This document shows, piece after piece, positions 1 to 64,000 of a stretch of 64,000 nt of DNA (positions within the stretch are counted from its first letter, which is position 1; the number at the start of each line of letters is the position of its first letter). Position numbers and translations under genes: made by a program. The stretch is from Margaritifera margaritifera (Eukaryota; Mollusca; Bivalvia; Unionida; Margaritiferidae), in NCBI GenBank assembly GCA_029931535.1, contig JAQPZY010001256.1:1768001-1832000 (forward strand), in the 5' to 3' direction. Below the pieces are notes generated by a model. It had not been told where the DNA came from and did not search any database. It saw only the letters and a program-made list of their open reading frames with translations.

Positions 1-1900
1 CCCCAAGTGCAAGCCATCCACAAAGTTTGGTAACTGTAGATGGTAGAGAACTAAAGTTATTGTGCTGCAACAAATGGATGGATGGAGAACAACATAACAT
101 AATTCACTTGTATATGTATCTGTTGTTTGTACACATGTCAGTTATAAGAATTTGTGCATGTTATTTCAGTTATACTTAGACACAGCTGATAGCCTTTGGG
201 GCTATTAGTTGTTACTAACTGAATTACCCTCTTTAACTAAGGACTTATTATTATTATATCAGTATGCTTATACTAAATACACCGTGTGTGAGAATTAAAA
301 GATGGCTAAACATCTCTCTGCACTTTCTGGTACTATCAAACTTTCTATGTCCATCTCTTCTGCATACACGCTGTACAGATTTTCATACACAAACATGGTT
401 AAAACAGATATTTCATCAGAAAATTCAAAGACTTTTCAATGACAAAATTTAAATTTCAAGCACTATAATTGACAGCATATAAGCTTAGGAATAATGTAGA
501 TTATGGTATTAGGAGTCCATAGAATTTTCAGAATAAAGTCTTTCATTCTTAAACAACAACTATATACCAAATATATTTTGTTAAACTAGACCTAGGAGAA
601 GATACTAAAGTTTAATGGACTTTGGGGCATTGGGGTACATGTGCAGTCATTTAATATACATTAGTTTGGGAGTCAGCAGTCTCATTAAGCAGAATTTCAG
701 ATTCCTTGAGTTTTCAAGTTTAAGCAAATAATATTCTAAATTCATTCCTATTGTCAATATTTAATTCTTTTTATGCTTTTCACTCTTGCAATGGGACTTA
801 GAGCACTTTCACTCACTGAACTAGCTTAGGTTACCGTAGCATCTAAGTCCCTAGTTATACTGACTGTGGGTACTTTAGAGCTAAAGTCAAATGCATTGAC
901 ATTTTCAGCACAGTTGTCAGATCCTGGTGATCTAACATTTTGTCCTCGTTCTATGGTATTTCTTTATCAATTTTAACTGAATAAAAAATGATACTGTATT
1001 CTATACTCAATTTTCCACTTATTTTGAGTGATTTTAGGTTAAACAGGACCAGAAATGTACCATATTCAGACTTTTTTGATTGATGTGTAAGTTAATGATT
1101 TTGTCCCCACCATCAGTAAAACTTGGGGACTTACACAGTTCAAGCAACCTCAGCTACCATTGATATAATGTCTTTCAAGAAATGGAAGACACAGCACTTA
1201 ATTTATCACATGGCCTTACCCATATATACAGCACATATGGGAATCTTGTTTGAAAATATGCTTCCAATCACTGAGTACTTGACTGACTTTTGTTTATCAG
1301 CCCTAATGGCCCAATGAACACAGCATCAATTAATTTTACAACACGACATGGTTACAATCTTAAACAAGACTATGTACCAATAAGAATGTAAGTGACCCAA
1401 CCAGAAGTCTTACTGAATACGTAAATAACCCAACATGGAAGAAACATTCTAGGAAGATCAGGTTTCTAACTTGTTTTTAATGGATCTTTGGGGGATTTTT
1501 CTTGATATTTATATTAGTGAATTAATCTTTTTCAATGAAATGCACTTGTCTCAAAATTCAAGCCCTTTTCAAGAACTACCAAGTATTTTCAAGCACTTCT
1601 CCAGTACCTTTTGGAGCTGACCTCAAATTCGAGCACTTTTCAAGGTAACCACCAAATTTCAAGGACTTTTCAAGGTAACCACCAAAAATTCAAGGACTTT
1701 TTAAGATTAAGCCTGACAAAGACTTCCATATAACACTTGCACATACACATACAAATACCTGAAAAACCACATGTACAATGTACATTTATTTGCAATAACA
1801 GCATATTTATTGTGAATATTATCCAGTACTATAAGAACATGAAAATCAATAAAAAGTCATTCTATGAAAACTAAATTTTCTCTTGTAGAAAAGATAATTT
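1..1900. other. no gene recognised
   Basis: AT-rich sequence without a credible coding frame. Around 1555-1700 a short motif built on 'tcaaggacttttcaaggtaacc' recurs. The missing uricase C-terminal exon was looked for here, including a PTS1-type terminus, and not found. Confidence 0.6.
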
Positions 1901-1929
1901 GAACTAATCAAGGGGAGATTCAATTATTG

Positions 1930-2190
1930 ATAAAACAGTAACCCATGTGAACCAGTATTTCACATTGGCCCCATATGTGAAGAGGTTTATACATTGAAAA
2001 AACAGTAACCCATATGAGCCAGTATTTCACATCAGTCCCAATGTGAAACAGTTTAGACCTTGAAAAAAACAGTAACCAGTCTGAACCAGTATTTCACATC
2101 AGTCCCAATGTGAAGAGTGTAGACCTTGAAAAAACAGCAACCATTCTGAACCAGTATTTCACGCCAGTCCTAATGTGAAGTGATTTAAAC
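1930..2190. repeat. ~62-bp tandem repeat, four copies
   Basis: Four diverged units each contain 'aacagtaacc', 'gaaccagtatttcac' and 'cagtcccaatgtgaa', spaced about 60 bases apart. Confidence 0.8.
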
Positions 2191-2526
2191 ATGTTTTACT
2201 GTATAAATAATACTGACAAAAATATATAAGTTGTTTCTTACCTTCTGTACTCTCAAAAATATCATACCTTTGCCATTCAATGCATTTTGCAGTAAAACAA
2301 ATCCAAGAAAAGAGCAAAAATAAGAAGTCTGATTTCGATCAGATTATTTCCTGCAACAGATTTAAATTAAATTCAACACTTGGGTTAGTATATAATTTAT
2401 AAGGGGAAATATTATATATAACTACATTAATGCAAGGTTATGCTGAAAGACAAAAGTAACTGACACCATCAGTCAAAGAAAGTTTATGAGATGACACTGT
2501 TACCATGGATACAATGTAATACTGAC

Positions 2527-2622
2527 CTCATTCTGACATCCAGAAAACTCCAGTTTTGGAAACCTTTTGAAATCCACACTAAAGTAGTGAACATTTGGCA
2601 ATGTCATCTCTATCCTGTTTAT
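2527..2622 (-). CDS. uox: uricase exon 6 (last exon located)
   Basis: Acceptor CATTTCAG precedes INRIEMTLPNVHYFSVDF, which contains the catalytic His of the family. A weak GTCAGT donor follows QNE at 2525-2526. If unspliced, the frame reads eight more codons to a stop at 2500-2502, which does not resemble a uricase C-terminus, so a further exon is more likely. Confidence 0.9.
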
Positions 2623-5600
2623 CTGAAATGGAGATTTGTACAGTGAAAGATATACCATCATCACTCGTGTATAATCCAGGGCCAAATGCAAACAACATAG
2701 ACCCTGATCTGCTGTCGCATAGTGCGCCGGCAGATCAGGGTCTATGTTGCTTGTTCTACTGATTAGTCCTTACAAACTGCATAGACCCCGATCTGCTGGC
2801 GCATTATGCGTCGGCAGATCTGGGTCTATGTAGTTTGTAGTTGGTATTGACTTATACCCGAGTATATATGGTAATCTATGCTGTTAATCTTTGTGATTAA
2901 TTAGAAAATAGAAATGTGTTCATAAAATACATCTGCCCTGCCATGCCCTCTCTGTATGACTCTTGCTGCCAACAATGCATGACATACTGACATATATACA
3001 AAACTCAACCAATTGATGTAATGGATGCATTGAAAGGCACACAGGGTAACATGTTATACCCCTTCTACATCATGGCTAGGCATAACAATGTATTGACAGG
3101 CAGACACAAGTAATATGTTATGCCCCTTCCACATCATGGTTGAGCATAAATATATATTGATAGGCAGACAGGGGTGTTGCAAGTCAGTAGAGAAGTTCAT
3201 AATTTTTAATAACTGCATACCTGCCATAACATGACGTGTCATGCGAAAAACAAAATTTTGCACTCCCAAATCCCCGACATGGTCGTGTTTCGAAAAATAC
3301 AATTTTCAGTTATCTGAGAAAGAAAAAAAAAATGGAGAGAGATTTTGTGACCACCATTATACATGTATATGTCAGTAGCATGCAGTCTGCATAAACAGTA
3401 AACAGTTCTGCTTAGAGCCCATGTAAAACTATCCTTGGGCAGTTTATCATAGAGGCAATTAAAAGGTATTGTGGTCACATATAAGCAACCACCATTTCAC
3501 TGATTGGCTGAGTGAGAATAGCTATGGTGAAGCCGTGGTAAATCCTTTGAAGACTACTGTGGGAAAGCCCATTAGGTTAATTTGCATTGGTAAAGTGGGA
3601 CAACCCAATTTGTTTAAAGTCACAGAAAAATCAAAGAGATGCATGTCAAAGAACAAGTTATTACACATCATAGCCTTGAAAAAATAATGTTTAAGCCATC
3701 TTTATTAGAGATTATTAGCAAGTTCGTGATAAGAGGCAACGTTGCTTTGAACTTGGATTTCACTCCATATATATAAAATGCAAAACACGATTATTTTGGT
3801 AGTCGGAATTGTGTACAAAGGTGATTCATTTTTTAAGGCAAAATGTTGAAATACTGCTGTGATTCAGGAAATGATGAGCCACCTGCAAAGAGAGCAGAGA
3901 CCAGCAAAACTAAATTTTAGAACTCCTGGACAGAGTTTGACTATGTAAAGCGCTGCAGTAAGGGGGAGCATTTTATTTTTTGCGCACACTGCCAAGACCA
4001 TACTGACATCAGTCATCCTGGAGTGTACAACATCTGTTGACATAGCAACACCACCCAGCATATATGACACTTCCTCACATCAATACAGATGCAGAAAGAT
4101 CGTTTTATATGCTGAGATCTTCGGGGAAGTCTGAACAACAGTACCATCCAGTCTTCAATGAGTGCAAAGATTAACACAAATGACACTTAAATTACCTTAA
4201 CCCCCCTCCACCCACACACACACTGAACTAGTGAAAGCAGCAAAGACTGCATCTCATTAAGAAAATATTCCACTGTCCAAGATAATTTAAAGACAGAAAC
4301 TTGCTATATTTTTTATTTATTTAATATCTGTCTGGTTCTGATTATGTGAATGTTGGCATATGTGTGTGGTGTTGGAATTGGACAATGCTAAATCTACCAA
4401 CTAAGTTTTGTTTGTAAGTGTATTAAATGCTCAAAAAAAACCTAGATGTTATTTTTTATTTTTTTTTTATCAGATCTGAATTTCCAGTATTTTCTATAAT
4501 CTTATGAGAAAAGATAAGTTATTCTCAATTGACATCACTTTTTTTGGACCATGCACACTAACACCCCCCCCCCCCTTGGGACCCCAAAACACACTTTTTG
4601 AGTCTTGAGAACCCCCCAACACTGTCTGGGAATATGGCAGGTATGTAACTGTATCTGCCTAAATTTTCGTGGAACAGTATAGCTTGTAGATGAATGCATG
4701 TTTGTATAACTAAACTGTTTGGGTACCTTACTTAATTAATGCAGTATAGATAGTGCTCAGTGTCACGGAAAAAGGCAAGAAAATAATTTGGTATTGCATT
4801 AAACGATGATAACGTATATTTGACTTTGTCCATGCATACAGCGTTAATTAGAGTAGCTTGTTTTTCTACCTTGACATGTAGTTACTAATATTGATATCTT
4901 GTTGTAGGTCGTTTGCAGCATGATGCCCATGTTTCTCAACATGCACATGTACTTTACCCTTGGGTCTTGAACGTCTTGTTTTTTTTATATATATAGTATA
5001 AATAGTAGGTTTTTACTATACGTGGTACATCATCACTTGGATCTTGTCACGGAGTGTCGGTCTTGGAACCACAAAACTACAGCCATAGGGGTAAGTGATA
5101 ACTGTTAAGATAACTTTGATTCCCTTGTACATTTATGCTTTTTATTGTGTTTGTGACATTCTTATTTTTATTATTATCATAATTGGATAAAGCTTCAATA
5201 GAGAAAATAACCACATTTAACAGACAATTCACTGTTAGAATTTATTCCTCGTCACCTGTAGGATTCGAGTAGAAAGTTACACGTAGAGTGCGGGTTTAAT
5301 GTATTTTGTATAACTCATTGGGGATATTGATATAATGGACCATAGACATTTGTTGAGTGGATCATACGTATATTTCATATAGATATATTTGAGTATTTTG
5401 TGTGATAGCGTATTTTGTATTATACGTTACCAGTTTCATCTATTTGTAGCTGAAACTGGTGGAAGGTAAACTTGTAAGAGTGAAACTGTGTGGATGCACA
5501 TTATTCCCTGTATAGGTGCATACATCAGCCCAATGTGGACGATTTGTATAATTCAGTCCTGTGTGGACATGCATTATTCCCTGTGTGGGCAACAACCTGT

Positions 5601-8600
5601 GCTTGGAACAAAGGTACACCTTTTTGAATACAGAACACAGAACTGTTGATTTATTTTCCTTTAAGTGACCAACTCATACAAATAATATTTACTTTCAATT
5701 ATAACTTGTGAATTTATGGAATCATCTTTTTTTTTTTTTAAATGAAGTATTGACAATGTAAATTTGTACATAATTTGTCTGCAAATTAAATGTTGCAATT
5801 GTTATTAATATATGTTTATGTGGAGTCATTGCTCCCCTTGCATACAGTCCTATAGACAGGCCTATTTGTAAACTGTGATGGTCAATGTGTGACAAGAGGT
5901 AACATGTTACATGTCAAATAAAAAGGTATAATTTTGAGGGAAACTCAATAAATCTTTCTTGTTCATGGCACTGTATTTAAATGATAGTTAGACAACAGAA
6001 AATAGGTAAATTGGACTAGACTATATCCTTTATTGAAATTCTAGTTTCAACTTTTTTTTTATGCCAACTGATACTTAATTCAAATGAAAGATCAGTGCAA
6101 TATGCAGTGGGAAGATTATTATCTATCTATGTATCTATCATGTATGTAAATCTACTTAATTCAAGAGAAAGAGAAGTGCAATAATCAGGGAAGAAAATTA
6201 GATCTATCTATCTTGTATATATTTGGATTTATGTATAATTAAACATTTTCTATCTAATGTATTTAAAATCAAAGCAATGACTGGGTTGAAAATGTATAAA
6301 TTCATCCAAGCTCATTTAAGTTTAGCAAATGGGTCTAAACTTTTCATGTTCTTATTGAGAATTCTCTTTACAATGGTGGTGTTAAAAATCAAACAAAGCA
6401 AGTTTTAGTAATCTGAATTTAGTTTAGTACAACTCATATTATGGACACATTAAACATGATTCTTAAAGTTACATGTCTGAGAGAGAAAAAAAGAGAAATG
6501 GTCAAATACACAGATAAAAAGAAACAAACATGGGGGTAAAAAGCCAGAATTACAAGTTCAGTACAGATTTTTTAAGGAGTCAAGCATCAATTTACAGACA
6601 CCAGGTTCTGACAATGGCCATCAATATACAGACATCAGGTTCTAACAGACAATGGCCATCAATATACAGACATCAGGTTCTGACAAAAAAAAGGCCATCA
6701 ATATACAGACATCAGGTTCTGACAAAGGCCATTAATATACAGACATCAGGTTCTGACAAATAAAGGCCATCAATATACAGACATCAGGTTCTGACAAATA
6801 AAGGCCATCAATATACAGACATCAGGTTCTGACAAATAAAGGCCATCCATATACAGACATCAGGTTCTGACAAAGGCCATTAATATACAGACATCAGATT
6901 CTGACAAATAAAGGCCATCCATATACAGACATCAGATTCTTACAAATAAAGGCCATCCATATACAGACATCAGATTCTGACAAATAAAGGTCATTAATAT
7001 ACAGACATCAGATTCTGACAAATAAAGGCTATTAATATACAGACATCAGGTTCTTTCTGACAAAGGCCATTGATATACAGGCACCAGATTCTGACAGACA
7101 GAGGCCTATCATAATGAGCCAATTTGTATGCTATCATTACTATTATTATACTAGTTTTAATTAAGCAGCACCTACTACCAACAGACATAATTATGTCAGT
7201 TAATGAACTGTCTGCTAACAGAAGATTTACTGTATGTCCAAAGACCCGTCTTAACAGACTTCAAAATTCCTATCATTACAATAGAATATAAAAACAATGT
7301 ACTTTTGTTTGAAACAATTCCTCATCTAGCCTAGAGTCTTTCTATCAAATACAACAATGGACCTAAAAACAGTATTTTTTAATGACCCTAAAACAGGTTT
7401 AACATTGGGTCAGCGAACAATACCCTTGAGCCAATGTTATTAACCTTATTGAAAACCTACTTGAAACCACAGGCTGTATCTATTTTCCCACAGTTCACAT
7501 GATGATTACATCTGCAAACGAACATTTTTTAAAAAGAAAAACGGAGAAAAAAAAGCGATATACTATGGTTATCGTATATGCTGGGACATTGTAAAAGTTA
7601 TGATATATTGTACTTACCACATATGATGGGACACTGTAAAATTTGGATACCCTAATCAAGAGTCCCTTGAACAGACTGATGCTGTACTGGTCAAAAAGAA
7701 TTTCCAGGAATTCAAATTAAGACCATTACTTTCTTTTAACTGCTAAGTGTTGAAACTATTGCTGATAATCTTCAGCAATATCAAGATTTTCAAATGAGCT
7801 GCTGTGGTGACCATACCGGATGTCAGATTGGCACCATTTTCAATTAGGGCCAACAAGACAACATAGGAAGTCTTATGTCGGAAATCCCATACTGATATGA
7901 CTTTCCATTGTTTTGGAGGAATGATAAGATTTTCAAGATGGATGTCATGGTCATTGGCACCATTTCCATTCAGGACCAACTAGACATCATAAGAAGCCTT
8001 TTGGTGAAAGCACAATACTGATATGACCAGCCATCTAGGAAAAGTAACAAGAAAAAGATTCTGATGATGGCCATTGAGGTGTCTATATTGGAAGTCAGAT
8101 CGGCATAATTTTCATTTATGACCACCTGGACATCATAAGAAGTCTTTCATCAGTGACAATCCCATGCTGATACGAACATTAATTCAGGAGTAGTGATAAC
8201 AAGATTTTTAAGATGGCCACTGTAGCAGCCATATTAGATATCTGAGCAGCACCATTTTCATTTAGGACCAACTAGACATCATAAGAAGTCACTCAGTAAG
8301 AACCCCATGTTGATATGACCATATATTCAGGAGAAGAAGCAATAACAAGATTTTCAAAATGGCCAATGTGGTGGCCACATTGGATGTGCATGATGCACCA
8401 TTTTCTTTTATGACCAACTAGGCATAAGAAGTATTCTGGTGAAAACCCCATGTCAATATAACTTTTCATTTACGAGAAGTAGGAATAACAAGATTTTCAG
8501 GCTGACTTCTGTGGTGGCCATATTGGACTTCAGATCGGCACAATTTTCATTTAGAACCAACTTGACAAGAAGTCATTTAGTGAAAACCCCATGTTGATAT

Positions 8601-11600
8601 AACCATCCATTCACAACGAGTTGCGATAACAAGATTTTTCAAGATAGTAGTTGTGGTGGTCATATTAGCAACATTTTCATTTAGGACCAACTAGATATCA
8701 TAAAGTCTTTTAGTGAAAACCCTATGTTGAAATGACCATCCATTCAGGAGAAGTAACAATAAAATTTTCAACATGGCCACTGTGATGCCATACTAGATGT
8801 CCAAGCAGAACCATTTTCATTTAGGACCAACCGGGCCATATAATCAATATGTGTGTATAGTTTCATGGCAATCTTCCAAGAAGTTTAAGAGAAGTAGCAA
8901 TAACAAACTTGTGCTAACATAAAGATCGATGATGGACAGACAACAGACAACATACCATCCCATAAGCTCTCCAGATCTATGACCATTAGAACCAATAAAA
9001 ATACATTTTTAATGCATTAGGACATTTTAATTCATTGGCAGAAGTTGGTCGATATACCTTCCTTGCGATGCCTCTGCATGCCAAGTTTTATGAGTATAGG
9101 TAAAAAAAGGGTCCAAGATATTGAGGGTGTAGTGACTGGATAACTGAAAATACAAAGGTCACTCAAGCAAGAAAATTAAATCACAATGACCTGGATTTGA
9201 TATGGTAGGATTAGACACGATTGCAATTTTCATAAGTAGGGTATAAAACATTGTGGATGTAATGAATAGAAAGCTAAAAATAAAAAAGTCACTCAGTCAT
9301 AAATATATGATCACACTGACCTATTGTTGATATGGTGGAGTTACTCTCATCAAGATCAGGTCACAGTGACCTAGACAAATGCATCCACATACCAGTTTTC
9401 ATTAGTGTAGGTGAAATAGGGTCTGAGATATTGAGGCAGTAATATGAAATACTGAGAGACTAACAAATGAACAGGCAAAACTATATATTCCCTTTCAACT
9501 TTGTTGGAAAGGGTATAATGATCAATGCAATACTTGAACACTATACTGAAGTATGGCTGTTCACATAAATGAAACTGGTAATTCAGGAATTATTACAAAG
9601 ACATTAACTACTGTGACTAGCAGAATATTTGCTGTCACAAATGTGAAAATGAACCACTAAACAACATTTGTATTCTAAAGCGATTCTATAACCTGAAATA
9701 ATCATTTCTGAGGAGAAACCATTTTTCAAGCACAGTAGTGGCAGCTTCAAATACTGTGATGTCTACATAGGTGTAAAAAAGACCTTATATTTTTTGCACA
9801 TTCTTTCTTTCTTTCCTTGTAGTTTTGGATTTATCTGAACAAAAGCAAAGACAAAACATCACCATCTCATGACCATTTCCCTACTAATGACATTGACCTC
9901 TGACCTAATTAAAATATCTTCATTGGTTCAAACATTATACCTGTACATGGATAGAGGAAACTGATTTATATTTCCCTTGCCATGACCTTGACCTTGAAGC
10001 AGGGGATGTGGCTACTGTATATGACACACTATCTACTCATGATAACTGGTCAAAGTTGCATTAAAATATCTGGCTTAAAAGTTATATCCCAGACAAGGAC
10101 ACAAGTTAGTGTTACAATCTTCGTTGCTGTGACCTAGACCTTGAGGAAGGGGGCATGGCTATGGTATGCAATACAATTTCTAGTCGTGACATACACTTGA
10201 CCATAGTTTCATGAAAATCGCTCAAACCATTATGAAGTTATGGGCCAAACAAGCAAATTTTAACAGATGAATGGATGCCATAACATGGTTTGTGCAGCTC
10301 CAGTGGGATTTGCAAGGACTTTTCAAGAAGTTTTTAAGGACTTCAAAAAGTTTTCAAGGAGTATTTATACTTACAAGAAGAGTCCATTGAAGGGACTGAC
10401 ACTACTGTCTGGGTGTTGAAACCATCACTGATACTGGCTGTAAGATTGACACCATTTTCATTTAGACCAAACTAGACACCATTAAAAGACTTCTGGTGAA
10501 AACTCCATGTTGATATGACTATCCATTCAGGAGAATTAGTGACAATATTCATTGTGGCAGCTGTATTTGAGGTCAGATTGGCACCATTGTTTTTCAGGAC
10601 CAACTAGATATCATAATTAGTTTTCTGATGAAAACACATGTCAATATGACTTTCCATTTAGGGTTAGTACCATTAACAAGATTTTCGTAATGGCTGCCAT
10701 GGTAGCCATACTGGATGTCAGATTGGCACCATTTTCATTTAGTACTAATGAGACATCATAAGAAGTCTTCTGGTGAAAACATAATGTTGATATGACTTTC
10801 CATTTTGGAGGAGTAGTGATTAGATTTCAAGATGGCCACTGTTGCAGCCATATTGGATATCAGATCGACACAATTGCTATTTAAGACCAACTAGACACCA
10901 TAAGCACTCTTTTGGTGAAAACCACATATTGATATGACTTTCCATTCAGGAAGAGTAGCAATAACAAGATTTTCAAGATGGCTGCAGTGGTGGCCATATT
11001 TTATGTCAGATCAGCACCATTTTCATTTAGGACCAACTAGACACCATAAGAAGTCTTTCAGAGAAACCCCCATGTTGATATGACCATCCATTTAGAAGGA
11101 GTTGCAATAACAAGATTTTCAAGATGGCAGTCATAGTGGATGTCCAAGTGGAAACCATTTTCATTTAGGACCAACTAGACATCATAAGAATTCTGGTGAA
11201 AACCCCATGTCAATGTGACTTTCCATTTAAAAGTAGTGATAATAAGATTTTTGTTGTGGTGGCCATATTGATGTCAGATTGACCCCATTTTCATCTAGGA
11301 CCAACTAGACCTTGGAATGAATGTGTGCATTAAATGTCATGGCAATCCTCCTAGTTGTTAAGGAGAAGTAGCAATAACAAACCTGTACCAATGGACAATT
11401 GCCAGATGATGGACAACAAACCATTCCACAAGCTCTTCTGGTCTATGACCAGTACATCTAAAACTTGAACTGTCTCCATATTTTACTTTGTTTATCACTA
11501 CATAAACAGACACAAAAATAGAAGCAAGGCAAATACATATGCCAAAACAGCACAGGGGCACTACTCCAAAGTCTTATCTCAATAACTTTTCAAGAACCTT

Positions 11601-14600
11601 ACCTGAGGAATGTTGGCCAGTACTTGTTTCTCTGCTAGGTACAAGGTGTTCTGGACAGATGGAGAGTAAATCCCGGTGTTAGGTGCTCCAGCAAAGACCT
11701 CAAGAATACTTGTCTTTACCCCCTCCCTAAACAGGTAAGTAAAATTAAACTTTATTTATTAACATTTCAGTCATACATTGGATATCAAACCTTGTATATA
11801 CACCACAGTACTCTTGATAACTCAGATGTTAGTGTAGAGTAACTCTTTAAGTACAGAAAACTAAAGAATCTGAGAATAGAAAAGACTTATCTTGTATGGG
11901 CAACCAATGTACGGCTCGCCATCACCATAACACAGTATCTTGTGTCCATAACTGCTGACTGCATTATGTAATCAACTGCCATATAACATCATTGATTGAA
12001 AAGTGTACATGTGAGTGAAGGAGGTGCATAACAACAAAAATAAGAGCAGCATTTAAGTACATACAAATATATTTTTTACATGATGTGCATTAAAACTTGT
12101 AAATATATGAAAAATATAGATATCATACTATTGCAATGTATTATTTTTTTTAAAAATCCATACTAACCATGTGTTTGGTAGATCTACATCATAATAAAAT
12201 CATTCCAAACTGAGGCACCATGCTTTCATACATACCTCAGTTAATGTTTATTATTAATCTAGTTCTTACTTTGGTCAGTGAAAGTCCTTTATGGTCAATA
12301 TTCAACTAGAAAACATCATTATCTGTTTCTCTGCTTCAAAAGTTTTACTTACTGGAGAACAAAAATAATGTTTACATCTCATAAAGTCCCAATGTCATCA
12401 TGGATCTCAGAGGATTTCCTCAATGGAAAATTCCATTCATGTAGGTCTAACTTCATATCAGAGACACTGATCAAAGCTAATACCACCAGCTGTCTTTCTC
12501 CTTTTATCCACAGTGGCATAATTAATATGCTAATTAGTTATAGGCTATGTGTAACTATTAATAGCATATTGGCAAAGTTGACAGGCCTACAGCCTTTACA
12601 GTGTATCAGAAACATACTTTCAGTCTACATGTAGGTTCATGTGTATACCTGGTCAACAGTGTTGACAGGCCTACTGCCTTTACAGTGTATCAGCAACATA
12701 TACTTTCAATCTACATGTAGGTTCATGTGTACACCCAATCAACAGTGCTGACAGGACTACAGCCTTTACAGTGTATCAGCAACATATACTTTCAATCTAC
12801 ATGTAGGTTCATGTGTACACCCAGTCAGCATACAAAATTCTTGTATGTAGTCAGACACTAAAGGTCTGATATACTTGATTTTCTTGAGTACATTATGCAA
12901 ATGAGTTGCCAAGAAAAAGAATGATTGTGACTTTCTGTCTGGTGATTAAATAATGCAGCAAGGCTGTATTGGAAAACTTTGTTAGTCTTTGTTAGAGAAA
13001 TAGGTAAGAGTAAGACAAGAATATCTAATATGCAACTGTTTATTGTCACATGATCTTCATCAAATCACATTGAGGATTAACCAATGTATGCTCAAAAATA
13101 CTTGTGTGACATGTAATAGATATGAAGCTATATTAGCCAAACTGACACAATTTATGTGCTGACTGGATTTTTGAAAATTTTCTATAGCTGGTCAAATACA
13201 ATAATGACTAATAAGCGACTAAAGTAAGTTTTAGTAAAAAGTTTCAGCAAACTCAAGCTTGAATAAAAGTTTCATAAATCTTTATGGTCATGAATTTTTT
13301 AAATTAGACGTTTTATTTGTTCATTTTTAATTTTTAAACAGTGTCTATGGTGTAACTGTGTTAAATCTGGAAATTAGTGCTGCACCTTAAGTGAGCCCAG
13401 GGAACAGAGTCCCACCTGAAACTGTCAGCGTCCCTCTAAATTTAACAAATCCCCATATCCTGATCATTACAGGTGACAAGAGGTACATAAAATGTTCCCC
13501 TGACAGCACAACCAAGGTGTAACACTGGTAATTGTCTTATAACAAAAGGGGCTATAATGATGGACAGCTGTACTGTGTATTTAATACTTTTCACGAAGAC
13601 CAATTTTGTTTAGTTTTGCACTGTCATCAGAACATCAATTCATGGATAGGGACCCTATTGTCTAAACTGATGGATCATTGTCCAATGTGTCTTTTATTTC
13701 ATGGTTTGTATGATTCTAGGCCTGCATAATGGTGTAGTACTTATCAAGATGCATCTCCTCACACAGTTTCATGATTCTAGGTTGGGTAGTATGCATATAG
13801 CAAGCAAAAGAACTCATACGGTCATGAGCTGAAAACAAACTCTTAACCAAACCAGTGAAAGATGAAATACAGGTCATAATGAGCTTCTCTTTTTGTAAAG
13901 GTGTGGCACTAATACAGATGCATATCATCATCAATTTCATGACTCTAGCATGTACACTGCTTGAGAAATAAACATCAAAACAAAATTTTACCTAAATCAG
14001 AGATGTGTAAAATATGGGCCATAATGACCTACTTCTGCAATGAGGGAACAAAGCTCATCAACATGCATCCCTCACCAAGTTTCATGATTATAGATAATAT
14101 AATATGTACACAGCATGCAAAAACTATTAGGCTATGAGCTAGACACAAAAAGCTTAACCTAAACCAGTAAAATGCAAGTCAGTGACCTTCTTTTTTGTAT
14201 GGTTATGGTACTAATAGAGATGTATACATTCCTTAAGTTTAATGACTCTAGCATGAACAGTTAAAACACACATTTTAAAAAAGTCGGTAAAGTGTGAAAT
14301 ATGAGTCACAGTGACCAACTTTTGTGATGAGGTGTAGTACTCATCAAGTTTCATACCCTCACTAAGTTTCATGATTCCAGGTATATGTATGGGCGTGAGC
14401 TAAATACAAAAACTTAACCAAAGCAGGTAAAATGTGAAATGTGGGTCACAGTGACCTTCTTTTGTTGGTGGTGGTGTGGTACTAAAAGAGATGCATACAG
14501 ATGTATGAACAGAGCTTGAGCAATAAACTTAAAACACAAAATTTAACCTGTCAATGAAGCATGAAATATGGGCAACAGTGACCTACTTTTGTGATGGGGG

Positions 14601-17344
14601 TGTAGTACTTATTGAGATGCATCTCGTCACCAAATTTCATGATTTGAGTTACAATATTATGTATACAGGATAGAAGAAACCTGCACTGCACTTTTATCTG
14701 TTTATTCATGTGCCCTACTCTGAATAGTCCCAACAAACATTCACCACTATCATGACCACAAGAAGAAGCGCATGTAACATTAGACAAGTTTTTCTGATGA
14801 CACACATCCACCTAAAGATACATCAACCTCAAGTTTAGTTGCAGTAGATGGGCAGGTGCTAACAATATAGCCCTGACAATGTGAATGGATGTACAAATGA
14901 ATGGATGGTCAAAGTTATTCCTATACGAGCCTTCAACTCTTTTAACAGGTGCATAAATATTATTAAAACCAAGTAATGCTAACTATGATCCACATTCAAA
15001 TTAAGAATTACTCACCAAGCTTTATCAAAGTCCAGTTTCTCCAGAGTACTGTACCACCACCTGGCTTCCACAACTGTACAAAACAGTCTATCATCTACAT
15101 CGGGCAGTGTACGATATTCATCATCCACAAATGTTTTGAAAGCTGACATAGTTGTCTTCATGACACGCAAATCCTTCAGACCAGCTAATGCTACTGGCAT
15201 TTCTGAATGAAAAAAAATAGTTTAAATAATCATATACATTCTAGCACATGTGTGGTACAATATAGCTACGATTGTGCTGACGAGCCCTTAAAACCCTTGA
15301 AAATGTCTTTGTAATTGAAAATTCTATACATCTGATCTTTTACCCTTCCCATGGATCCCATGGGTAGGGAGGCAAGGATGACAACCGCTGGTCACCCCAA
15401 AGACATCATAAATACTGTACAAAGTTTTGTGGCTTTCCAGACAGACATAAACACATAATGTATCACAACAGCCCCTCTAAAGCTTGGAGATTAATAGAAA
15501 TGCAAAGGAAGAAATAAAAACCATTTTCCCCACCTATTACTCAGAGCAGGTATTAAACATGGTCTGACTGGGTTAGAAAGAAAATATTTTACATGATTAA
15601 AAGGCTAAAATCAGTAAAGACCAGTCTTGTTTATCAGATAAAATCAAGTCCCATAAAACATATTCATTTAACATTAATGTTAGACATACATATACAATTA
15701 TGAACTAGGGGTGGAAGCAAATATCTGCACTTTTTTATTTTTCTGGCTGATGAGGATAGGTTGTACTGTAAAATTAATTGTAACTGCAAATTATTAACAT
15801 ATTATTCATGAAAAATGTGACTTATGACTCCCACCCCCTCCACCCTATCTCAACCAGTGTAGATGGAGTTCAGGTTACATGGAAACAATGATAACAAATA
15901 TGTACACCCTGTCTCAACCAGTGTAGATGGAGTTCAGGTTACATGGAAAACAATGATAACAAATATGTACACCCTGTCTCAACCAGTGTAAATGGAGTTC
16001 AGTTTACATGGATAAGAAATATGAACACCCTCCTTCAACAAGAATAGGTGGAGTTCAAGTTACATGGATAAAAAATATGAACACCTCCCTCAACCAGTGT
16101 AGATGGAGTTCAGATTACACAGATAACAGATATGAACACATCTCTCAACCAGTGTAGATGGAGTTCAGGTTACATGGATAACAAATATAAACACCTTCCC
16201 TCAACCCCTATAGATGGAATTTAGGTTACATGGACAACAGTGACAAACAAATATAAACACCCTCCATCTACCAGTGTAAATGGAGCTCAGGTTACATGGA
16301 TAACAGTGATGAGAAAATATAAACACCCTCCATCTACCAGTGTAAATGGAGCTCAGGTTACATGGATAACAGTGATGAGAAAATATAAACACCCTCCATC
16401 TACCAGTGTAAATGGAGCTCAGGTTACATGGATAACAGTGATGAGAAAATATAAACACCTTCCCTCAATCAGTTTTGATAGAGTTCAGATTACATGGACA
16501 ACAAATATGAACACCCTCTCTCAACCCCAGTGCAGATGGAGTTCAGTTTACATGGATAAGAAATATGAACACCCTCCCTTGATCAGTGGATGGACTTACA
16601 AAAGTCATGACTTATCATATTATATCCATGAAAATGAGGATATAATTAGTGCCTGCAATAAACTGCTCTCACTCATGGTTAGGTTCAAAAGTTAGGATCA
16701 GACAAAAAAATGAAGTCATAGAAACACCTCACTAGATTACCAGATTATACGACAAGCCTTGCGTACAATAAAGTCTCAGCTATCTGACTCAAACTGATTA
16801 AAATGTAAATAAATTAGATTAACATAACTAGATTAACATTAGATTAACATTAGATTAACATAACTACTGGATTAATAATAAATAAAGTATTTATATTTAA
16901 TGGAATAAGGATTTGTGACCGTGAGTCTAGACTACACTGATGTAAATAACAATATGATGAGAGTGAAAGGGAGAAAGGAAAAACGTTTTTTTCCATGTAC
17001 AAAAACTGCAGTCTTACCATTTCTTTTCTGCCTGATCTCACAAAATCTGGTGCTGTCCTTGCTTAACAAATATGCATGGACATGTTTCTGACCATCCTGT
17101 GGACAAAAAAAAGTAGAGATGGAAACCATTACAAATGCCAGCAATTTCCCACCGCACCCCCCACCCTCGAAATAAATTGCATTCTGGATACCAGGAAGTG
17201 GCTATATTACCTATGAAAATGTGACCTTTGACCCTACCCTCTCCTCCTCCATGGTCAATATCTCATATATAAAACCTTCAATGTTATATACTGATCCTTT
17301 TGAAACATTATAACCAATATAATTGGCCTACCTCAATCAGTGTA

Positions 17345-17385
<41 letters not shown>

Positions 17386-20300
17386 CATTATTTAAAAAGG
17401 GTGATGCAACGAGTTGCAGGGAACTAATCCTCTTTGTGACCCTCTATCATTTCTATATTTTCATAGATATTACATAGTTGCACACACAACAAAGAAAAGC
17501 ACACACAACTCTTACAAATTTTCTAATGTCAAAAATACAAAACAAGCAGCAGTAATAAGCTAAATTTAGATATGAACTTAATAACCAGAAATTGTTATAA
17601 GAACATGCTCCAACTAGGTATATACAGTATGAAAATAGTGACACAGCAAAGTGGAAAGTTTGAGAATTTTTATATCGAAAGCCATATTTGTAATATCAAG
17701 CAGGTTCTGCTTTTCATCCAGTGAATTAGACTATAATGACATTTATTTATATTTGCACCTTCCTTTGGGATTCTTGTCCAAATTAGTGGCCCCAAATTGA
17801 TGGAGTTCAGGTTACAAGTTAGAATCCATGAAAGTGTGACATTACCCCTCCACAGACTGCAGACTGGGTGTCCTGGATGCACAGCTTTAGAAAACTGGGG
17901 GTCTAGGTCCAGGATGCACTTACAGAGAGCTCTGGAGACTATAACCTAAGATATTTATTTTTATATCTGCACTTTTGTGGATATATTGTGATTGGACATG
18001 TCCATTCATCTGCCCATCTGTCAGTGTGTCTGTGCATCCATCTGCCCATCTGTCAGTGTATGTGCATCTGTCTGTTCATCTGTCAGCATGTGTATCCATC
18101 TGTTGGTGCATCTATGCATCCATCTGTCAGTCTGTGCATCCATCTGCACATGTCGGTGTCTGTGCCTCTGTCAATACATCTGTCAGCGAGTCTCTGCATC
18201 CATCTGTTGGTGTATTCATCTGTCAGTCTGTGCATCCATCTGTCCATGTCGGTGTCTGTGCATCTGTCTATCCATCTGTTGATGTATCTATGCATCAATC
18301 TGTCAGTCTGTGCATCCATCTGCACATGTAAGTGTAAGTGCCTCTGTCTATACATCTGTCAGTGAGTTTCTGCATCCATCTGTCCATCTGTTGGTGTATC
18401 CATCAGTCAGTCTGTGCATCCATCTGCTCATGTCAGTGTTTGCATCTATCAATCTGTCAGTGTGTCTGTCTATCCATCTGTCAGTGCATCTGTGCATCCA
18501 TCTGTCCATTTGTTTTGTATATCCATGCATCCATCTGCCCATGTCTGTGTCTGTGCATCTGTCTATCCATCTGTCAGTGTGTTTATGCATCCACCTGTCA
18601 CTCAGTTCTTGTAACTTGAACTCCATGTACACCAACCGAGGGAGGGTCATCATATCTGGTATGATTTTGCAGGATGACAAGTAAATCTCAACTAAAGATT
18701 CAAATACATGTGCATTGTCTAAAAGTATAATTAAAACTTATCAATTTGTAATTCTGTGGTGCTTTTGAAAAAAAAGGCAGCCTATATGGGAAAATGACAG
18801 GTACACAAAGTAATTTTCCATAAAAATTACTCATATTCTGATGAGAGAATTGTCAGGTACACCTATTTATATATGTATATGGGTTTAGTAAACAAGAGAT
18901 CATTCGGGTTCTCAAAGTTTTGTTGTAAACATCAGTCTGTAAAGAAGCTATTTTAATAATCAGATGTCACATTTGTGAAAACCAGATATAATTCAGAGAG
19001 GAATTATTTATTTAAAATATTCATTGGAAATACTAAAGTGCTCATAGATTTTAGGACTTTGGGGGATTTATGTGAATTCATTCAAACCATTCCAGAGTAG
19101 ATCATTGTGGTACATCAGGATATTCAAGACTTGTGGTACATCAGGACATTCAAGGCTACTGGAATTGATTCAGAGCATTCTATATTTTTGGACTTGTGAT
19201 TAGGATTATTTGGACTGTATTCACATTATTGTGTCTTTTGAATTTTCTCTTTAGTTGTCTAGAAATAAATTACTTGTTGATTTTACTTAATTTTTGTTAG
19301 TTTCACTTTCATTCTGTTGCATATTTTTAGGCCATAGAGTCATAACAGGGTATATCTATAGGTAAGCCATTTTGTTTTTTTAATGCAGTATGATTTTAAT
19401 GCATTAAAATGATAATAAAGTATTTTTCCATCATGAGACCAGGGCGCCATCCTAATAAATTTGTCAAGAAATTGGGGATGGACTTCCAATCAGACAAATA
19501 TATCATTAGTAAATATTTGCCAAAATTTTTTAACAATTTGGGATTGACTTATTATCGGATAAATATGGTACAATATGGTCACCTTGCAACTTTGATGGGA
19601 CATGATCTACGGTATCAGTTTTGCAAATCAAAGTGTACAGTATGTTAGCGTAGTTTTGCATTACACTCTCGATCAGAGGTTCATGCCATCTGCTTTTATC
19701 ACACTACCATAACATATGTAACAATACATACACAAAAAGCACCCCAAAAAATCATAATGTACCATGCTTCTGAAGTAACTGTTTGTGTTCTTGACTGATG
19801 AAGACAGAGAGAGAGATTAGCGTGTGCTGGATGAAATCAATGAAATCCACATACACATGCATACAAATAATGTAGGAACATATAGATGATGAAAGAGGCA
19901 GTTTCAATTTATATGCAATTTCACAAGAAACACAACACTCCAGAATTTGTTTATGTCCATGTTTCTTTCCGGATCTGTACTGTGCACTGAAAGCATATTA
20001 GTGCAGTAGCAACAAGGAGCCAGTCTGCCCCAGATGTCCAAAATGGCAACCACAAAAGAGTTACCACTCATGCGTGTCATAAAAATTGCACAAATCAGCT
20101 GTGCATGATCAGGTTTTCTTTGTTATCATTGAAAAATAGGTAGAAATTGAATAACACTGCTATACAGCTGCAAATACAGTTCTTAAACTTAATTTAGTGC
20201 ATTCACCAGGCTTCAATTCTGCATGTATCAGGTCACTGTTTTGTACGTGCCAAGTGCTGTTAAAGCGTGATTCACGTACATTTTTGCAGGAATGGGAACA

Positions 20301-23300
20301 CTGTCTAGAAGAGACTAACACTCTGATGGCCAAAATAAATTTCCAGGAATCCCAAATTAAGTCTATTTCTTCTTTTTATCTGCTGAGTATTGAAAACATC
20401 TCGAATATTCTTGACAAACTCCAACATACCAACATTTGGTAAAAAATTGTCTAATTGGCACCATCTCAATTTAGGACCAACTAGATACTGTAGCATCACT
20501 TATTTTCATCTGTCTCAATTTTCATGGTTTTGTAAAATAAAGCATTTTTGTTGGTACTTAAATTCGTGGATTTGCCTGTCACAGTTTGCATATTTGTAGG
20601 TATTTAATTTCATGGATTAACCTCTATAAATACCCAAAAATGAAGAATACAAAAGAACACAGCTATGCAGACAACAAAAGGCAGTCGCTTCAATGGTTAA
20701 AACAGTACTACCACCTGTATGAGCACAAATCAAACACATGTCAAGATCAATCACTTACACTCGGCATCAAAGGGACCTGACACAGCCAACAACACTAAGC
20801 TAATCGGTTATTAAAGTACATGTGTATGATGTTTTCCTTAAATTATTGTCCATAAAGTTGTACCATCAGTACTTTTTCCTGATGACCATGGCGTTAACAC
20901 AGTGGCTTAAGAGTGGTAAAACTCAACTTAGATTCCTGTCAGTTTGGATAATGCGATCATTCCACATGTGAACCAAAGACGTGGCCAGTTGCCCCTTGCT
21001 CAATGCAGTCAGCAAGCAGTGTCAACATTTGATGTGTCCATCAAAGTGCGAAGATGCTAACGAAATTGAAAAACAATGGAATTGCTCCATTGTTTGAGCT
21101 TGCCTGATGTATGAAGCAACTTCAACTACTAGACTTTATAATAAATAAAGACTACAACGAAGAATTAAAATCACATTTCCACAACTGGTATGCTAAATAG
21201 ATCATGAAAACGTTACAACCTCATCAGTCTAGCTGATTCATGCTGATTGGACAATTGTGGGTCATGCGAAAATTTGTGAAAATTGGACCTAATTATCCAT
21301 GGCTTTTAGAATGCTGGACTTATTTAATTGAACAGTTTCAGGATTATTCACCTGACAGACATTTGTGTGTACTAGCAGACTTGATTGACATGATGTTGAT
21401 TCAGTGGTTTGTCCAAAAATCATTGAACTGTTAGCATCACTACTCTGCTGTAATTAGTGTGTCCATATGCAACGTGTTTGATTATTAATTGTGCAGTAGT
21501 TCTAGTATTTTAAACTCACGTTGTTCATTAGGATTAAGCATGCATGGATAAAATGAGACTTGCTTGAACGAGGATTAAATTTTCACCTGAGTGAAAAATT
21601 GATATGAATAAGTATTACCGTATTTGCAGGCCTATAAGTCAATATGTTTTGACCTGAAAGTCTGGGCTTCGTCTTATACTCTGAATTGACTTATATATGG
21701 ATTATGTCATTGAAATTGCTCTGTAATTGGCAAAATCAAAAACAGGTCACAAAGCTGTACCAATTCTTGTTCAATTACCATGTCAATAAATTGTTATAAA
21801 CTAATATGACTGCTTTTATATTATAATTTTTATCATTATTTTGTATGCATTTGTATGTGCTTGTATTTTCTGATTGCTCCAACAGGAAATAAAAGAAAAC
21901 AATTAAAGAGTTAACAATTCATGGGCCGCGTAGCACACTTACGGTCTATACTCCGTAGTGTACTGTACTTATTGAAAGCATATCATTTGTTCCTAAAAGA
22001 AAATATGACAAGATTTTGCTTTATTCATGTTTGTTTTTTTTTACCTCACATCATTCTTCCTGATCACATTTTAGCCATGTATTGATATTTGATTTACCAG
22101 TATTTTATTTGACGCACTTGAGCGATTACCGGAAGATCGTTTTCATTGATATAACTGATCCTACAAAGGGATGTAATCCATATTAACAACTCGAATGTTC
22201 GATGAATATTTATAAAATACCGTAGATTAAACACATAATTATCATTTATTCACAATATGGTCATATATTCACTAAAGAATGCCCTTAATATAGCTTAAAA
22301 TTCAGAAATAGAGATGGACTACTTGTAGATCACCAATGATCCGTTTTTAGTTTTTGATTTCAGCTTAAAGCAAAATGTAATGTCAACACATTACCAATAT
22401 TCATTTTTAACCAGCCATTGTTTCAGAGTCTCTCTTTGATTATACTAGCAATTGATAAATTGGTCTTTGGTTTCCAACAACAATCAAACCCAGTTACCCC
22501 AACTGTTTAAACCCTGATATTGTCTTTGGCTAGAGGTAAATGGTAATGCCGGTACCCCTTTGTTCTCTATCATTATTCCACATCAACTACGGTACCGGTT
22601 TTGCAATCTTAAGTGGATTAAGAACCACAAGAAATGATGCCCTCTCTCTTCTCTGGACATAAATAATGAAGTTAGCCAAGGGCATTGTTTTCATTGTGGT
22701 AGTACTGGTACATTTTAATGAGTTAGGCATGTTCTGATCAATCCTGTCAGTCCTAATCATTTGTACAAATATCCTGAACAAATCATCCAACTTATCTCAC
22801 ATAGATATATTAAAGAATTATAAAAAAGTGTTTTATTTATTCTTTTTATGCGACTTTTCTCTGTTTTTCTGTCTCTGTCATTAATTTTCTTTACATTTCT
22901 GACTTCACTATGGAGAGCCTCATTTCCCTATTGGTAGCCACGCTAATTTGATATCGTCGATCAAATCTTACCCTGAAACCGGTGTCAACTGGAATAACCT
23001 GGCTAAAGCTCTAGGCATATTTAATTACCATGTAAATAACACTGCACAGCCATGTTGTTTTTGTGACAATGGATATCGTAATTAAAACAAGGTTTGAACT
23101 GTTTATTCAGAGGTGTCAATTGATAATGGAATATAGTAGTGCCCTTGTACATGAGTAAGATCACAATCGTCAGGTAACTGAACAACACAGATTACAATCA
23201 TCCTGAAACCGCTCTCTCTCCAAAACAGAACTGTGCAAAAAGCATGTTAGTGTTGGTAACGCAATTTCCCAATTACCGGTAATCTGGAATAGCATAGTGA

Positions 23301-26300
23301 TACCATCAATATCCATGAAACTGGAAGTTATTATCGAAAAAGACAAAACCAAGATGTTGATCTGGCCTTGTCTTATACTCCGCATTGACTAATATATGGA
23401 TAAAGGCTGACAAATTTACAAAATTAGCTAATTTGACTTACACTCTGCATCAACTTATAGGCCAGCAAATACGGTAAATTTAATTTTTATATACTAGTAT
23501 AATTTATTCTTCTTTCTTTCATTTTCAGTAATACTAGTGTTTGAAAACCTTGCGCTTTTTCTCTATCCTTACTTATCTCACTACATATTATCGATTTAAG
23601 GCTGTGAGTGGAAATTACAGTTACTGGATACTGAATAGATGCATGTGCACTGAAACAATATAAAATGTTTTATAATTCTATTTTTAAATGGTTAAAATAA
23701 AAAAAACATATGTAAAAGCTTATATTTGAACCAGATTACATAAATGAAGTTGATTTATAAAATAGCTTTTTTGATCTCTAGGAATGAAGCACAGTTAGAA
23801 AAAGGGAGAGGGGGTTTCTGTATCATATGTGCCTAATTTTCGTTGCGTCTTTAAATTTGTGGATCAGGGCAACAATGAAATCCATGAAAATTGATACCCC
23901 ACAAAAAGTTGTGATACTAAAGTAACATAAAAAGTATTTTAGTGAAAACGTTATGTTAATATGACCATCTGTTCAAGAGAAGTAGCAATAACAAGATTTT
24001 CAAAGTGGCTGCCATGTTGACCATACCGGATGTCAGATTGGCACCAGTTTCATATATGACCAACCTGACTTCATATGATGTCTTTAAGTAAAACCCAATG
24101 TGGATACAAACATATTTTCAGGATGAGTAACAATAACAAGATTTTAAAAGTGACCACCATGGCAACTATATTCATTGTTGATGGGCAGCATTTTCATTTA
24201 GGACCAATCAGACATCATAAGAAGTCGTTCATTGAAAACCCCATGTAAATATAGCCATCCATTCTGGAAGAGTAGATAATAGGTAATATGACTCTGAAGA
24301 TAGATGCCATGGTACCCTGAATATGAATAATGACTTTAAGTTAAATATCCTGAATATGAATAATGACTTTAAGTTAAATATGGTAACCTGAATATGAATA
24401 ATACTTTAAGTTAAATACCCTGAAAATGAATAATGACTTTAAGTTAAATATCCTGAATATGAATAATGACTTTAAGTTAAATAAGGTAACACTGAATATG
24501 AATAATGACTTTAAGTTAAATATGGTAACCCTGAATATGAATAATACTTTAAGTTAAATACCCTGAAAATGAATAATGACTTTAAGTTAAATATCCTGAA
24601 TATGAATAATGACTTTAAGTTAAATAAGGTAACACTGAATATGAATAATGACTTTAAGTTAAATAAGGTAACCCTGAATATGAATAATACTTTAAGTTAA
24701 ATACCCTGAAAATGAATAATGACTTTAAGTTAAATATCCTGAATATGAATAATGACTTTAAGTTAAATAAGGTAACCCTGAATATGAATAATGACTTTAA
24801 GTTAAATATGGTAACCCTGAATATGAATAATACTTTAAGTTAAATACCCTGAAAATGAATAATGACTTTTCGTTAAATATCCTGAATATGAATAATGACT
24901 TTAAGTTAACTACAGTAACCCTGAATATGAATAATTACTTTAAGTTAAATATCCAGAATATGAATAATGACTTTAAGTTAACTACAGTAACACTGAATAT
25001 GAATAATGACTTTAAGTTAAATAAGGTAACCCTGAATATGAATAATACTTTAAGTTAAATACCCTGAAAATGAATAATGACTTTAAGTTAACTACAGTAA
25101 CACTGAATATGAATAATGACTTTAAGTTAAATAAGGTAACCCTGAATATGAATAATACTTTAAGTTAAATACCCTGAAAATGAATAATGACTTTAAGTTA
25201 ACTACAGTAACACTGAATATGAATAATGACTTTAAGTTAACTACAGTAACACTGAATATGAATAATGACTTTAAGTTAACTACAGTAACACTGAATATGA
25301 ATAATGACTTTAAGTTAAATATCCAGAATATGAATAATGACTTGAATTAAATACGGTAACCCTGAATATGAATAATAACTTTAAGTTAAATATGGTAACC
25401 CTGAATATGAATAATGACTTTAAGTTAAATATGGTAACCTGAATATGAATAATGACTTAAAGTTAAATATCCTAAATATGAACAATGACTTGAAAGTTGA
25501 ATTAAATACACCTACTTTAAGGGAGAAGGAAAGATGAGAGTTGACTAATTTTACTTACAATTTCAATTCGTTTCCATGGTGCCTCTTCTATGTAGACTTT
25601 TGCAGCTACCACATGTTGATACTTATTCAGAAAATGATTGCAGAGAAGAATGGCAAACTGTTCTATTGACTTTATCTGAAAAAAGAATAAACAACATTAC
25701 AAATGCAAGAGTAGACAAATAACCTTTTGCAAGCCCCTTATTGAATAAGGCAGCTGTAGAGTTAATAAGTAGAAACCAATAACCTTTTGCAAGCCCCTTA
25801 TTAAATAAGGAAGCTGTAGAGTTAACAAGTAGAAACCAAAACATGTCATGTTGACATTCTGAAGGTGAAACATGACCCTGAATAAGTTATCCAACAGATG
25901 CTCCATTTTTTTGTCTCATGAGTTATATAGCAATCAAGGGGAAATATAGTTGTGATAACCTGTGTGACCTTGCATTCAGTATAAGACTGAGTATGATTCT
26001 CAAAACACCTAGTAGAGATACATTTGGCCAACAACTTTCATCCTTCTAGCATAAAATGGCTTGAGTTATATGCAAATCTCAATGTTTTTGTCAATGTGGA
26101 ACTTAGACTGAAAACAGTAGGTATAAAAAGAATGAACTCCTGTTTCATTACAAAACCAATTTTAAAAAAACTAAGAATTAATTTAGGGGATAACAAACTT
26201 ATATCTGAGTGTCTAAGGATGTTAATGGTAGTTTCACTTTTTCACATCAAGTGACACATTGCTACAAAAACAGATATTTGCAATAGGAAACCACAATGTA

Positions 26301-27271
26301 ATCGAGATCTCAAACACAAGACTGTGAAATGTAACATCATAACGATGTCAAATTTTCGGACAGTATATAGTGGATATTATTGCTGCAAATGTTCGACCAA
26401 ATGAAACTGTATTATTTACAGGTGTGTTACAATATGTATTATAATGTGAACATGCAAAAGACAGCGTATATTGATTTTGTAACATTTGCATGATGCTGAA
26501 GTATGTTTACATGTACAAAGGAAGCATGATTTCGGAATTTTGTATTTATGTTTTTGCAGAATCCAGATGTGTCATCTATGACAATGACACCCCCCTGCCG
26601 AGTGGTGATACATAATTATACCAGGTTTCATCCATTCAGTTTTAATATTTAAGAGTATATTTCAAGATCACAGTTCATGTTGATTTAAAATCAACTGGCA
26701 ATCATCAAGTTAAATTGAATATGTACACCGAGTCCAATAAATCTGAGTATCAGATGCTTACAGGAAATGAAGATGTAGCCAAATAAACAAGTCAAAATAT
26801 CATTTAAAAGCGTAATGGTCTACCTGAATTAAAAAAAGTAATAGCCCAGACCCTGTGAACTAATAGCCCAGTGGTCTGGGCACAAGATTTTTGCACCCTG
26901 ATATCAATGACAAGAGCAAATGCTGAAGTGACATCATTGTTCTATTTACTAAGGGCATCTTTTAATATTGAATAAATTTAGTGTACCCATTATGTCAAAG
27001 ACATGTTTACCTATACAGCTATGTACAAAATTAGTTGTACCCCAAACTGCCTGGCCAGGATATAGACTGTATTTTTCTGTGAGTCTGTGGCGATTATGTC
27101 AGAGTTGTCACCATACAGGTAGTCACGATGGTTGTTGAGGGTGAGCTCTGTACTGACTTCTACTTCCTTCACATAGTGAATACTGCCATCCCTTCGTAAC
27201 TGAAGAAGCTTGACGAACTTCTTCCCATAACCCGAGTCTACAAACTCTGTCTGAACAATTTCACCGGACAT
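2527..27271 (-). CDS. uox: urate oxidase (uricase), host gene, six coding exons placed, C-terminus not found
   Basis: Uricase oxidises urate to 5-hydroxyisourate in peroxisomes, the first step from urate towards allantoin. Six exons on the minus strand join in frame with AG acceptors and GT donors: 27041-27271, 25559-25675, 17018-17096, 15016-15202, 11603-11726 and 2527-2622. Together they give about 279 residues; the family is usually about 300. Recognisable family signatures are YLYGDNSDIIATDSQKNTVY (with the active-site Thr), VYIEEAPWKR, the GLKDLRVMKTT block, YSPSVQNTLY (active-site Gln region) and LPNVHYFSVDF (active-site His). Exon phases are consistent throughout (0,0,1,2,0). The last ~20 residues, normally ending in a peroxisomal SKL/SRL-type signal, were not located: either a further exon lies before 2500 or beyond the window, or translation runs through the donor to a stop at 2500-2502. 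The gene spans at least 24.7 kb because its introns are inflated by repeats. Confidence 0.96.
2692..2838. repeat. two adjacent foldback (palindromic) elements
   Basis: Two long palindromes, about 2692-2747 and 2772-2838, each have arms built on CATAGACCC-GATCTGCTG facing CGGCAGATC-GGGTCTATG around a short GCGCAT-like centre. The two are similar to each other but flanked by different short arm extensions (CAAC..GTTG and ACAAACT..AGTTTGT). They look like miniature foldback transposons. Confidence 0.8.
3216..4645. mobile_element. DNA transposon remnant with CATACCTGCC termini
   Basis: The ends read CATACCTGCCATA and, in inverse, CATACCTGCCATA. They are flanked on both sides by TAACTG (3210-3215 and 4646-4651), a 6-base target duplication. 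No transposase frame survives. Part of the interior (about 3445-3660) resembles the interior of the hAT-like element at 28985-29195, so the two may be related non-autonomous elements. Confidence 0.75.
6575..7105. repeat. 38-bp minisatellite
   Basis: About fourteen units with the core 'atacagacatcaggttctga' separated by 'caaataaaggccatcaat' or shortened versions. Open frames across it reflect repeat periodicity, not a gene. Confidence 0.93.
7660..8900. repeat. dispersed ~150-bp repeat, tandem block 1
   Basis: Successive diverged units share 'caagattttcaagatggc', 'gccatattggatgtcagat', 'caccattttcatttaggacc', 'aactagacatcataagaagt' and 'gaaaaccccatgttgatatg'. The same text recurs at 10380-11345, 20280-20500 and 23930-24290. 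No protein is encoded. Confidence 0.88.
10290..11345. repeat. dispersed ~150-bp repeat, tandem block 2
   Basis: Same family as 7660-8900, with about seven diverged units and the same order of conserved blocks. Confidence 0.88.
11603..11726 (-). CDS. uox: uricase exon 5
   Basis: Acceptor TGTTTAG and donor GTAAGG. It encodes VFAGAPNTGIYSPSVQNTLY; the S-P-S-V-Q motif carries the active-site Gln of the family. The exon ends in phase 0. Confidence 0.95.
11727..15015 (-). other. uricase intron 4
   Basis: No gene seen. It holds a three-copy 85-bp tandem repeat (12.58-12.83 kb). From 13730 to 14650 there is a diverged repeat recognisable by recurring 'gtagtact...catcaagatgcat...catgattctag' text. 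Confidence 0.8.
12579..12830. repeat. ~85-bp tandem repeat, three copies
   Basis: Three near-identical units contain 'cagcctttacagtgtatcag' and 'ctacatgtaggttcatgtgt'. Confidence 0.9.
15016..15202 (-). CDS. uox: uricase exon 4
   Basis: Acceptor CATTCAG and donor GTGAGT. It encodes the GLKDLRVMKTTMSAFKTF block, the TLPDVDDRLF segment and VVEARWWY, all family-typical, ending two bases into a Trp codon completed by exon 5. Confidence 0.96.
15830..16595. repeat. 57-66 bp minisatellite
   Basis: About a dozen units contain 'caaccagtgtagatggagtt' and 'caggttacatggataac'. Three adjacent 66-bp units (about 16257-16455) are identical, suggesting recent expansion. Single relatives lie at 17795-17820 and, inverted, near 18612-18645. 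Confidence 0.92.
17018..17096 (-). CDS. uox: uricase exon 3 (26 codons + 1 base)
   Basis: Acceptor TCCACAG, then DGQKHVHAYLLSKDSTRFCE and a GTAAGA donor after one base of the next codon. It matches the family's H-HAF-----FCEV block. Splitting the Glu codon between exon 3 (G) and exon 4 (AA) restores the frame. Confidence 0.93.
17342..17385. repeat. (AAT)n microsatellite
   Basis: An uninterrupted AAT/ATA trinucleotide run of about 14 copies. Confidence 0.95.
17995..18605. repeat. CATCTGTC-type minisatellite
   Basis: A dense array built from 'gtgcatccatctgtc', 'catctgtcagtctgt' and related 12-30 base units. Open frames appear on both strands because the unit lacks stops; they encode only Cys/His/Ser-rich periodic peptides and are not accepted as genes. 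Confidence 0.93.
21618..23474. mobile_element. non-autonomous TIR DNA element flanked by TA
   Basis: The termini CCGTATTTGCAGGCCTATAA and, inverted, CCGTATTTGCTGGCCTATAA are flanked by TA on both sides (21616-21617, 23475-23476). Just inside each end a 'gtcttatactc...attgact-atatatggat' segment is repeated in direct orientation, so the element may be two nested miniature elements. No transposase is seen. Confidence 0.72.
23930..24290. repeat. dispersed ~150-bp repeat, block 3
   Basis: Two to three diverged units of the family at 7660-8900, recognised by 'aacaagattttcaaagtggc' and 'catttaggaccaatcagaca'. Confidence 0.8.
24312..25500. repeat. 32/39-bp higher-order minisatellite
   Basis: About 33 units with the core 'tgaatatgaataatgacttt' followed by 'aagttaaata' and either a short ('tcc') or a long ('tggtaaccc', 'aaggtaacac', 'ctacagtaac') linker. 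The linkers recur in a pattern of several units, so a higher-order repeat has been amplified. Confidence 0.93.
25559..25675 (-). CDS. uox: uricase exon 2 (39 codons)
   Basis: A polypyrimidine tract ending in TTTTTTCAG precedes IKSIEQFA, and a perfect GTAAGT donor follows APWKRIEI. The segment corresponds to the family's helix after the first T-fold strand pair (SIE-F--C--FL) and the VY-EE-PWKR motif. Phase 0 at both ends. Confidence 0.95.
25721..25840. repeat. 60-bp perfect-like tandem duplication
   Basis: Two adjacent 60-base copies beginning 'aaccttttgcaagcccctta' differ at only a few positions. They lie in uricase intron 1. Confidence 0.93.
25841..27040. other. rest of uricase intron 1, no gene
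   Basis: AT-rich sequence with no coding signal seen. 26830-26890 has a short duplicated phrase ('taatagcccag'). Confidence 0.6.
27041..27271 (-). CDS. uox: uricase exon 1 (77 codons, start Met)
   Basis: The exon starts at ATG 27271 and ends at a GTAC donor (27037-27040). It encodes residues 1-77, including the conserved GDNSDII and the TDSQKNTV active-site Thr segment, and ends in phase 0 after FG. The start is chosen because it precedes the conserved YGK motif by the usual short leader. No 5' UTR or promoter could be recognised upstream. Confidence 0.95.
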
Positions 27272-27593
27272 CCTGTAAATTAGTCAAAATTAAAGCTAAT
27301 ACAATGGCTCACCGTGGCAAATTTGCATCGTTTTTATTAATAAATTTAATCACTGTAATTAATGATTATTATTACTATTGGTAAGATTTTAAATTTGTAC
27401 CCATACCTAGCCATGCATTCAATTTAATTTCAAACCATTACTGCCACATGCATCTTCAGCTTAGGAAAGATAAAGAAAAAAAAACAAACTACTGATTTCC
27501 TAATTTTACAATAATAATAATAATAATGTTTCAAGTTCTCCTTTTGGAGCTTAAAGTGCCTTTTTGGGGGGATAATTACCATGCCCTTTAGAG

Positions 27594-29661
27594 CAGTGGT
27601 TCCCAAACCCTGGGTCACGACCCAAACGAGCATCGTGATGACCCTCATGATCCTATACCAGGAATCGCGCTGGGCATCGCCAATGTCGCAAATTGCGATT
27701 TTTTTTCCTGATTGGCGACAAAATATACCATCTGGCGATTTTTTGGGCGACAATGTTTTTGACTGTTAAAACTTGTTATAAAATCTTGGGTTTGAAGTGG
27801 AGGAATTCAATGGCACCATGAAAGGAAGCCGCAAACTTGGGTATACAATGCACTGGAATCTATCTATTATTACATAAACAAATCCTTTGTTCATATTGAC
27901 TGCTTATGCTGACATCTGGCCTGAGTACTGTATGCGGTGATACACTCCAATAGTCATGCTACCGGACTAGCTACAATTGACCAAACGACCGCTAATCCTT
28001 TTTTTTTTTGGGGGGGGGGGGGGGGAAAGTACCAGAAAAAAAACGTTTTGCTGAAACTTCAATCAAAGAAAACTGATTACCTTTGAAGCCCCAACCATTC
28101 TGTATAAATACAAAGTAAATGAAAAATAAAATTCAGACTCAATCAGAACTATATACTGTAATGGGTAAACGTAAGTTAGACTTTTCGTGTTCATCATCTC
28201 ATCCTAAGATTAAGTTAACAAAATTAACAGCATTTGGATTTAGTACATTTCTTGGCAGTTGGAAATTTGGGCGTCCGTGGCTGAGATATGATAGAAAATT
28301 AAAACTGATGTTCTGTGATATGTGTATCAAGGCGCAAGTCATCAATTCATTGTTTTTGAGGGAGAGGTGGTCGAAACATTTGCTGCATTTGGAATTGCTA
28401 CTATTACAGGAATAATTGCAAAAGGGGGGCTGGATTTTGTGTGTGTGTGAAAGGGTGGGGTGGGGTGCGTTTCATACTTTTCGGACAATCTTCAAGAATT
28501 TTACATTCAAACGATTAGGTCCATCCCGATTGAATATTTCCAAGGTTACCATTTATTCTCATACATAAATTGATTTTACGCAAATGTACAAGGCTTTCTT
28601 GCCCTATAAGAGGTAAACTATTTTCAATAAATCATATACACACAGGAGGCATACTTTCGATTTTCCGTGTGCTGATTATCCGTGTGTCAGTGCGGGCAAA
28701 AAAAAGAAGAAAATATTATAATGAAAACTAGTCTTGAGCGGTAGTCTTTAGAAACTTTAGAAAACTATATATGTACATAATAAGGCTTTGAGGCACACGA
28801 CAGGATGTATCAATCACACCCCTGTGACCCTATGACACTGAATATACATGGTTCTCGTCTAGCAAAGACAGGCAGCTTAACATTCTACTGTTCAGCCGAC
28901 ACAAGAAATTTACAAATAAATACTGAGTCTGTAATAAACTGGATACAGTGTATCATTTAATATGATAAAAAGTCGGTCAGTTTATACAACTGTTTAAAGA
29001 CAATTAAAAGGTAAGGCGGTCAGAGATAAACAGACACCTTTCAGAGATTGAATTGGCTCACAATAGCTAGGGTGATGTGTCATGTCAAATCATTTGAGCA
29101 CTGCTGAGGGAGAGCCCATTAGGCTAATTTGCATAGGTAAAGTACACTAAGTGGAACAACCCAATTTGTCTGAAGTTAAGTACATCAAAGAGAGAGAATC
29201 TAATGAGAATCGGCACGTACGAATGTGAAGGAGACTTCGACTCTGAAACTGCATTCAGCAAGTGGGCAGCCGTAAAATCACGACGCATACTCATGTGACA
29301 TTCGATTTTAGTATTTTTATGAAACAACATTTTAATAGTGCAAAACATCATAAATAAGCATACAAAACAGTGATGCAATTATTTATTCTGTAATATTGTG
29401 GTATTGTATTGTTTGCTGTCAATAAAGTAATAAATACTCCATCTTTTTCAATTTTCATTGCCTACTACATTAATAGACATGGAAAAATACTTACTCCTTG
29501 CTTGGCGACACTTTTTGAAAATTGGCGACAAAATATTGAGATTTGCGATTTTTTTGGTGACAACTTTTTTAAACCCAGCACCATCTGCTATACTGTTACT
29601 GCATTTTGGGTTTCAAAAGATGGTATTTAGGGTCATGATCAAAAAAGTGTGGGACCCACTG
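27594..29661 (+). mobile_element. hAT-like DNA transposon, transposase mostly lost
   Basis: The termini CAGTGGTTCCCAAAC and, inverted, CAGTGGGTCCCACAC are flanked by the perfect 8-base duplication CTTTAGAG (27586-27593 and 29662-29669), the hallmark of hAT insertions. Subterminal 'ggcgacaaaatat' and 'gcgattttttt' motifs occur near both ends. The element is 2068 bp, too short for a full transposase; a plus-strand frame at 28119-28415 keeps an N-terminal remnant. Confidence 0.9.
28119..28415 (+). pseudogene. hAT transposase N-terminal remnant (BED/TTF-type zinc finger start)
   Basis: A 98-codon frame inside the hAT-like element. Around residues 43-70 it reads F-G-W-F-RPWLRYD---K-MFCDMC, resembling the start of the TTF/BED-type zinc finger of hAT transposases. 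The frame ends before the catalytic core, and no continuation is seen in other frames, so it is a fragment of a non-autonomous element. Confidence 0.5.
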
Positions 29662-29669
29662 CTTTAGAG

Positions 29670-31700
29670 ATTTGGGGGGAAACATTAATACTGCTAGTGA
29701 TGGTGGACCTTGAACACTGCTTGAAAGGCTGGGATATATATAAGACATGTCCTGAAATAAATGTATTCATCCGCATTAGCCTAAATATAACAACAGGTGC
29801 TGCTGCTAGAGGGCGCTGGCAATCAAGATTAACATTTTCTCAAAATGGCAACCACATTATATCTGGTTCTTCACTTTCATATGTAAAAAGACGACAAGAT
29901 TACATCCGAATGCATTCATTTTTGAATGGTCAGCTGTTCATATTTGGCGTATATGACATCGGGGATTTTCTACAATATATTCAGCAGAAATAAACGACAA
30001 CAGAATTTTTCTAAATGCAGAAAAACTCATAAATTGAATGTATATACTATACGCTCACCTACGCCTCTTTTTCAAATACTTTGGAGTTCTTTTTACAAGA
30101 ATAATGTTAAAATGTGTGCAAATATTTGAATAAAACCCCAAATTATGTCTTTTTTAAAAGTCACCCTTGACAGTAAGAACCATAACTCTTCCTGGCAGGT
30201 GGCTATGTAAAAATGTAAACAATGACAACAGTACGACATCAATTGGGTTAAAAAGCACCAAAAAAATTCATTTTATGAAAAAGCAGGTGTTTATACCTAG
30301 GAATCAGTCAGTATACTAAATTTATTAGAAACTTTTGTTGTGTAATGTATTTTCGAGGTTGGACTCAACCTATGCAACTGTGCAATAGATATTATTATTG
30401 TCAGACCATCTACTCTTGGTAAGATTCTTATCTATATACACTGGTATTCATATTAAAAACATTTTATTTAGCATACGTGAATAAGAGGTAATAGTTAAAC
30501 CATTTTGCGGAATTTTGAAAAGAAAATCAATTCATGTAATTTTTGAATATTGTCATAATGAAGAATAGAAAATCAATCTATAGCATTTCTCTAATTAACA
30601 AACATAATCATAAATATTTCTTGAGAACCAACTCAGTGCCAGTTCCTTCTCTTTTTGATTCCACATTTTAGTACTTGCCTCTACTTCATGAACTGAAAAT
30701 AATGGTCAGAATAAATTTTTTTTTGGTCACTGATTTTAAAGATATGAAAATTGACCAAAATAATCTTATCATAATTAAATTTTAAAATAGCAATTTACTA
30801 AATTGTGTTTTCTGATCAATGTGATTATGTACAAGAACACTGTAATGTACATGTACATGTACTATTGGTTTTAAGAGTAAAACTTTTAATAATTTCAAAT
30901 TGTTTATGACTCAATAATATGGTATTTATTGCAAAAATGTGGGGGGGGGGGGCTTGATAAAAAGGCACAGAAAGGCTTAAGAACATATAAAAATTCAATT
31001 AATTCTTAAAGCTGAATGTTCGCAAAACATTTCTATATAACCATATGCAGGAAATATGCAAATTTCAGCTTGAAATAACATGAGGTAAAGAATTTGCAAA
31101 CGTGATCAAAGACCAATATTAAAAACGGTGGATGGTGCATGTGCTCCTGTAAATTTATTTCAAAAGACATCATAAAGATAAGTTCATTTTTGGAATTCTG
31201 CACACACAAATTATGCAGAAAACATTCCATTTTCATATATTCTATAATTCTGAAAAAAAAATCATCCCCTGTTTCTACTAAATATAATCCTATTCAAGAC
31301 TTATTCTGTGGTATTCCGAATTTCCTCTGACCTTTCCCACCAATTTTAGATATTCTGACATGTCAAAAAGTTTAAAATGGGGTGGGAAAGGTCAAAGGAA
31401 ACAAGAACTATAATTATGTGGATGTTCACACTGGTGTGGACCAAAGTGTCAAAACGATCACAAGTTTCCAAGATGTTGGAAATGCAACTAATACTTACTT
31501 TCTCAATTCTGTGAACCAGAAAGCTGCATCAGGTAAAGCTCAGGCCAGTTAAGAGATATGACACTGACCGGAAACCCAGAAACAGTGAGTTTACGCACGT
31601 TCACACTCCAAACCTTGACCTAAGACTTAACGACTGTATAATGTATTCCTGCATTCGGAACAACCTATTTCTCCCAGACAAAAAAAAAATGACAATCGCA
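29670..31700. other. no gene recognised
   Basis: AT-rich sequence without a credible coding frame; small frames are short and lack domain signatures. Confidence 0.6.
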
Positions 31701-31849
31701 ATATCCTCGGTCTTTTCCATCACATGCTAGACAAAAACCTCAAGTCTCTTAGACTTGGTCCCCTGTCGTACGTTTACATAAAGTTAGATAAAGAGACGAT
31801 AATGTTCCGAATGAAAAATATGCCGCAGGTCCATTCGGGACTTTCGCGG

Positions 31850-32795
31850 CTATTTTATGCGAGGGAAATATATGCTTCGGATGTATGTCGGCGCAGTAAT
31901 TTTCAGAAGATCAGATATATTGTTCGCCAGAAATTTCTCCGCAAAAAAGGAAACACAATCTATTCAGACCACCTTGGTTATTTCTACGATTAGATTGACT
32001 GTGGGATTCATTCGCAACTTCGAGGTCAATCGAATGGATCATACCTCGAATGTATGTGGATTTTTCCCATTTGGACCACTTTTGCTATTTACGAAACAAG
32101 GATTGACCGAGAAGTTACGACTGATCGAACTATTTTTATCATTCGTAACATCTCGGTCAATCCTTTAGTCAATCCATATGGCCTTAGACCACAATTAATT
32201 TTCCTATATAGTCTCTACATTTGTTCGTCAGTACTGAACTTTCCACTGTGTCCAAATCCTAATAAATCATATGTTGCTTTAAAGTATCTTCAAAGATGAA
32301 CTCACGCTGAAGTTCCTTGTCATAGGTTAACCGGCATTCCTCTGCGAGGCTGGACTGTAAACAAAGCAACGTGCAATGAGTCACAGATTTCACTTCCGGA
32401 TCATCACCAATGCCTCATTACACAATGTGCACTGTCGCAAAAATACACACAGACAACCACACTATAATGCTCATATTCTAAGCAATAACCAATTTCCTTG
32501 AACCGGAAGTATTAATTGTGACCTGATTCCAAATGCAGAAATAGCCAATGTGGTCCTGATAGACTGGGGTTTCTTTTTCGCGGATAAATTTTCGGCGAAC
32601 AAAATATATGATTTTTCTGTAAAGTACTGCACCGGCATACATCCGAGACATAATTTTGTCCTGCAGAAATTGCCGAGGTTGTTCTGAATGTGTAGGCTTG
32701 GTCAACAGGTTACGAATGAACCAAAAATAGTTCGATCGTACGTAACTCCTCGGTCAATCCTTGTTTCGTAAATGGCCAAAGTGGCCCGAAGGGTA
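31850..32795. repeat. two inverted repeat pairs
   Basis: 31856-32000 recurs inverted at about 32480-32690 (shared 'cggatgtatgtcggcgcagt'-like and 'tgttcgccagaaatt' text). 32060-32165 recurs inverted at about 32700-32790 (shared 'cgaaacaaggattgaccgag'). The two copies are each inverted but not in simple palindromic order. They look like two copies of an unknown repeat in opposite orientation. Confidence 0.75.
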
Positions 32796-33218
32796 GCTAT
32801 CGACGTACATTAGGGTACAAGAATAAGGTTGGTACTTTAGAAAAGTACCAATAGAGGACGCAAGGATGATGGCATGTAAAAAAGTTGTAACTGAGTTTTT
32901 ACACAGTGATGAAATAAAGCTGAATGGAAGAACATAACATACGTGCATTAGCATAAATAATAATTTGAGGCGATGATGACATATAAGTATGCTTATTAAG
33001 TATGAAAAATATAACTGGAGAGTAGGGCATGTTGGTTCTGACATAAGATTTCACAATTTTAGCATATTTCAATACTAAAAAAGTTAAGGTTGTTAAATAT
33101 TTAAAAGTCACGATTCATCAACTAAATATAATAGACCCAGATGTTTGTGCTGTTCTTTCATTAATCAAAATACTTATTTCAGTAGCATTAATACCACAGA
33201 AACACTTAAGATGCGTTA

Positions 33219-33527
33219 TAATACTAACTGTGCAAACATCTAATGTTATTTATTTGATAACTTGTCAAAAGAAATATGTTGGACAAGTATCAAAACGCAC
33301 GAACATAGACTTGACATAAATAACTTTATTGATACATCTTTGTTTAATCTCATGTCTCCACACACTTTAATAATGGCTTCCATAATTTACAAGATGTTTC
33401 ATTTAAGGTAATTCATATTGATAATTCGGAAATGGAAGGTCTGTTAAAAGAAACATATTGGATTCACCGTCTGGATACTATCTATCCAAAGGTCTAAATT
33501 CTAAGATTACATATGAACTTGATTGAT
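33219..33527 (+). pseudogene. GIY-YIG endonuclease remnant of a Penelope-like element
   Basis: Across broken plus-strand frames one reads SNVIYLITCQKKYVGQVSKR, the GIY-YIG start of Penelope-like proteins. Downstream comes an L-KETYWIHRLDT--P-GLN-K-type C-terminal motif, with a frame change near 33490. Stops and shifts make it non-functional. It is a different copy from the minus-strand element that follows. Confidence 0.6.
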
Positions 33528-33768
33528 AAATTTATTTTACTTTGTCACTTCTATTGTTATTGGTGTGGGTCAGAAACATATTCTCAATAACTGGCTTGGT
33601 TGGGCTGAACCCGCTTTAAAGCATTTTATCTACAATGTTGTTGTGTATTTCTACTTCTCAACAGTAACCTACACAACTCATTTTTTTTTTTTTTTTTTTT
33701 GTCATAACATTTTATTGTCATGTTTACATCATAAAAGATACAAGAATGTATTCACACTAATATGTACA

Positions 33769-33770
<2 letters not shown>

Positions 33771-33826
<56 letters not shown>
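33771..33826. repeat. (AT)n microsatellite
   Basis: An uninterrupted AT dinucleotide run at the outer edge of the Penelope-associated inverted repeat. Confidence 0.95.
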
Positions 33827-33830
<4 letters not shown>

Positions 33831-34107
33831 TCAATAAACTGACAACGAACAGTGCAAAACCAGTTTTTAACTAGCCTAAGGGCTTTCGGCTCTAACTGAG
33901 TCTTTATCAAAGGCAAACACAAAACAGACATAAAACAAATAATTAACACAAAAAGCGTTGAAATTACAAACGTTTACATAACTAGTTCTAATGGAATGAA
34001 ATGAAAATGTTTGATGTTTCGTCTAGTTGGCTTCAGCGCCATCTGTTTTTTTTTTATTTGCGTGTTGTTGTCCTTATTCTAGTCTTCTTGGTTTAAGCAG
34101 CTTGGTT

Positions 34108-35426
34108 TCAGTGTTCTATCCAGTAAGATTCCTTTTCTTTCCTGGTTTCGGAACTCCATTTGGGGTTGTGAGCAATTTCAGTCAGAGTTACATCACTGAA
34201 AGTGTGGTCAGTGGAAGAGAAGTGTTCTGCAACTGGACTTCTGTCCAGCTTCTTTGTCATCCAATCAGATCTGTGAAGATTGATCCTTTTGTGTAGCTTT
34301 TCAGTTTCTCCGACATACTGAAGGCCGCAGATCTTACATGTAATGCGATAAATTACATTCTGTTTTACACGTTCTGTTTGGACCATGTATATTCAGTTTT
34401 TCGCCCGTTGCAGTGCTAGAGAATATGCTGGTCTCTATCATATGCTGACAGGTTTTGCACCTTTTATCACCACAGGGACCAGATTTGCTAGGATTGTCTT
34501 GGCTTGTGATTAGCATTAGCTTCGTTCTGACTAGAATGTCTTTGCGTTTTTTTTGGTCTGTGGTAGGCTACTACTGGTTTGTTCGGGAAGATTAACTTTA
34601 GTGTGTCACAAGATTCCACGATGGGCCAGTGTTTCTGGATGATTCTACCTACTTTGGGATTGTCTGGATTTTAGGTCAGGATATATTGTACCCGATCAAC
34701 CTTTTCCTCCCCTCTATATTTTAGTAGGTAATTGCGGTTTGTTTGTTTAGCCCTTTGTGTTGTCCCCACTATCAGGCCTTTGTCGTAGCATCGGTTCATC
34801 AAATGTTCAGATAACTCTTCAGATCTTTTTTGAAATGTTTCATCGTCGGAGCAAATTCTACGTATTCTCAGCGCCTGGTGATACGGGATGTTCCGAATGC
34901 AATGTTTTGGATGACAGCTGGATGGGAGAAGATACTGGTGTTTATCGGTTGGTTTGGAGTAGATGTCTGCATGGAGTTTGTTTTCTACCAGTCTGGTTGT
35001 TGTGTCCATGGAAGCGTGGTTTGAGTTGGAGATTTCTGCCGTGAATTTTATTGAAGGATAGAAGTTGTTTGCTTTTGATATGAAGTCATCTAGATTTTCT
35101 CTTCCATGTTGCCACATCATTTCTATATCATCGATGAAGCGTACCCACTGGTATGGTGTAAGTTCCACCGATGCTAAAAGTTGACCCTCCAGTCTTCCCA
35201 TAAAGATATTAGCATACGAGGAGTCCATTTTTGTACCCATTGGGGTTCCATTAATTTGGAGGTAGTTTTCTTCATTTAATACAAAATTATTGAGTCTTAG
35301 GACAAGCTCCAGAAGTTTAACTAGGAAATGAGTAGGCGGATCGTCTACAGTTCTTGTTTCCCGTGCTTCCTTACACGCCTGTATCCCTTCACTGTGCGGT
35401 ATATTAGTAATGAGGGATAACCGCAT
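34108..35426 (-). pseudogene. Penelope-like reverse transcriptase with GIY-YIG endonuclease, broken
   Basis: The frame at 34671-35426 starts at RT motif A (SL-TNIPHSEG), then shows the INGTPMGTKMDSSYANIFM block and the catalytic FIDDIEMMW motif. The RT N-terminus is missing. After a stop at 34671-34673 homology continues in another frame (about 34334-34516, with GDKRCKTCQHM) and then in 34108-34386, which carries the GIY-YIG domain (VIYRITCKICGLQYVGET and a Glu-rich end with SYWIEH). Two breaks separate the three pieces; one lies in an A-run near 34545. In intact relatives the RT copies RNA and the endonuclease nicks the target. Confidence 0.88.
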
Positions 35427-35454
35427 ATTACACCAATTTACATTTTAAAACAAC

Positions 35455-37098
35455 TGTCACGGAATTGTATGATTTATATCAATATGTATATGTGATCAAA
35501 AATGTATTCGGGTTTCGTTTCCGACTAGAGCGTTACTCGAGGGTTGTTTATTTTTTCGGCTCTAGTTATTTTGAAATACTGAGCGCGATTCACCCCATGC
35601 TGCACGTGCAAATTGCCTGCAGTGAAAACCTAAGTACCTAGCTGCTGCGCATATCTGTCACAGCTAGGGTACATATAGAGAAAATTCTCTATAAACAAAT
35701 TACACTACGACGAGTCTTGTCAGAAAGTTTACCTCTTTACGGGAGCAAATCTTCAGCTGTAGAGGTATGTAAAATTTAAGATAGTATTCTTTATCACTAT
35801 TCGTTTTATATGACATAATTGTTTCATATATTAGATGTTTTAGAATTTATTCTAAATTCAACAGAGAGTCAATACCTAGGTCATACAACGCCATGATATT
35901 AGAAATACTATAGTCTGGTTCAAGTTAGCTATTTGTTGTAACTGAACAGACGGATTTTATTTAATTATACGCAGCATGCTTTGAATTATTAATGTAATGT
36001 GTAACGAGATGTAATTCATGTGCGCGCATGCGCAACATATATCAATGCAAAAGTACTAACCGTGTCATATGTACTACACGGTTTAGTTGTTATACTTTTA
36101 GCTGCCTTTGTGTGCTGCCTTTGTGTGCTGCCCTTGTGTGGTGCCTTTGCGTGCTGCCTTGTGTGCTGCCTTGTGTGGTGCATTGTGTGGTGCTTGTGTG
36201 CCTTATATATGGTTTGGTGTTGTGGAGTCGCAGAACTGTGTGGTTTCTTGTGACGTATACGCTGTGTCTGGTGACGTTGGTTCGGAAGAGTGTACTGGTT
36301 TTCTCGATGCGAGGGACCAATGCTTCTCGACCAGCGGGTCTGTGTTAATGTGAAGGCTCTCGAGGGATCCTTCAACAGACTGGGAGGAGTGGACCATGCG
36401 TGGTGGCTCCTTGACCATTGAGTAGAGCGGGTGGAACCGGAGATACATCTTGGACGTCAAATGGGCGCCCACGATAGTTATATATATATTACGTGTTCCA
36501 TTTTATTGTTATTCTCACTATTGCTATCTGAGCAAAATTACATGTATTCACATTTCAATATCGCTATATGTGTGATAGATTCATAATTTCATGCATTCTC
36601 ATTTCAATATCGTTATATGAACGACAGACTCATAATTTCATGCATTCCCATTTCAATATCGTTATATGAACGACAGATTCATAAATCCATAATATTCCAA
36701 TATCGCTTGATGAATTGATAAATTGATGAGTTAACAGATTGATGAATAATTGAGTATTACATTGATAAGTGCATAAATTACATGCTTTGGTCACCCTTGT
36801 TACTCAATAATACCTTGTTTATATTAGGGTGTAGATCATATACTCTTATTTGTTGATTGGTGATAGGATGTTATTCACGTTTGTTTAAAATTCCATTCGT
36901 TCAGCTTTGATTTTTCTCGTTGAGTTACTTGTTGTTGATAGTTCCATGTTAGGAACTTTATAATTTTCCTTATCTTTTTGTTATAATGGTGTCAGATTTG
37001 TTCATCTTTAAATTGCGTTTATAAATAAACATCTTATTAACGCAGTTGCTTTCGGTGTCTTCACTAATCCAGTCCCAACCCGGCTTCATCCTGTGACA
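35455..37098. mobile_element. solo LTR (1644 bp) of an LTR retrotransposon
   Basis: It begins TGTCACGG and ends CCTGTGACA. The 5-base duplication ACAAC flanks it (35450-35454 and 37099-37103). Inside are a CTATAAAC box near 35690 and an AATAAA signal near 37023, as expected for LTR promoter and polyadenylation signals. A simple 'gtgtgctgcctttgtg' repeat sits at about 36105-36200. No gag or pol sequence is present, so this is probably a recombined solo LTR. Confidence 0.85.
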
Positions 37099-37372
37099 AC
37101 AACAGATGGTGTTATGTCTCCTTCCTTTGTAGGTCAATACCAACTAGTTTACAACATCATCAGTCAAGCTGAAGCCAACTAGACGAAACATCAAACATTT
37201 TCATTAATACCATTAGAAATTGTTATGTAAACTTTTGTAATTTCAACGCTTTTGTGTATTTATTATTTGTCTTGTCTCTGTTTTGTGTTTGCCTTTGATA
37301 AAGTCTCAGAGTCGAAAGAGATTAGGCTAGTTAAAAAATGGTTTTACACTGTTCGTTGTCAGTTTATTGCTT

Positions 37373-37905
37373 TTATCTTAATCAATCCCTGACACACGCG
37401 ATCCCTTGCTGGATCCAGTGTACTTGAAAGGACTGTTATTCGCCATATGATTTGTATTCTTTATATATATATATGAGTAAATAATAAAATAATATTATCA
37501 GACAGGTTAGAGAATTGTAATTCGCACTCCGCGGCGGGTCACGGCACCCATCGCCTTGCCTGTAAGCACCAACCCCTATACCAACTCGACCATGCACACA
37601 TCACCAAAGAATGATGCTGCAAAGTCGGTGGTATAGGCGTCCGTGCGTAGCAGACATACCCGCATTTCGACCCAGTAATTAATTCTCATCTAAGTACACA
37701 GTCCATCTGGATTCCTACTACAGAAATCGAGGTATACAGAAGTTTGTACTCACAATGATCTTTTATTTTTTGAAACTTATTTTATACTGGAGATCGGTGT
37801 ACACTGAAGGTAACATATTGTGTATTGTGATTGGGACGACGCACTCGTTTGTCGTAGACGATCGGATACACTTTTTCCAAGGGTCGACTGACAATTTTAT
37901 GATCT
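37373..37905. other. no gene recognised
   Basis: Short interval between the Penelope-like element and the Polinton. It holds a GC-richer tract (37530-37675) with tRNA-like box motifs but no convincing SINE or tRNA. Confidence 0.5.
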
Positions 37906-37911
37906 GACACA
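37906..37911. repeat. target-site duplication GACACA (left)
   Basis: GACACA directly precedes the AGTAGTAG terminus and is repeated at 60703-60708 directly after the other terminus. Polintons make 6-base duplications. Confidence 0.93.
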
Positions 37912-38067
37912 AGTAGTAGAGGGGGGGGGGGGGACTGACACCCAAACTTTTAAGGGGAGGCACTTGAGACCCATACGGGAAGTTAACATTGTGGGCCTCA
38001 AGTGCCCCCTAGGTACAGAGGGGGGCTCTATGGGTACGTACGGGAATTTATCATAGCGGGGGTCGCA

Positions 38068-38160
38068 CCGTATGTAGTGACGAAGACAACGTCCTCTACC
38101 ATCAAAACTGGGGTGGGGTGTTTTGATAGTAGAGGACGTTGTCTTCGTCACTACATACGG
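38068..38160. repeat. long hairpin inside left TIR
   Basis: The 41-base arms 38068-38108 and 38120-38160 are complementary except for one position and are separated by an 11-base G/T loop (TGGGGTGGGGT). The same structure is kept in the right TIR. It could be a replication, recombination or packaging signal; nothing in the sequence decides this. Confidence 0.93.
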
Positions 38161-38196
38161 GGTGTGGGGACACTTGGCAATGGTGGGAATAATTAA

Positions 38197-38231
38197 TCTT
38201 TCTTGAAAAATGGGTGGTCCTGATAAGGACC
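38197..38231 (-). terminator. histone-type 3' stem-loop with downstream element, gene 38247-38840
   Basis: Read on the minus strand, GGTCCTTATCAGGACC (38216-38231) forms a 6-bp stem with a 4-base loop. ACCCA follows, then CAAGAAAGA (38197-38205) ten bases after the stem. This matches the architecture of replication-dependent histone mRNA ends (stem-loop, ACCCA, U7-binding element). It starts 15 bases after the stop codon. Confidence 0.8.
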
Positions 38232-38246
38232 ATTGGAGGAAGATTA

Positions 38247-38840
38247 TTATTTCCTCCAACATTGGGTAAAGAAAGTTAGGAAGGTGGTGTGAGATCTTTT
38301 TTTCTTGGTTGGAAGTGTTGGTGAATCAGGTAGCCAGTCAGGATGTTTCATCCGCCTGAACTTATCCTGGATTTTCATCCAATTTAAATTCAGGCGTTCG
38401 AATTCCTTTTCTTTCCTGGCCTGTTCTTTCTTGGATCGTTCAAGAGCCCACAAGATCTTAATGTGGGTTACTTCCTTTTCTAAAACTTTCTTTAACAATA
38501 CCTTCACCATGTGAAGGTTCACCTCTTCGCGCCTGACATTACTGGCGGGTGGATAAATATAACAATGTTCCTGAACTCGGTTCAGGAAGTACTCCACCTC
38601 ATCCAGTAAATCCAGGCTCTTCTTGATGAACCCCACACGGCAAGGGGTTGAGGAAGTTTTTTGTCTTTCCTCCACCAAGACATCAGTCACCAACCTTCTC
38701 GCTGAAGTGAGAGCCGCTAGTTGGCTGGTGACGTATGGTTTGGTGGCAGGATATCTCCACCAATACTCCAACCTTTCCATCAAGGACTCCACATCCACCA
38801 TTCTATCCCAAGCTTCTTGTAACAATTCAACAGAGTTCAT
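38247..38840 (-). CDS. left-end helical protein of unknown function, 197 aa
   Basis: The outermost left gene of the Polinton, read towards the left terminus. It is not recognised. The protein is almost wholly helical and charged: residues 1-60 hold several W/Y/L heptad-like segments, and residues 105-165 a long charged helix rich in K/E (VLLKKVLEKEV...KEQARKEKEFERL). The C-terminus is basic with KKKRS near residue 178. Upstream on its strand is a TATA box with the conserved early block (38884-38910), and a histone-type stem-loop follows the stop by 15 bases. The gene at 60031-60276 holds the mirror position at the right end. An early regulatory role is only inferred from position and signals. 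Confidence 0.8.
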   Translation of the reverse strand: MNSVELLQEAWDRMVDVESLMERLEYWWRYPATKPYVTSQLAALTSARRLVTDVLVEERQKTSSTPCRVGFIKKSLDLLDEVEYFLNRVQEHCYIYPPASNVRREEVNLHMVKVLLKKVLEKEVTHIKILWALERSKKEQARKEKEFERLNLNWMKIQDKFRRMKHPDWLPDSPTLPTKKKRSHTTFLTFFTQCWRK

Positions 38841-38883
38841 TCTTGTAGAGTGAAAGTGTGAATGGTGAAACTGTGGAAGGCAC

Positions 38884-38910
38884 CTCTTTATATGCTAGAA
38901 GCGCGGACGT
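38884..38910 (-). promoter_or_regulatory. early-type promoter: conserved block + TATA
   Basis: On the minus strand ACGTCCGCGCTTCTAG is followed directly by CATATAAAGAGG. Nearly the same block and spacing stand before 60031 (59963-59987) and at 57642-57668. The start codon of the 197-aa gene lies about 50 bases downstream. Confidence 0.75.
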
Positions 38911-39131
38911 GATGGAAAACATCCCCCTTTTTTTTCCCCCCAAAAAACCATACATACAAACAAAACACACAACACACTATCCTTTTTTTTTTTTATATCA
39001 AACACAAACTTACACACACCATAATCATACAAGAGGAAAAGGTTTTTTTTTGTTTGGTGGGTAAAAAAAACCCAACACAAATCATATAAACATATAAAAC
39101 ACAAATATATATGGCAATCATTGAAAATTAA
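38911..39131. other. left subterminal spacer, mirror of the right spacer
   Basis: Low-complexity A/C- and T-rich sequence with no gene. Read inverted, it matches blocks of 59440-59960 in the same order (a 'gccatatat' block, 'gttttatatgttt', 'cccacc-aac', 'ccttttcc-cttgtatg', 'gatgttttcc'). The two ends of the element were therefore duplicated inversely beyond the TIR. Confidence 0.7.
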
Positions 39132-39168
39132 TCTTTTCTTTGAAAAATGGGTGGCCCTTAAAAGGACC
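39132..39168 (-). terminator. histone-type 3' stem-loop, gene 39187-39420
   Basis: On the minus strand GGTCCTTTTAAGGGCC (39153-39168) forms a 6-bp stem (one G-U pair) with a TTTA loop, then ACCCATTTTT and CAAAGAAAAGA (39132-39142). It begins 18 bases after the stop codon. Confidence 0.78.
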
Positions 39169-39186
39169 TTTTTTTTTGCTATATTT

Positions 39187-39420
39187 TTAGCAATGACATC
39201 GTTTGTTAGGTCTTCTTCTTATTCTTCTACTTCTTCTTACTTCTTCCCCATATATTAGTACTCTTTTCAAACATCCTTGTCTTTCAATGTATGTTCTTCT
39301 TTCCCAGTAGGCACTTTCATCAATTCTAGTGACTACCGATGATGCTCTAACATACATGAGATAGTCAGGATTGAAGAGCATTCCTGACACAATGCTTGAA
39401 GCTTCTACTGTAGTCCACAT
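39187..39420 (-). CDS. small basic protein of unknown function, 77 aa
   Basis: Not recognised. A 77-codon frame with a strongly basic end: residues 60-77 hold RRSRRIRRRPNKR, which could bind nucleic acid or act as a nuclear localisation signal. It is supported as a gene by a well-placed TATA (39465-39476), a close histone-type stem-loop after the stop, and its position mirroring the 149-aa gene at the right end. It diverges from the gene starting at 39637. Confidence 0.65.
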   Translation of the reverse strand: MWTTVEASSIVSGMLFNPDYLMYVRASSVVTRIDESAYWERRTYIERQGCLKRVLIYGEEVRRSRRIRRRPNKRCHC

Positions 39421-39464
39421 GATTCTTCTTTTTTTAGGTAAAGCTTTTATGAGACAAGTGGTGG

Positions 39465-39593
39465 TATATATACCTTACGATCGGATTGAAATGCATCGAA
39501 ATCAACTACCAATCCAATAGCGCGTTACAAGTGGGTCGGCTTTTCTTCCAATGGGAAGAGAGTAGGGGTATAACGTCATTTTGGGTATAAAGG
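39465..39593. promoter_or_regulatory. divergent promoter region between 39420 (-) and 39637 (+)
   Basis: GGTATATATACC at 39465-39476 is a palindromic TATA box suited to the minus gene. GTATAAAGG at 39585-39593 stands about 45 bases before the plus gene. Between them are CCAAT motifs ('ccaatcc' and 'ccaatgg') and an AACGTCAT half-site like a CRE near 39573-39580. Confidence 0.65.
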
Positions 39594-39636
39594 TATCGTA
39601 GCGTTCGTAGGGTTTATTACTTTTTCGACAGCCTTC

Positions 39637-40281
39637 ATGGAGACCGGAAAGACAAGTAGTATGTATTGGAGTGAGCCTTCAATGATTAATGCTGCTGCTG
39701 CTGCTGCTTTGCTGAACTTCCGACCGGAAGACTTTGATTTAGATTTTCTAAATCAAGAGTTTCAGCCTGAGACTACTACTACTGCTACTGTTGTTGCTTC
39801 AGCAGTGGATGAATTGATGGATGAATTAAAAAAAAAGCAACAGGAAGAGATGGAAATTTTTTTAAAGAAACAACGAGAGGATGAAGAAATGTTTCTTCTT
39901 CAGCAGCAGAAAGAAGAAGAAGAGAGAAGAAAAAAAAGCGAGGAAGAAATCAGACAACAGTTAGAAGAGGAGGAGAAGAAGGAAACAGCAAAGGAAGTCG
40001 TCAGTCCTGAAGAAAAATCGGTGAGTCTTTTAGAAGAGATATTATATGAGTTAAAACGGATGACAAACGCATATAAGTATTCTTTAACTCAGCCAAAGCG
40101 AAAAAGACCATCACGGGCTAAACATTCCAAACCTACCAGTTCTAGTGAGATGCCACCACCACCACCACCACCACCACAAACACCACCAGTGACTACCACC
40201 ATAAGCAAAACACCAGCAGTAGCAGCGGGATTTGGATTGGGTCGTGGTAAAGGACTACGACAATTGAAGTTGATCATGTAA
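39637..40281 (+). CDS. coiled-coil protein with proline and Gly/Lys-rich tail, 214 aa
   Basis: Not recognised by family. Order: an acidic, alanine-rich N-terminus (residues 1-50), a long K/E/Q-rich coiled coil (about 60-130), a polar hinge, a basic segment KRKRPSRAKH (about 152-161), a proline run (about 172-180), and a GLGRGKGLRQLKL tail. The TATA lies at 39585 and a histone-type stem-loop (40327-40342) follows the stop by 45 bases, placing it with the putative early genes. It may be a nuclear scaffold or regulatory protein; this is inference from composition only. Confidence 0.75.
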   Translation: METGKTSSMYWSEPSMINAAAAAALLNFRPEDFDLDFLNQEFQPETTTTATVVASAVDELMDELKKKQQEEMEIFLKKQREDEEMFLLQQQKEEEERRKKSEEEIRQQLEEEEKKETAKEVVSPEEKSVSLLEEILYELKRMTNAYKYSLTQPKRKRPSRAKHSKPTSSSEMPPPPPPPPQTPPVTTTISKTPAVAAGFGLGRGKGLRQLKLIM

Positions 40282-40326
40282 AAAACTTCATAAGTTTGTT
40301 TTTTCAACCAAAACAAACACCCCAGC

Positions 40327-40361
40327 GGTCCTTTTAAGGTCCCCCAGATTTCTAGAAAAGA
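40327..40361 (+). terminator. histone-type 3' stem-loop, gene 39637-40281
   Basis: GGTCCTTTTAAGGTCC (40327-40342) has a 6-bp stem with one mismatch and a TTTA loop, followed by CCCCAG and TCTAGAAAAGAAA from 40351. It is a weaker match than the outermost copies but has the same order and spacing. Confidence 0.65.
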
Positions 40362-40381
40362 AATCAAATTGCCAAAAAATC

Positions 40382-40587
40382 AAGTAAAACTTAAAAAATC
40401 CCATTGTGTTGTATATAAGTGTGAGTGCGTGCGTGCGTGTATTTTTATATTCTAAAACAAAATAACACAAAAAACACTTACTTTTTTTCCAGTCTGGTAT
40501 ATTCTCTCCTTTTTTTACAAAAATAATTCACCAATGAACATATAACACCACACTCCAAAAAAAAAAAAAAAAAAAAAAAAACAAAGT
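40382..40587. other. low-complexity spacer
   Basis: A/T-rich sequence with a 'gtgcgtgcgtgcgtg' run and a 24-base A-run before the converging zinc-knuckle gene. No gene seen. Confidence 0.7.
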
Positions 40588-41230
40588 TCACTTTCTGAAA
40601 TTCTTGTGCTTCTTGAATTGCGTCACAGGAATCATAGTTTCTTTTTCTTCATTCTCACTATCTCTTTTGTTTTTCTTGAATTTCTTCTTCATAGGGACCC
40701 TGATCGTCACAGGAATCATATCTTCTTCTTCTTCATTCTCACTGTCTTCCATTCTTCTCACTCTCTTCTTACTTTTCTTGATGATATGTTCTTCTTCTTC
40801 CTCTAGGTTTGAAGATCCTCCTTCTTCCTCCCTCTCCTCTGCTAGATTTTCTTCTTCTTCTTCTTCTTTCTGAGGGCACTCCGAAGACCAATGTCCTGGT
40901 CCTTTACAATAATAACAGATATCTTTTGTTTTGTCTCTCTTTTCTTTTTTTGGGCTTTCGACGTTGTGGGCATTCTGGAGCCCAATGTCCTTTCTCTTGA
41001 CAGATATAACAAGTATCTTCACTTTTATCTCTGATTTGATGTTGCCGTTGTGGACATTCTGGAGCCCAATGACCTTTCTCTTGACAGATATAACAAGTAT
41101 CTTGACGTTTATCTCTCACTGTTCTTCCTCGGGCTAGATAATCCCAATTATACTCAGAAGGATGTCCTTTCTTAGAGTATTGATTTTTTCTTCTTCTTGA
41201 CTCTTCCATCTTTACAGTTTGAAAGTTCAA
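40588..41230 (-). CDS. CCHC zinc-knuckle protein with three knuckles, acidic/basic tail, frame broken
   Basis: Zinc knuckles of the C-x2-C-x4-H-x4-C type bind single-stranded nucleic acid and are best known from retroviral nucleocapsid. Two nearly identical knuckles (CYICQEKGHWAPEC) lie in the frame starting at 41230 (or ATG 41209). The third (CYYCKGPGHWSSEC) lies in another frame that runs to 40588, so one frameshift separates them, close to a run of seven A near 40950. The remainder is a long Glu-rich stretch with KKSKKRVRR and KKKFKKNKR basic patches and a twice-repeated DSENEE-IPVT motif. It diverges from the polymerase gene and shares its intergenic promoter region. No histone-type stem-loop follows. 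Confidence 0.8.
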
Positions 41231-41265
41231 TCACCAAAGACTGATTCTGAAGGTACGAAGCTCTC

Positions 41266-41298
41266 TCTTTATATACTCACCTCTCTCTATATAAAGGT
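41266..41298. promoter_or_regulatory. divergent TATA pair between zinc-knuckle gene and polymerase
   Basis: GAGTATATAAAGAG on the minus strand (about 41266-41279) and CTATATAAAGG on the plus strand (41288-41298) are arranged back to back; each lies some 40-50 bases from a start codon. Confidence 0.7.
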
Positions 41299-41338
41299 AC
41301 CTGGGTGAAACTGAATCAGTTCCAAAGTAAACTTAAAG

Positions 41339-44300
41339 ATGAAAAGATCACGCCCAAACCATGAGAAACCAGAAGAAGAACAAGAAGAAACAAAGAAGCC
41401 ACGACGACGATTTTCCGTGCCACCTGAAACACCATTAGATGAACTACTAGCTCAAGTCCATGCCAGTGGCTTCGAAGAGGAGATGAGTGAACCTGAAACC
41501 TTACCACCTTTAAAACCACCCAAAACAAAATTCACCACCACTACCAACACCAGAACCCCAGACCAAGAAACACAATCTAGTACCTTGGCTGCTTCTGAAA
41601 ATTACTATCGGATTCGAGAGAGTCAAAAAATTACCTCTCGAAAATTTAGAACCACTGCCTACACTCATACGGTTCACTTCAAAGACTTCAAGTCCGAAGT
41701 ACCTCCCGAGAAAGCGGCGTGGTTCATTAGCGATTTGTGGAGTTCTGTGTTACAGAACTTGAAACGGCAATGTGGAGCCAAAGAAGATGATCGCTTGAGA
41801 CTGGCCATCAATCACGACAACTTGAAGAGTCCCGTTTGGATTGAGTTCAGCACTCCGGCAGAATTAACGCCAGACAAAGTCATGTCCAAAATAGAACATG
41901 TGCAACAATCCAATGACAAGTTTACCATCACCGATGGAAAGGTCACACTCTACATGACACACGTTGCTCCACCTCAAGGAAGTGGACGAAGCAGAAAACC
42001 GTTATTGGTGGACGATCTTCGTACTACCAAGCGTAGTATTGTCCAAATTGACAATACTCAAGACCAGATGTGCTTGGCTCGAGCTATTGTGGTGGGGCGT
42101 ACGTTTGCCAACAAGAATGAGAGTAAAGAATGGAAAAAAGCCTGGAAGAACATTCGACGATCGCAAAGACCCCAACAACGAAAAGAAGCAGAACTCCTGT
42201 TGCAACAAGCGGGGATCCCTAAAGAGACCGTGTGTGGTATTTCTCAAATTCAGAAACTTCAAGATGTTTTTGCTCCTCACTATACTTTGAAAGTTCACCC
42301 TCAAGAAGTGCGCGGAGATATGGTGTTTCGAGGCCCCGATTTCCCTGAAGGAAAATACATTCATCTCTATCACCATCAAGAACTTTTTGATACCATTACT
42401 AGTATTACAGGATTTTTGGGATACTCTTACTACTGTGAGAAATGCAACTATGGGTTTAACAGTCGAGAGAAACACATTCATTGCGGAGCAAGATGTCGGG
42501 GCTGTTTAGCAGACCAACCATGCCTTCCTGAACAACAACAACAACAACAAAATCACGTCCATTGTGAGGTGTGTCGACGAAGTTTTGTCAGTCCTTTTTG
42601 TTACCAACAGCATCGCAAGACACAAGGTCACCAACAAAAATGTGCTTGCGACTTATTGAAATCGTGTTCTACGTGTGGAAAGCTAATTCGTACCAACAAC
42701 CCCAAGAGACACGTTTGTGCTGGCAAGAAAAAATGTTCTATTTGTCATCAGATCGTCGATTTTGATCATCGGTGTTTTATTCAAAAGTTTGACAAGACAG
42801 AGAAGAAAGAAATAAAGAAGAAGAAGAACAAGAAACAAGTAGACTTCATCTTTTTTGATTTTGAATGCATGCAAGAAACGGGCATTCACATTCCAAATTT
42901 GTGTGGCGCATCGGGCTTGTGATCAGTGTATTCAAGAATCGATTCATTTTCACTGTCCTCATTGTAGTCGAATTCCAGGAGGACGTGAAAAAATCTTTCG
43001 TGGAGTTAACACTTTGTCCGAGTTTGCTGAATGGGTTTTAGACCCTACCACCCACGACAGTTGGAGCGAAGAAGACATTCAACGTTACAGAGATTGTCAT
43101 CGGTATGCCACCGTCATGGCTCACAATTTTTCGGGATACGATGGTCAGTTTTTACTCAGTTATTATTTGAACCATGGGACCGAACGTCCTGAAGTCACCA
43201 TGAACGGAAAAAAACTCATCTACATGAAAGTAAGGCAAGTACAGTTTAAAGATTCTATGAGTTATTTGGCCATGCCTTTGAGTCGCATGTCAAAAACGTT
43301 TGGCATGACAGAAATGGCTAAAGGCTACTTTCCTCACTTCTTCAACACGGAAGCTAATCAACATGCTGTCCTACCTCATTTACCTGACCTTCATGATTAC
43401 GACCCCGACGGAATGCGCCCCGAACAGCGAGAAGCTTTTCACACTTGGTACCGCGCTCACCAGACCGATCCATTTGACTTTCAAGAAGAGATGCTCAAAT
43501 ATTGTCGATCTGATGTGGATATTTTAAGACGTTGTTGTGGAAAGTTTCGAGAGTTATTTCTCGATCACGGAGAGGTTGATCCTTTGAAAGATGCAGCCAC
43601 CTTACCTAAAGCCTGTTCCTTAGTCTACAGGGAAAGTTTCATGCCCGAGAACCAACTAGCCATCATCGACTCCAACACGTCTCTCTTTGCTAGTCGTCAA
43701 AATTCGGTCAAAGCTTTACGTTGGTTTCATTACTTGTGTGAAAAAGAAGACAAATGGATACAACATGCTAGAAACGGAGGAGGAGAAAAGAAGATTGGAG
43801 GTTATTCCGTGCATGGATTTGATTTAGAAAACCCGCACACGGTATACGAGTTTCAGGGTTGTTTGTTTCACGGATGCCCTACTTGTTATCCTGATCGAGA
43901 GATGAAAGGCCCTTATTCAGATTCTACCATGGAACAGTTATACGAACAGACTTGCCAACGACGCCTCAAGTTAGAAAGTCAAGGATACCAAGTGGTAGAA
44001 ATGTGGGAGCACGAGTACGATCGACATTTGAAAACCGATCCTGAATTTAAAAACATTACCCAAAGTTACGACGCGGCTGCCATCGAACCTTTGGATCCGC
44101 GCCACAGTTTATTTGGAGGACGAACCAATGCCACTCGCTTGCTGTACAACGTGAATGAATCCCAAGGAGAGGAAATCAAATACATTGACGTGTGTTCTTT
44201 GTATCCTTGGGTGTGTAAATATGCTCGTTTTCCCACCGGTCACCCTGAAATTTTGACAGAACACATCGACGTGGAACACATTCGTCATACGAAGAATTAA

Positions 44301-45511
44301 TTAAATGTAAAGTATTACCTCCGACCCACTTGTACCATCCCATCTTACCTCACCATTGTCAAGGAAAACTGATGTTTCCTTTATGTCGGACGTGTGCTGA
44401 AAGGTGCAACCAAGATCAGCCCTGTCACCACACGGAGGAAGAACGGTCTTTGACAGGAACGTGGGTTAGCGTCGAATTGTTTCGGGCACTGGATCGTGGA
44501 TACCGTTTGTTGAAAGTATACGAAATCTGGCACTTTCCAACCACAGCCCAATACCAAAAGGACGACGCCACCAATCATCCAGGCATTTTCTCGGGGTACG
44601 TCAATCAGTTTTTAAAACTGAAACAAGAAGCTAGTGGTTATCCTTCGTGGTGTCAGACTCCCGAAGACCAAGAACGATTCAAAGAAGAGTACCGTGACAT
44701 CGAAGGCATCACTTTGGAAGAGGTGGAAAAAAATGAAGGAAAAAGATCGTTTGCCAAAGTGATGCTTAATTGCTTGTGGGGAAAAATGGCTCAACGTACG
44801 ATCTTACCCAAAACGGAATACGTCACCGATCCTTATCGTTACTTTCAATTGGTGGACGACAAAAATATACTAGTCAAACACGTCGAAATCGTCCGCGATG
44901 ATTTAATCATTGTCAATTTCGAAGAAGAACCCAAGTTTGTCAAACCTGACAAGTTTAGCAATGTAGTCATTGCCGCTTACGTGACCGCTCATGCTCGTTT
45001 GAAATTGTACGACGAAGCGTTAGAAGTCTTGGGAGATCGTGTCCTCTACTTTGATACTGACAGTTGCATCTACATCCATCGACCCGGTTGCCCACACCCT
45101 ACCATTCAAGGCGATCGTTTAGGAGCCTGGACAGACGAGCACCCTCAAGACACCATTCTGAGTTTTGCTAGCGGCGGCCCTAAAAATTATGGGTACCGAT
45201 ACCGAGACCCGCAAGGTCAACTTCACACCTCCTGTAAAGTCAAAGGCTTGACTCTCAACTATCGAACTAACCAAGTGGTGAACTTTGAGGTTTTAAAAAA
45301 TGCTTTACTGTCTGGACAAGTGGAAGACTTTCAAGTACCTACGTTAGAACCTCACAAGATTGTAGGCCTACCTAATCATCAAATCGTTACTCGACCTGTA
45401 CAAAAAGTGTACCGCATCGTGTACCAAAAACGAGTGAGACTTCCAGATCACACGACTTTACCTTATGGACACGTTGATTTGAAGTATAAAAAAAGGACAG
45501 CAGCCCCTTGA
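41339..45511 (+). CDS. polB: protein-primed family B DNA polymerase, split by two frameshifts
   Basis: Replicates the element from its terminal protein-primed ends. The full span is about 1390 codons, usual for Polinton PolB with its long N-terminal region. Piece 1 (41339-42922) has an N-terminal domain, Cys/His-rich fingers (about 42430-42770) and the exonuclease I motif DFE (residues 507-509). Piece 2 (to 44300) has Exo II NFSGYD, Exo III YCRSDVD and polymerase motif A (DVCSLYP). Piece 3 (to 45511) has motif B (VMLNCLWGKMAQ) and motif C (YFDTDS, about 45047-45062). Frames change near 42900 and near 44287, each by one base. All catalytic motifs are otherwise intact, so the breaks are recent or are assembly errors. 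TATA at 41288. Confidence 0.96.
45484..45494 (+). promoter_or_regulatory. TATA box for first BIR gene
   Basis: GTATAAAAAAA lies in the last codons of the polymerase gene, about 50 bases before ATG 45537. Confidence 0.65.
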
Positions 45512-45536
45512 ACAGAAAAAAAGGACAACACCAAAG

Positions 45537-45941
45537 ATGACTTCAACATTTGCCTTGCCTGACTATTGTGTGTGTACCAGTCGCTTGAAGACTTTCAAAA
45601 ATTGGCCTAAACACATGCCTGACTATTGTTATTGTCCTCATCGATGGAGCACATTCAAAAAAGGAAAAAAACTTAGGAAAAATGGATTACCTACTTCCCA
45701 CTCTTTAGTCAGAGCAGGATTTGTTTACTTTGGACAGGGAACCAAAGTACAGTGTTTTAGTTGTGGTGTCACTATTCGTATGGATTGTAAGAAATCAGCT
45801 CTCCTGGAACATGTCAGATGGTCACCAAACTGTGCTTACCTTTCTTTAGCGTTTCCACGGATCACATTACAATACTTTTCGGATGGTACAGTCGACAGGT
45901 ATAAAAAAGGAACCCCTTCCAAGCCTAACCCTTCATTCTGA
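45537..45941 (+). CDS. BIR-domain (IAP-like) protein, 134 aa
   Basis: BIR domains bind zinc and often caspases or their activators; viral IAP-like proteins block host cell death. Residues 55-105 carry AGFVYFGQGTKVQCFSCG and EHVRWSPNC, giving the C-x2-C ... H-x6-C zinc ligands. The conserved Trp after the CxxC pair is replaced (IRMD), so peptide binding may differ. There is no RING domain. Residues 1-45 contain two copies of a short D-Y-C-C-----TFK motif that look like a duplicated BIR start. A second, more canonical BIR gene follows 25 bases after the stop. Confidence 0.87.
   Translation: MTSTFALPDYCVCTSRLKTFKNWPKHMPDYCYCPHRWSTFKKGKKLRKNGLPTSHSLVRAGFVYFGQGTKVQCFSCGVTIRMDCKKSALLEHVRWSPNCAYLSLAFPRITLQYFSDGTVDRYKKGTPSKPNPSF
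45898..45910 (+). promoter_or_regulatory. TATA box for second BIR gene
   Basis: GGTATAAAAAAGG lies in the tail of the first BIR gene, about 60 bases before ATG 45967. Confidence 0.65.
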
Positions 45942-45966
45942 CTTTCAACGTTAACCAAGCAAGAAG

Positions 45967-46530
45967 ATGAGTCACGACTTGGAGTGTGATGCAGTACCAT
46001 GCGATGAAACGGATTCTGTACGGTTTGGCATCCCCGTTTCACACGTTCAAACGGATTCCGTAGCTTGTAACATCTTGGATTCAGGACCCTCTCCAAGTCT
46101 CACCACTCATCGACAACCCTCTAAAGAGGCAGTACGCCCTTTTTGCTTTAGTGGAAATACTAAAGGAACCGGTATTGACGTTAACGACAACAAGGTCAAT
46201 ATTGGTCAATATTCGCATGTCAGAATACCTGTGAGTTTACCTGGTTATTCCAAGTATGAAAGTCGACTCGAGTCATTCAAAGACAAGTGGCCAAAATATC
46301 TACAAGGACCTAAACCCGAAGATTTAGCTAGATCTGGATTTAAATACGCGGGAGAAGGAGATAAAGTTCAATGTTTCAGTTGTGGTTTGAAACTTCACCA
46401 ATGGGAGCCTACCGACTCAGCTTACATTGAACATGCCAGATGGTCTCCGCACTGTCAGTTCTTACCTTTAGTGGCTTTAGAAGAGTACGGGTACGATGAG
46501 CCAGATGCCAAACAGAAGAAGAAGAAATAG
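45967..46530 (+). CDS. BIR-domain (IAP-like) protein, 187 aa
   Basis: A canonical BIR lies in the C-terminal half (about residues 98-168): SFKDKWP, ARSGFKYAGEGDKVQCFSCG, then LHQWEPTDSAYIEHARWSPHC. All zinc ligands and the Trp of the peptide groove are present. The N-terminal 95 residues are unrecognised and carry repeated ETDSV/TDSVAC phrases; a TDSV phrase recurs in the neighbouring F-box-like frame at 47226. The protein ends in a KKKKK tail. It probably interferes with apoptosis or innate ubiquitin signalling, by family analogy. No RING is present, so it would not itself be a ubiquitin ligase. Confidence 0.9.
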   Translation: MSHDLECDAVPCDETDSVRFGIPVSHVQTDSVACNILDSGPSPSLTTHRQPSKEAVRPFCFSGNTKGTGIDVNDNKVNIGQYSHVRIPVSLPGYSKYESRLESFKDKWPKYLQGPKPEDLARSGFKYAGEGDKVQCFSCGLKLHQWEPTDSAYIEHARWSPHCQFLPLVALEEYGYDEPDAKQKKKK

Positions 46531-46547
46531 TTTTTTTAAAAAATTCC

Positions 46548-47169
46548 ATGTCGGAGGAGAATACTTCTTTAGAAGAATACATTGCTGGTTAGAACGCATT
46601 AATCAGTATTTTGTCACTATCAAACCTAGTTTAGAAGATCGTATTCGTGTTTTACCTTTGGAGGTACGAGAACGGATTTACAAAGAATTGGTCCAGATTC
46701 AAGTGAAACGTAAAGAACAGTTACATCCTTTACGGCACAAACATTTTAACCATTGGTATTTGAATGTGATAAGACATTTGATTTGGGCTAAGATATTCAA
46801 ATGGTCAGACATTCATGAAAAACTACAGGACACTTTTAAGAAATTGGAGGGTACCACCTACAATGTGGCAGTAGAATATAGAATTCGATGGAATGAAGTG
46901 AAGGAAAAAAAAATGTGACCAACAGACAAGAATTCCAAAAACTGTTACAAGAACTGTCACTTCAAGACGAATCGCCTTTACGTCGTTTAAAATTAGATAG
47001 AATAATCACTAATACTTTTTTGGGATTTGAATTACCTACCGATTCCATTTGGTTGGTATGGGAGAATTTTGTCACCAAGAAGACGGACTCTTTAGAAGAT
47101 CCTATTTGTAATGTGAAACTTCACTCCCCTTTGAAGTTGCAAGTTACCCGTGGTCGTAAAAGAGTATGA
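46548..47169 (+). pseudogene. F-box-like repeat protein, paralogue A, frame broken
   Basis: Sequence matches paralogue B (47226-48123) from its ATG (both begin MSE, then a Ser-Leu and a Tyr-Ile segment), but the frame stops at 46590 and homology continues in another frame (PSLEDRIRVLPLEVRERIYKEL). A second break lies at an A-run near 46905-46913, after which homology runs to 47169. The LPLEVRERIYKEL segment resembles an F-box or PRANC-like helix start (LP-E----I---L), which in viruses recruits cullin ubiquitin ligases; this is inference from a short motif. Confidence 0.6.
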
Positions 47170-47225
47170 GTGCAATGAGTTCGATGTTATGCCTCTACAA
47201 AAGTTGAAGAAGTAAAAAAACTTCC

Positions 47226-48123
47226 ATGTCGGAGAAGGATGCTTCTTTACAATGGTATATTGGTGGCTTACCATTAGAGTTGCAAGAACACATTTTTCAG
47301 TATATACCAAGCTTAGAAGATCGTATTCGTGACTTGCCTTTGAAGTTGCGAAAACTCATTTACGATGAGTTTGTCCAGATTCAAGTGAAACGTAAACTTC
47401 AATTCATTCCTCGATTTGCGTACTACCGTGACTTTCGACATATCAGAAGTCTGATTTTGAAGAAAAACTATCACGAGTATCGTGAAGAACACAAAAGAGA
47501 GTTACTTCCTTCCAAGTCGGAAACTTTACCAAAGTACATTCGTGGCTTGCCTTTGGAATTGCGCCAAATGATTTACCAAGAGTTAGTCAAGATCCAAGTG
47601 AAAGGTAAACTCAAAGTCATTTCTCGAGCTGTACGCTATGCTTACTTCCAAAGTATTAGAAGACTGATTCTGGGAAACGTCTATTGCAATAGCTACGTTC
47701 ACGGAGACTTTCTCAAAAGGTACCAACCTTGGGAGCCTGGCTATAAAAACATGCCACCCAAGATACCTACCTTAGCCACGACCCGTATCATGTACCGGTA
47801 TGTCTGGGCTCTACTCGTCACTTGTGAAACGGATTCCGTGGAAGGAAGTCAACGATCGTGTTCAGACTTTAGTGGATTATAAAGACTTGATACAAGAACT
47901 GATTCAATTGAATTTTGGACGCTATGCAGTGTGTGTCTTAGTGACTGCTTATCTTGGAATTCGTTTTCCAGGACATTCGTTGTGGAATATTTTTGAGGAC
48001 AAGTGTTTACCTTGGATTATTTTGGAGGATCCGTGGTTGTTTTGGACTCAATTGTTGAGTTCAAAAAAACAATATGACCCTTTGTTCTTCTTCGGACTTA
48101 GTAGAAGAAAAAGAATACTATAA
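47226..48123 (+). CDS. F-box-like repeat protein, paralogue B, one frameshift
   Basis: Not a firmly recognised family. The first frame (47226-47882) contains three LPLEL---IY-type units: GLPLELQEHIFQYI, DLPLKLRKLIYDEF and GLPLELRQMIYQEL, the last two each followed by VQIQVK/VKIQVK and a similar 40-residue helical block. Homology with paralogue A then continues in a second frame from about 47810 to 48123 (ending with a W-ILEDP-like segment also seen in A). The units resemble F-box starts, so a role in redirecting host ubiquitin ligases is possible. Next to two BIR genes this would form a host-interaction block. Confidence 0.65.
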
Positions 48124-48728
48124 AAACTTGATTTTATCAGTACACGAAAGACAAATTGTACTTAAAGCGTTGAGAGTGGTAATGAAAATCAGTGAGGAAC
48201 CTCCATGTGAAGAATACATTCGTCACACTTTATCTGTCTATAAAACATTTCAAGAAGTGTGTATTGCTAGTGAGTTACACCAACAACTTTTCAATTGGAA
48301 AGATGTACGGCCCTGGAGAAACCTTGGTTTCCAATCTTGGCTACAAGAAGTGGCTCAGTTTGCCAAAGATTTGGCAACATGTCCATAAGGGTTCAAAAGT
48401 GAAAAAATGGGAACCTCAATGGGAAACCCTGAAAGAAGAAAAAGAAGAAGAACCTGTCACCACAGAAAAAGATGGCCACACCACCGTGGTTCAAATACCT
48501 CTTGAGGAACACAACCCTTCCTTACCGCTGCCGTCAGAGCATTCTTCTACCAAAACAAAGACGACCAGAAGAATACCACAACCCCAAGCAGTGCGTAGGC
48601 CTTCCATTTTTTCTAGGACACGAAACATTTGTTGTACATTGACTTGTTTATATGACAGTTTGATTGTTTCAGTAGGAGCCTTAATTGTGTACCTGATGAT
48701 TTTACTTTGCTATTTTATCACTCGTTGA
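48074..48728 (+). CDS. putative C-terminally anchored membrane protein, one frameshift
   Basis: Not recognised. The frame 48074-48388 encodes a helical region overlapping the end of paralogue B. Near 48385 the reading moves to the frame ending at 48728, which has a Glu-rich, proline-rich linker and a final hydrophobic span (about 25 residues, LIVSVGALIVYLMILLCYF) followed by only TR. The end looks like a tail anchor. Whether this is one gene with a frameshift, or the tail of paralogue B, cannot be settled here. Confidence 0.5.
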
Positions 48729-48774
48729 CTTTAATGACTTGTAAAATATGTTTTTGTTTGTTGTGTGTATGAAA

Positions 48775-48785
48775 CGTATAAAATG
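48775..48785 (+). promoter_or_regulatory. TATA box for packaging ATPase
   Basis: CGTATAAAATG lies 46 bases before ATG 48831. An in-frame ATG at 48783 overlaps this box, so the downstream start is preferred. Confidence 0.7.
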
Positions 48786-48830
48786 TCTTGGGTCTTTTGT
48801 CTTCTTGTCAAAAATCTTCTTACCTCAGTC

Positions 48831-49586
48831 ATGGCTACATCATCATCTTCTTCTTCTGCCTCGTCTACCTCGTCTACCTCCTCCTCTTCTGTGGTTAAAG
48901 TGATTGACGAAAAGTTAGATCGTCAAAGTTGGAATGCTTTGTATCTGCGCCATCCATTTAACATGTTAATTGCTGGACCGAGTGGTTCAGGTAAAACCGA
49001 ATTTGTCAAACGTTTGATCGAACACAAAGCTGATTTGTTTGATCGTCCACCTCAACGTATCGTGTGGTGTTACAAAGAGTGGCAACCGTCTTACACGTTA
49101 TTGAAAGAAAGTCAAGGAGAAACCATTTCATTTGTGGATGGTATTCCTCACGAAGACGATGGAATCGTGTCTGACGTGAGTCAAACCCATTTGGTTATTT
49201 TTGATGACATGTTAGGAGAAGACGAAGAAGAAATTAAACTTTGGTTTACACGAAAAGGACACCATCGTAATGCTAGTATTGTCTACATTACTCAAAATTT
49301 ATTTCAACAAAGTAAAGCCCATCGGACCATCAGTCTGAACGCTCATTACGTGGTCTTGTTTAAAAGCCCCAGAGACAAATCTCAAGTACAAGTGTTAGCC
49401 AAACAGTTAGGGGCTCCTTGGCTCAATTATGCGTACGACGATGCCACTCAAACCCCTCACGAGTATTTACTCATCGACTTAAAACCCACCACTCCTGACT
49501 ATTTGAGATTTCGTGCCCAATTGTTTCACCCTTGGGGTCAAGAAGGTGGTCCTGTCATTTACAAGTCCCCTTCAGCCAATTTTTAA
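48831..49586 (+). CDS. A32/FtsK-HerA-type genome-packaging ATPase, 251 aa
   Basis: Drives DNA into capsids by ATP hydrolysis. Walker A GPSGSGKT is at residues 49-56 and Walker B LVIFDDML at about 121-128, followed by the Gln/Asn sensor region with YITQNLF. A serine-rich leader of 20 residues precedes the domain. The length is normal for Polinton ATPases. The start at 48831 is chosen because the longer frame would begin inside the TATA box. The frame is intact. Confidence 0.95.
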   Translation: MATSSSSSSASSTSSTSSSSVVKVIDEKLDRQSWNALYLRHPFNMLIAGPSGSGKTEFVKRLIEHKADLFDRPPQRIVWCYKEWQPSYTLLKESQGETISFVDGIPHEDDGIVSDVSQTHLVIFDDMLGEDEEEIKLWFTRKGHHRNASIVYITQNLFQQSKAHRTISLNAHYVVLFKSPRDKSQVQVLAKQLGAPWLNYAYDDATQTPHEYLLIDLKPTTPDYLRFRAQLFHPWGQEGGPVIYKSPSANF

Positions 49587-49600
49587 AAAAAGAAAAGAAA

Positions 49601-49610
49601 CTATAAAAAC
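49601..49610 (+). promoter_or_regulatory. TATA box for 49647 gene
   Basis: CTATAAAAAC lies 45 bases before ATG 49647, directly after the ATPase stop. Confidence 0.7.
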
Positions 49611-49646
49611 AGCCACTGCGTCATTTCTGTCTCACACTCTTTCGAG

Positions 49647-50591
49647 ATGACTTCCTTTCAAGCTCATCCTTCGGCTAAATTGATTCGTGCCTTGTATGGT
49701 ATCAGTCGTGAAAAAAATGCACAAGTCCGTGCTCATTTGTTAGAAGCGAGTCTTAAAGAAGTGTTACGATGGTTTACTTTGACGGCACGTCAATTACTGC
49801 AAGGCATCATTCACATCCCTCATCAAACTCAACGTTTTTTTCAAAAACATAAAGGGGCATTGTCACAACTAGCTGATCCTAGAATCGATTCACGGACTAA
49901 AAAACAAATCATTTTAACTCCTGGTGGAAGCGGTTCTTTAGGAGGGGTTATGATTCGTTCCCTTTTGAAATGGGATCCTAATGCCCAAGCCAAAAAATCC
50001 CAAAAAACTCCTAAAAAGAAGAAAAGTCAAAAGGAGAAAACCACCAAGAAAAAGAAGAAAGTCACCCACCAGAAAAAGAAAAGCCGTGCCAAGAAGAAGA
50101 AAACAACACCTACCACCACCACTAGCACCCGCCGTAAGAGAGGTACTGCAGCCAGGACTCAAACGTACACCCGCAAAACACAACCACCATTACAATCACC
50201 ATCACAACAACAGTCCCCAATGATGACGAGGTCTCCTTTTGCGTCCACTTCATCATCTTTGTCTTCTTCACCACCTTTTACCATGATGCCTGTCAAACCA
50301 GACTTAAGATCCGTGTTTCCTAATTTGATGCAAAAATGGAAACCTATTTCGAAAGTCACCCCGTCGGGACCCTCGACTTCAGCTGATTTGGCCATGGCAG
50401 CGGCCGCGAACAAAGTACCGTCCCCTAAAACCAAAGTCCAAGAAAGAACTGGTGTGTTACAAAGTTTAGTGGATTTATCCAAAGAAGAATTGAGACGATT
50501 TAGTCCTTTGAAAACACCTCAACGTCGAGTGAGGCCTGTCATGAAGATGGTACGTCGTGCAGACAATCAGTGGAGACGTGTTCCAGTATAA
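49647..50591 (+). CDS. basic virion/core protein with KKQIILTPGG motif, 314 aa
   Basis: A Polinton-specific structural protein of unproved role. Residues 1-90 form a helical domain ending in a KH-ALSQL----TKKQIILTPGG motif; a matching KH-VL-Q---KKKMLVQRGG motif occurs in the next gene. Residues 115-155 are almost pure Lys (KKKK runs), then a Ser/Thr/Pro-rich linker and a C-terminal basic helix. The composition suggests a DNA-condensing or core protein, as in adenoviruses. The frame is intact and lies between the ATPase and the next core gene. Confidence 0.8.
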   Translation: MTSFQAHPSAKLIRALYGISREKNAQVRAHLLEASLKEVLRWFTLTARQLLQGIIHIPHQTQRFFQKHKGALSQLADPRIDSRTKKQIILTPGGSGSLGGVMIRSLLKWDPNAQAKKSQKTPKKKKSQKEKTTKKKKKVTHQKKKSRAKKKKTTPTTTTSTRRKRGTAARTQTYTRKTQPPLQSPSQQQSPMMTRSPFASTSSSLSSSPPFTMMPVKPDLRSVFPNLMQKWKPISKVTPSGPSTSADLAMAAAANKVPSPKTKVQERTGVLQSLVDLSKEELRRFSPLKTPQRRVRPVMKMVRRADNQWRRVPV

Positions 50592-50595
50592 AATA
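50586..50595 (+). promoter_or_regulatory. TATA box for 50650 gene
   Basis: GTATAAAATA overlaps the stop codon of the preceding gene and lies 64 bases before ATG 50650. Confidence 0.65.
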
Positions 50596-50649
50596 GAAGG
50601 GTACCCTGCCAGAGACTTCAGACTTTTTTTTTCTACCCTTCTAAAAAAG

Positions 50650-51072
50650 ATGACTCCTAAACGTATGCACCACCAAAAAAAGAAGAAAAGTAAAACCACC
50701 AAAAAAGGACGACTTCCACCTCGTCTGGCCAAACATTGGGATGTCTTGTCTGTCCTGACCAAATCCAATCCTCCCATGCGAAAACAACTCATTCAAACAG
50801 CCCCTAAAGAAATCATCAATACCGTGTGTGAATGTTGTTTGAACGTTTTGAAAGGAACGGTACCTTTGTCCAAGATACAGAAACAAAAATTAGGGAAACA
50901 TCGGAACGTTCTTCGTCAAATGGTAAAAAAGAAAATACCTCTTCAACAAAAGAAAAAAATGTTGGTGCAACGAGGAGGATTTCTACCTATGTTGATAGGA
51001 CCGTTGTTAAAAATAGCAGCTCCTTTGTTAGGAACGATTGCTGGACCGCTTTTAGGAGGTGTCATGCGATAA
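50650..51072 (+). CDS. small virion protein with hydrophobic C-terminus, 140 aa
   Basis: A Lys-rich N-terminus (residues 1-20) is followed by two copies of a KH--VL------KKxLIQT/LVQRG pattern and a strongly hydrophobic Gly/Pro/Leu tail (LPMLIGPLLKIAAPLLG, then IAGPLLGG). Such a tail is typical of membrane-active or capsid-cement peptides in Polinton and adenovirus-like particles. The ATG at 50650 is preferred over an upstream in-frame ATG at 50557 that lies within the preceding gene. A half-copy of the histone-type stem-loop follows the stop. Confidence 0.8.
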   Translation: MTPKRMHHQKKKKSKTTKKGRLPPRLAKHWDVLSVLTKSNPPMRKQLIQTAPKEIINTVCECCLNVLKGTVPLSKIQKQKLGKHRNVLRQMVKKKIPLQQKKKMLVQRGGFLPMLIGPLLKIAAPLLGTIAGPLLGGVMR

Positions 51073-51090
51073 CCAAAAAAAAAGAAGATT

Positions 51091-51104
51091 AAAAGGACCA
51101 CCCT
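51091..51104 (+). terminator. partial histone-type stem-loop (right half only)
   Basis: AAAAGGACCACCC matches the right arm and flank of the stem-loops elsewhere, but the left arm is absent, so it cannot fold the same way. It may be a decayed copy. Confidence 0.35.
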
Positions 51105-51144
51105 TCTCTGAAAAGACCACACCTTTTTGGTACCTTTGGATGAA

Positions 51145-51777
51145 ATGGAAGGACGAAAACTGACTTTAGTACCTTACAAACGATGGATGGAATTTCATCG
51201 TTGGAACGAACAACGGATACCTCATTTACCACCCAATCCTAATCTCAACGAGATGTCCCAGTTACAACAAGAATTACAATCCCTGATGGAACAAAACAAT
51301 TTGTCAGAAACAGAAAAATCGCAACGGTATGGTCAACTTTTACAACGTCTACAACTCTTTCGCCAAAAAGCAGTCGACGAAACAGCTCCACCCACTTTGA
51401 GAGATTTCAAAGCCCTGATGAAAAGCGAACCTAAAGTCACCACCACTAAAACAGACACTGGTACAGGGATGACCGTAAAAGAAGAAGAAGAAGAAGAAGA
51501 AGAAGAAGAAGAAGAAGAAGAAGAATTACCAACTCCACCTACTCTTAAAAAGAAAACAAAGCTAGCCACACCAAGTTGGATGAAAAAGATGTTGTCCACC
51601 CCATTACCCTCAGAAAAGAAAAAGAAAGAAGTGAAGTCAGAAGTCAAAACAGAACAGATGACCCCTGTTCAATCCACATCTTCTTCTTTTACACCAGTGG
51701 CACGTCGGACACGTAAACAATCCAAAAAGATACCTCACGAAGAAAAGGGCATTGGTACTTGGTTGACTTATTCTTGA
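51145..51777 (+). CDS. virion-associated coiled-coil protein with poly-Glu linker, 210 aa
   Basis: Not assigned a function. It begins MEGRKLTLVPYKRW, a start seen in Polinton proteins encoded beside the integrase. Residues 30-80 form a Gln/Leu-rich coiled coil; about residues 114-130 are a pure glutamate run encoded by a GAA repeat, followed by Lys/Pro-rich sequence. No ATG lies further upstream in frame after the previous stop. The stop lies 7 bases before the integrase ATG. Confidence 0.75.
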   Translation: MEGRKLTLVPYKRWMEFHRWNEQRIPHLPPNPNLNEMSQLQQELQSLMEQNNLSETEKSQRYGQLLQRLQLFRQKAVDETAPPTLRDFKALMKSEPKVTTTKTDTGTGMTVKEEEEEEEEEEEEEEELPTPPTLKKKTKLATPSWMKKMLSTPLPSEKKKKEVKSEVKTEQMTPVQSTSSSFTPVARRTRKQSKKIPHEEKGIGTWLTYS

Positions 51778-51784
51778 GGGAATC

Positions 51785-52906
51785 ATGGAGAAACTGTTAG
51801 CTAGCCTTTATTACAATCCTGGTCATGCTGCTGGTTACGGAGGAGTTCAAAAATTATATCGAGCTGCTAAAAGTAAATTGAAAAGTGTACGTTTACCCGA
51901 AGTACGACGATGGTTACAAGAACAATCGACGTACACGTTACACAAACCCATTCGACGTAAATTTTCTAGAAGTACAACTCAAGTGGAAGACATCGATCAT
52001 CAATGGCAAGCCGATTTAGCCGACGTCTCTTATTTAGCCACTTACAATCGTGGTCACAAATATTTGTTTTGTGTCATCGACGTGTTTTCCAAATTTGCTT
52101 GGGTCGTGCCTTTGACCTCTAAAAGCAGTACCGAATTGGTACGTGCCTTAAAATTGGTCTTGAAACAAAGTGGACGCCAACCTTTACGATGGCAAACTGA
52201 CAAAGGCACCGAATTTCTAAACCAAGCTTTTCGAAAAGAATTGAAACAAAGACAAATTCATTTTTTTACTACCGAAAATGCTGAAACCAAAGCCAGTATC
52301 GTGGAACGTTTTCAAAGAACTTTGAAAGAACGTATGTGGAAATATTTTACACATCAACATACTCTCAAGTACATCGACGTGTTACCCCGTTTGGTTAAAG
52401 CGTACAATCAATCGTACCATCGTAGCATCGGATGTGCCCCCGAAGAGGTCAGCCCTGAAAACGAAGTGACCGTGTTTGATAAATTGTTTGGTTCACCCCA
52501 GAAAAAGAAGAAGAAGAAGAAGAAAACCTTGTTGGAGTTAAAGACGGGAGATTGGGTTCGCATCGGAAAAACCAAACGCACTTTTGACAAAGGTTATTTA
52601 CCCAACTGGACCACATAATTGTTTCGTGTCACTACCCCCGTCCGTGGTCGTGATCCTCCCGTCTATAAATTGGAAGACATGCACGGTGAAGTACTCAAAG
52701 GAACATTTTACTTGCCTGAGTTACAACGAGTGACCAAAAAAGAAGACGCCTTGTACGACATCGAAAGCATTCTCGAACAAAGAACACGTAAAGTAGGCAA
52801 ACGTCGAGTAGAAGAAGTCAAAGTACGTTGGAAAGGATATCCTCCTAGTTTTGATTCTTGGATTGCTGCTTCTCAAGTCGTCGACTATAAAAAGAAAAAG
52901 AAGTAA
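51785..52906 (+). CDS. retroviral-type integrase with C-terminal chromodomain, interrupted by one in-frame TAA
   Basis: Inserts the linear element into chromosomes, giving 6-base duplications. The rve core carries the D,D,E triad at D77 (QADLAD), D139 (QTDKGTEF) and E174 (ASIVER); D139 to E174 is 35 residues. A Lys run follows, then an SH3-like segment. A single TAA at 52616-52618 stops the frame, but the same frame continues to 52906 and encodes the rest of the SH3-like region and a chromodomain (YDIESILEQR ... VKVRWKGYP ... DSWIAAS). Without readthrough the product would lack the chromatin-reading part. Codon use is the same on both sides of the stop. Confidence 0.95.
52885..52894 (+). promoter_or_regulatory. 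TATA box for 52916 gene
   Basis: CTATAAAAAG lies in the last integrase codons, 31 bases before ATG 52916; close spacing leaves a very short leader. Confidence 0.55.
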
Positions 52907-52915
52907 CTCAACAAC

Positions 52916-53350
52916 ATGCCATTCAACACAGCAACCACGACTTCAACGACTCCTTCGCAGAGTTCTTCTCTTCAAGAATTACAAAAACAACCGCTTTGGG
53001 TGTGGTGCGGAGAACGTGTGCCTAAAAATCAAATCGTCTTTTTCTGCCAAATTTTTGTAGTGTATTGTGTCATCGGAGCAGCTATTGCCAATTTGAGTTT
53101 GCAGCAAGGAGACAAACAATTGTGGACCATTTTACTTAGCAGTTGCATCGGTTATCTTTTACCCAGTCCCTCTTTGAAATTTACGACGACAACGGACAAC
53201 AGTCACCACCACGGGAGTACGAGCAACGCCAGTCCACCTTCTTCTTCCAGTCATCACCAAAATACCAGTCCTCTTTTAGAACCCTTTGAACATCATTCTT
53301 CTGTTCACTTGAGTGACTCCTCGGAGACCAGAACCACCTTAGAACTATGA
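52916..53350 (+). CDS. small membrane protein with two hydrophobic spans, 144 aa
   Basis: Polinton protein of unknown role. After a Ser/Thr-rich leader and a W-W-C segment, it has two hydrophobic spans (about residues 40-60, IFVVYCVIGAAIANL, and 66-84, LWTILLSSCIGYLLP), then a long Ser/His/Pro-rich tail. Its TGA stop overlaps the ATG of the next gene (ATGA at 53347-53350), suggesting tight coupling with the minor capsid gene. Confidence 0.78.
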   Translation: MPFNTATTTSTTPSQSSSLQELQKQPLWVWCGERVPKNQIVFFCQIFVVYCVIGAAIANLSLQQGDKQLWTILLSSCIGYLLPSPSLKFTTTTDNSHHHGSTSNASPPSSSSHHQNTSPLLEPFEHHSSVHLSDSSETRTTLEL

Positions 53351-54375
53351 ATGACCAATTTTATTTAACTTTACCTAGTGACAGTTCCATGAATGTGTTT
53401 CCCAACAACACCTTATGTTGTTTCACCACCAAATTGCCTCAATCCATTCAATTGGATAACGATGCTCATTGGGAAGTAGGATTGGTAGAAATCATTCATC
53501 CTACGCAAATCATGAACATCAACAAAGGTCAAAACACTATCATTGTGGAAATCTTGAACAAAAATATACAAGATGAATTAGAAAAAAACGATCCTAAAAT
53601 CTGGGAAGGAGACAAAAATAATCCAGACATGAATAGAGCATTCAAAAAGTTTTCAGATCCAAAAAAAAAAAAAGATTCTGACATAAGGGTCTTTGGGCAG
53701 TATACCCTGAGAATTCCTACGGGGTATTATTTAAGTAGCCGACATTTGTGGGACACCATTGAGTCCACCATTGACAAGCAATTTAGCAAAGCCTTAACTC
53801 GTAACCAAAAACTTGTACAAATCGGTTTAAATGAGGTGGCACGCCGTTTCCACATAGAATTTGCTATGATGGATAAAGCTACTAATGAATTCATTGACGA
53901 CAAAACTGCTAAAGAAAGAAACATACCCTCCGAGGAGAGAAGATTCATGACCATCGAATTTTCTCCTGGATTGTATGCCATTTTGGGTGGAAATAAAGAG
54001 TATACCAATCGAAAAATCTCAACTAACATAGAATCCGCAGATGCTTTTAAACACCCTTTGGAATTGAACATGGGACTGAATTTAATGTTTGTGTACTCCG
54101 ATGTGGTAGAGTACAACGTGGTGGGACACACATCTGCTCCCTTACTGAGAGTCATTCCTTTCAAAGTGGATACTGCTGCTGGTGCGTACGAAGAAGGTGG
54201 AAACACGTTTCACGTTCACCGTGAATTTGTACACCCTCATTATCTTTCAGTCAGTTAATCGTATTTTGACAGTGTCAACATTAGTATAAAAGGAGATTTA
54301 GGACAAGATGTACCATTCATTGACCAAGGAAAAGTCACGGTGAAACTACATTTTCGAAAAAAACAAGTTCTCTAA
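53347..54375 (+). CDS. probable minor capsid (penton-type) protein, last 38 codons cut off by an in-frame TAA
   Basis: The N-terminus FYLTLPSDSSMNVFPNNT followed by FTTKLPQSI and WEVGLVEIIHP is the signature of a conserved Polinton structural protein, taken to be the single-jelly-roll penton. A TAA at 54256-54258 ends the frame after 303 codons. The same frame then continues with family-like sequence (VPFIDQGKVTVKLHF) to a natural stop at 54373-54375. Loss of the last jelly-roll strand would probably damage capsid assembly. The assignment as penton rather than another capsid part rests on gene order and family knowledge. Confidence 0.85.
54284..54293 (+). promoter_or_regulatory. TATA box for 54400 gene
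   Basis: GTATAAAAGG lies 107 bases before ATG 54400, inside the cut-off tail of the minor capsid gene. Confidence 0.55.
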
Positions 54376-54399
54376 CGAATTGTAACCTCCCCAAAAAAA

Positions 54400-54843
54400 A
54401 TGTATCCAGTGTACCGAGGAGTGACTCGACAACGAGGACATGGTTTAGGAGATATGTTAAGATCAGCTTTTCGGACGGTAGCTCCTATTTTGAAACCGAT
54501 GGTGTCTCGAGGATTTCATGCCTTAAAAGATGCTGCTTTGACACAAGGAAAAGAATTTTTGCAAAATGTCCTCATCGACAAACAAAATCCTAAAGAAGCC
54601 TTTATGAGAGCAGGCAAAAATGTGTTGATGACCACTGGTAAAGATCTTTTAGGTCTCCGAGAAAATCCTATAAATACGCTTAACGCTTCAGGCTCTGGCA
54701 TTACTTCACAGCAAGGACAAGGTAGAAAGAGACGACGACGACATCGAAATCCTTTCAAAGTTCATAAAAGAACACACGGTAGTTCCAAAAAGAATAGGAA
54801 AAGAAAAAGAACCGTCAGAGAATTAGACGTGTTTGATTATTAA
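54400..54843 (+). CDS. basic virion protein, 147 aa
   Basis: Common in Polintons between the two capsid genes; role unproved. Residues 1-45 form an amphipathic region with Gly/Leu (GLGDMLRSAFRTVAPILKP), resembling membrane-lytic or cement proteins such as adenovirus pVI by character only. The middle has a TGKDLLG motif. The C-terminal third is strongly basic (GRKRRRRHR, KKNRKRKR), then ELDVFDY. The frame is intact. Confidence 0.8.
   Translation: MYPVYRGVTRQRGHGLGDMLRSAFRTVAPILKPMVSRGFHALKDAALTQGKEFLQNVLIDKQNPKEAFMRAGKNVLMTTGKDLLGLRENPINTLNASGSGITSQQGQGRKRRRRHRNPFKVHKRTHGSSKKNRKRKRTVRELDVFDY
54668..54676 (+). promoter_or_regulatory. possible TATA box for major capsid gene
   Basis: CTATAAATA lies in the preceding gene, 233 bases before ATG 54901; the distance is long, so this is uncertain. 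Confidence 0.35.
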
Positions 54844-54900
54844 AAACCATTGAAAATGATGCACTGAGATTCTTGCGAATGTACCAAGTCAGAACTGGAT

Positions 54901-56238
54901 ATGTTTACCATGCCTCCCACCATGATGACGATGCAAGAATCCCAATGGGTGGAATTTCATCCTGTATCGTCTTTGTCGGATTCAGCTCCTATCGAATTTG
55001 AAATCAAAGGACAAACCGACGATTACATTGATCTGAATGACAGCTACTTGTTCCTGAAACTCAAAGTGATCAATACGACGAACAACACCCTTCCTGATGG
55101 CAATTCCAGAGTCGCTCCAGTCAATAATTTCATGCATTCCTTGTTCAGTGGAATAGATTTGTACTTGAATAACAAACTGGTCAGCAGCAGTTTGGATACT
55201 TACCCTTACCGTGCTTACTTGGAAAATCTCTTGACGTATGGAAAAGAAGCCAAGAACACTCATCTGGATGCTTCAGTGGTCTGGAAACCTGACACAGCAG
55301 GAGAAAATACCTTCAACGACACAGAGGTGTCAGTACCGGCGAGGGTTGCTGCTGTTGTTGAGGATCAGGGTCATCTTGTTAGAGATATAACTCCAGCAGA
55401 ACCCCATAATGTGGGGTTTAACGAGCGTCGAAAGAAAATCAGAGGGCACAGTTTAGAATTGATGGATCGTTTGCATTTGGACATGTGGATGCAAGACAAG
55501 TATTTGTTGAACGGAGTAGATGTACGTCTGAGACTAAATCGCAGTAGTGCCGCTTTCCATTTGATGGCTAATACTAACGAGTGGAAAACTGTCATCCAAG
55601 AAGCCAAACTTTATGTGCGACGTGTAGAAGTCTTACCAAAAGTGGCCAACGACATCAGTCAAACCTTGAGCAGAACCACTGCTAAGTATCCTCTTAGACG
55701 TGTGGAAGTGAAAACCTTTACTGTGGCCGCTGGCCTCCGATCCATAGTCGAAGATCACATCTTCCAAGGGCAGCTCCCCAAACGCTTGCTGATTGGTATG
55801 GTCAGAAATTCAGCCTTCAACGGAGTCCACGAACAGAATCCGTTCCAGTTTCAGCACTTTAACGTCTCCAAGATAGAAGTCAGTCGAGATGGCACGACCT
55901 TGTGTACCAGACCTTTTGAACCTGACTTTAGCGTCAACGCAAAAAATTACTTACGATCTTACTTGACCCTGTATGAAGCCACAGGACAGTTAGGCACCAA
56001 CAGTAGCCACGGTATTACGTACGACGATTTTGCAGGAGGGTATGCCTTGTGGGGATTTGATTTCACTCCGGACCAAGGCAGCGATGAAGGACATTTCCAC
56101 CCTATAAAATCAGGCCCCCTTCGAGTGGAACTTCAGTTTACAGCTCCTCTACCTGAGACAGTGAACGTCGTCTTGTATGCAGAATTTGATAACACTCTAG
56201 AGATCAACAGTTTGAAAGAAGTAATTCAAGACTATTAG
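54901..56238 (+). CDS. major capsid protein (double jelly-roll, Polinton PY type), 445 aa
   Basis: Forms the hexon-like trimers of the predicted particle. Family features: an N-terminal WVEFHPVSSLSDSAPIEFEI, DDYIDLNDSYLFLKLKV, and the strongly conserved NNFMHSLFSGIDLYLNNK followed by YPYRAYLENLLTYG, also seen in the nematode F54H12.2-type homologues. The C-terminal jelly roll ends with a GPLRVELQF segment and YAEFDNTLEI. Length is typical (about 450). The frame is uninterrupted, unlike the minor capsid gene. Confidence 0.95.
   Translation: MFTMPPTMMTMQESQWVEFHPVSSLSDSAPIEFEIKGQTDDYIDLNDSYLFLKLKVINTTNNTLPDGNSRVAPVNNFMHSLFSGIDLYLNNKLVSSSLDTYPYRAYLENLLTYGKEAKNTHLDASVVWKPDTAGENTFNDTEVSVPARVAAVVEDQGHLVRDITPAEPHNVGFNERRKKIRGHSLELMDRLHLDMWMQDKYLLNGVDVRLRLNRSSAAFHLMANTNEWKTVIQEAKLYVRRVEVLPKVANDISQTLSRTTAKYPLRRVEVKTFTVAAGLRSIVEDHIFQGQLPKRLLIGMVRNSAFNGVHEQNPFQFQHFNVSKIEVSRDGTTLCTRPFEPDFSVNAKNYLRSYLTLYEATGQLGTNSSHGITYDDFAGGYALWGFDFTPDQGSDEGHFHPIKSGPLRVELQFTAPLPETVNVVLYAEFDNTLEINSLKEVIQDY
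56102..56110 (+). promoter_or_regulatory. TATA box for 56250 gene
   Basis: CTATAAAAT lies inside the major capsid gene, 148 bases before ATG 56250. Confidence 0.45.
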
Positions 56239-56249
56239 AAGAAAAAAAG

Positions 56250-56822
56250 ATGCAGCACGAAGAACCTATGGAGATAGATGAGGGATTTTGTGAAGTGATT
56301 CAACAGTCACAAACTACCACAAAGGATGATGATGACGAAGTCATTCATTCAGTACCTCGAATAGAAGAAGAAGAAGAAGAAGAAAACAATTCAGTTCCAA
56401 AGTTTACTGGATTTATGGCTTGTCGATGGCCAGAACAAGAAAAACAGTTAGTGTCCTGTTATGCTCAGGAATTGAATGTAAAAATTAACAGTCTGATTAA
56501 AGAAAATTGTTATGGATGTCAAAACGATCATCCCAGTCAGATACAACACGATCAATGTATGATGTTGACAGGTGAAGAACAATTGGATGAATATTTGGAA
56601 ACGGCATGGAAACAAATCTCAGATGAACACGTGTTGAAACAGTGGTATAAAGTCTTCCAGAATTATTCTTCTTCTCCACTTACTCTTCTGGAGATCAGAC
56701 GTATAGAAGGACTCATTGAACAGAGTGCAGAGCCTATCCGACGTGAATATTCCTGGAATTACAAGACAGATCAATTCAAGTTTAAAGTCAGGTGTGAATT
56801 GCTGACCTATTATTTCCATTGA
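56250..56822 (+). CDS. Polinton protein with CYGC-HPSQ motif, 190 aa
   Basis: Function unknown, but the motif NCYGCQNDHPSQIQHDQCMM (about residues 89-108) is a recurrent signature of Polinton-encoded proteins next to the capsid and protease genes, with Cys/His spacing that could bind metal. The first 50 residues are acidic (DDDDE and EEEEEEE runs). The rest is helical with several Trp residues. The frame is intact, lies 11 bases after the major capsid stop, and ends 26 bases before the protease ATG. Confidence 0.8.
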   Translation: MQHEEPMEIDEGFCEVIQQSQTTTKDDDDEVIHSVPRIEEEEEEENNSVPKFTGFMACRWPEQEKQLVSCYAQELNVKINSLIKENCYGCQNDHPSQIQHDQCMMLTGEEQLDEYLETAWKQISDEHVLKQWYKVFQNYSSSPLTLLEIRRIEGLIEQSAEPIRREYSWNYKTDQFKFKVRCELLTYYFH

Positions 56823-56848
56823 AGACAAAAAAAAAAAAAAAAAAAAAA

Positions 56849-57415
56849 ATGGATACTAGAGAACTTTATTACCTATTGACTCGTAGTTCCTACACTTCTT
56901 CTTGGAATCCTGTGGTATGTGCTAAAGATGAACTACCTCATCGTAAACCGAAAAACGTTCATGCCTATATCATCAATACCGACGACAGTCATCTACCAGG
57001 AACCCATTGGGTTGCCGTGTACTTTCCCAACGCTCACTGTGTGGAATATTTTGATTCTTATGGATTACCTCCTTTGGAAGACGACATCATCGACTTTATG
57101 AGAAGAAATGCCGTCTCGACTCGATTCAATAATGTTCAATTACAAGGATCGGATTCCATGGTGTGTGGACAATATTGTGTACATTTTCTTCATCACCGCA
57201 GTCTTGGATATTCCTTAGAACATTTACTGACTTGGTTTGATAGAAACTATGCTCGAAACGATGCTAAAGTACAACAATGGTTTTGTGAACATTATGGTTA
57301 TCTCTTGTCTTTAGCTCAGAAACGTAATGTTAATCAGAATGATGTCGATGTAGAAAGGTGGAGGTTTAGTTTACCACCCCAACGTTGTCAACCTTGTAAA
57401 TATGTTCCTGTTTAA
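56849..57415 (+). CDS. adenain-like (Ulp1/C5-type) cysteine maturation protease, 188 aa
   Basis: Cleaves capsid and core precursors during particle maturation. Catalytic residues by family alignment: H53 (GTHWVAVYF), D69 (EYFDSYG), Q99 (QLQGSDS) and C106 (MVCGQYC); Q to C spacing is 7, as in adenain. Length is close to adenovirus protease. The ATG at 56849, after a long A-run, is chosen; an upstream in-frame ATG only adds a Lys run. A Cys/Pro-rich tail (QRCQPCKYV) closes the protein. The frame is intact. Confidence 0.94.
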   Translation: MDTRELYYLLTRSSYTSSWNPVVCAKDELPHRKPKNVHAYIINTDDSHLPGTHWVAVYFPNAHCVEYFDSYGLPPLEDDIIDFMRRNAVSTRFNNVQLQGSDSMVCGQYCVHFLHHRSLGYSLEHLLTWFDRNYARNDAKVQQWFCEHYGYLLSLAQKRNVNQNDVDVERWRFSLPPQRCQPCKYVPV

Positions 57416-57640
57416 AAAATTTCTTGTTGAATTGTTAGTATTTTTATGTTAGAATGGTTATTGTTGATTAAAAAAATGGTTATTGTTGAAAAAAAAATGG
57501 TGTTGTGTGTTTTTTTTAATTTAATTTGAAAAAAAAAATAATTATGTTCTCTCTCTCTTTCTATCGATCTAAAAAAAACTATCCTCTTTCCTCTATCTGT
57601 GATCTCACTGTCGATCTGAAAACCTTACCATGTTTTCCAT
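57416..57640. other. A/T-rich spacer after the protease
   Basis: Short A-runs and 'ggttattgttga' repeats; no gene seen. It separates the late block from the right-end early-looking units. Confidence 0.7.
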
Positions 57641-57692
57641 CGCGTCCGCGCGTTAAGCATATAAAGCGGTGCGTTGGCCAGTGTAGTCATCA
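57641..57692 (+). promoter_or_regulatory. early-type promoter with shared start region
   Basis: CGCGTCCGCGCGTTAAG followed by CATATAAAGCGG resembles the promoters at both ends of the element. About 13 bases further, CAGTGTAGTCAT (57680-57691) recurs exactly at 58901-58912 in front of the 149-aa gene, as expected for a shared transcription start region. Confidence 0.7.
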
Positions 57693-57820
57693 GCTTTTTC
57701 ATTCCACATTCAGGTAGCAGCAGGTGGAGAGTGTAGACGTGTGGCAGACGTGCTAACCGGTAGAGGGAGACGCAGTGGACGAGGAGGGAAGGAGGCAGTC
57801 TTGGCAGCCTTGCAGCGGCT

Positions 57821-57928
57821 ATGGACACCCAACTACAACTACAACGACTCGCTCTTGGTATGGAAGTATGGGGCCAAGCTGCTGTGCTGACCAATGGAGT
57901 TTGGTATGCCGACCTATCCCCCCACTAA
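57821..57928 (+). CDS. possible 35-aa peptide in a short early transcription unit
   Basis: The first ATG after the promoter at 57641 opens a 35-codon frame. A longer overlapping frame (57775-58062) without an ATG near its start ends inside the tandem stem-loops. Neither resembles a known protein. The unit has a promoter and 3' signals, so transcription is likelier than the exact product; a spliced or non-coding RNA is also possible. The G/C-rich character differs from the neighbouring sequence. Confidence 0.3.
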   Translation: MDTQLQLQRLALGMEVWGQAAVLTNGVWYADLSPH

Positions 57929-58044
57929 CAGCCGACCACATGGAGCAGCAACAAAGCGAGCTACCAAGGGGGCGCTGCGTTAAGGAGAGAGCCAGCATGG
58001 CAGACAGACAGAGCTTCTCTACCGGGGACCACCTGCTGAATAAT

Positions 58045-58080
58045 AGTCCTTCTAAGGGCTAAACAGTCCTTCTAAGGGCT
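58045..58080 (+). terminator. tandem pair of histone-geometry stem-loops
   Basis: AGTCCTTCTAAGGGCT occurs twice (58045-58060 and 58065-58080), separated by AAAC. Each forms a 6-bp stem (one T-G pair) with a TCTA loop, the same size as the stem-loops near the ends, but without ACCCA or a CAAGAAAGA element after it. Confidence 0.55.
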
Positions 58081-58425
58081 ATTTCATTGCCTGAATCAAT
58101 GGGCTTTTCAATTTGGCTTTTTTCGAAAACCCCTTTTGATTATACTCTTTTAAAACTCAAATTTGATCAATTTTGAACCACCGTCTAAAACATATTCTCT
58201 AACTAATTATCTGTGCGTGATACAAAAATGATATGAGTAACTTGTACTCGTTTATTGATATTATTTTTGGACAAATATGTACACTATGTACGCAAAATTA
58301 AAAAAAAAAAATTATTAGGAATTAATTAAACAAAATCTCGAAACTCGATGTATTGTCATAATTGAAGAAATGGCTTACACTTTATTGGTATTAGGGAAAG
58401 CCCGACTTAGTATAACTGGCAGAAT
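58081..58425. other. AT-rich interval without recognised gene
   Basis: Between the tandem stem-loops and the G/C-richer cassette; contains a 10-base A-run and no coding signal. Could be an intron if the two flanking units are spliced together. Confidence 0.5.
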
Positions 58426-58490
58426 TTGGTCATGTATGTACGTTCTTGGCGTTTCGGCTTCCGCCACGCTTCGCGCCTTCGCTTGCTTAG

Positions 58491-58805
58491 TCCGTGCCGC
58501 CTTTTCCACTCCAGACTGACTACTTCAAACAATTCAATAACAACGTGCGCTACAACGCGCACACATATACCTGTAAACATTGTGGTTCTAGTCCTATGTA
58601 CAGGTATATCAACACACCTTACGATTTCGTGCGCTCAATGATCCCTCTCGGGGGTAACCATGCATTGACTGTAGGGTGTGTTAAATGTACTACCTCTCCA
58701 ATAGCGCGCATTCATTTTAACCGCTTCGTGCGGAATCATGCTGCGATGGAGGGGTGTACATCTGTGTCAGGTGTGTTACGAACTGTTAACACACCTGACA
58801 ACTAG
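58491..58805 (+). CDS. Cys-pair (zinc-binding-like) ORF lacking its own start, possibly a 3' exon
   Basis: After a splice-acceptor-like TTGCTTAG ending at 58490, a frame of about 104 codons has no ATG before residue 35. It contains C-x2-C (CKHC) and, 31 residues on, C-x2-C (CVKC), a spacing close to papillomavirus E6/E7-type zinc domains; real homology is unproved. A 14-bp perfect inverted repeat (58765-58778 with 58787-58800) covers the end of the frame. It is not seen in typical Polinton gene sets as I know them. It could be a spliced exon, a broken gene or an insertion. Confidence 0.4.
   Translation, partial: SVPPFPLQTDYFKQFNNNVRYNAHTYTCKHCGSSPMYRYINTPYDFVRSMIPLGGNHALTVGCVKCTTSPIARIHFNRFVRNHAAMEGCTSVSGVLRTVNTPDN
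58765..58800. repeat. 14-bp perfect inverted repeat
   Basis: Arms TGTCAGGTGTGTTA and its exact complement are separated by 8 bases, ending just before the stop codon of the Cys-pair ORF. Confidence 0.9.
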
Positions 58806-58828
58806 AAATGTGTTCAATCACATATTAA

Positions 58829-58912
58829 TCCCCCTAACGGGGGTATATAGTCGTGCATGCCCGAAGGGCGCATACGACTTAAATCTAAGCACAACAACAA
58901 CAGTGTAGTCAT
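58829..58912 (+). promoter_or_regulatory. promoter of the 149-aa-frame gene, with hairpins
   Basis: CCCC-TAAC-GGGG hairpin, then GGTATATAG (58842-58850), an imperfect hairpin (AGTCGT..GCCC GAA GGGC..ACGACT) and CAGTGTAGTCAT at 58901-58912, shared with the promoter at 57641. ATG 58954 follows by about 42 bases. Confidence 0.65.
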
Positions 58913-58953
58913 TCTCGTTGACTCGTCAAGATCTCAACAGTTCCAAAAAGAAG

Positions 58954-59367
58954 ATGGCAGCAACCAAGATTACAAAGCTGAATGAAGCTATGGTAAACAT
59001 TATGAGGGTGAAGAATCATTTGATGGAAACCCAGCCGGAGAGAAAGATGATGACGTTCATTCAAATGGCGCATGATCTAGTAGAAGAGGTCCTGAGAGAA
59101 GAAATACTTCGGGAAAGAACAGAATGGGAGGTGGGACAACGACTACAGCAGCAGCAGCAACAACAAAGACAACAACAACAGCAACAGCAACAACAACTTA
59201 TGCAGTCTAACAAACTACCTGACGGCGAAGTAAGTTGTAAGATTGACTGTGAAGAATTTGCCTTCTCTTTCACCCGAAAGAGACCTGCCTGCCTTAAAGC
59301 TGTGAGACCTATTGCTAAACGTGGCCGCCCTGCTGGAGCTGCTGCTACTTCACCCCTAAGAAGTTAA
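58954..59367 (+). CDS. right-end polyglutamine protein, 137 aa
   Basis: Not recognised. From ATG 58954 it has a helical N-terminus (residues 1-60, Met/Glu/Leu-rich), two Gln runs (about 69-88) encoded by CAA/CAG repeats, then VSCKIDCEEFAFSF and a basic tail (RKRPAC, AKRGRPAG). The GRPAG element resembles an AT-hook core, so DNA binding is possible. It has an early-type start region and a histone-type stem-loop 30 bases after the stop. It sits in mirror position to the 77-aa gene of the left end. Confidence 0.72.
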   Translation: MAATKITKLNEAMVNIMRVKNHLMETQPERKMMTFIQMAHDLVEEVLREEILRERTEWEVGQRLQQQQQQQRQQQQQQQQQLMQSNKLPDGEVSCKIDCEEFAFSFTRKRPACLKAVRPIAKRGRPAGAAATSPLRS

Positions 59368-59397
59368 AAAAAACAACATAACTTCTTAAAACCCAAC

Positions 59398-59437
59398 TGT
59401 CCTTTTAAGGGCCACCCCCAATCTCTAGAAAAGATTA
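59398..59437 (+). terminator. histone-type 3' stem-loop, gene 58954-59367
   Basis: TGTCCTTTTAAGGGCC (59398-59413) folds with five pairs and a TTTA loop; ACCCCC follows, then CTCTAGAAAAGATTA (59423-59437). Same order as the copies at the element's ends. Confidence 0.7.
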
Positions 59438-59856
59438 CTACTCTCATATTGCCATATATAACGTGTTTTATATGTTTGTATGTTTGTATGTTTGTGATAA
59501 CCCACCCAACAAAAAAACCCTTTTCCCCTTGTATGTTTTGCGGCGTGTGTTGAATATAAAAATTTTTTTTTAAAAAAGTAAAAAAAGGGTTTGTGTGGTG
59601 TGTGAAAGTTTAATATAAAAATTTTTAAAAAAGTAAAAAAAATGGATAGTGTGGTGTGTGTAAGTTTGTGTTTGATATTTAAAAAAAAAAAATATAAAAA
59701 ATAAATTGTATGTTTTATGGTGTGTGCTTGGTTTATAAAAAAAAAAAAAAAATATGGATGGTATGGTGTGTGTTTGATTTTTATTAAAAGTAGTTTCTTT
59801 TAGGTCCGCGCTTTTTAGAGTAAGGGGTGATGGAGTGCAAAATCCGCGAAGCCTAG
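59438..59856. other. right subterminal spacer
   Basis: Low-complexity A/T/G sequence with repeated 'gtatgtttgt' and 'tataaaaattttt' units and no gene. It mirrors the left spacer in inverse order. At 59803-59812 a GGTCCGCGCTTTTTAG block resembles the early promoter block but lacks a TATA box. Confidence 0.7.
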
Positions 59857-59858
59857 AA

Positions 59859-59880
59859 TGACGTCAAAAGAATGACGCCA
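59859..59880 (+). promoter_or_regulatory. CRE/ATF-like sites upstream of 60031 gene
   Basis: A perfect palindromic TGACGTCA at 59859-59866 is followed by TGACGCCA at 59873-59880. These lie about 100 bases before the TATA-containing block and could bind host CREB/ATF/AP-1 factors. Confidence 0.6.
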
Positions 59881-59962
59881 GACGCGGGGTAGTGGGGTGA
59901 TTTTTTTTTTGTTTTTGTTGTTTTTTGTTTGTTTTTTTTAGGTGTAAGGGATGTTTTCCTTC

Positions 59963-59988
59963 ACGTCCGCGCTTCTAGTATATTAAAA
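59963..59988 (+). promoter_or_regulatory. early-type promoter: conserved block + TATA
   Basis: ACGTCCGCGCTTCTAG followed by TATATTAAAA. The 16-base block is identical to that of the left-end gene (38884-38910, minus strand). ATG 60031 lies about 45 bases downstream. Confidence 0.75.
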
Positions 59989-60030
59989 CAACACCTTCCC
60001 CGATAGAGCTACCCTCGTTTATTCAAGAGA

Positions 60031-60276
60031 ATGAATAAGACTGAAACAATCAGACAGATTCGGGTTCATCTAGAGGTGGCGTGGCACCTCCTCCAAGACT
60101 TGGAGAAGAAGGAGAAGGAGGAGGGGGAGAAGGAGGAGAAAGAGAAGAATATCCCCATCAAACCCCACCGGATGATCGAGGAGCAGGACACCAATAACGA
60201 GAATTGGGATCCAGAAGCGGACCATCCTCCCTTTATACTAAAAAACTCAAACAAATGTATGAGTTTTAAAACATGA
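60031..60276 (+). CDS. right-end small acidic protein, 81 aa
   Basis: The outermost right gene, reading towards the terminus. It is not recognised. An N-terminal helix (IRVHLEVAWHLLQDLEKK) is followed by a Glu/Lys-rich run and an acidic, proline-containing tail. It mirrors the 197-aa gene of the left end in position, promoter and 3' signal, but the proteins are hardly alike. After the stop come a perfect 8-bp hairpin (60285-60304) and the histone-type stem-loop at 60357. Confidence 0.7.
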   Translation: MNKTETIRQIRVHLEVAWHLLQDLEKKEKEEGEKEEKEKNIPIKPHRMIEEQDTNNENWDPEADHPPFILKNSNKCMSFKT

Positions 60277-60356
60277 AGGGGGAGTTGCCCTGCGTGCAGG
60301 GCAAAGCCTGGGAGGTGCCCACACCTCCTCTAAATGAACTCTTCAACAAATCCAAC

Positions 60357-60391
60357 GGTCCTTATCAGGACCACCCATTTTTCAAGAAAGA
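60357..60391 (+). terminator. histone-type 3' stem-loop with downstream element, gene 60031-60276
   Basis: AACGGTCCTTATCAGGACC with a perfect 6-bp stem (60357-60372) is followed by ACCCATTTTT and CAAGAAAGA (60383-60391). It lies in the TIR, so both outermost genes use the same copy of the signal. Confidence 0.82.
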
Positions 60392-60433
60392 TTAATTATT
60401 TTCCATCATTGCCATGTCCTACACACACGACCC

Positions 60434-60526
60434 CCGTATGTAGTGACGAAGACAACGTCCTCTACTATCAAAACACCCCACCCCAGTTTTGATGGTAGAG
60501 GACGTTGTCTTCGTCACTACATACGG
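60434..60526. repeat. long hairpin inside right TIR
   Basis: Same 41-base-arm palindrome with a G/C-rich 11-base loop as in the left TIR. Confidence 0.93.
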
Positions 60527-60702
60527 TGCGACCCCCGCTATGATAAATTCCCGTACGTACCCATAGAGCCCCTCCCCTCTGTACCTAGGGGGCACTTGAG
60601 ACCCAGGGGGCACTTGAGACCCAAAATGTTAATTTCCCGTATGGGTCTCAAGTGCCTCCCCCTAAAAGTTTGGGTCTCAGTCCCCCCCCCCCCTCTACTA
60701 CT

Positions 60703-60708
60703 GACACA
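60703..60708. repeat. target-site duplication GACACA (right)
   Basis: Directly follows the element terminus (CTACTACT) and matches 37906-37911. Confidence 0.93.
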
Positions 60709-60816
60709 GGTACAATTTTGTGAGAATCCACCGTTTTCACGCGAAAGTCTTGATCTTAACTTTACTTTAAAGCTTTAAAGTTTCTTTTACCACTTGACTG
60801 GAACGATAGATCAGGG

Positions 60817-63112
60817 TCAGTACTTTAATTTCGTGTTTGGTACGAAGTTTTCCTTACTGTTTCTGTAGCCGTAATGTTTAGGTCCACCACTTACAAGACT
60901 CAAAATAGTCTCGTCGTGTTGTTCGTCGGTCCATGCTCCTAAACGTTCGCCTTCGATTCATGGGTGATAGCCTCCAGGGTGATCGATGTCCATGCAACTA
61001 TCGGTATCGAAGAAAAAAACTATGTCTCCTAAAGGTTCCAAGACATAATTCAATTTAAACTATTGTTAGCTGTCGCGTACACCACAACGATGACATTGAC
61101 AAACTCGTGACATGGTGCAAACTCATGTACTTCTTTTTAATTTGCCACAATCAAATCTTCAAGTAAGATTTCTACGTACTTAATGAGTTTTCCTTTATCG
61201 TTGTTGAGATAAAAGTATCGACTTGGATCTGCCAAGTATTCCATCTTTGAATATATTGGACGTTGTGTTAGTTTTCCGTACAAACAATTCAGCATGACTT
61301 GTCTTCGTTCGTTCTGTTCGACGTGCTCCAAAGTGATGCTTTCTAAGGATCGGTACTATTCTTTAAATCGTCTTTATCACATGGAGTCAGACACCAAGAA
61401 GGACAACCGCTAGCGTCTTGCTTCAATTTCAGAGAATGATTGACGTAGCCTGAAAAAAATCCCTTCGCTGTAGGCGTCGTTTTGTTGGTGTTACTCTGTC
61501 GTAGGAAAATGCCAAATTTCGTACACTTTTAACACTTGTTATCCACGATCAAGAGCATGAAACAAGTCGTCACTCACCCACGTTCCTGTCAAAGCGCGTT
61601 CTTGTTCTTCGTGGCAACAAGGTTGGTCTTGATTACACGTTACAGCACACGTACGGCATCAAGGAAACATCAGTTTTCCGTAGCAATGATGAGGTAAAAC
61701 ATGATGGTACAAGGTCGTCGCTGGCAAAACAGGTATGTCAACATTTCAGGGTGACCGGTGGGGCATCAAGCATATATACACACCCAAGAAAAAGAAGGAA
61801 CACACGCCGATGTATTTTTCCTTGAGATTCGTCCACTATGTACAGCAGGCCTGTGGTATTGGTCCGTCCTCCAGACAAAATGTCGCGTGGATCCAAAATT
61901 TCGATGTTCACCACGTCGTTCTCTTCAGCGATGCGCCTAAATTCTGGATTTGTTTTGAAATGTCAATCGTAGTTGTGTTCCCACATTTATATCATTTGGT
62001 ATTCTTGAAGTTTCTAAACTCTGGCGTCGTTGGTATGTTTGGTCGTACAACTATTCTATGGTAGTGGACTGTGATCAAGTATATTTCAGGCCTCGTTGAG
62101 GAAGACAATAAATAAACATCCCTGAAATTCGTACACCATCTGTGGATTTTCTAAATCCAAACCATCCACATAATAACATCCGATCTTCTTTACTCCATTG
62201 CTTTTTTCTAGCATTTTGTATCCTCTTGTTTAGAGTCTCACACACGTAATTTAGTCCAGAGCAAAACTTTGGCTGAATATCGATGACTGACAGCTTGAAT
62301 GGACTGAGGTTGTATGATAGCTAGTGTGTTTCTCGGGCATGAACGTCCTTTCGGTACACTAATTCATGCGATTAGGCAATGGTGAAGCCTCCTTCAAGGA
62401 ATCGATACCTTCGTGATCCATTAATAATTGTCGAAATTTTCCACAACAACGGAGTGAAATGTCTACAACGGATCGACAATATTTCAAAATTTCTTCTTGA
62501 AAATCAAATGGGTCTGAAGAGTGGGTTTGGTACCAGGCGTAGAATGAATCTCGTTTGTTCTGTGTGCATACCGTCAGGGTCGTAATCGTGAACTTCAGGC
62601 AAATACGTGTTGATTGGCTTCAGTACTGAAAAAGTATGCAAAATAGCGTTTAGCCATTTCAGTCATTCCAAACGTTTTAGGCATTCTAGCCAAAGGCATG
62701 ACTAAATAACTCGTGGAATCTTTAAATTGTACGTGTCCCACTTTCATGTAAATGACTTTGACTCCGTTCATAGCGACTGGTGGAAATTCGGTTTCATGGT
62801 CTGAATATTGTTTCAAAAGAAATTTTCCGTCATAGCCTGAGAAACTGTGAACCATGACTGTAGCATATTGTTGACAGTTCCCGTAACGATGGACCTCCTC
62901 TTCGCCCCAAGTGTCGTCGATGGAGTCTAAAATCCATTCGGCAAAATCAGAAAGAGTACTTGAGCCACGAAAAATCTTTTCACGTCCTCCTGGAATCACA
63001 CTACAATTTGGACAGCGATGAAATAAAGGTTCTTGAATGCACTTATTGCAAGCACGATAAGCCACACAAATATTAGGGATGTGGATTCCAGTCTCTTATG
63101 AACATTCAAAGT
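60817..63112 (-). pseudogene. decayed polymerase B of a second, related Polinton
   Basis: On the minus strand from 63112 down to 60817, homology to the polymerase at 41339-45511 is clear through many stops and frame changes. It starts at the exonuclease I region (with Asp changed to Asn and a nearby stop), continues in an open stretch 62595-63065 (Exo II region FSGYDGKFLL and the YLVMPLARMPKTFGM block), then motif B at 61137-61331 (VMLNCLYGKLTQR) and motif C at about 60998-61012 (FDTDS). It ends with GGPKHYGYR-type sequence near 60840. The N-terminal third is absent. It lies outside the TIR and target duplication of the main element. Confidence 0.93.
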
Positions 63113-63127
63113 TAAAAAAAAAAAAAA

Positions 63128-64000
63128 ATCCACACCATGGTGCTTGTTCTGGTCATCATTCGCTACTTACTCGAGTTCGTTGTTATATCTTGGAATGTAA
63201 CATTGATGATCTAACTCTCCGCGTTGGTCACAAAGTCGTCCTGGAATCACACTACAACTCATCATGTGAAACCTATGAACCAGTTTTTAATATTACATCT
63301 TGACGCTATAAATTTCAACCTGGCAGCCTAATGTTAAATTTCCGTTGACGCCAAAGTGTCATTCCCATGTTAAATTCCCGTTATACGCTATATTTTTTCT
63401 ACCTGGTTAACATATTATTCACCCTTGACGCTCCATCTCCTGCCTACACTACTGGTGTGGCTGATGGTCAGTAGGCATAGGTACTGGTCAGTATGTGTAG
63501 GTGTTGTTGAGTGTATGTGGGTCATTGTCAGTAGCAAAGGACTCTGGTCAGTAAATGTAGTGCAGCCTAACCTCCCCGTACTTCTTCAAGTTAGCTCCAC
63601 CATAATTTCTCCTACATTCCCTTGACCATTAATAACAAAAGCGACACTATGGGGGTTACAGCGCTAAGTTCCCAATTGACCCCCAAGTGCAGTTTGGTCC
63701 CCTATACCAAAAGACCTATAATACAATCCTTGTCACTACTACCAGATCTCTTTTTTGGGACACATTAGGGCATCTCCACCCCACCCCTCTTCTACCCCCC
63801 CCCCCAAAAAAAAAGAAAAGATCAATAGAATCAGATATTTTAATGATTTTCTGCTACTTCCATGTTATTTTGATCTCTTTTGGATCTTGGCTTCCTTTTC
63901 GCTTCATTTATCCCCCCCCCCCCGTTTTTTAAAAATAATTATTTAAATCTCTTGTCGTGCTCTTTCAGTTTGCAATGTTTAGCCTCTGTTAGTTTCCTAT
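63128..64000. other. no gene recognised; possible Polinton-terminus debris
   Basis: No coding signal. Around 63328-63382 two 'atgttaaatt-ccgtt' phrases resemble the 'atgttaatttcccgta' text of the main element's TIR, and C-runs follow at about 63797-63808 and 63912-63922. This may be the remains of the terminus of the second Polinton. Confidence 0.4.

Follow-up and report, generated by a model that had tools for sequence, protein, structure and literature searches.

Histone-type 3'-end signals behind the terminal genes of a Polinton in Margaritifera margaritifera

Described systems and the architecture of the element

Histone-type 3' ends are, to our knowledge, considered peculiar to histone genes. 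In animals, replication-dependent histone genes are small single-ORF genes with a 16-nt stem-loop, a purine-rich HDE at a characteristic spacing, and no poly(A) signal within 300 nt, and five terminal genes of the Polinton described here are like them in each respect. The histone genes of the host even have the same distal TTGCC, but the Polinton genes differ from histone genes in matching no histone or other Pfam family. In C. elegans, according to passages of one study (PMC1924863), histone genes likewise have a stem-loop and a downstream conserved element, and their mRNAs end 3 to 6 nt past the hairpin. The same passages place a poly(A) signal right behind the downstream element, however, whereas the Polinton genes lack one within 300 nt. 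As for the element itself, Polintons or Mavericks (adintovirus-like) have PolB, an integrase, an ATPase, a capsid-type protein, terminal inverted repeats (TIRs), a 6-bp target site duplication (TSD), and AG...CT termini, all of which recur here, the capsid-type protein as a candidate, together with a weak protease match; what differs is the presence of histone-type 3' ends on the terminal genes. Adenoviruses also place early genes at the genome ends, and the Polinton resembles them in that both of its ends bear small accessory genes, not all on the same strand. The early mRNAs of adenoviruses carry poly(A) tails, however, whereas the Polinton carries histone-type signals.

The window, that is, the whole 64,000-nucleotide stretch of Margaritifera margaritifera DNA that was analyzed, contains a Polinton of 22,791 bp (37912..60702) that starts with AG, finishes with CT, and is flanked by the 6-bp TSD GACACA (37906-37911 and 60703-60708). 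TIRs, TSD, and termini are thus those of the class. The left TIR arm (37912..38237) has as its inner edge the 5' flank of the gene A stem-loop, the right arm (60351..60702) has the 5' flank of the gene E stem-loop, and the likeness of the two arms stops at the stem-loop's upstream boundary. We note that the TIRs contain a 41-bp inverted repeat. Between the terminal genes, an inner block on the plus strand (41339..57415) encodes PolB, BIR proteins, the ATPase, the integrase, capsid-type proteins, and the protease, and has no histone-type ends. Pfam matches above the cut-off were found for DNA_pol_B_2, rve, and Pox_A32 (family-B polymerase or PolB, retroviral-type integrase, and A32-like ATPase), with the PolB matches split over two neighboring ORFs (43116-44300 and 44372-45511), and the adenovirus-type protease matched Peptidase_C5 weakly, below the Pfam cut-off (E 0.0039). 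The capsid-type protein of 445 aa has no Pfam match but has 963 relatives, and among the best 120 of these, the named eukaryotic ones are "F54H12.2-like" proteins of bivalves, a name that we take to denote the Polinton capsid protein, which makes the 445-aa protein a candidate for the double-jelly-roll major capsid protein of the class.

Five stem-loops and their downstream elements

The initial annotation had claimed five 16-nt stem-loops on the coding strand, 15 to 80 nt past a stop codon. All five are present at the coordinates and on the strands reported, and the distances from the stop codon are 15, 18, 45, 30, and 80 nt for genes A to E. Gene A (38247..38840, minus strand, 197 aa) is followed within the left TIR by the stem-loop GGTCCT-TATC-AGGACC and then ACCCA (38216..38231), by the HDE-like element CAAGAAAGA (38197..38205), and by TTGCC (38176..38180), all on the minus strand. 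Gene E (60031..60276, plus strand, 81 aa) has its stem-loop within the right TIR (60357..60372), with CAAGAAAGA at 60383..60391 and TTGCC at 60409..60413 on the same strand. Because both lie in arms of one TIR, the two outermost stem-loops are one signal and not two independent ones. Gene B (39187..39420, minus strand, 77 aa) ends with GGTCCT-TTTA-AGGGCC (39153..39168), CAAAGAAAAGA (39132..39142), and TTGCC (39113..39117), again on the minus strand. The other two genes and their signals are on the plus strand. The low-complexity gene C (39637..40281, 214 aa) has a stem-loop at 40327..40342 in which pair 3 is broken (T.T) and one base is missing after the stem, followed by CTAGAAAAGA (40352..40361) and a nearer TTGCC (40369..40373), 26 nt past the stem. 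Behind gene D (58954..59367, 137 aa), pair 1 of the stem-loop at 59398..59413 is broken (T.C), and CTAGAAAAGA (59425..59434) and TTGCC (59449..59453) follow. Thus, the earlier wording "ten bases, then CAAGAAAGA" describes both TIR copies but not the stem-loops at 39153, where CAAAGAAAAGA is found, or at 40327 and 59398, where CTAGAAAAGA is found. TTGCC, a third common element 26 to 36 nt past the stem, had been overlooked.

Three of the five sites pass the gathering score of 34 set for the Rfam model Histone3 (RF00032), with 35.7 bits at gene A, 34.8 bits at gene B, and 37.6 bits at gene E. The other two are subthreshold, at 17.8 bits for gene C (match from 40322) and 19.8 bits for gene D (match from 59393). 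A covariance model built from 55 Polinton copies outside the window, R2, gave these two sites 46.1 and 60.9 bits, respectively, and within the window it matched exactly the five sites (E 1.2e-14 to 7.2e-8; sixth-best E 0.31). Chance origin of the five stem-loops is ruled out by this window-independent model, and an artifact of the TIRs could account for two of the five sites but not for the other three. Perhaps the stem-loops are not signals for mRNA processing but DNA or replication signals, as hairpins that end a protein-primed linear genome, or plain transcription terminators, and the two that lie within the TIRs alongside the inverted repeat would fit such a role. We consider this exceedingly improbable, however, as three stem-loops lie outside the TIRs, as the HDE and TTGCC are found only downstream of the stem-loop, read in the direction of the gene, and as the same asymmetric signal terminates the histone genes of the host.

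Poly(A) signals were sought as A(A/T)TAAA within 300 nt downstream, and none of the five terminal genes has one. The hexamer was present behind 3 of the 21 inner ORFs, and since the remaining 18 also lack it, its absence behind the terminal genes is weak evidence. An AATAAA is found at 59700, about 335 nt past gene D, and a candidate poly(A) signal, ATTAAA, lies on the plus strand at 57467..57472, 54 nt past the final coding base of the protease.

Host histone genes and diverged copies

Twelve host histone ends with 10 distinct sequences were compared, from H3, H2B, H4, H2A, and one other array. H2A was identified by Pfam, H3 and H2B by PF00125 together with their known C-termini, and H4 from its known sequence; the Pfam histone model scores H4 under the cut-off. 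R2, although made from Polinton copies only, matched all 12 (E 4e-13 to 2.8e-8). Moreover, the HDE core lies 13 nt past the stem at 50 of 60 Polinton sites and at 10 of 12 host sites, and the host ends also have TTGCC, which is weaker in H3 and absent from one copy. These data point to TTGCC as a further conserved element of host histone 3' ends. The flanks of the stem-loops, mostly CCAAC and ACCCA in the Polinton, are AAAC and ACACA to ATACA in the host genes examined. A recent copy of the 3' UTRs of those host genes is ruled out by this difference.

The 2.45-Gb host genome holds diverged copies of the Polinton family, in which pieces of gene A align to gene A of the window with 31 to 84% identity. 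In the copies, 121 ends of genes A to E were sampled (a truncated end was left out), and a strong stem-loop followed 119 of them, compared with 2 of 3,000 mononucleotide-shuffled controls. Copies free of the signal are undersampled in these counts because the loci were located via RF00032; all 61 ends that selected a locus have the stem-loop, as do 58 of the 60 nonselecting ends, and only the latter escape the bias, and then only for loci in which one signal is good. The stem-loops were judged against the general histone consensus GGYYYUHHUHARRRCC and RF00032. Among 60 aligned copies, 47 have six standard pairs, 12 have five, and 1 has four, such that 96.1% of 360 stem cells are paired, and 11 of them are changed on both sides. 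The covariation score of the stem was 0.186, against 0.148 +/- 0.011 in 500 shuffles of which none scored as high, although kinship among sequences can beat shuffles without structure.

One might suppose that an ancestral element picked up a piece of histone 3' UTR in a single event and that this piece has since been carried without function. Every copy comes from one host genome and shares common ancestry, and the two outermost stem-loops of the window are TIR duplicates, as a single capture would have it. Nevertheless, in copies that have diverged, the signal follows five different genes that lie on both strands, it stands at nearly every sampled end, and the stems show compensatory changes. 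Moreover, mean pairwise identity behind gene A is 0.85 to 0.96 across the stem-loop plus 25 nt beyond it but 0.19 to 0.46 from 61 nt downstream. This fall in identity is clear at genes A and B and less so at C, D, and E, and conservation is also fairly high in the sequence immediately 5' of the stem. We therefore regard passive carriage as very unlikely.

The initial annotation expected the motif in related elements and at the ends of host histone genes, and this held within the genome, where the copies and the host ends agree in signal and spacing, but not in four Polinton pieces from other assemblies. These pieces (L027 to L030), found in symbiont/MAG assemblies, have no histone-type signal, no relative of genes A to E, and no recognizable inverted repeats, so that no element ends could be recognized in them. 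L027 stops shortly past the protease, and the other three extend 5.5 to 10 kb beyond the capsid gene, within which the right-hand genes would fall if the layout were the same. We take the four pieces as a negative result that counts against generality. Searches of viral contigs by the capsid protein, the capsid alignment, or the stem-loop pattern gave no relatives. Among the matches listed from the open-license PMC literature, there was no earlier paper on histone-type ends of a Polinton, Maverick, or adintovirus, and word searches of parts of two Maverick/adintovirus papers (PMC8097293 and PMC11071296) gave no stem-loop and no passage on histone 3' ends.

Processing, timing, and the terminal proteins

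Because diverged copies keep the signal and every host end fits, we conclude that the signals are of histone type at the level of sequence, and the same data support the idea that the five genes carry functional histone-type 3' ends. Such a signal suggests expression without poly(A) tails during host DNA copying. Very probably, the terminal genes bear the 3' signal of the host's replication-dependent histone genes, from which we infer SLBP/U7 processing, absence of poly(A), and S-phase timing. Host SLBP would bind the stem-loop, the U7 snRNP would pair with the HDE (AAGAAAAGA), and CPSF73 would cleave a few bases past the stem, such that the mRNAs would finish there without poly(A). As two of the signals sit in the TIRs, outward transcripts would also end just inside both termini of the element. 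The terminal, early-type genes might then be expressed mainly where SLBP and U7 are active, namely in S phase and in fast-cleaving embryonic or germ cells; the S-phase step follows general knowledge of SLBP. These are also the times at which a DNA element in the nucleus can replicate. The inner polymerase and capsid block, which has the ATTAAA after the protease, would use ordinary polyadenylation.

Why a Polinton would use such ends can be read in two ways. We think it rather probable that an entire lineage of integrating DNA viruses, the Polintons, took over the histone mRNA pathway of the host, such that its early genes yield tail-less, SLBP-bound, U7-processed messages that sense the replication state through 3'-end processing and fire in S phase or cleaving embryos, while the late genes use poly(A). 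Alternatively, SLBP/U7 processing might serve other ends, either to supply tail-less mRNAs in oocytes and early embryos or to permit expression while poly(A)-dependent processing is blocked. In several animals, oocytes and embryos use SLBP-type processing, and mobile elements need activity in the germ line. All of the sequence evidence is common to this alternative and to S-phase coupling and fits both alike; we hold the alternative to be possible but unlikely, and its probability overlaps that of S-phase coupling, as the processing step belongs to both. A mobile DNA virus lineage with such ends on its own terminal genes would represent a new way for a parasite to couple its expression to host DNA replication, would provide the SLBP/U7 machinery with a natural nonhistone substrate, and would account for the failure of poly(A) RNA-seq to capture these transcripts.

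Neither a core nor a linker histone is encoded, as genes A, C, and D match no Pfam family at an E of <=0.01 and genes B and E match none at an E of <=0.05, and protein searches with genes A and D gave no relative at an E of <=0.001. The fold of gene A was predicted from its single sequence to be all-helical, with low to moderate confidence (mean pLDDT 67.9). Finally, gene D contains the LxCxE-like motif IDCEE, the sole [LI]xCxE among 26 ORFs. As IDCEE is kept in just four of seven copies, the window copy counted, it is a mere lead, and one that would suit an Rb-binding early protein.

Histone-type signals in the window Polinton

The Polinton occupies positions 37912-60702 (22,791 bp), starts with AG, ends with CT, and is flanked on both sides by a 6-bp duplication, GACACA. 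By Pfam, two neighbouring ORFs match PolB; an integrase core and a Pox_A32-type ATPase were also recognised, and an adenovirus-type protease matched below the Pfam cut-off. The PolB matches at 43116-45511 are split over two separate ORFs, and thus this copy may be decayed or PolB may be spliced. The capsid-type protein has 963 relatives; among the best 120, the named eukaryotic ones are bivalve (44-51% identity), and the four best are 72-78% identical. Five small genes lie at the ends of the element: gene A (38247-38840, minus), gene B (39187-39420, minus), gene C (39637-40281, plus), gene D (58954-59367, plus) and gene E (60031-60276, plus). No Pfam family was found for any of the five.

The initial annotation placed a histone-type stem-loop after each of these genes, and all five are present as described. 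The Rfam Histone3 family RF00032 reached its curated threshold at three, and the remaining two scored 17.8 and 19.8 bits. Moreover, R2, a covariance model built solely from 55 Polinton copies outside the window, was run over every position of the 64-kb window and found the five sites at 76.1, 71.8, 68.5, 60.9 and 46.1 bits (E 1.2e-14 to 7.2e-8, rough values as given by the search program). The next match, at 16.8 bits (E 0.31), was a tandem pair of degenerate stem-loops at 58045-58060 and 58065-58080 (AGTCCT-TCTA-AGGGCT), then TTGCC at 58087. Upstream of the pair, a block at 57630-57708 is 75% like the region upstream of gene A, and the pair may be what remains of a sixth histone-type end.

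The outermost two signals are identical in sequence, one in each arm of the terminal inverted repeat (TIR). The inner boundary of the TIR coincides with the start of the stem-loop, with similarity between the arms stopping about 5 bases 5' of it, and thus both repeats supply a common 3' end to the gene next to them, whichever it is. In nine other copies, gene E has its own signal 75-80 nt from the gene end, nearly the distance found in the window (83 by the same measure), and so in the window the TIR version has apparently taken the place of gene E's own signal, perhaps when one arm converted the other. We note that each TIR also contains a nearly perfect 41-bp inverted repeat with an 11-nt spacer (38068-38160 and 60434-60526).

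Copies elsewhere in the genome and beyond

An RF00032 search of the 2.45-Gb genome scored 75 sites from 508,685 first-look candidates, all over the cut-off, and 68 of the 75 were examined, in 66 loci. A consensus stem-loop stood behind one of genes A-E in 63 loci; the remaining three had the stem-loop, purine element and TTGC, with no recognised gene end. Under a strict consensus, 118 of 129 stem-loops followed a recognised A-E gene. Eight of the other 11 carried the purine element and TTGC, and three, lacking the purine element, appear to be palindromic sites read on the reverse strand.

Because loci were chosen by the signal, the gene ends through which a locus was selected were counted apart from the others. 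A strong stem-loop (at least 5 of 6 pairs and at least 15 of 16 consensus letters) was found at all 61 selecting ends and at 58 of 60 non-selecting ends, with one weak and one without. The last, gene A of locus L003, probably stems from a second piece of the alignment of a gene that was in the counts already, and one further, incomplete end was left out of the counts. Random 220-nt stretches from the same loci were strong in 264 of 3,000 cases, presumably because many contain true sites, and mononucleotide shuffles in 2 of 3,000. In seven loci (L009, L010, L011, L022, L024, L026 and L052), genes D, E and A stand in that order at one end; in the window, gene A is found only at the left end of the element. 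The terminal gene arrangement varies between elements, and the stem-loop is kept by each gene.

When 60 copies were aligned (the window's five and 55 elsewhere), pairing held in 96.1% of 360 stem cells, pairs 3 and 4 alternated among C-G, U-G and U-A, and 11 cells had changes on both sides. The covariation score lay above all 500 shuffles, which relatedness alone can also bring about; pair counts and further pair types did not, being reached by 443 of 500. For gene A, mean pairwise identity was 0.85 over the stem-loop and 0.96 and 0.92 over the following 25 nt, and fell to 0.29 at 61-80 nt and 0.19 at 81-100 nt. The profile of gene B is similar. Genes C, D and E add less to the argument for selection, as their signals contrast less with the downstream flank.

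The expectation that related elements would carry the signal held within the host genome (58 of 60 non-selecting ends) and failed in four Polinton pieces contaminating prokaryote assemblies (L027-L030), where neither the signal nor relatives of genes A-E were found. L027 stops soon after the protease. Beyond the capsid gene, L028, L029 and L030 continue for 10, 5.5 and 7.6 kb without a signal, and thus histone-type ends may well be confined to one lineage of Polintons. Among the matches listed from the open-licence PMC literature, we found no report of such ends in Polintons, and within that limited scope they appear not to have been described before.

Host histone genes and the probable route of processing

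A PF00125 search scored 150 of 645 candidates and located tandem arrays on three contigs, repeating about every 8 kb. By their sequence features, the histone genes are of animal type. Twelve ends, with 10 distinct sequences among them, were examined: five from H3, four from H2B, one each from H4 and H2A, and one from a member of another array. H2A was confirmed by Pfam; H3, H2B and H4 are presumed from their characteristic sequence, H3 and H2B additionally with PF00125 matches. A stem-loop was present in all 12, with its first pair broken in one (C226), as was a purine element, e.g., CTCTAGAAAAGA, CATGAAAAGAG and CAAGAAAAGA. A TGCC-type element followed 31-35 nt after the stem in 11. It reads TTGCC in H2B, H4, H2A and the further array; four of the five H3 copies have TGCC or TGGCC, and the fifth has none.

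The histone character initially ascribed to the Polinton ends was borne out, as the Polinton-only R2 found all 12 host ends (E 4e-13 to 2.8e-8). RF00032 gave 34.2-40.6 bits at nine of ten host sites and 20.9 at one, and up to 45.8 in Polinton copies. The purine core starts 13 nt past the stem at most sites (50 of 60 Polinton, 10 of 12 host), and the distal element of Polinton copies lies at 32-39 nt in 45 of 60 and at 26-28 nt in nine, with six unmatched by the pattern. The flanks, however, differ: CCAAC precedes the stem in 43 of 60 Polinton copies but AAAC in 11 of 12 host ends, and ACCCA follows it in 52 of 60 but ACACA or ATACA in 10 of 12. Thus, the Polinton signal was not copied recently from the host genes examined. 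Among the host histone ends (L072-L083), those of H2A, H2B and H4 share with the five window sites a distal TTGCC about 31-36 nt after the stem-loop. Histone 3' processing is not known to involve such an element, which might offer U7 a second place to pair or be bound by a protein.

In published work (PMC9756948, PMC1924863), the stem-loop is bound by SLBP, the histone downstream element pairs with U7 snRNA, and cleavage a few bases past the stem leaves no poly(A). Given the identity of the signals, the mRNAs of genes A-E would take the same route. Processing by SLBP and U7 could in turn tie their expression to S phase, as the initial annotation had it, or to cleaving embryos. The second most likely reading keeps the processing and changes its purpose, which would be to provide tail-less mRNAs in the germ line or embryo.

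Inner genes and other features of the element

No strong stem-loop was found within 200 nt after the 21 other ORFs of the Polinton. One, the second of two BIR-domain (inhibitor-of-apoptosis) ORFs, was followed by a weak one, with 5 pairs and 13 letters; the others scored 14-16 of 22 versus 20-22 for genes A-E. Three of the 21, including the protease (at +54), are followed by A(A/T)TAAA within 300 nt, and none of genes A-E is; gene D has an AATAAA about 335 nt downstream. As few inner genes have such a signal, its absence behind genes A-E only weakly favours histone-type ends.

The BIR ORFs lie at 45537-45941 and 45967-46530 (Pfam E 1.3e-15 and 7.3e-24), and a 101-amino-acid ORF at 40904-41209 (minus) has two CCHC zinc knuckles. 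Upstream of genes A and E, a 39-nt block (38887-38925 and 59948-59986; 92% alike) directly precedes a TATA-like stretch and is a candidate common promoter element. Gene D encodes IDCEE, an LxCxE-like motif that is the sole [LI]xCxE in 26 ORFs scanned and is retained in four of seven copies, the window's included. Finally, a 251-amino-acid ORF at 34671-35426 (minus) may be a fragment of a Penelope-type reverse transcriptase.
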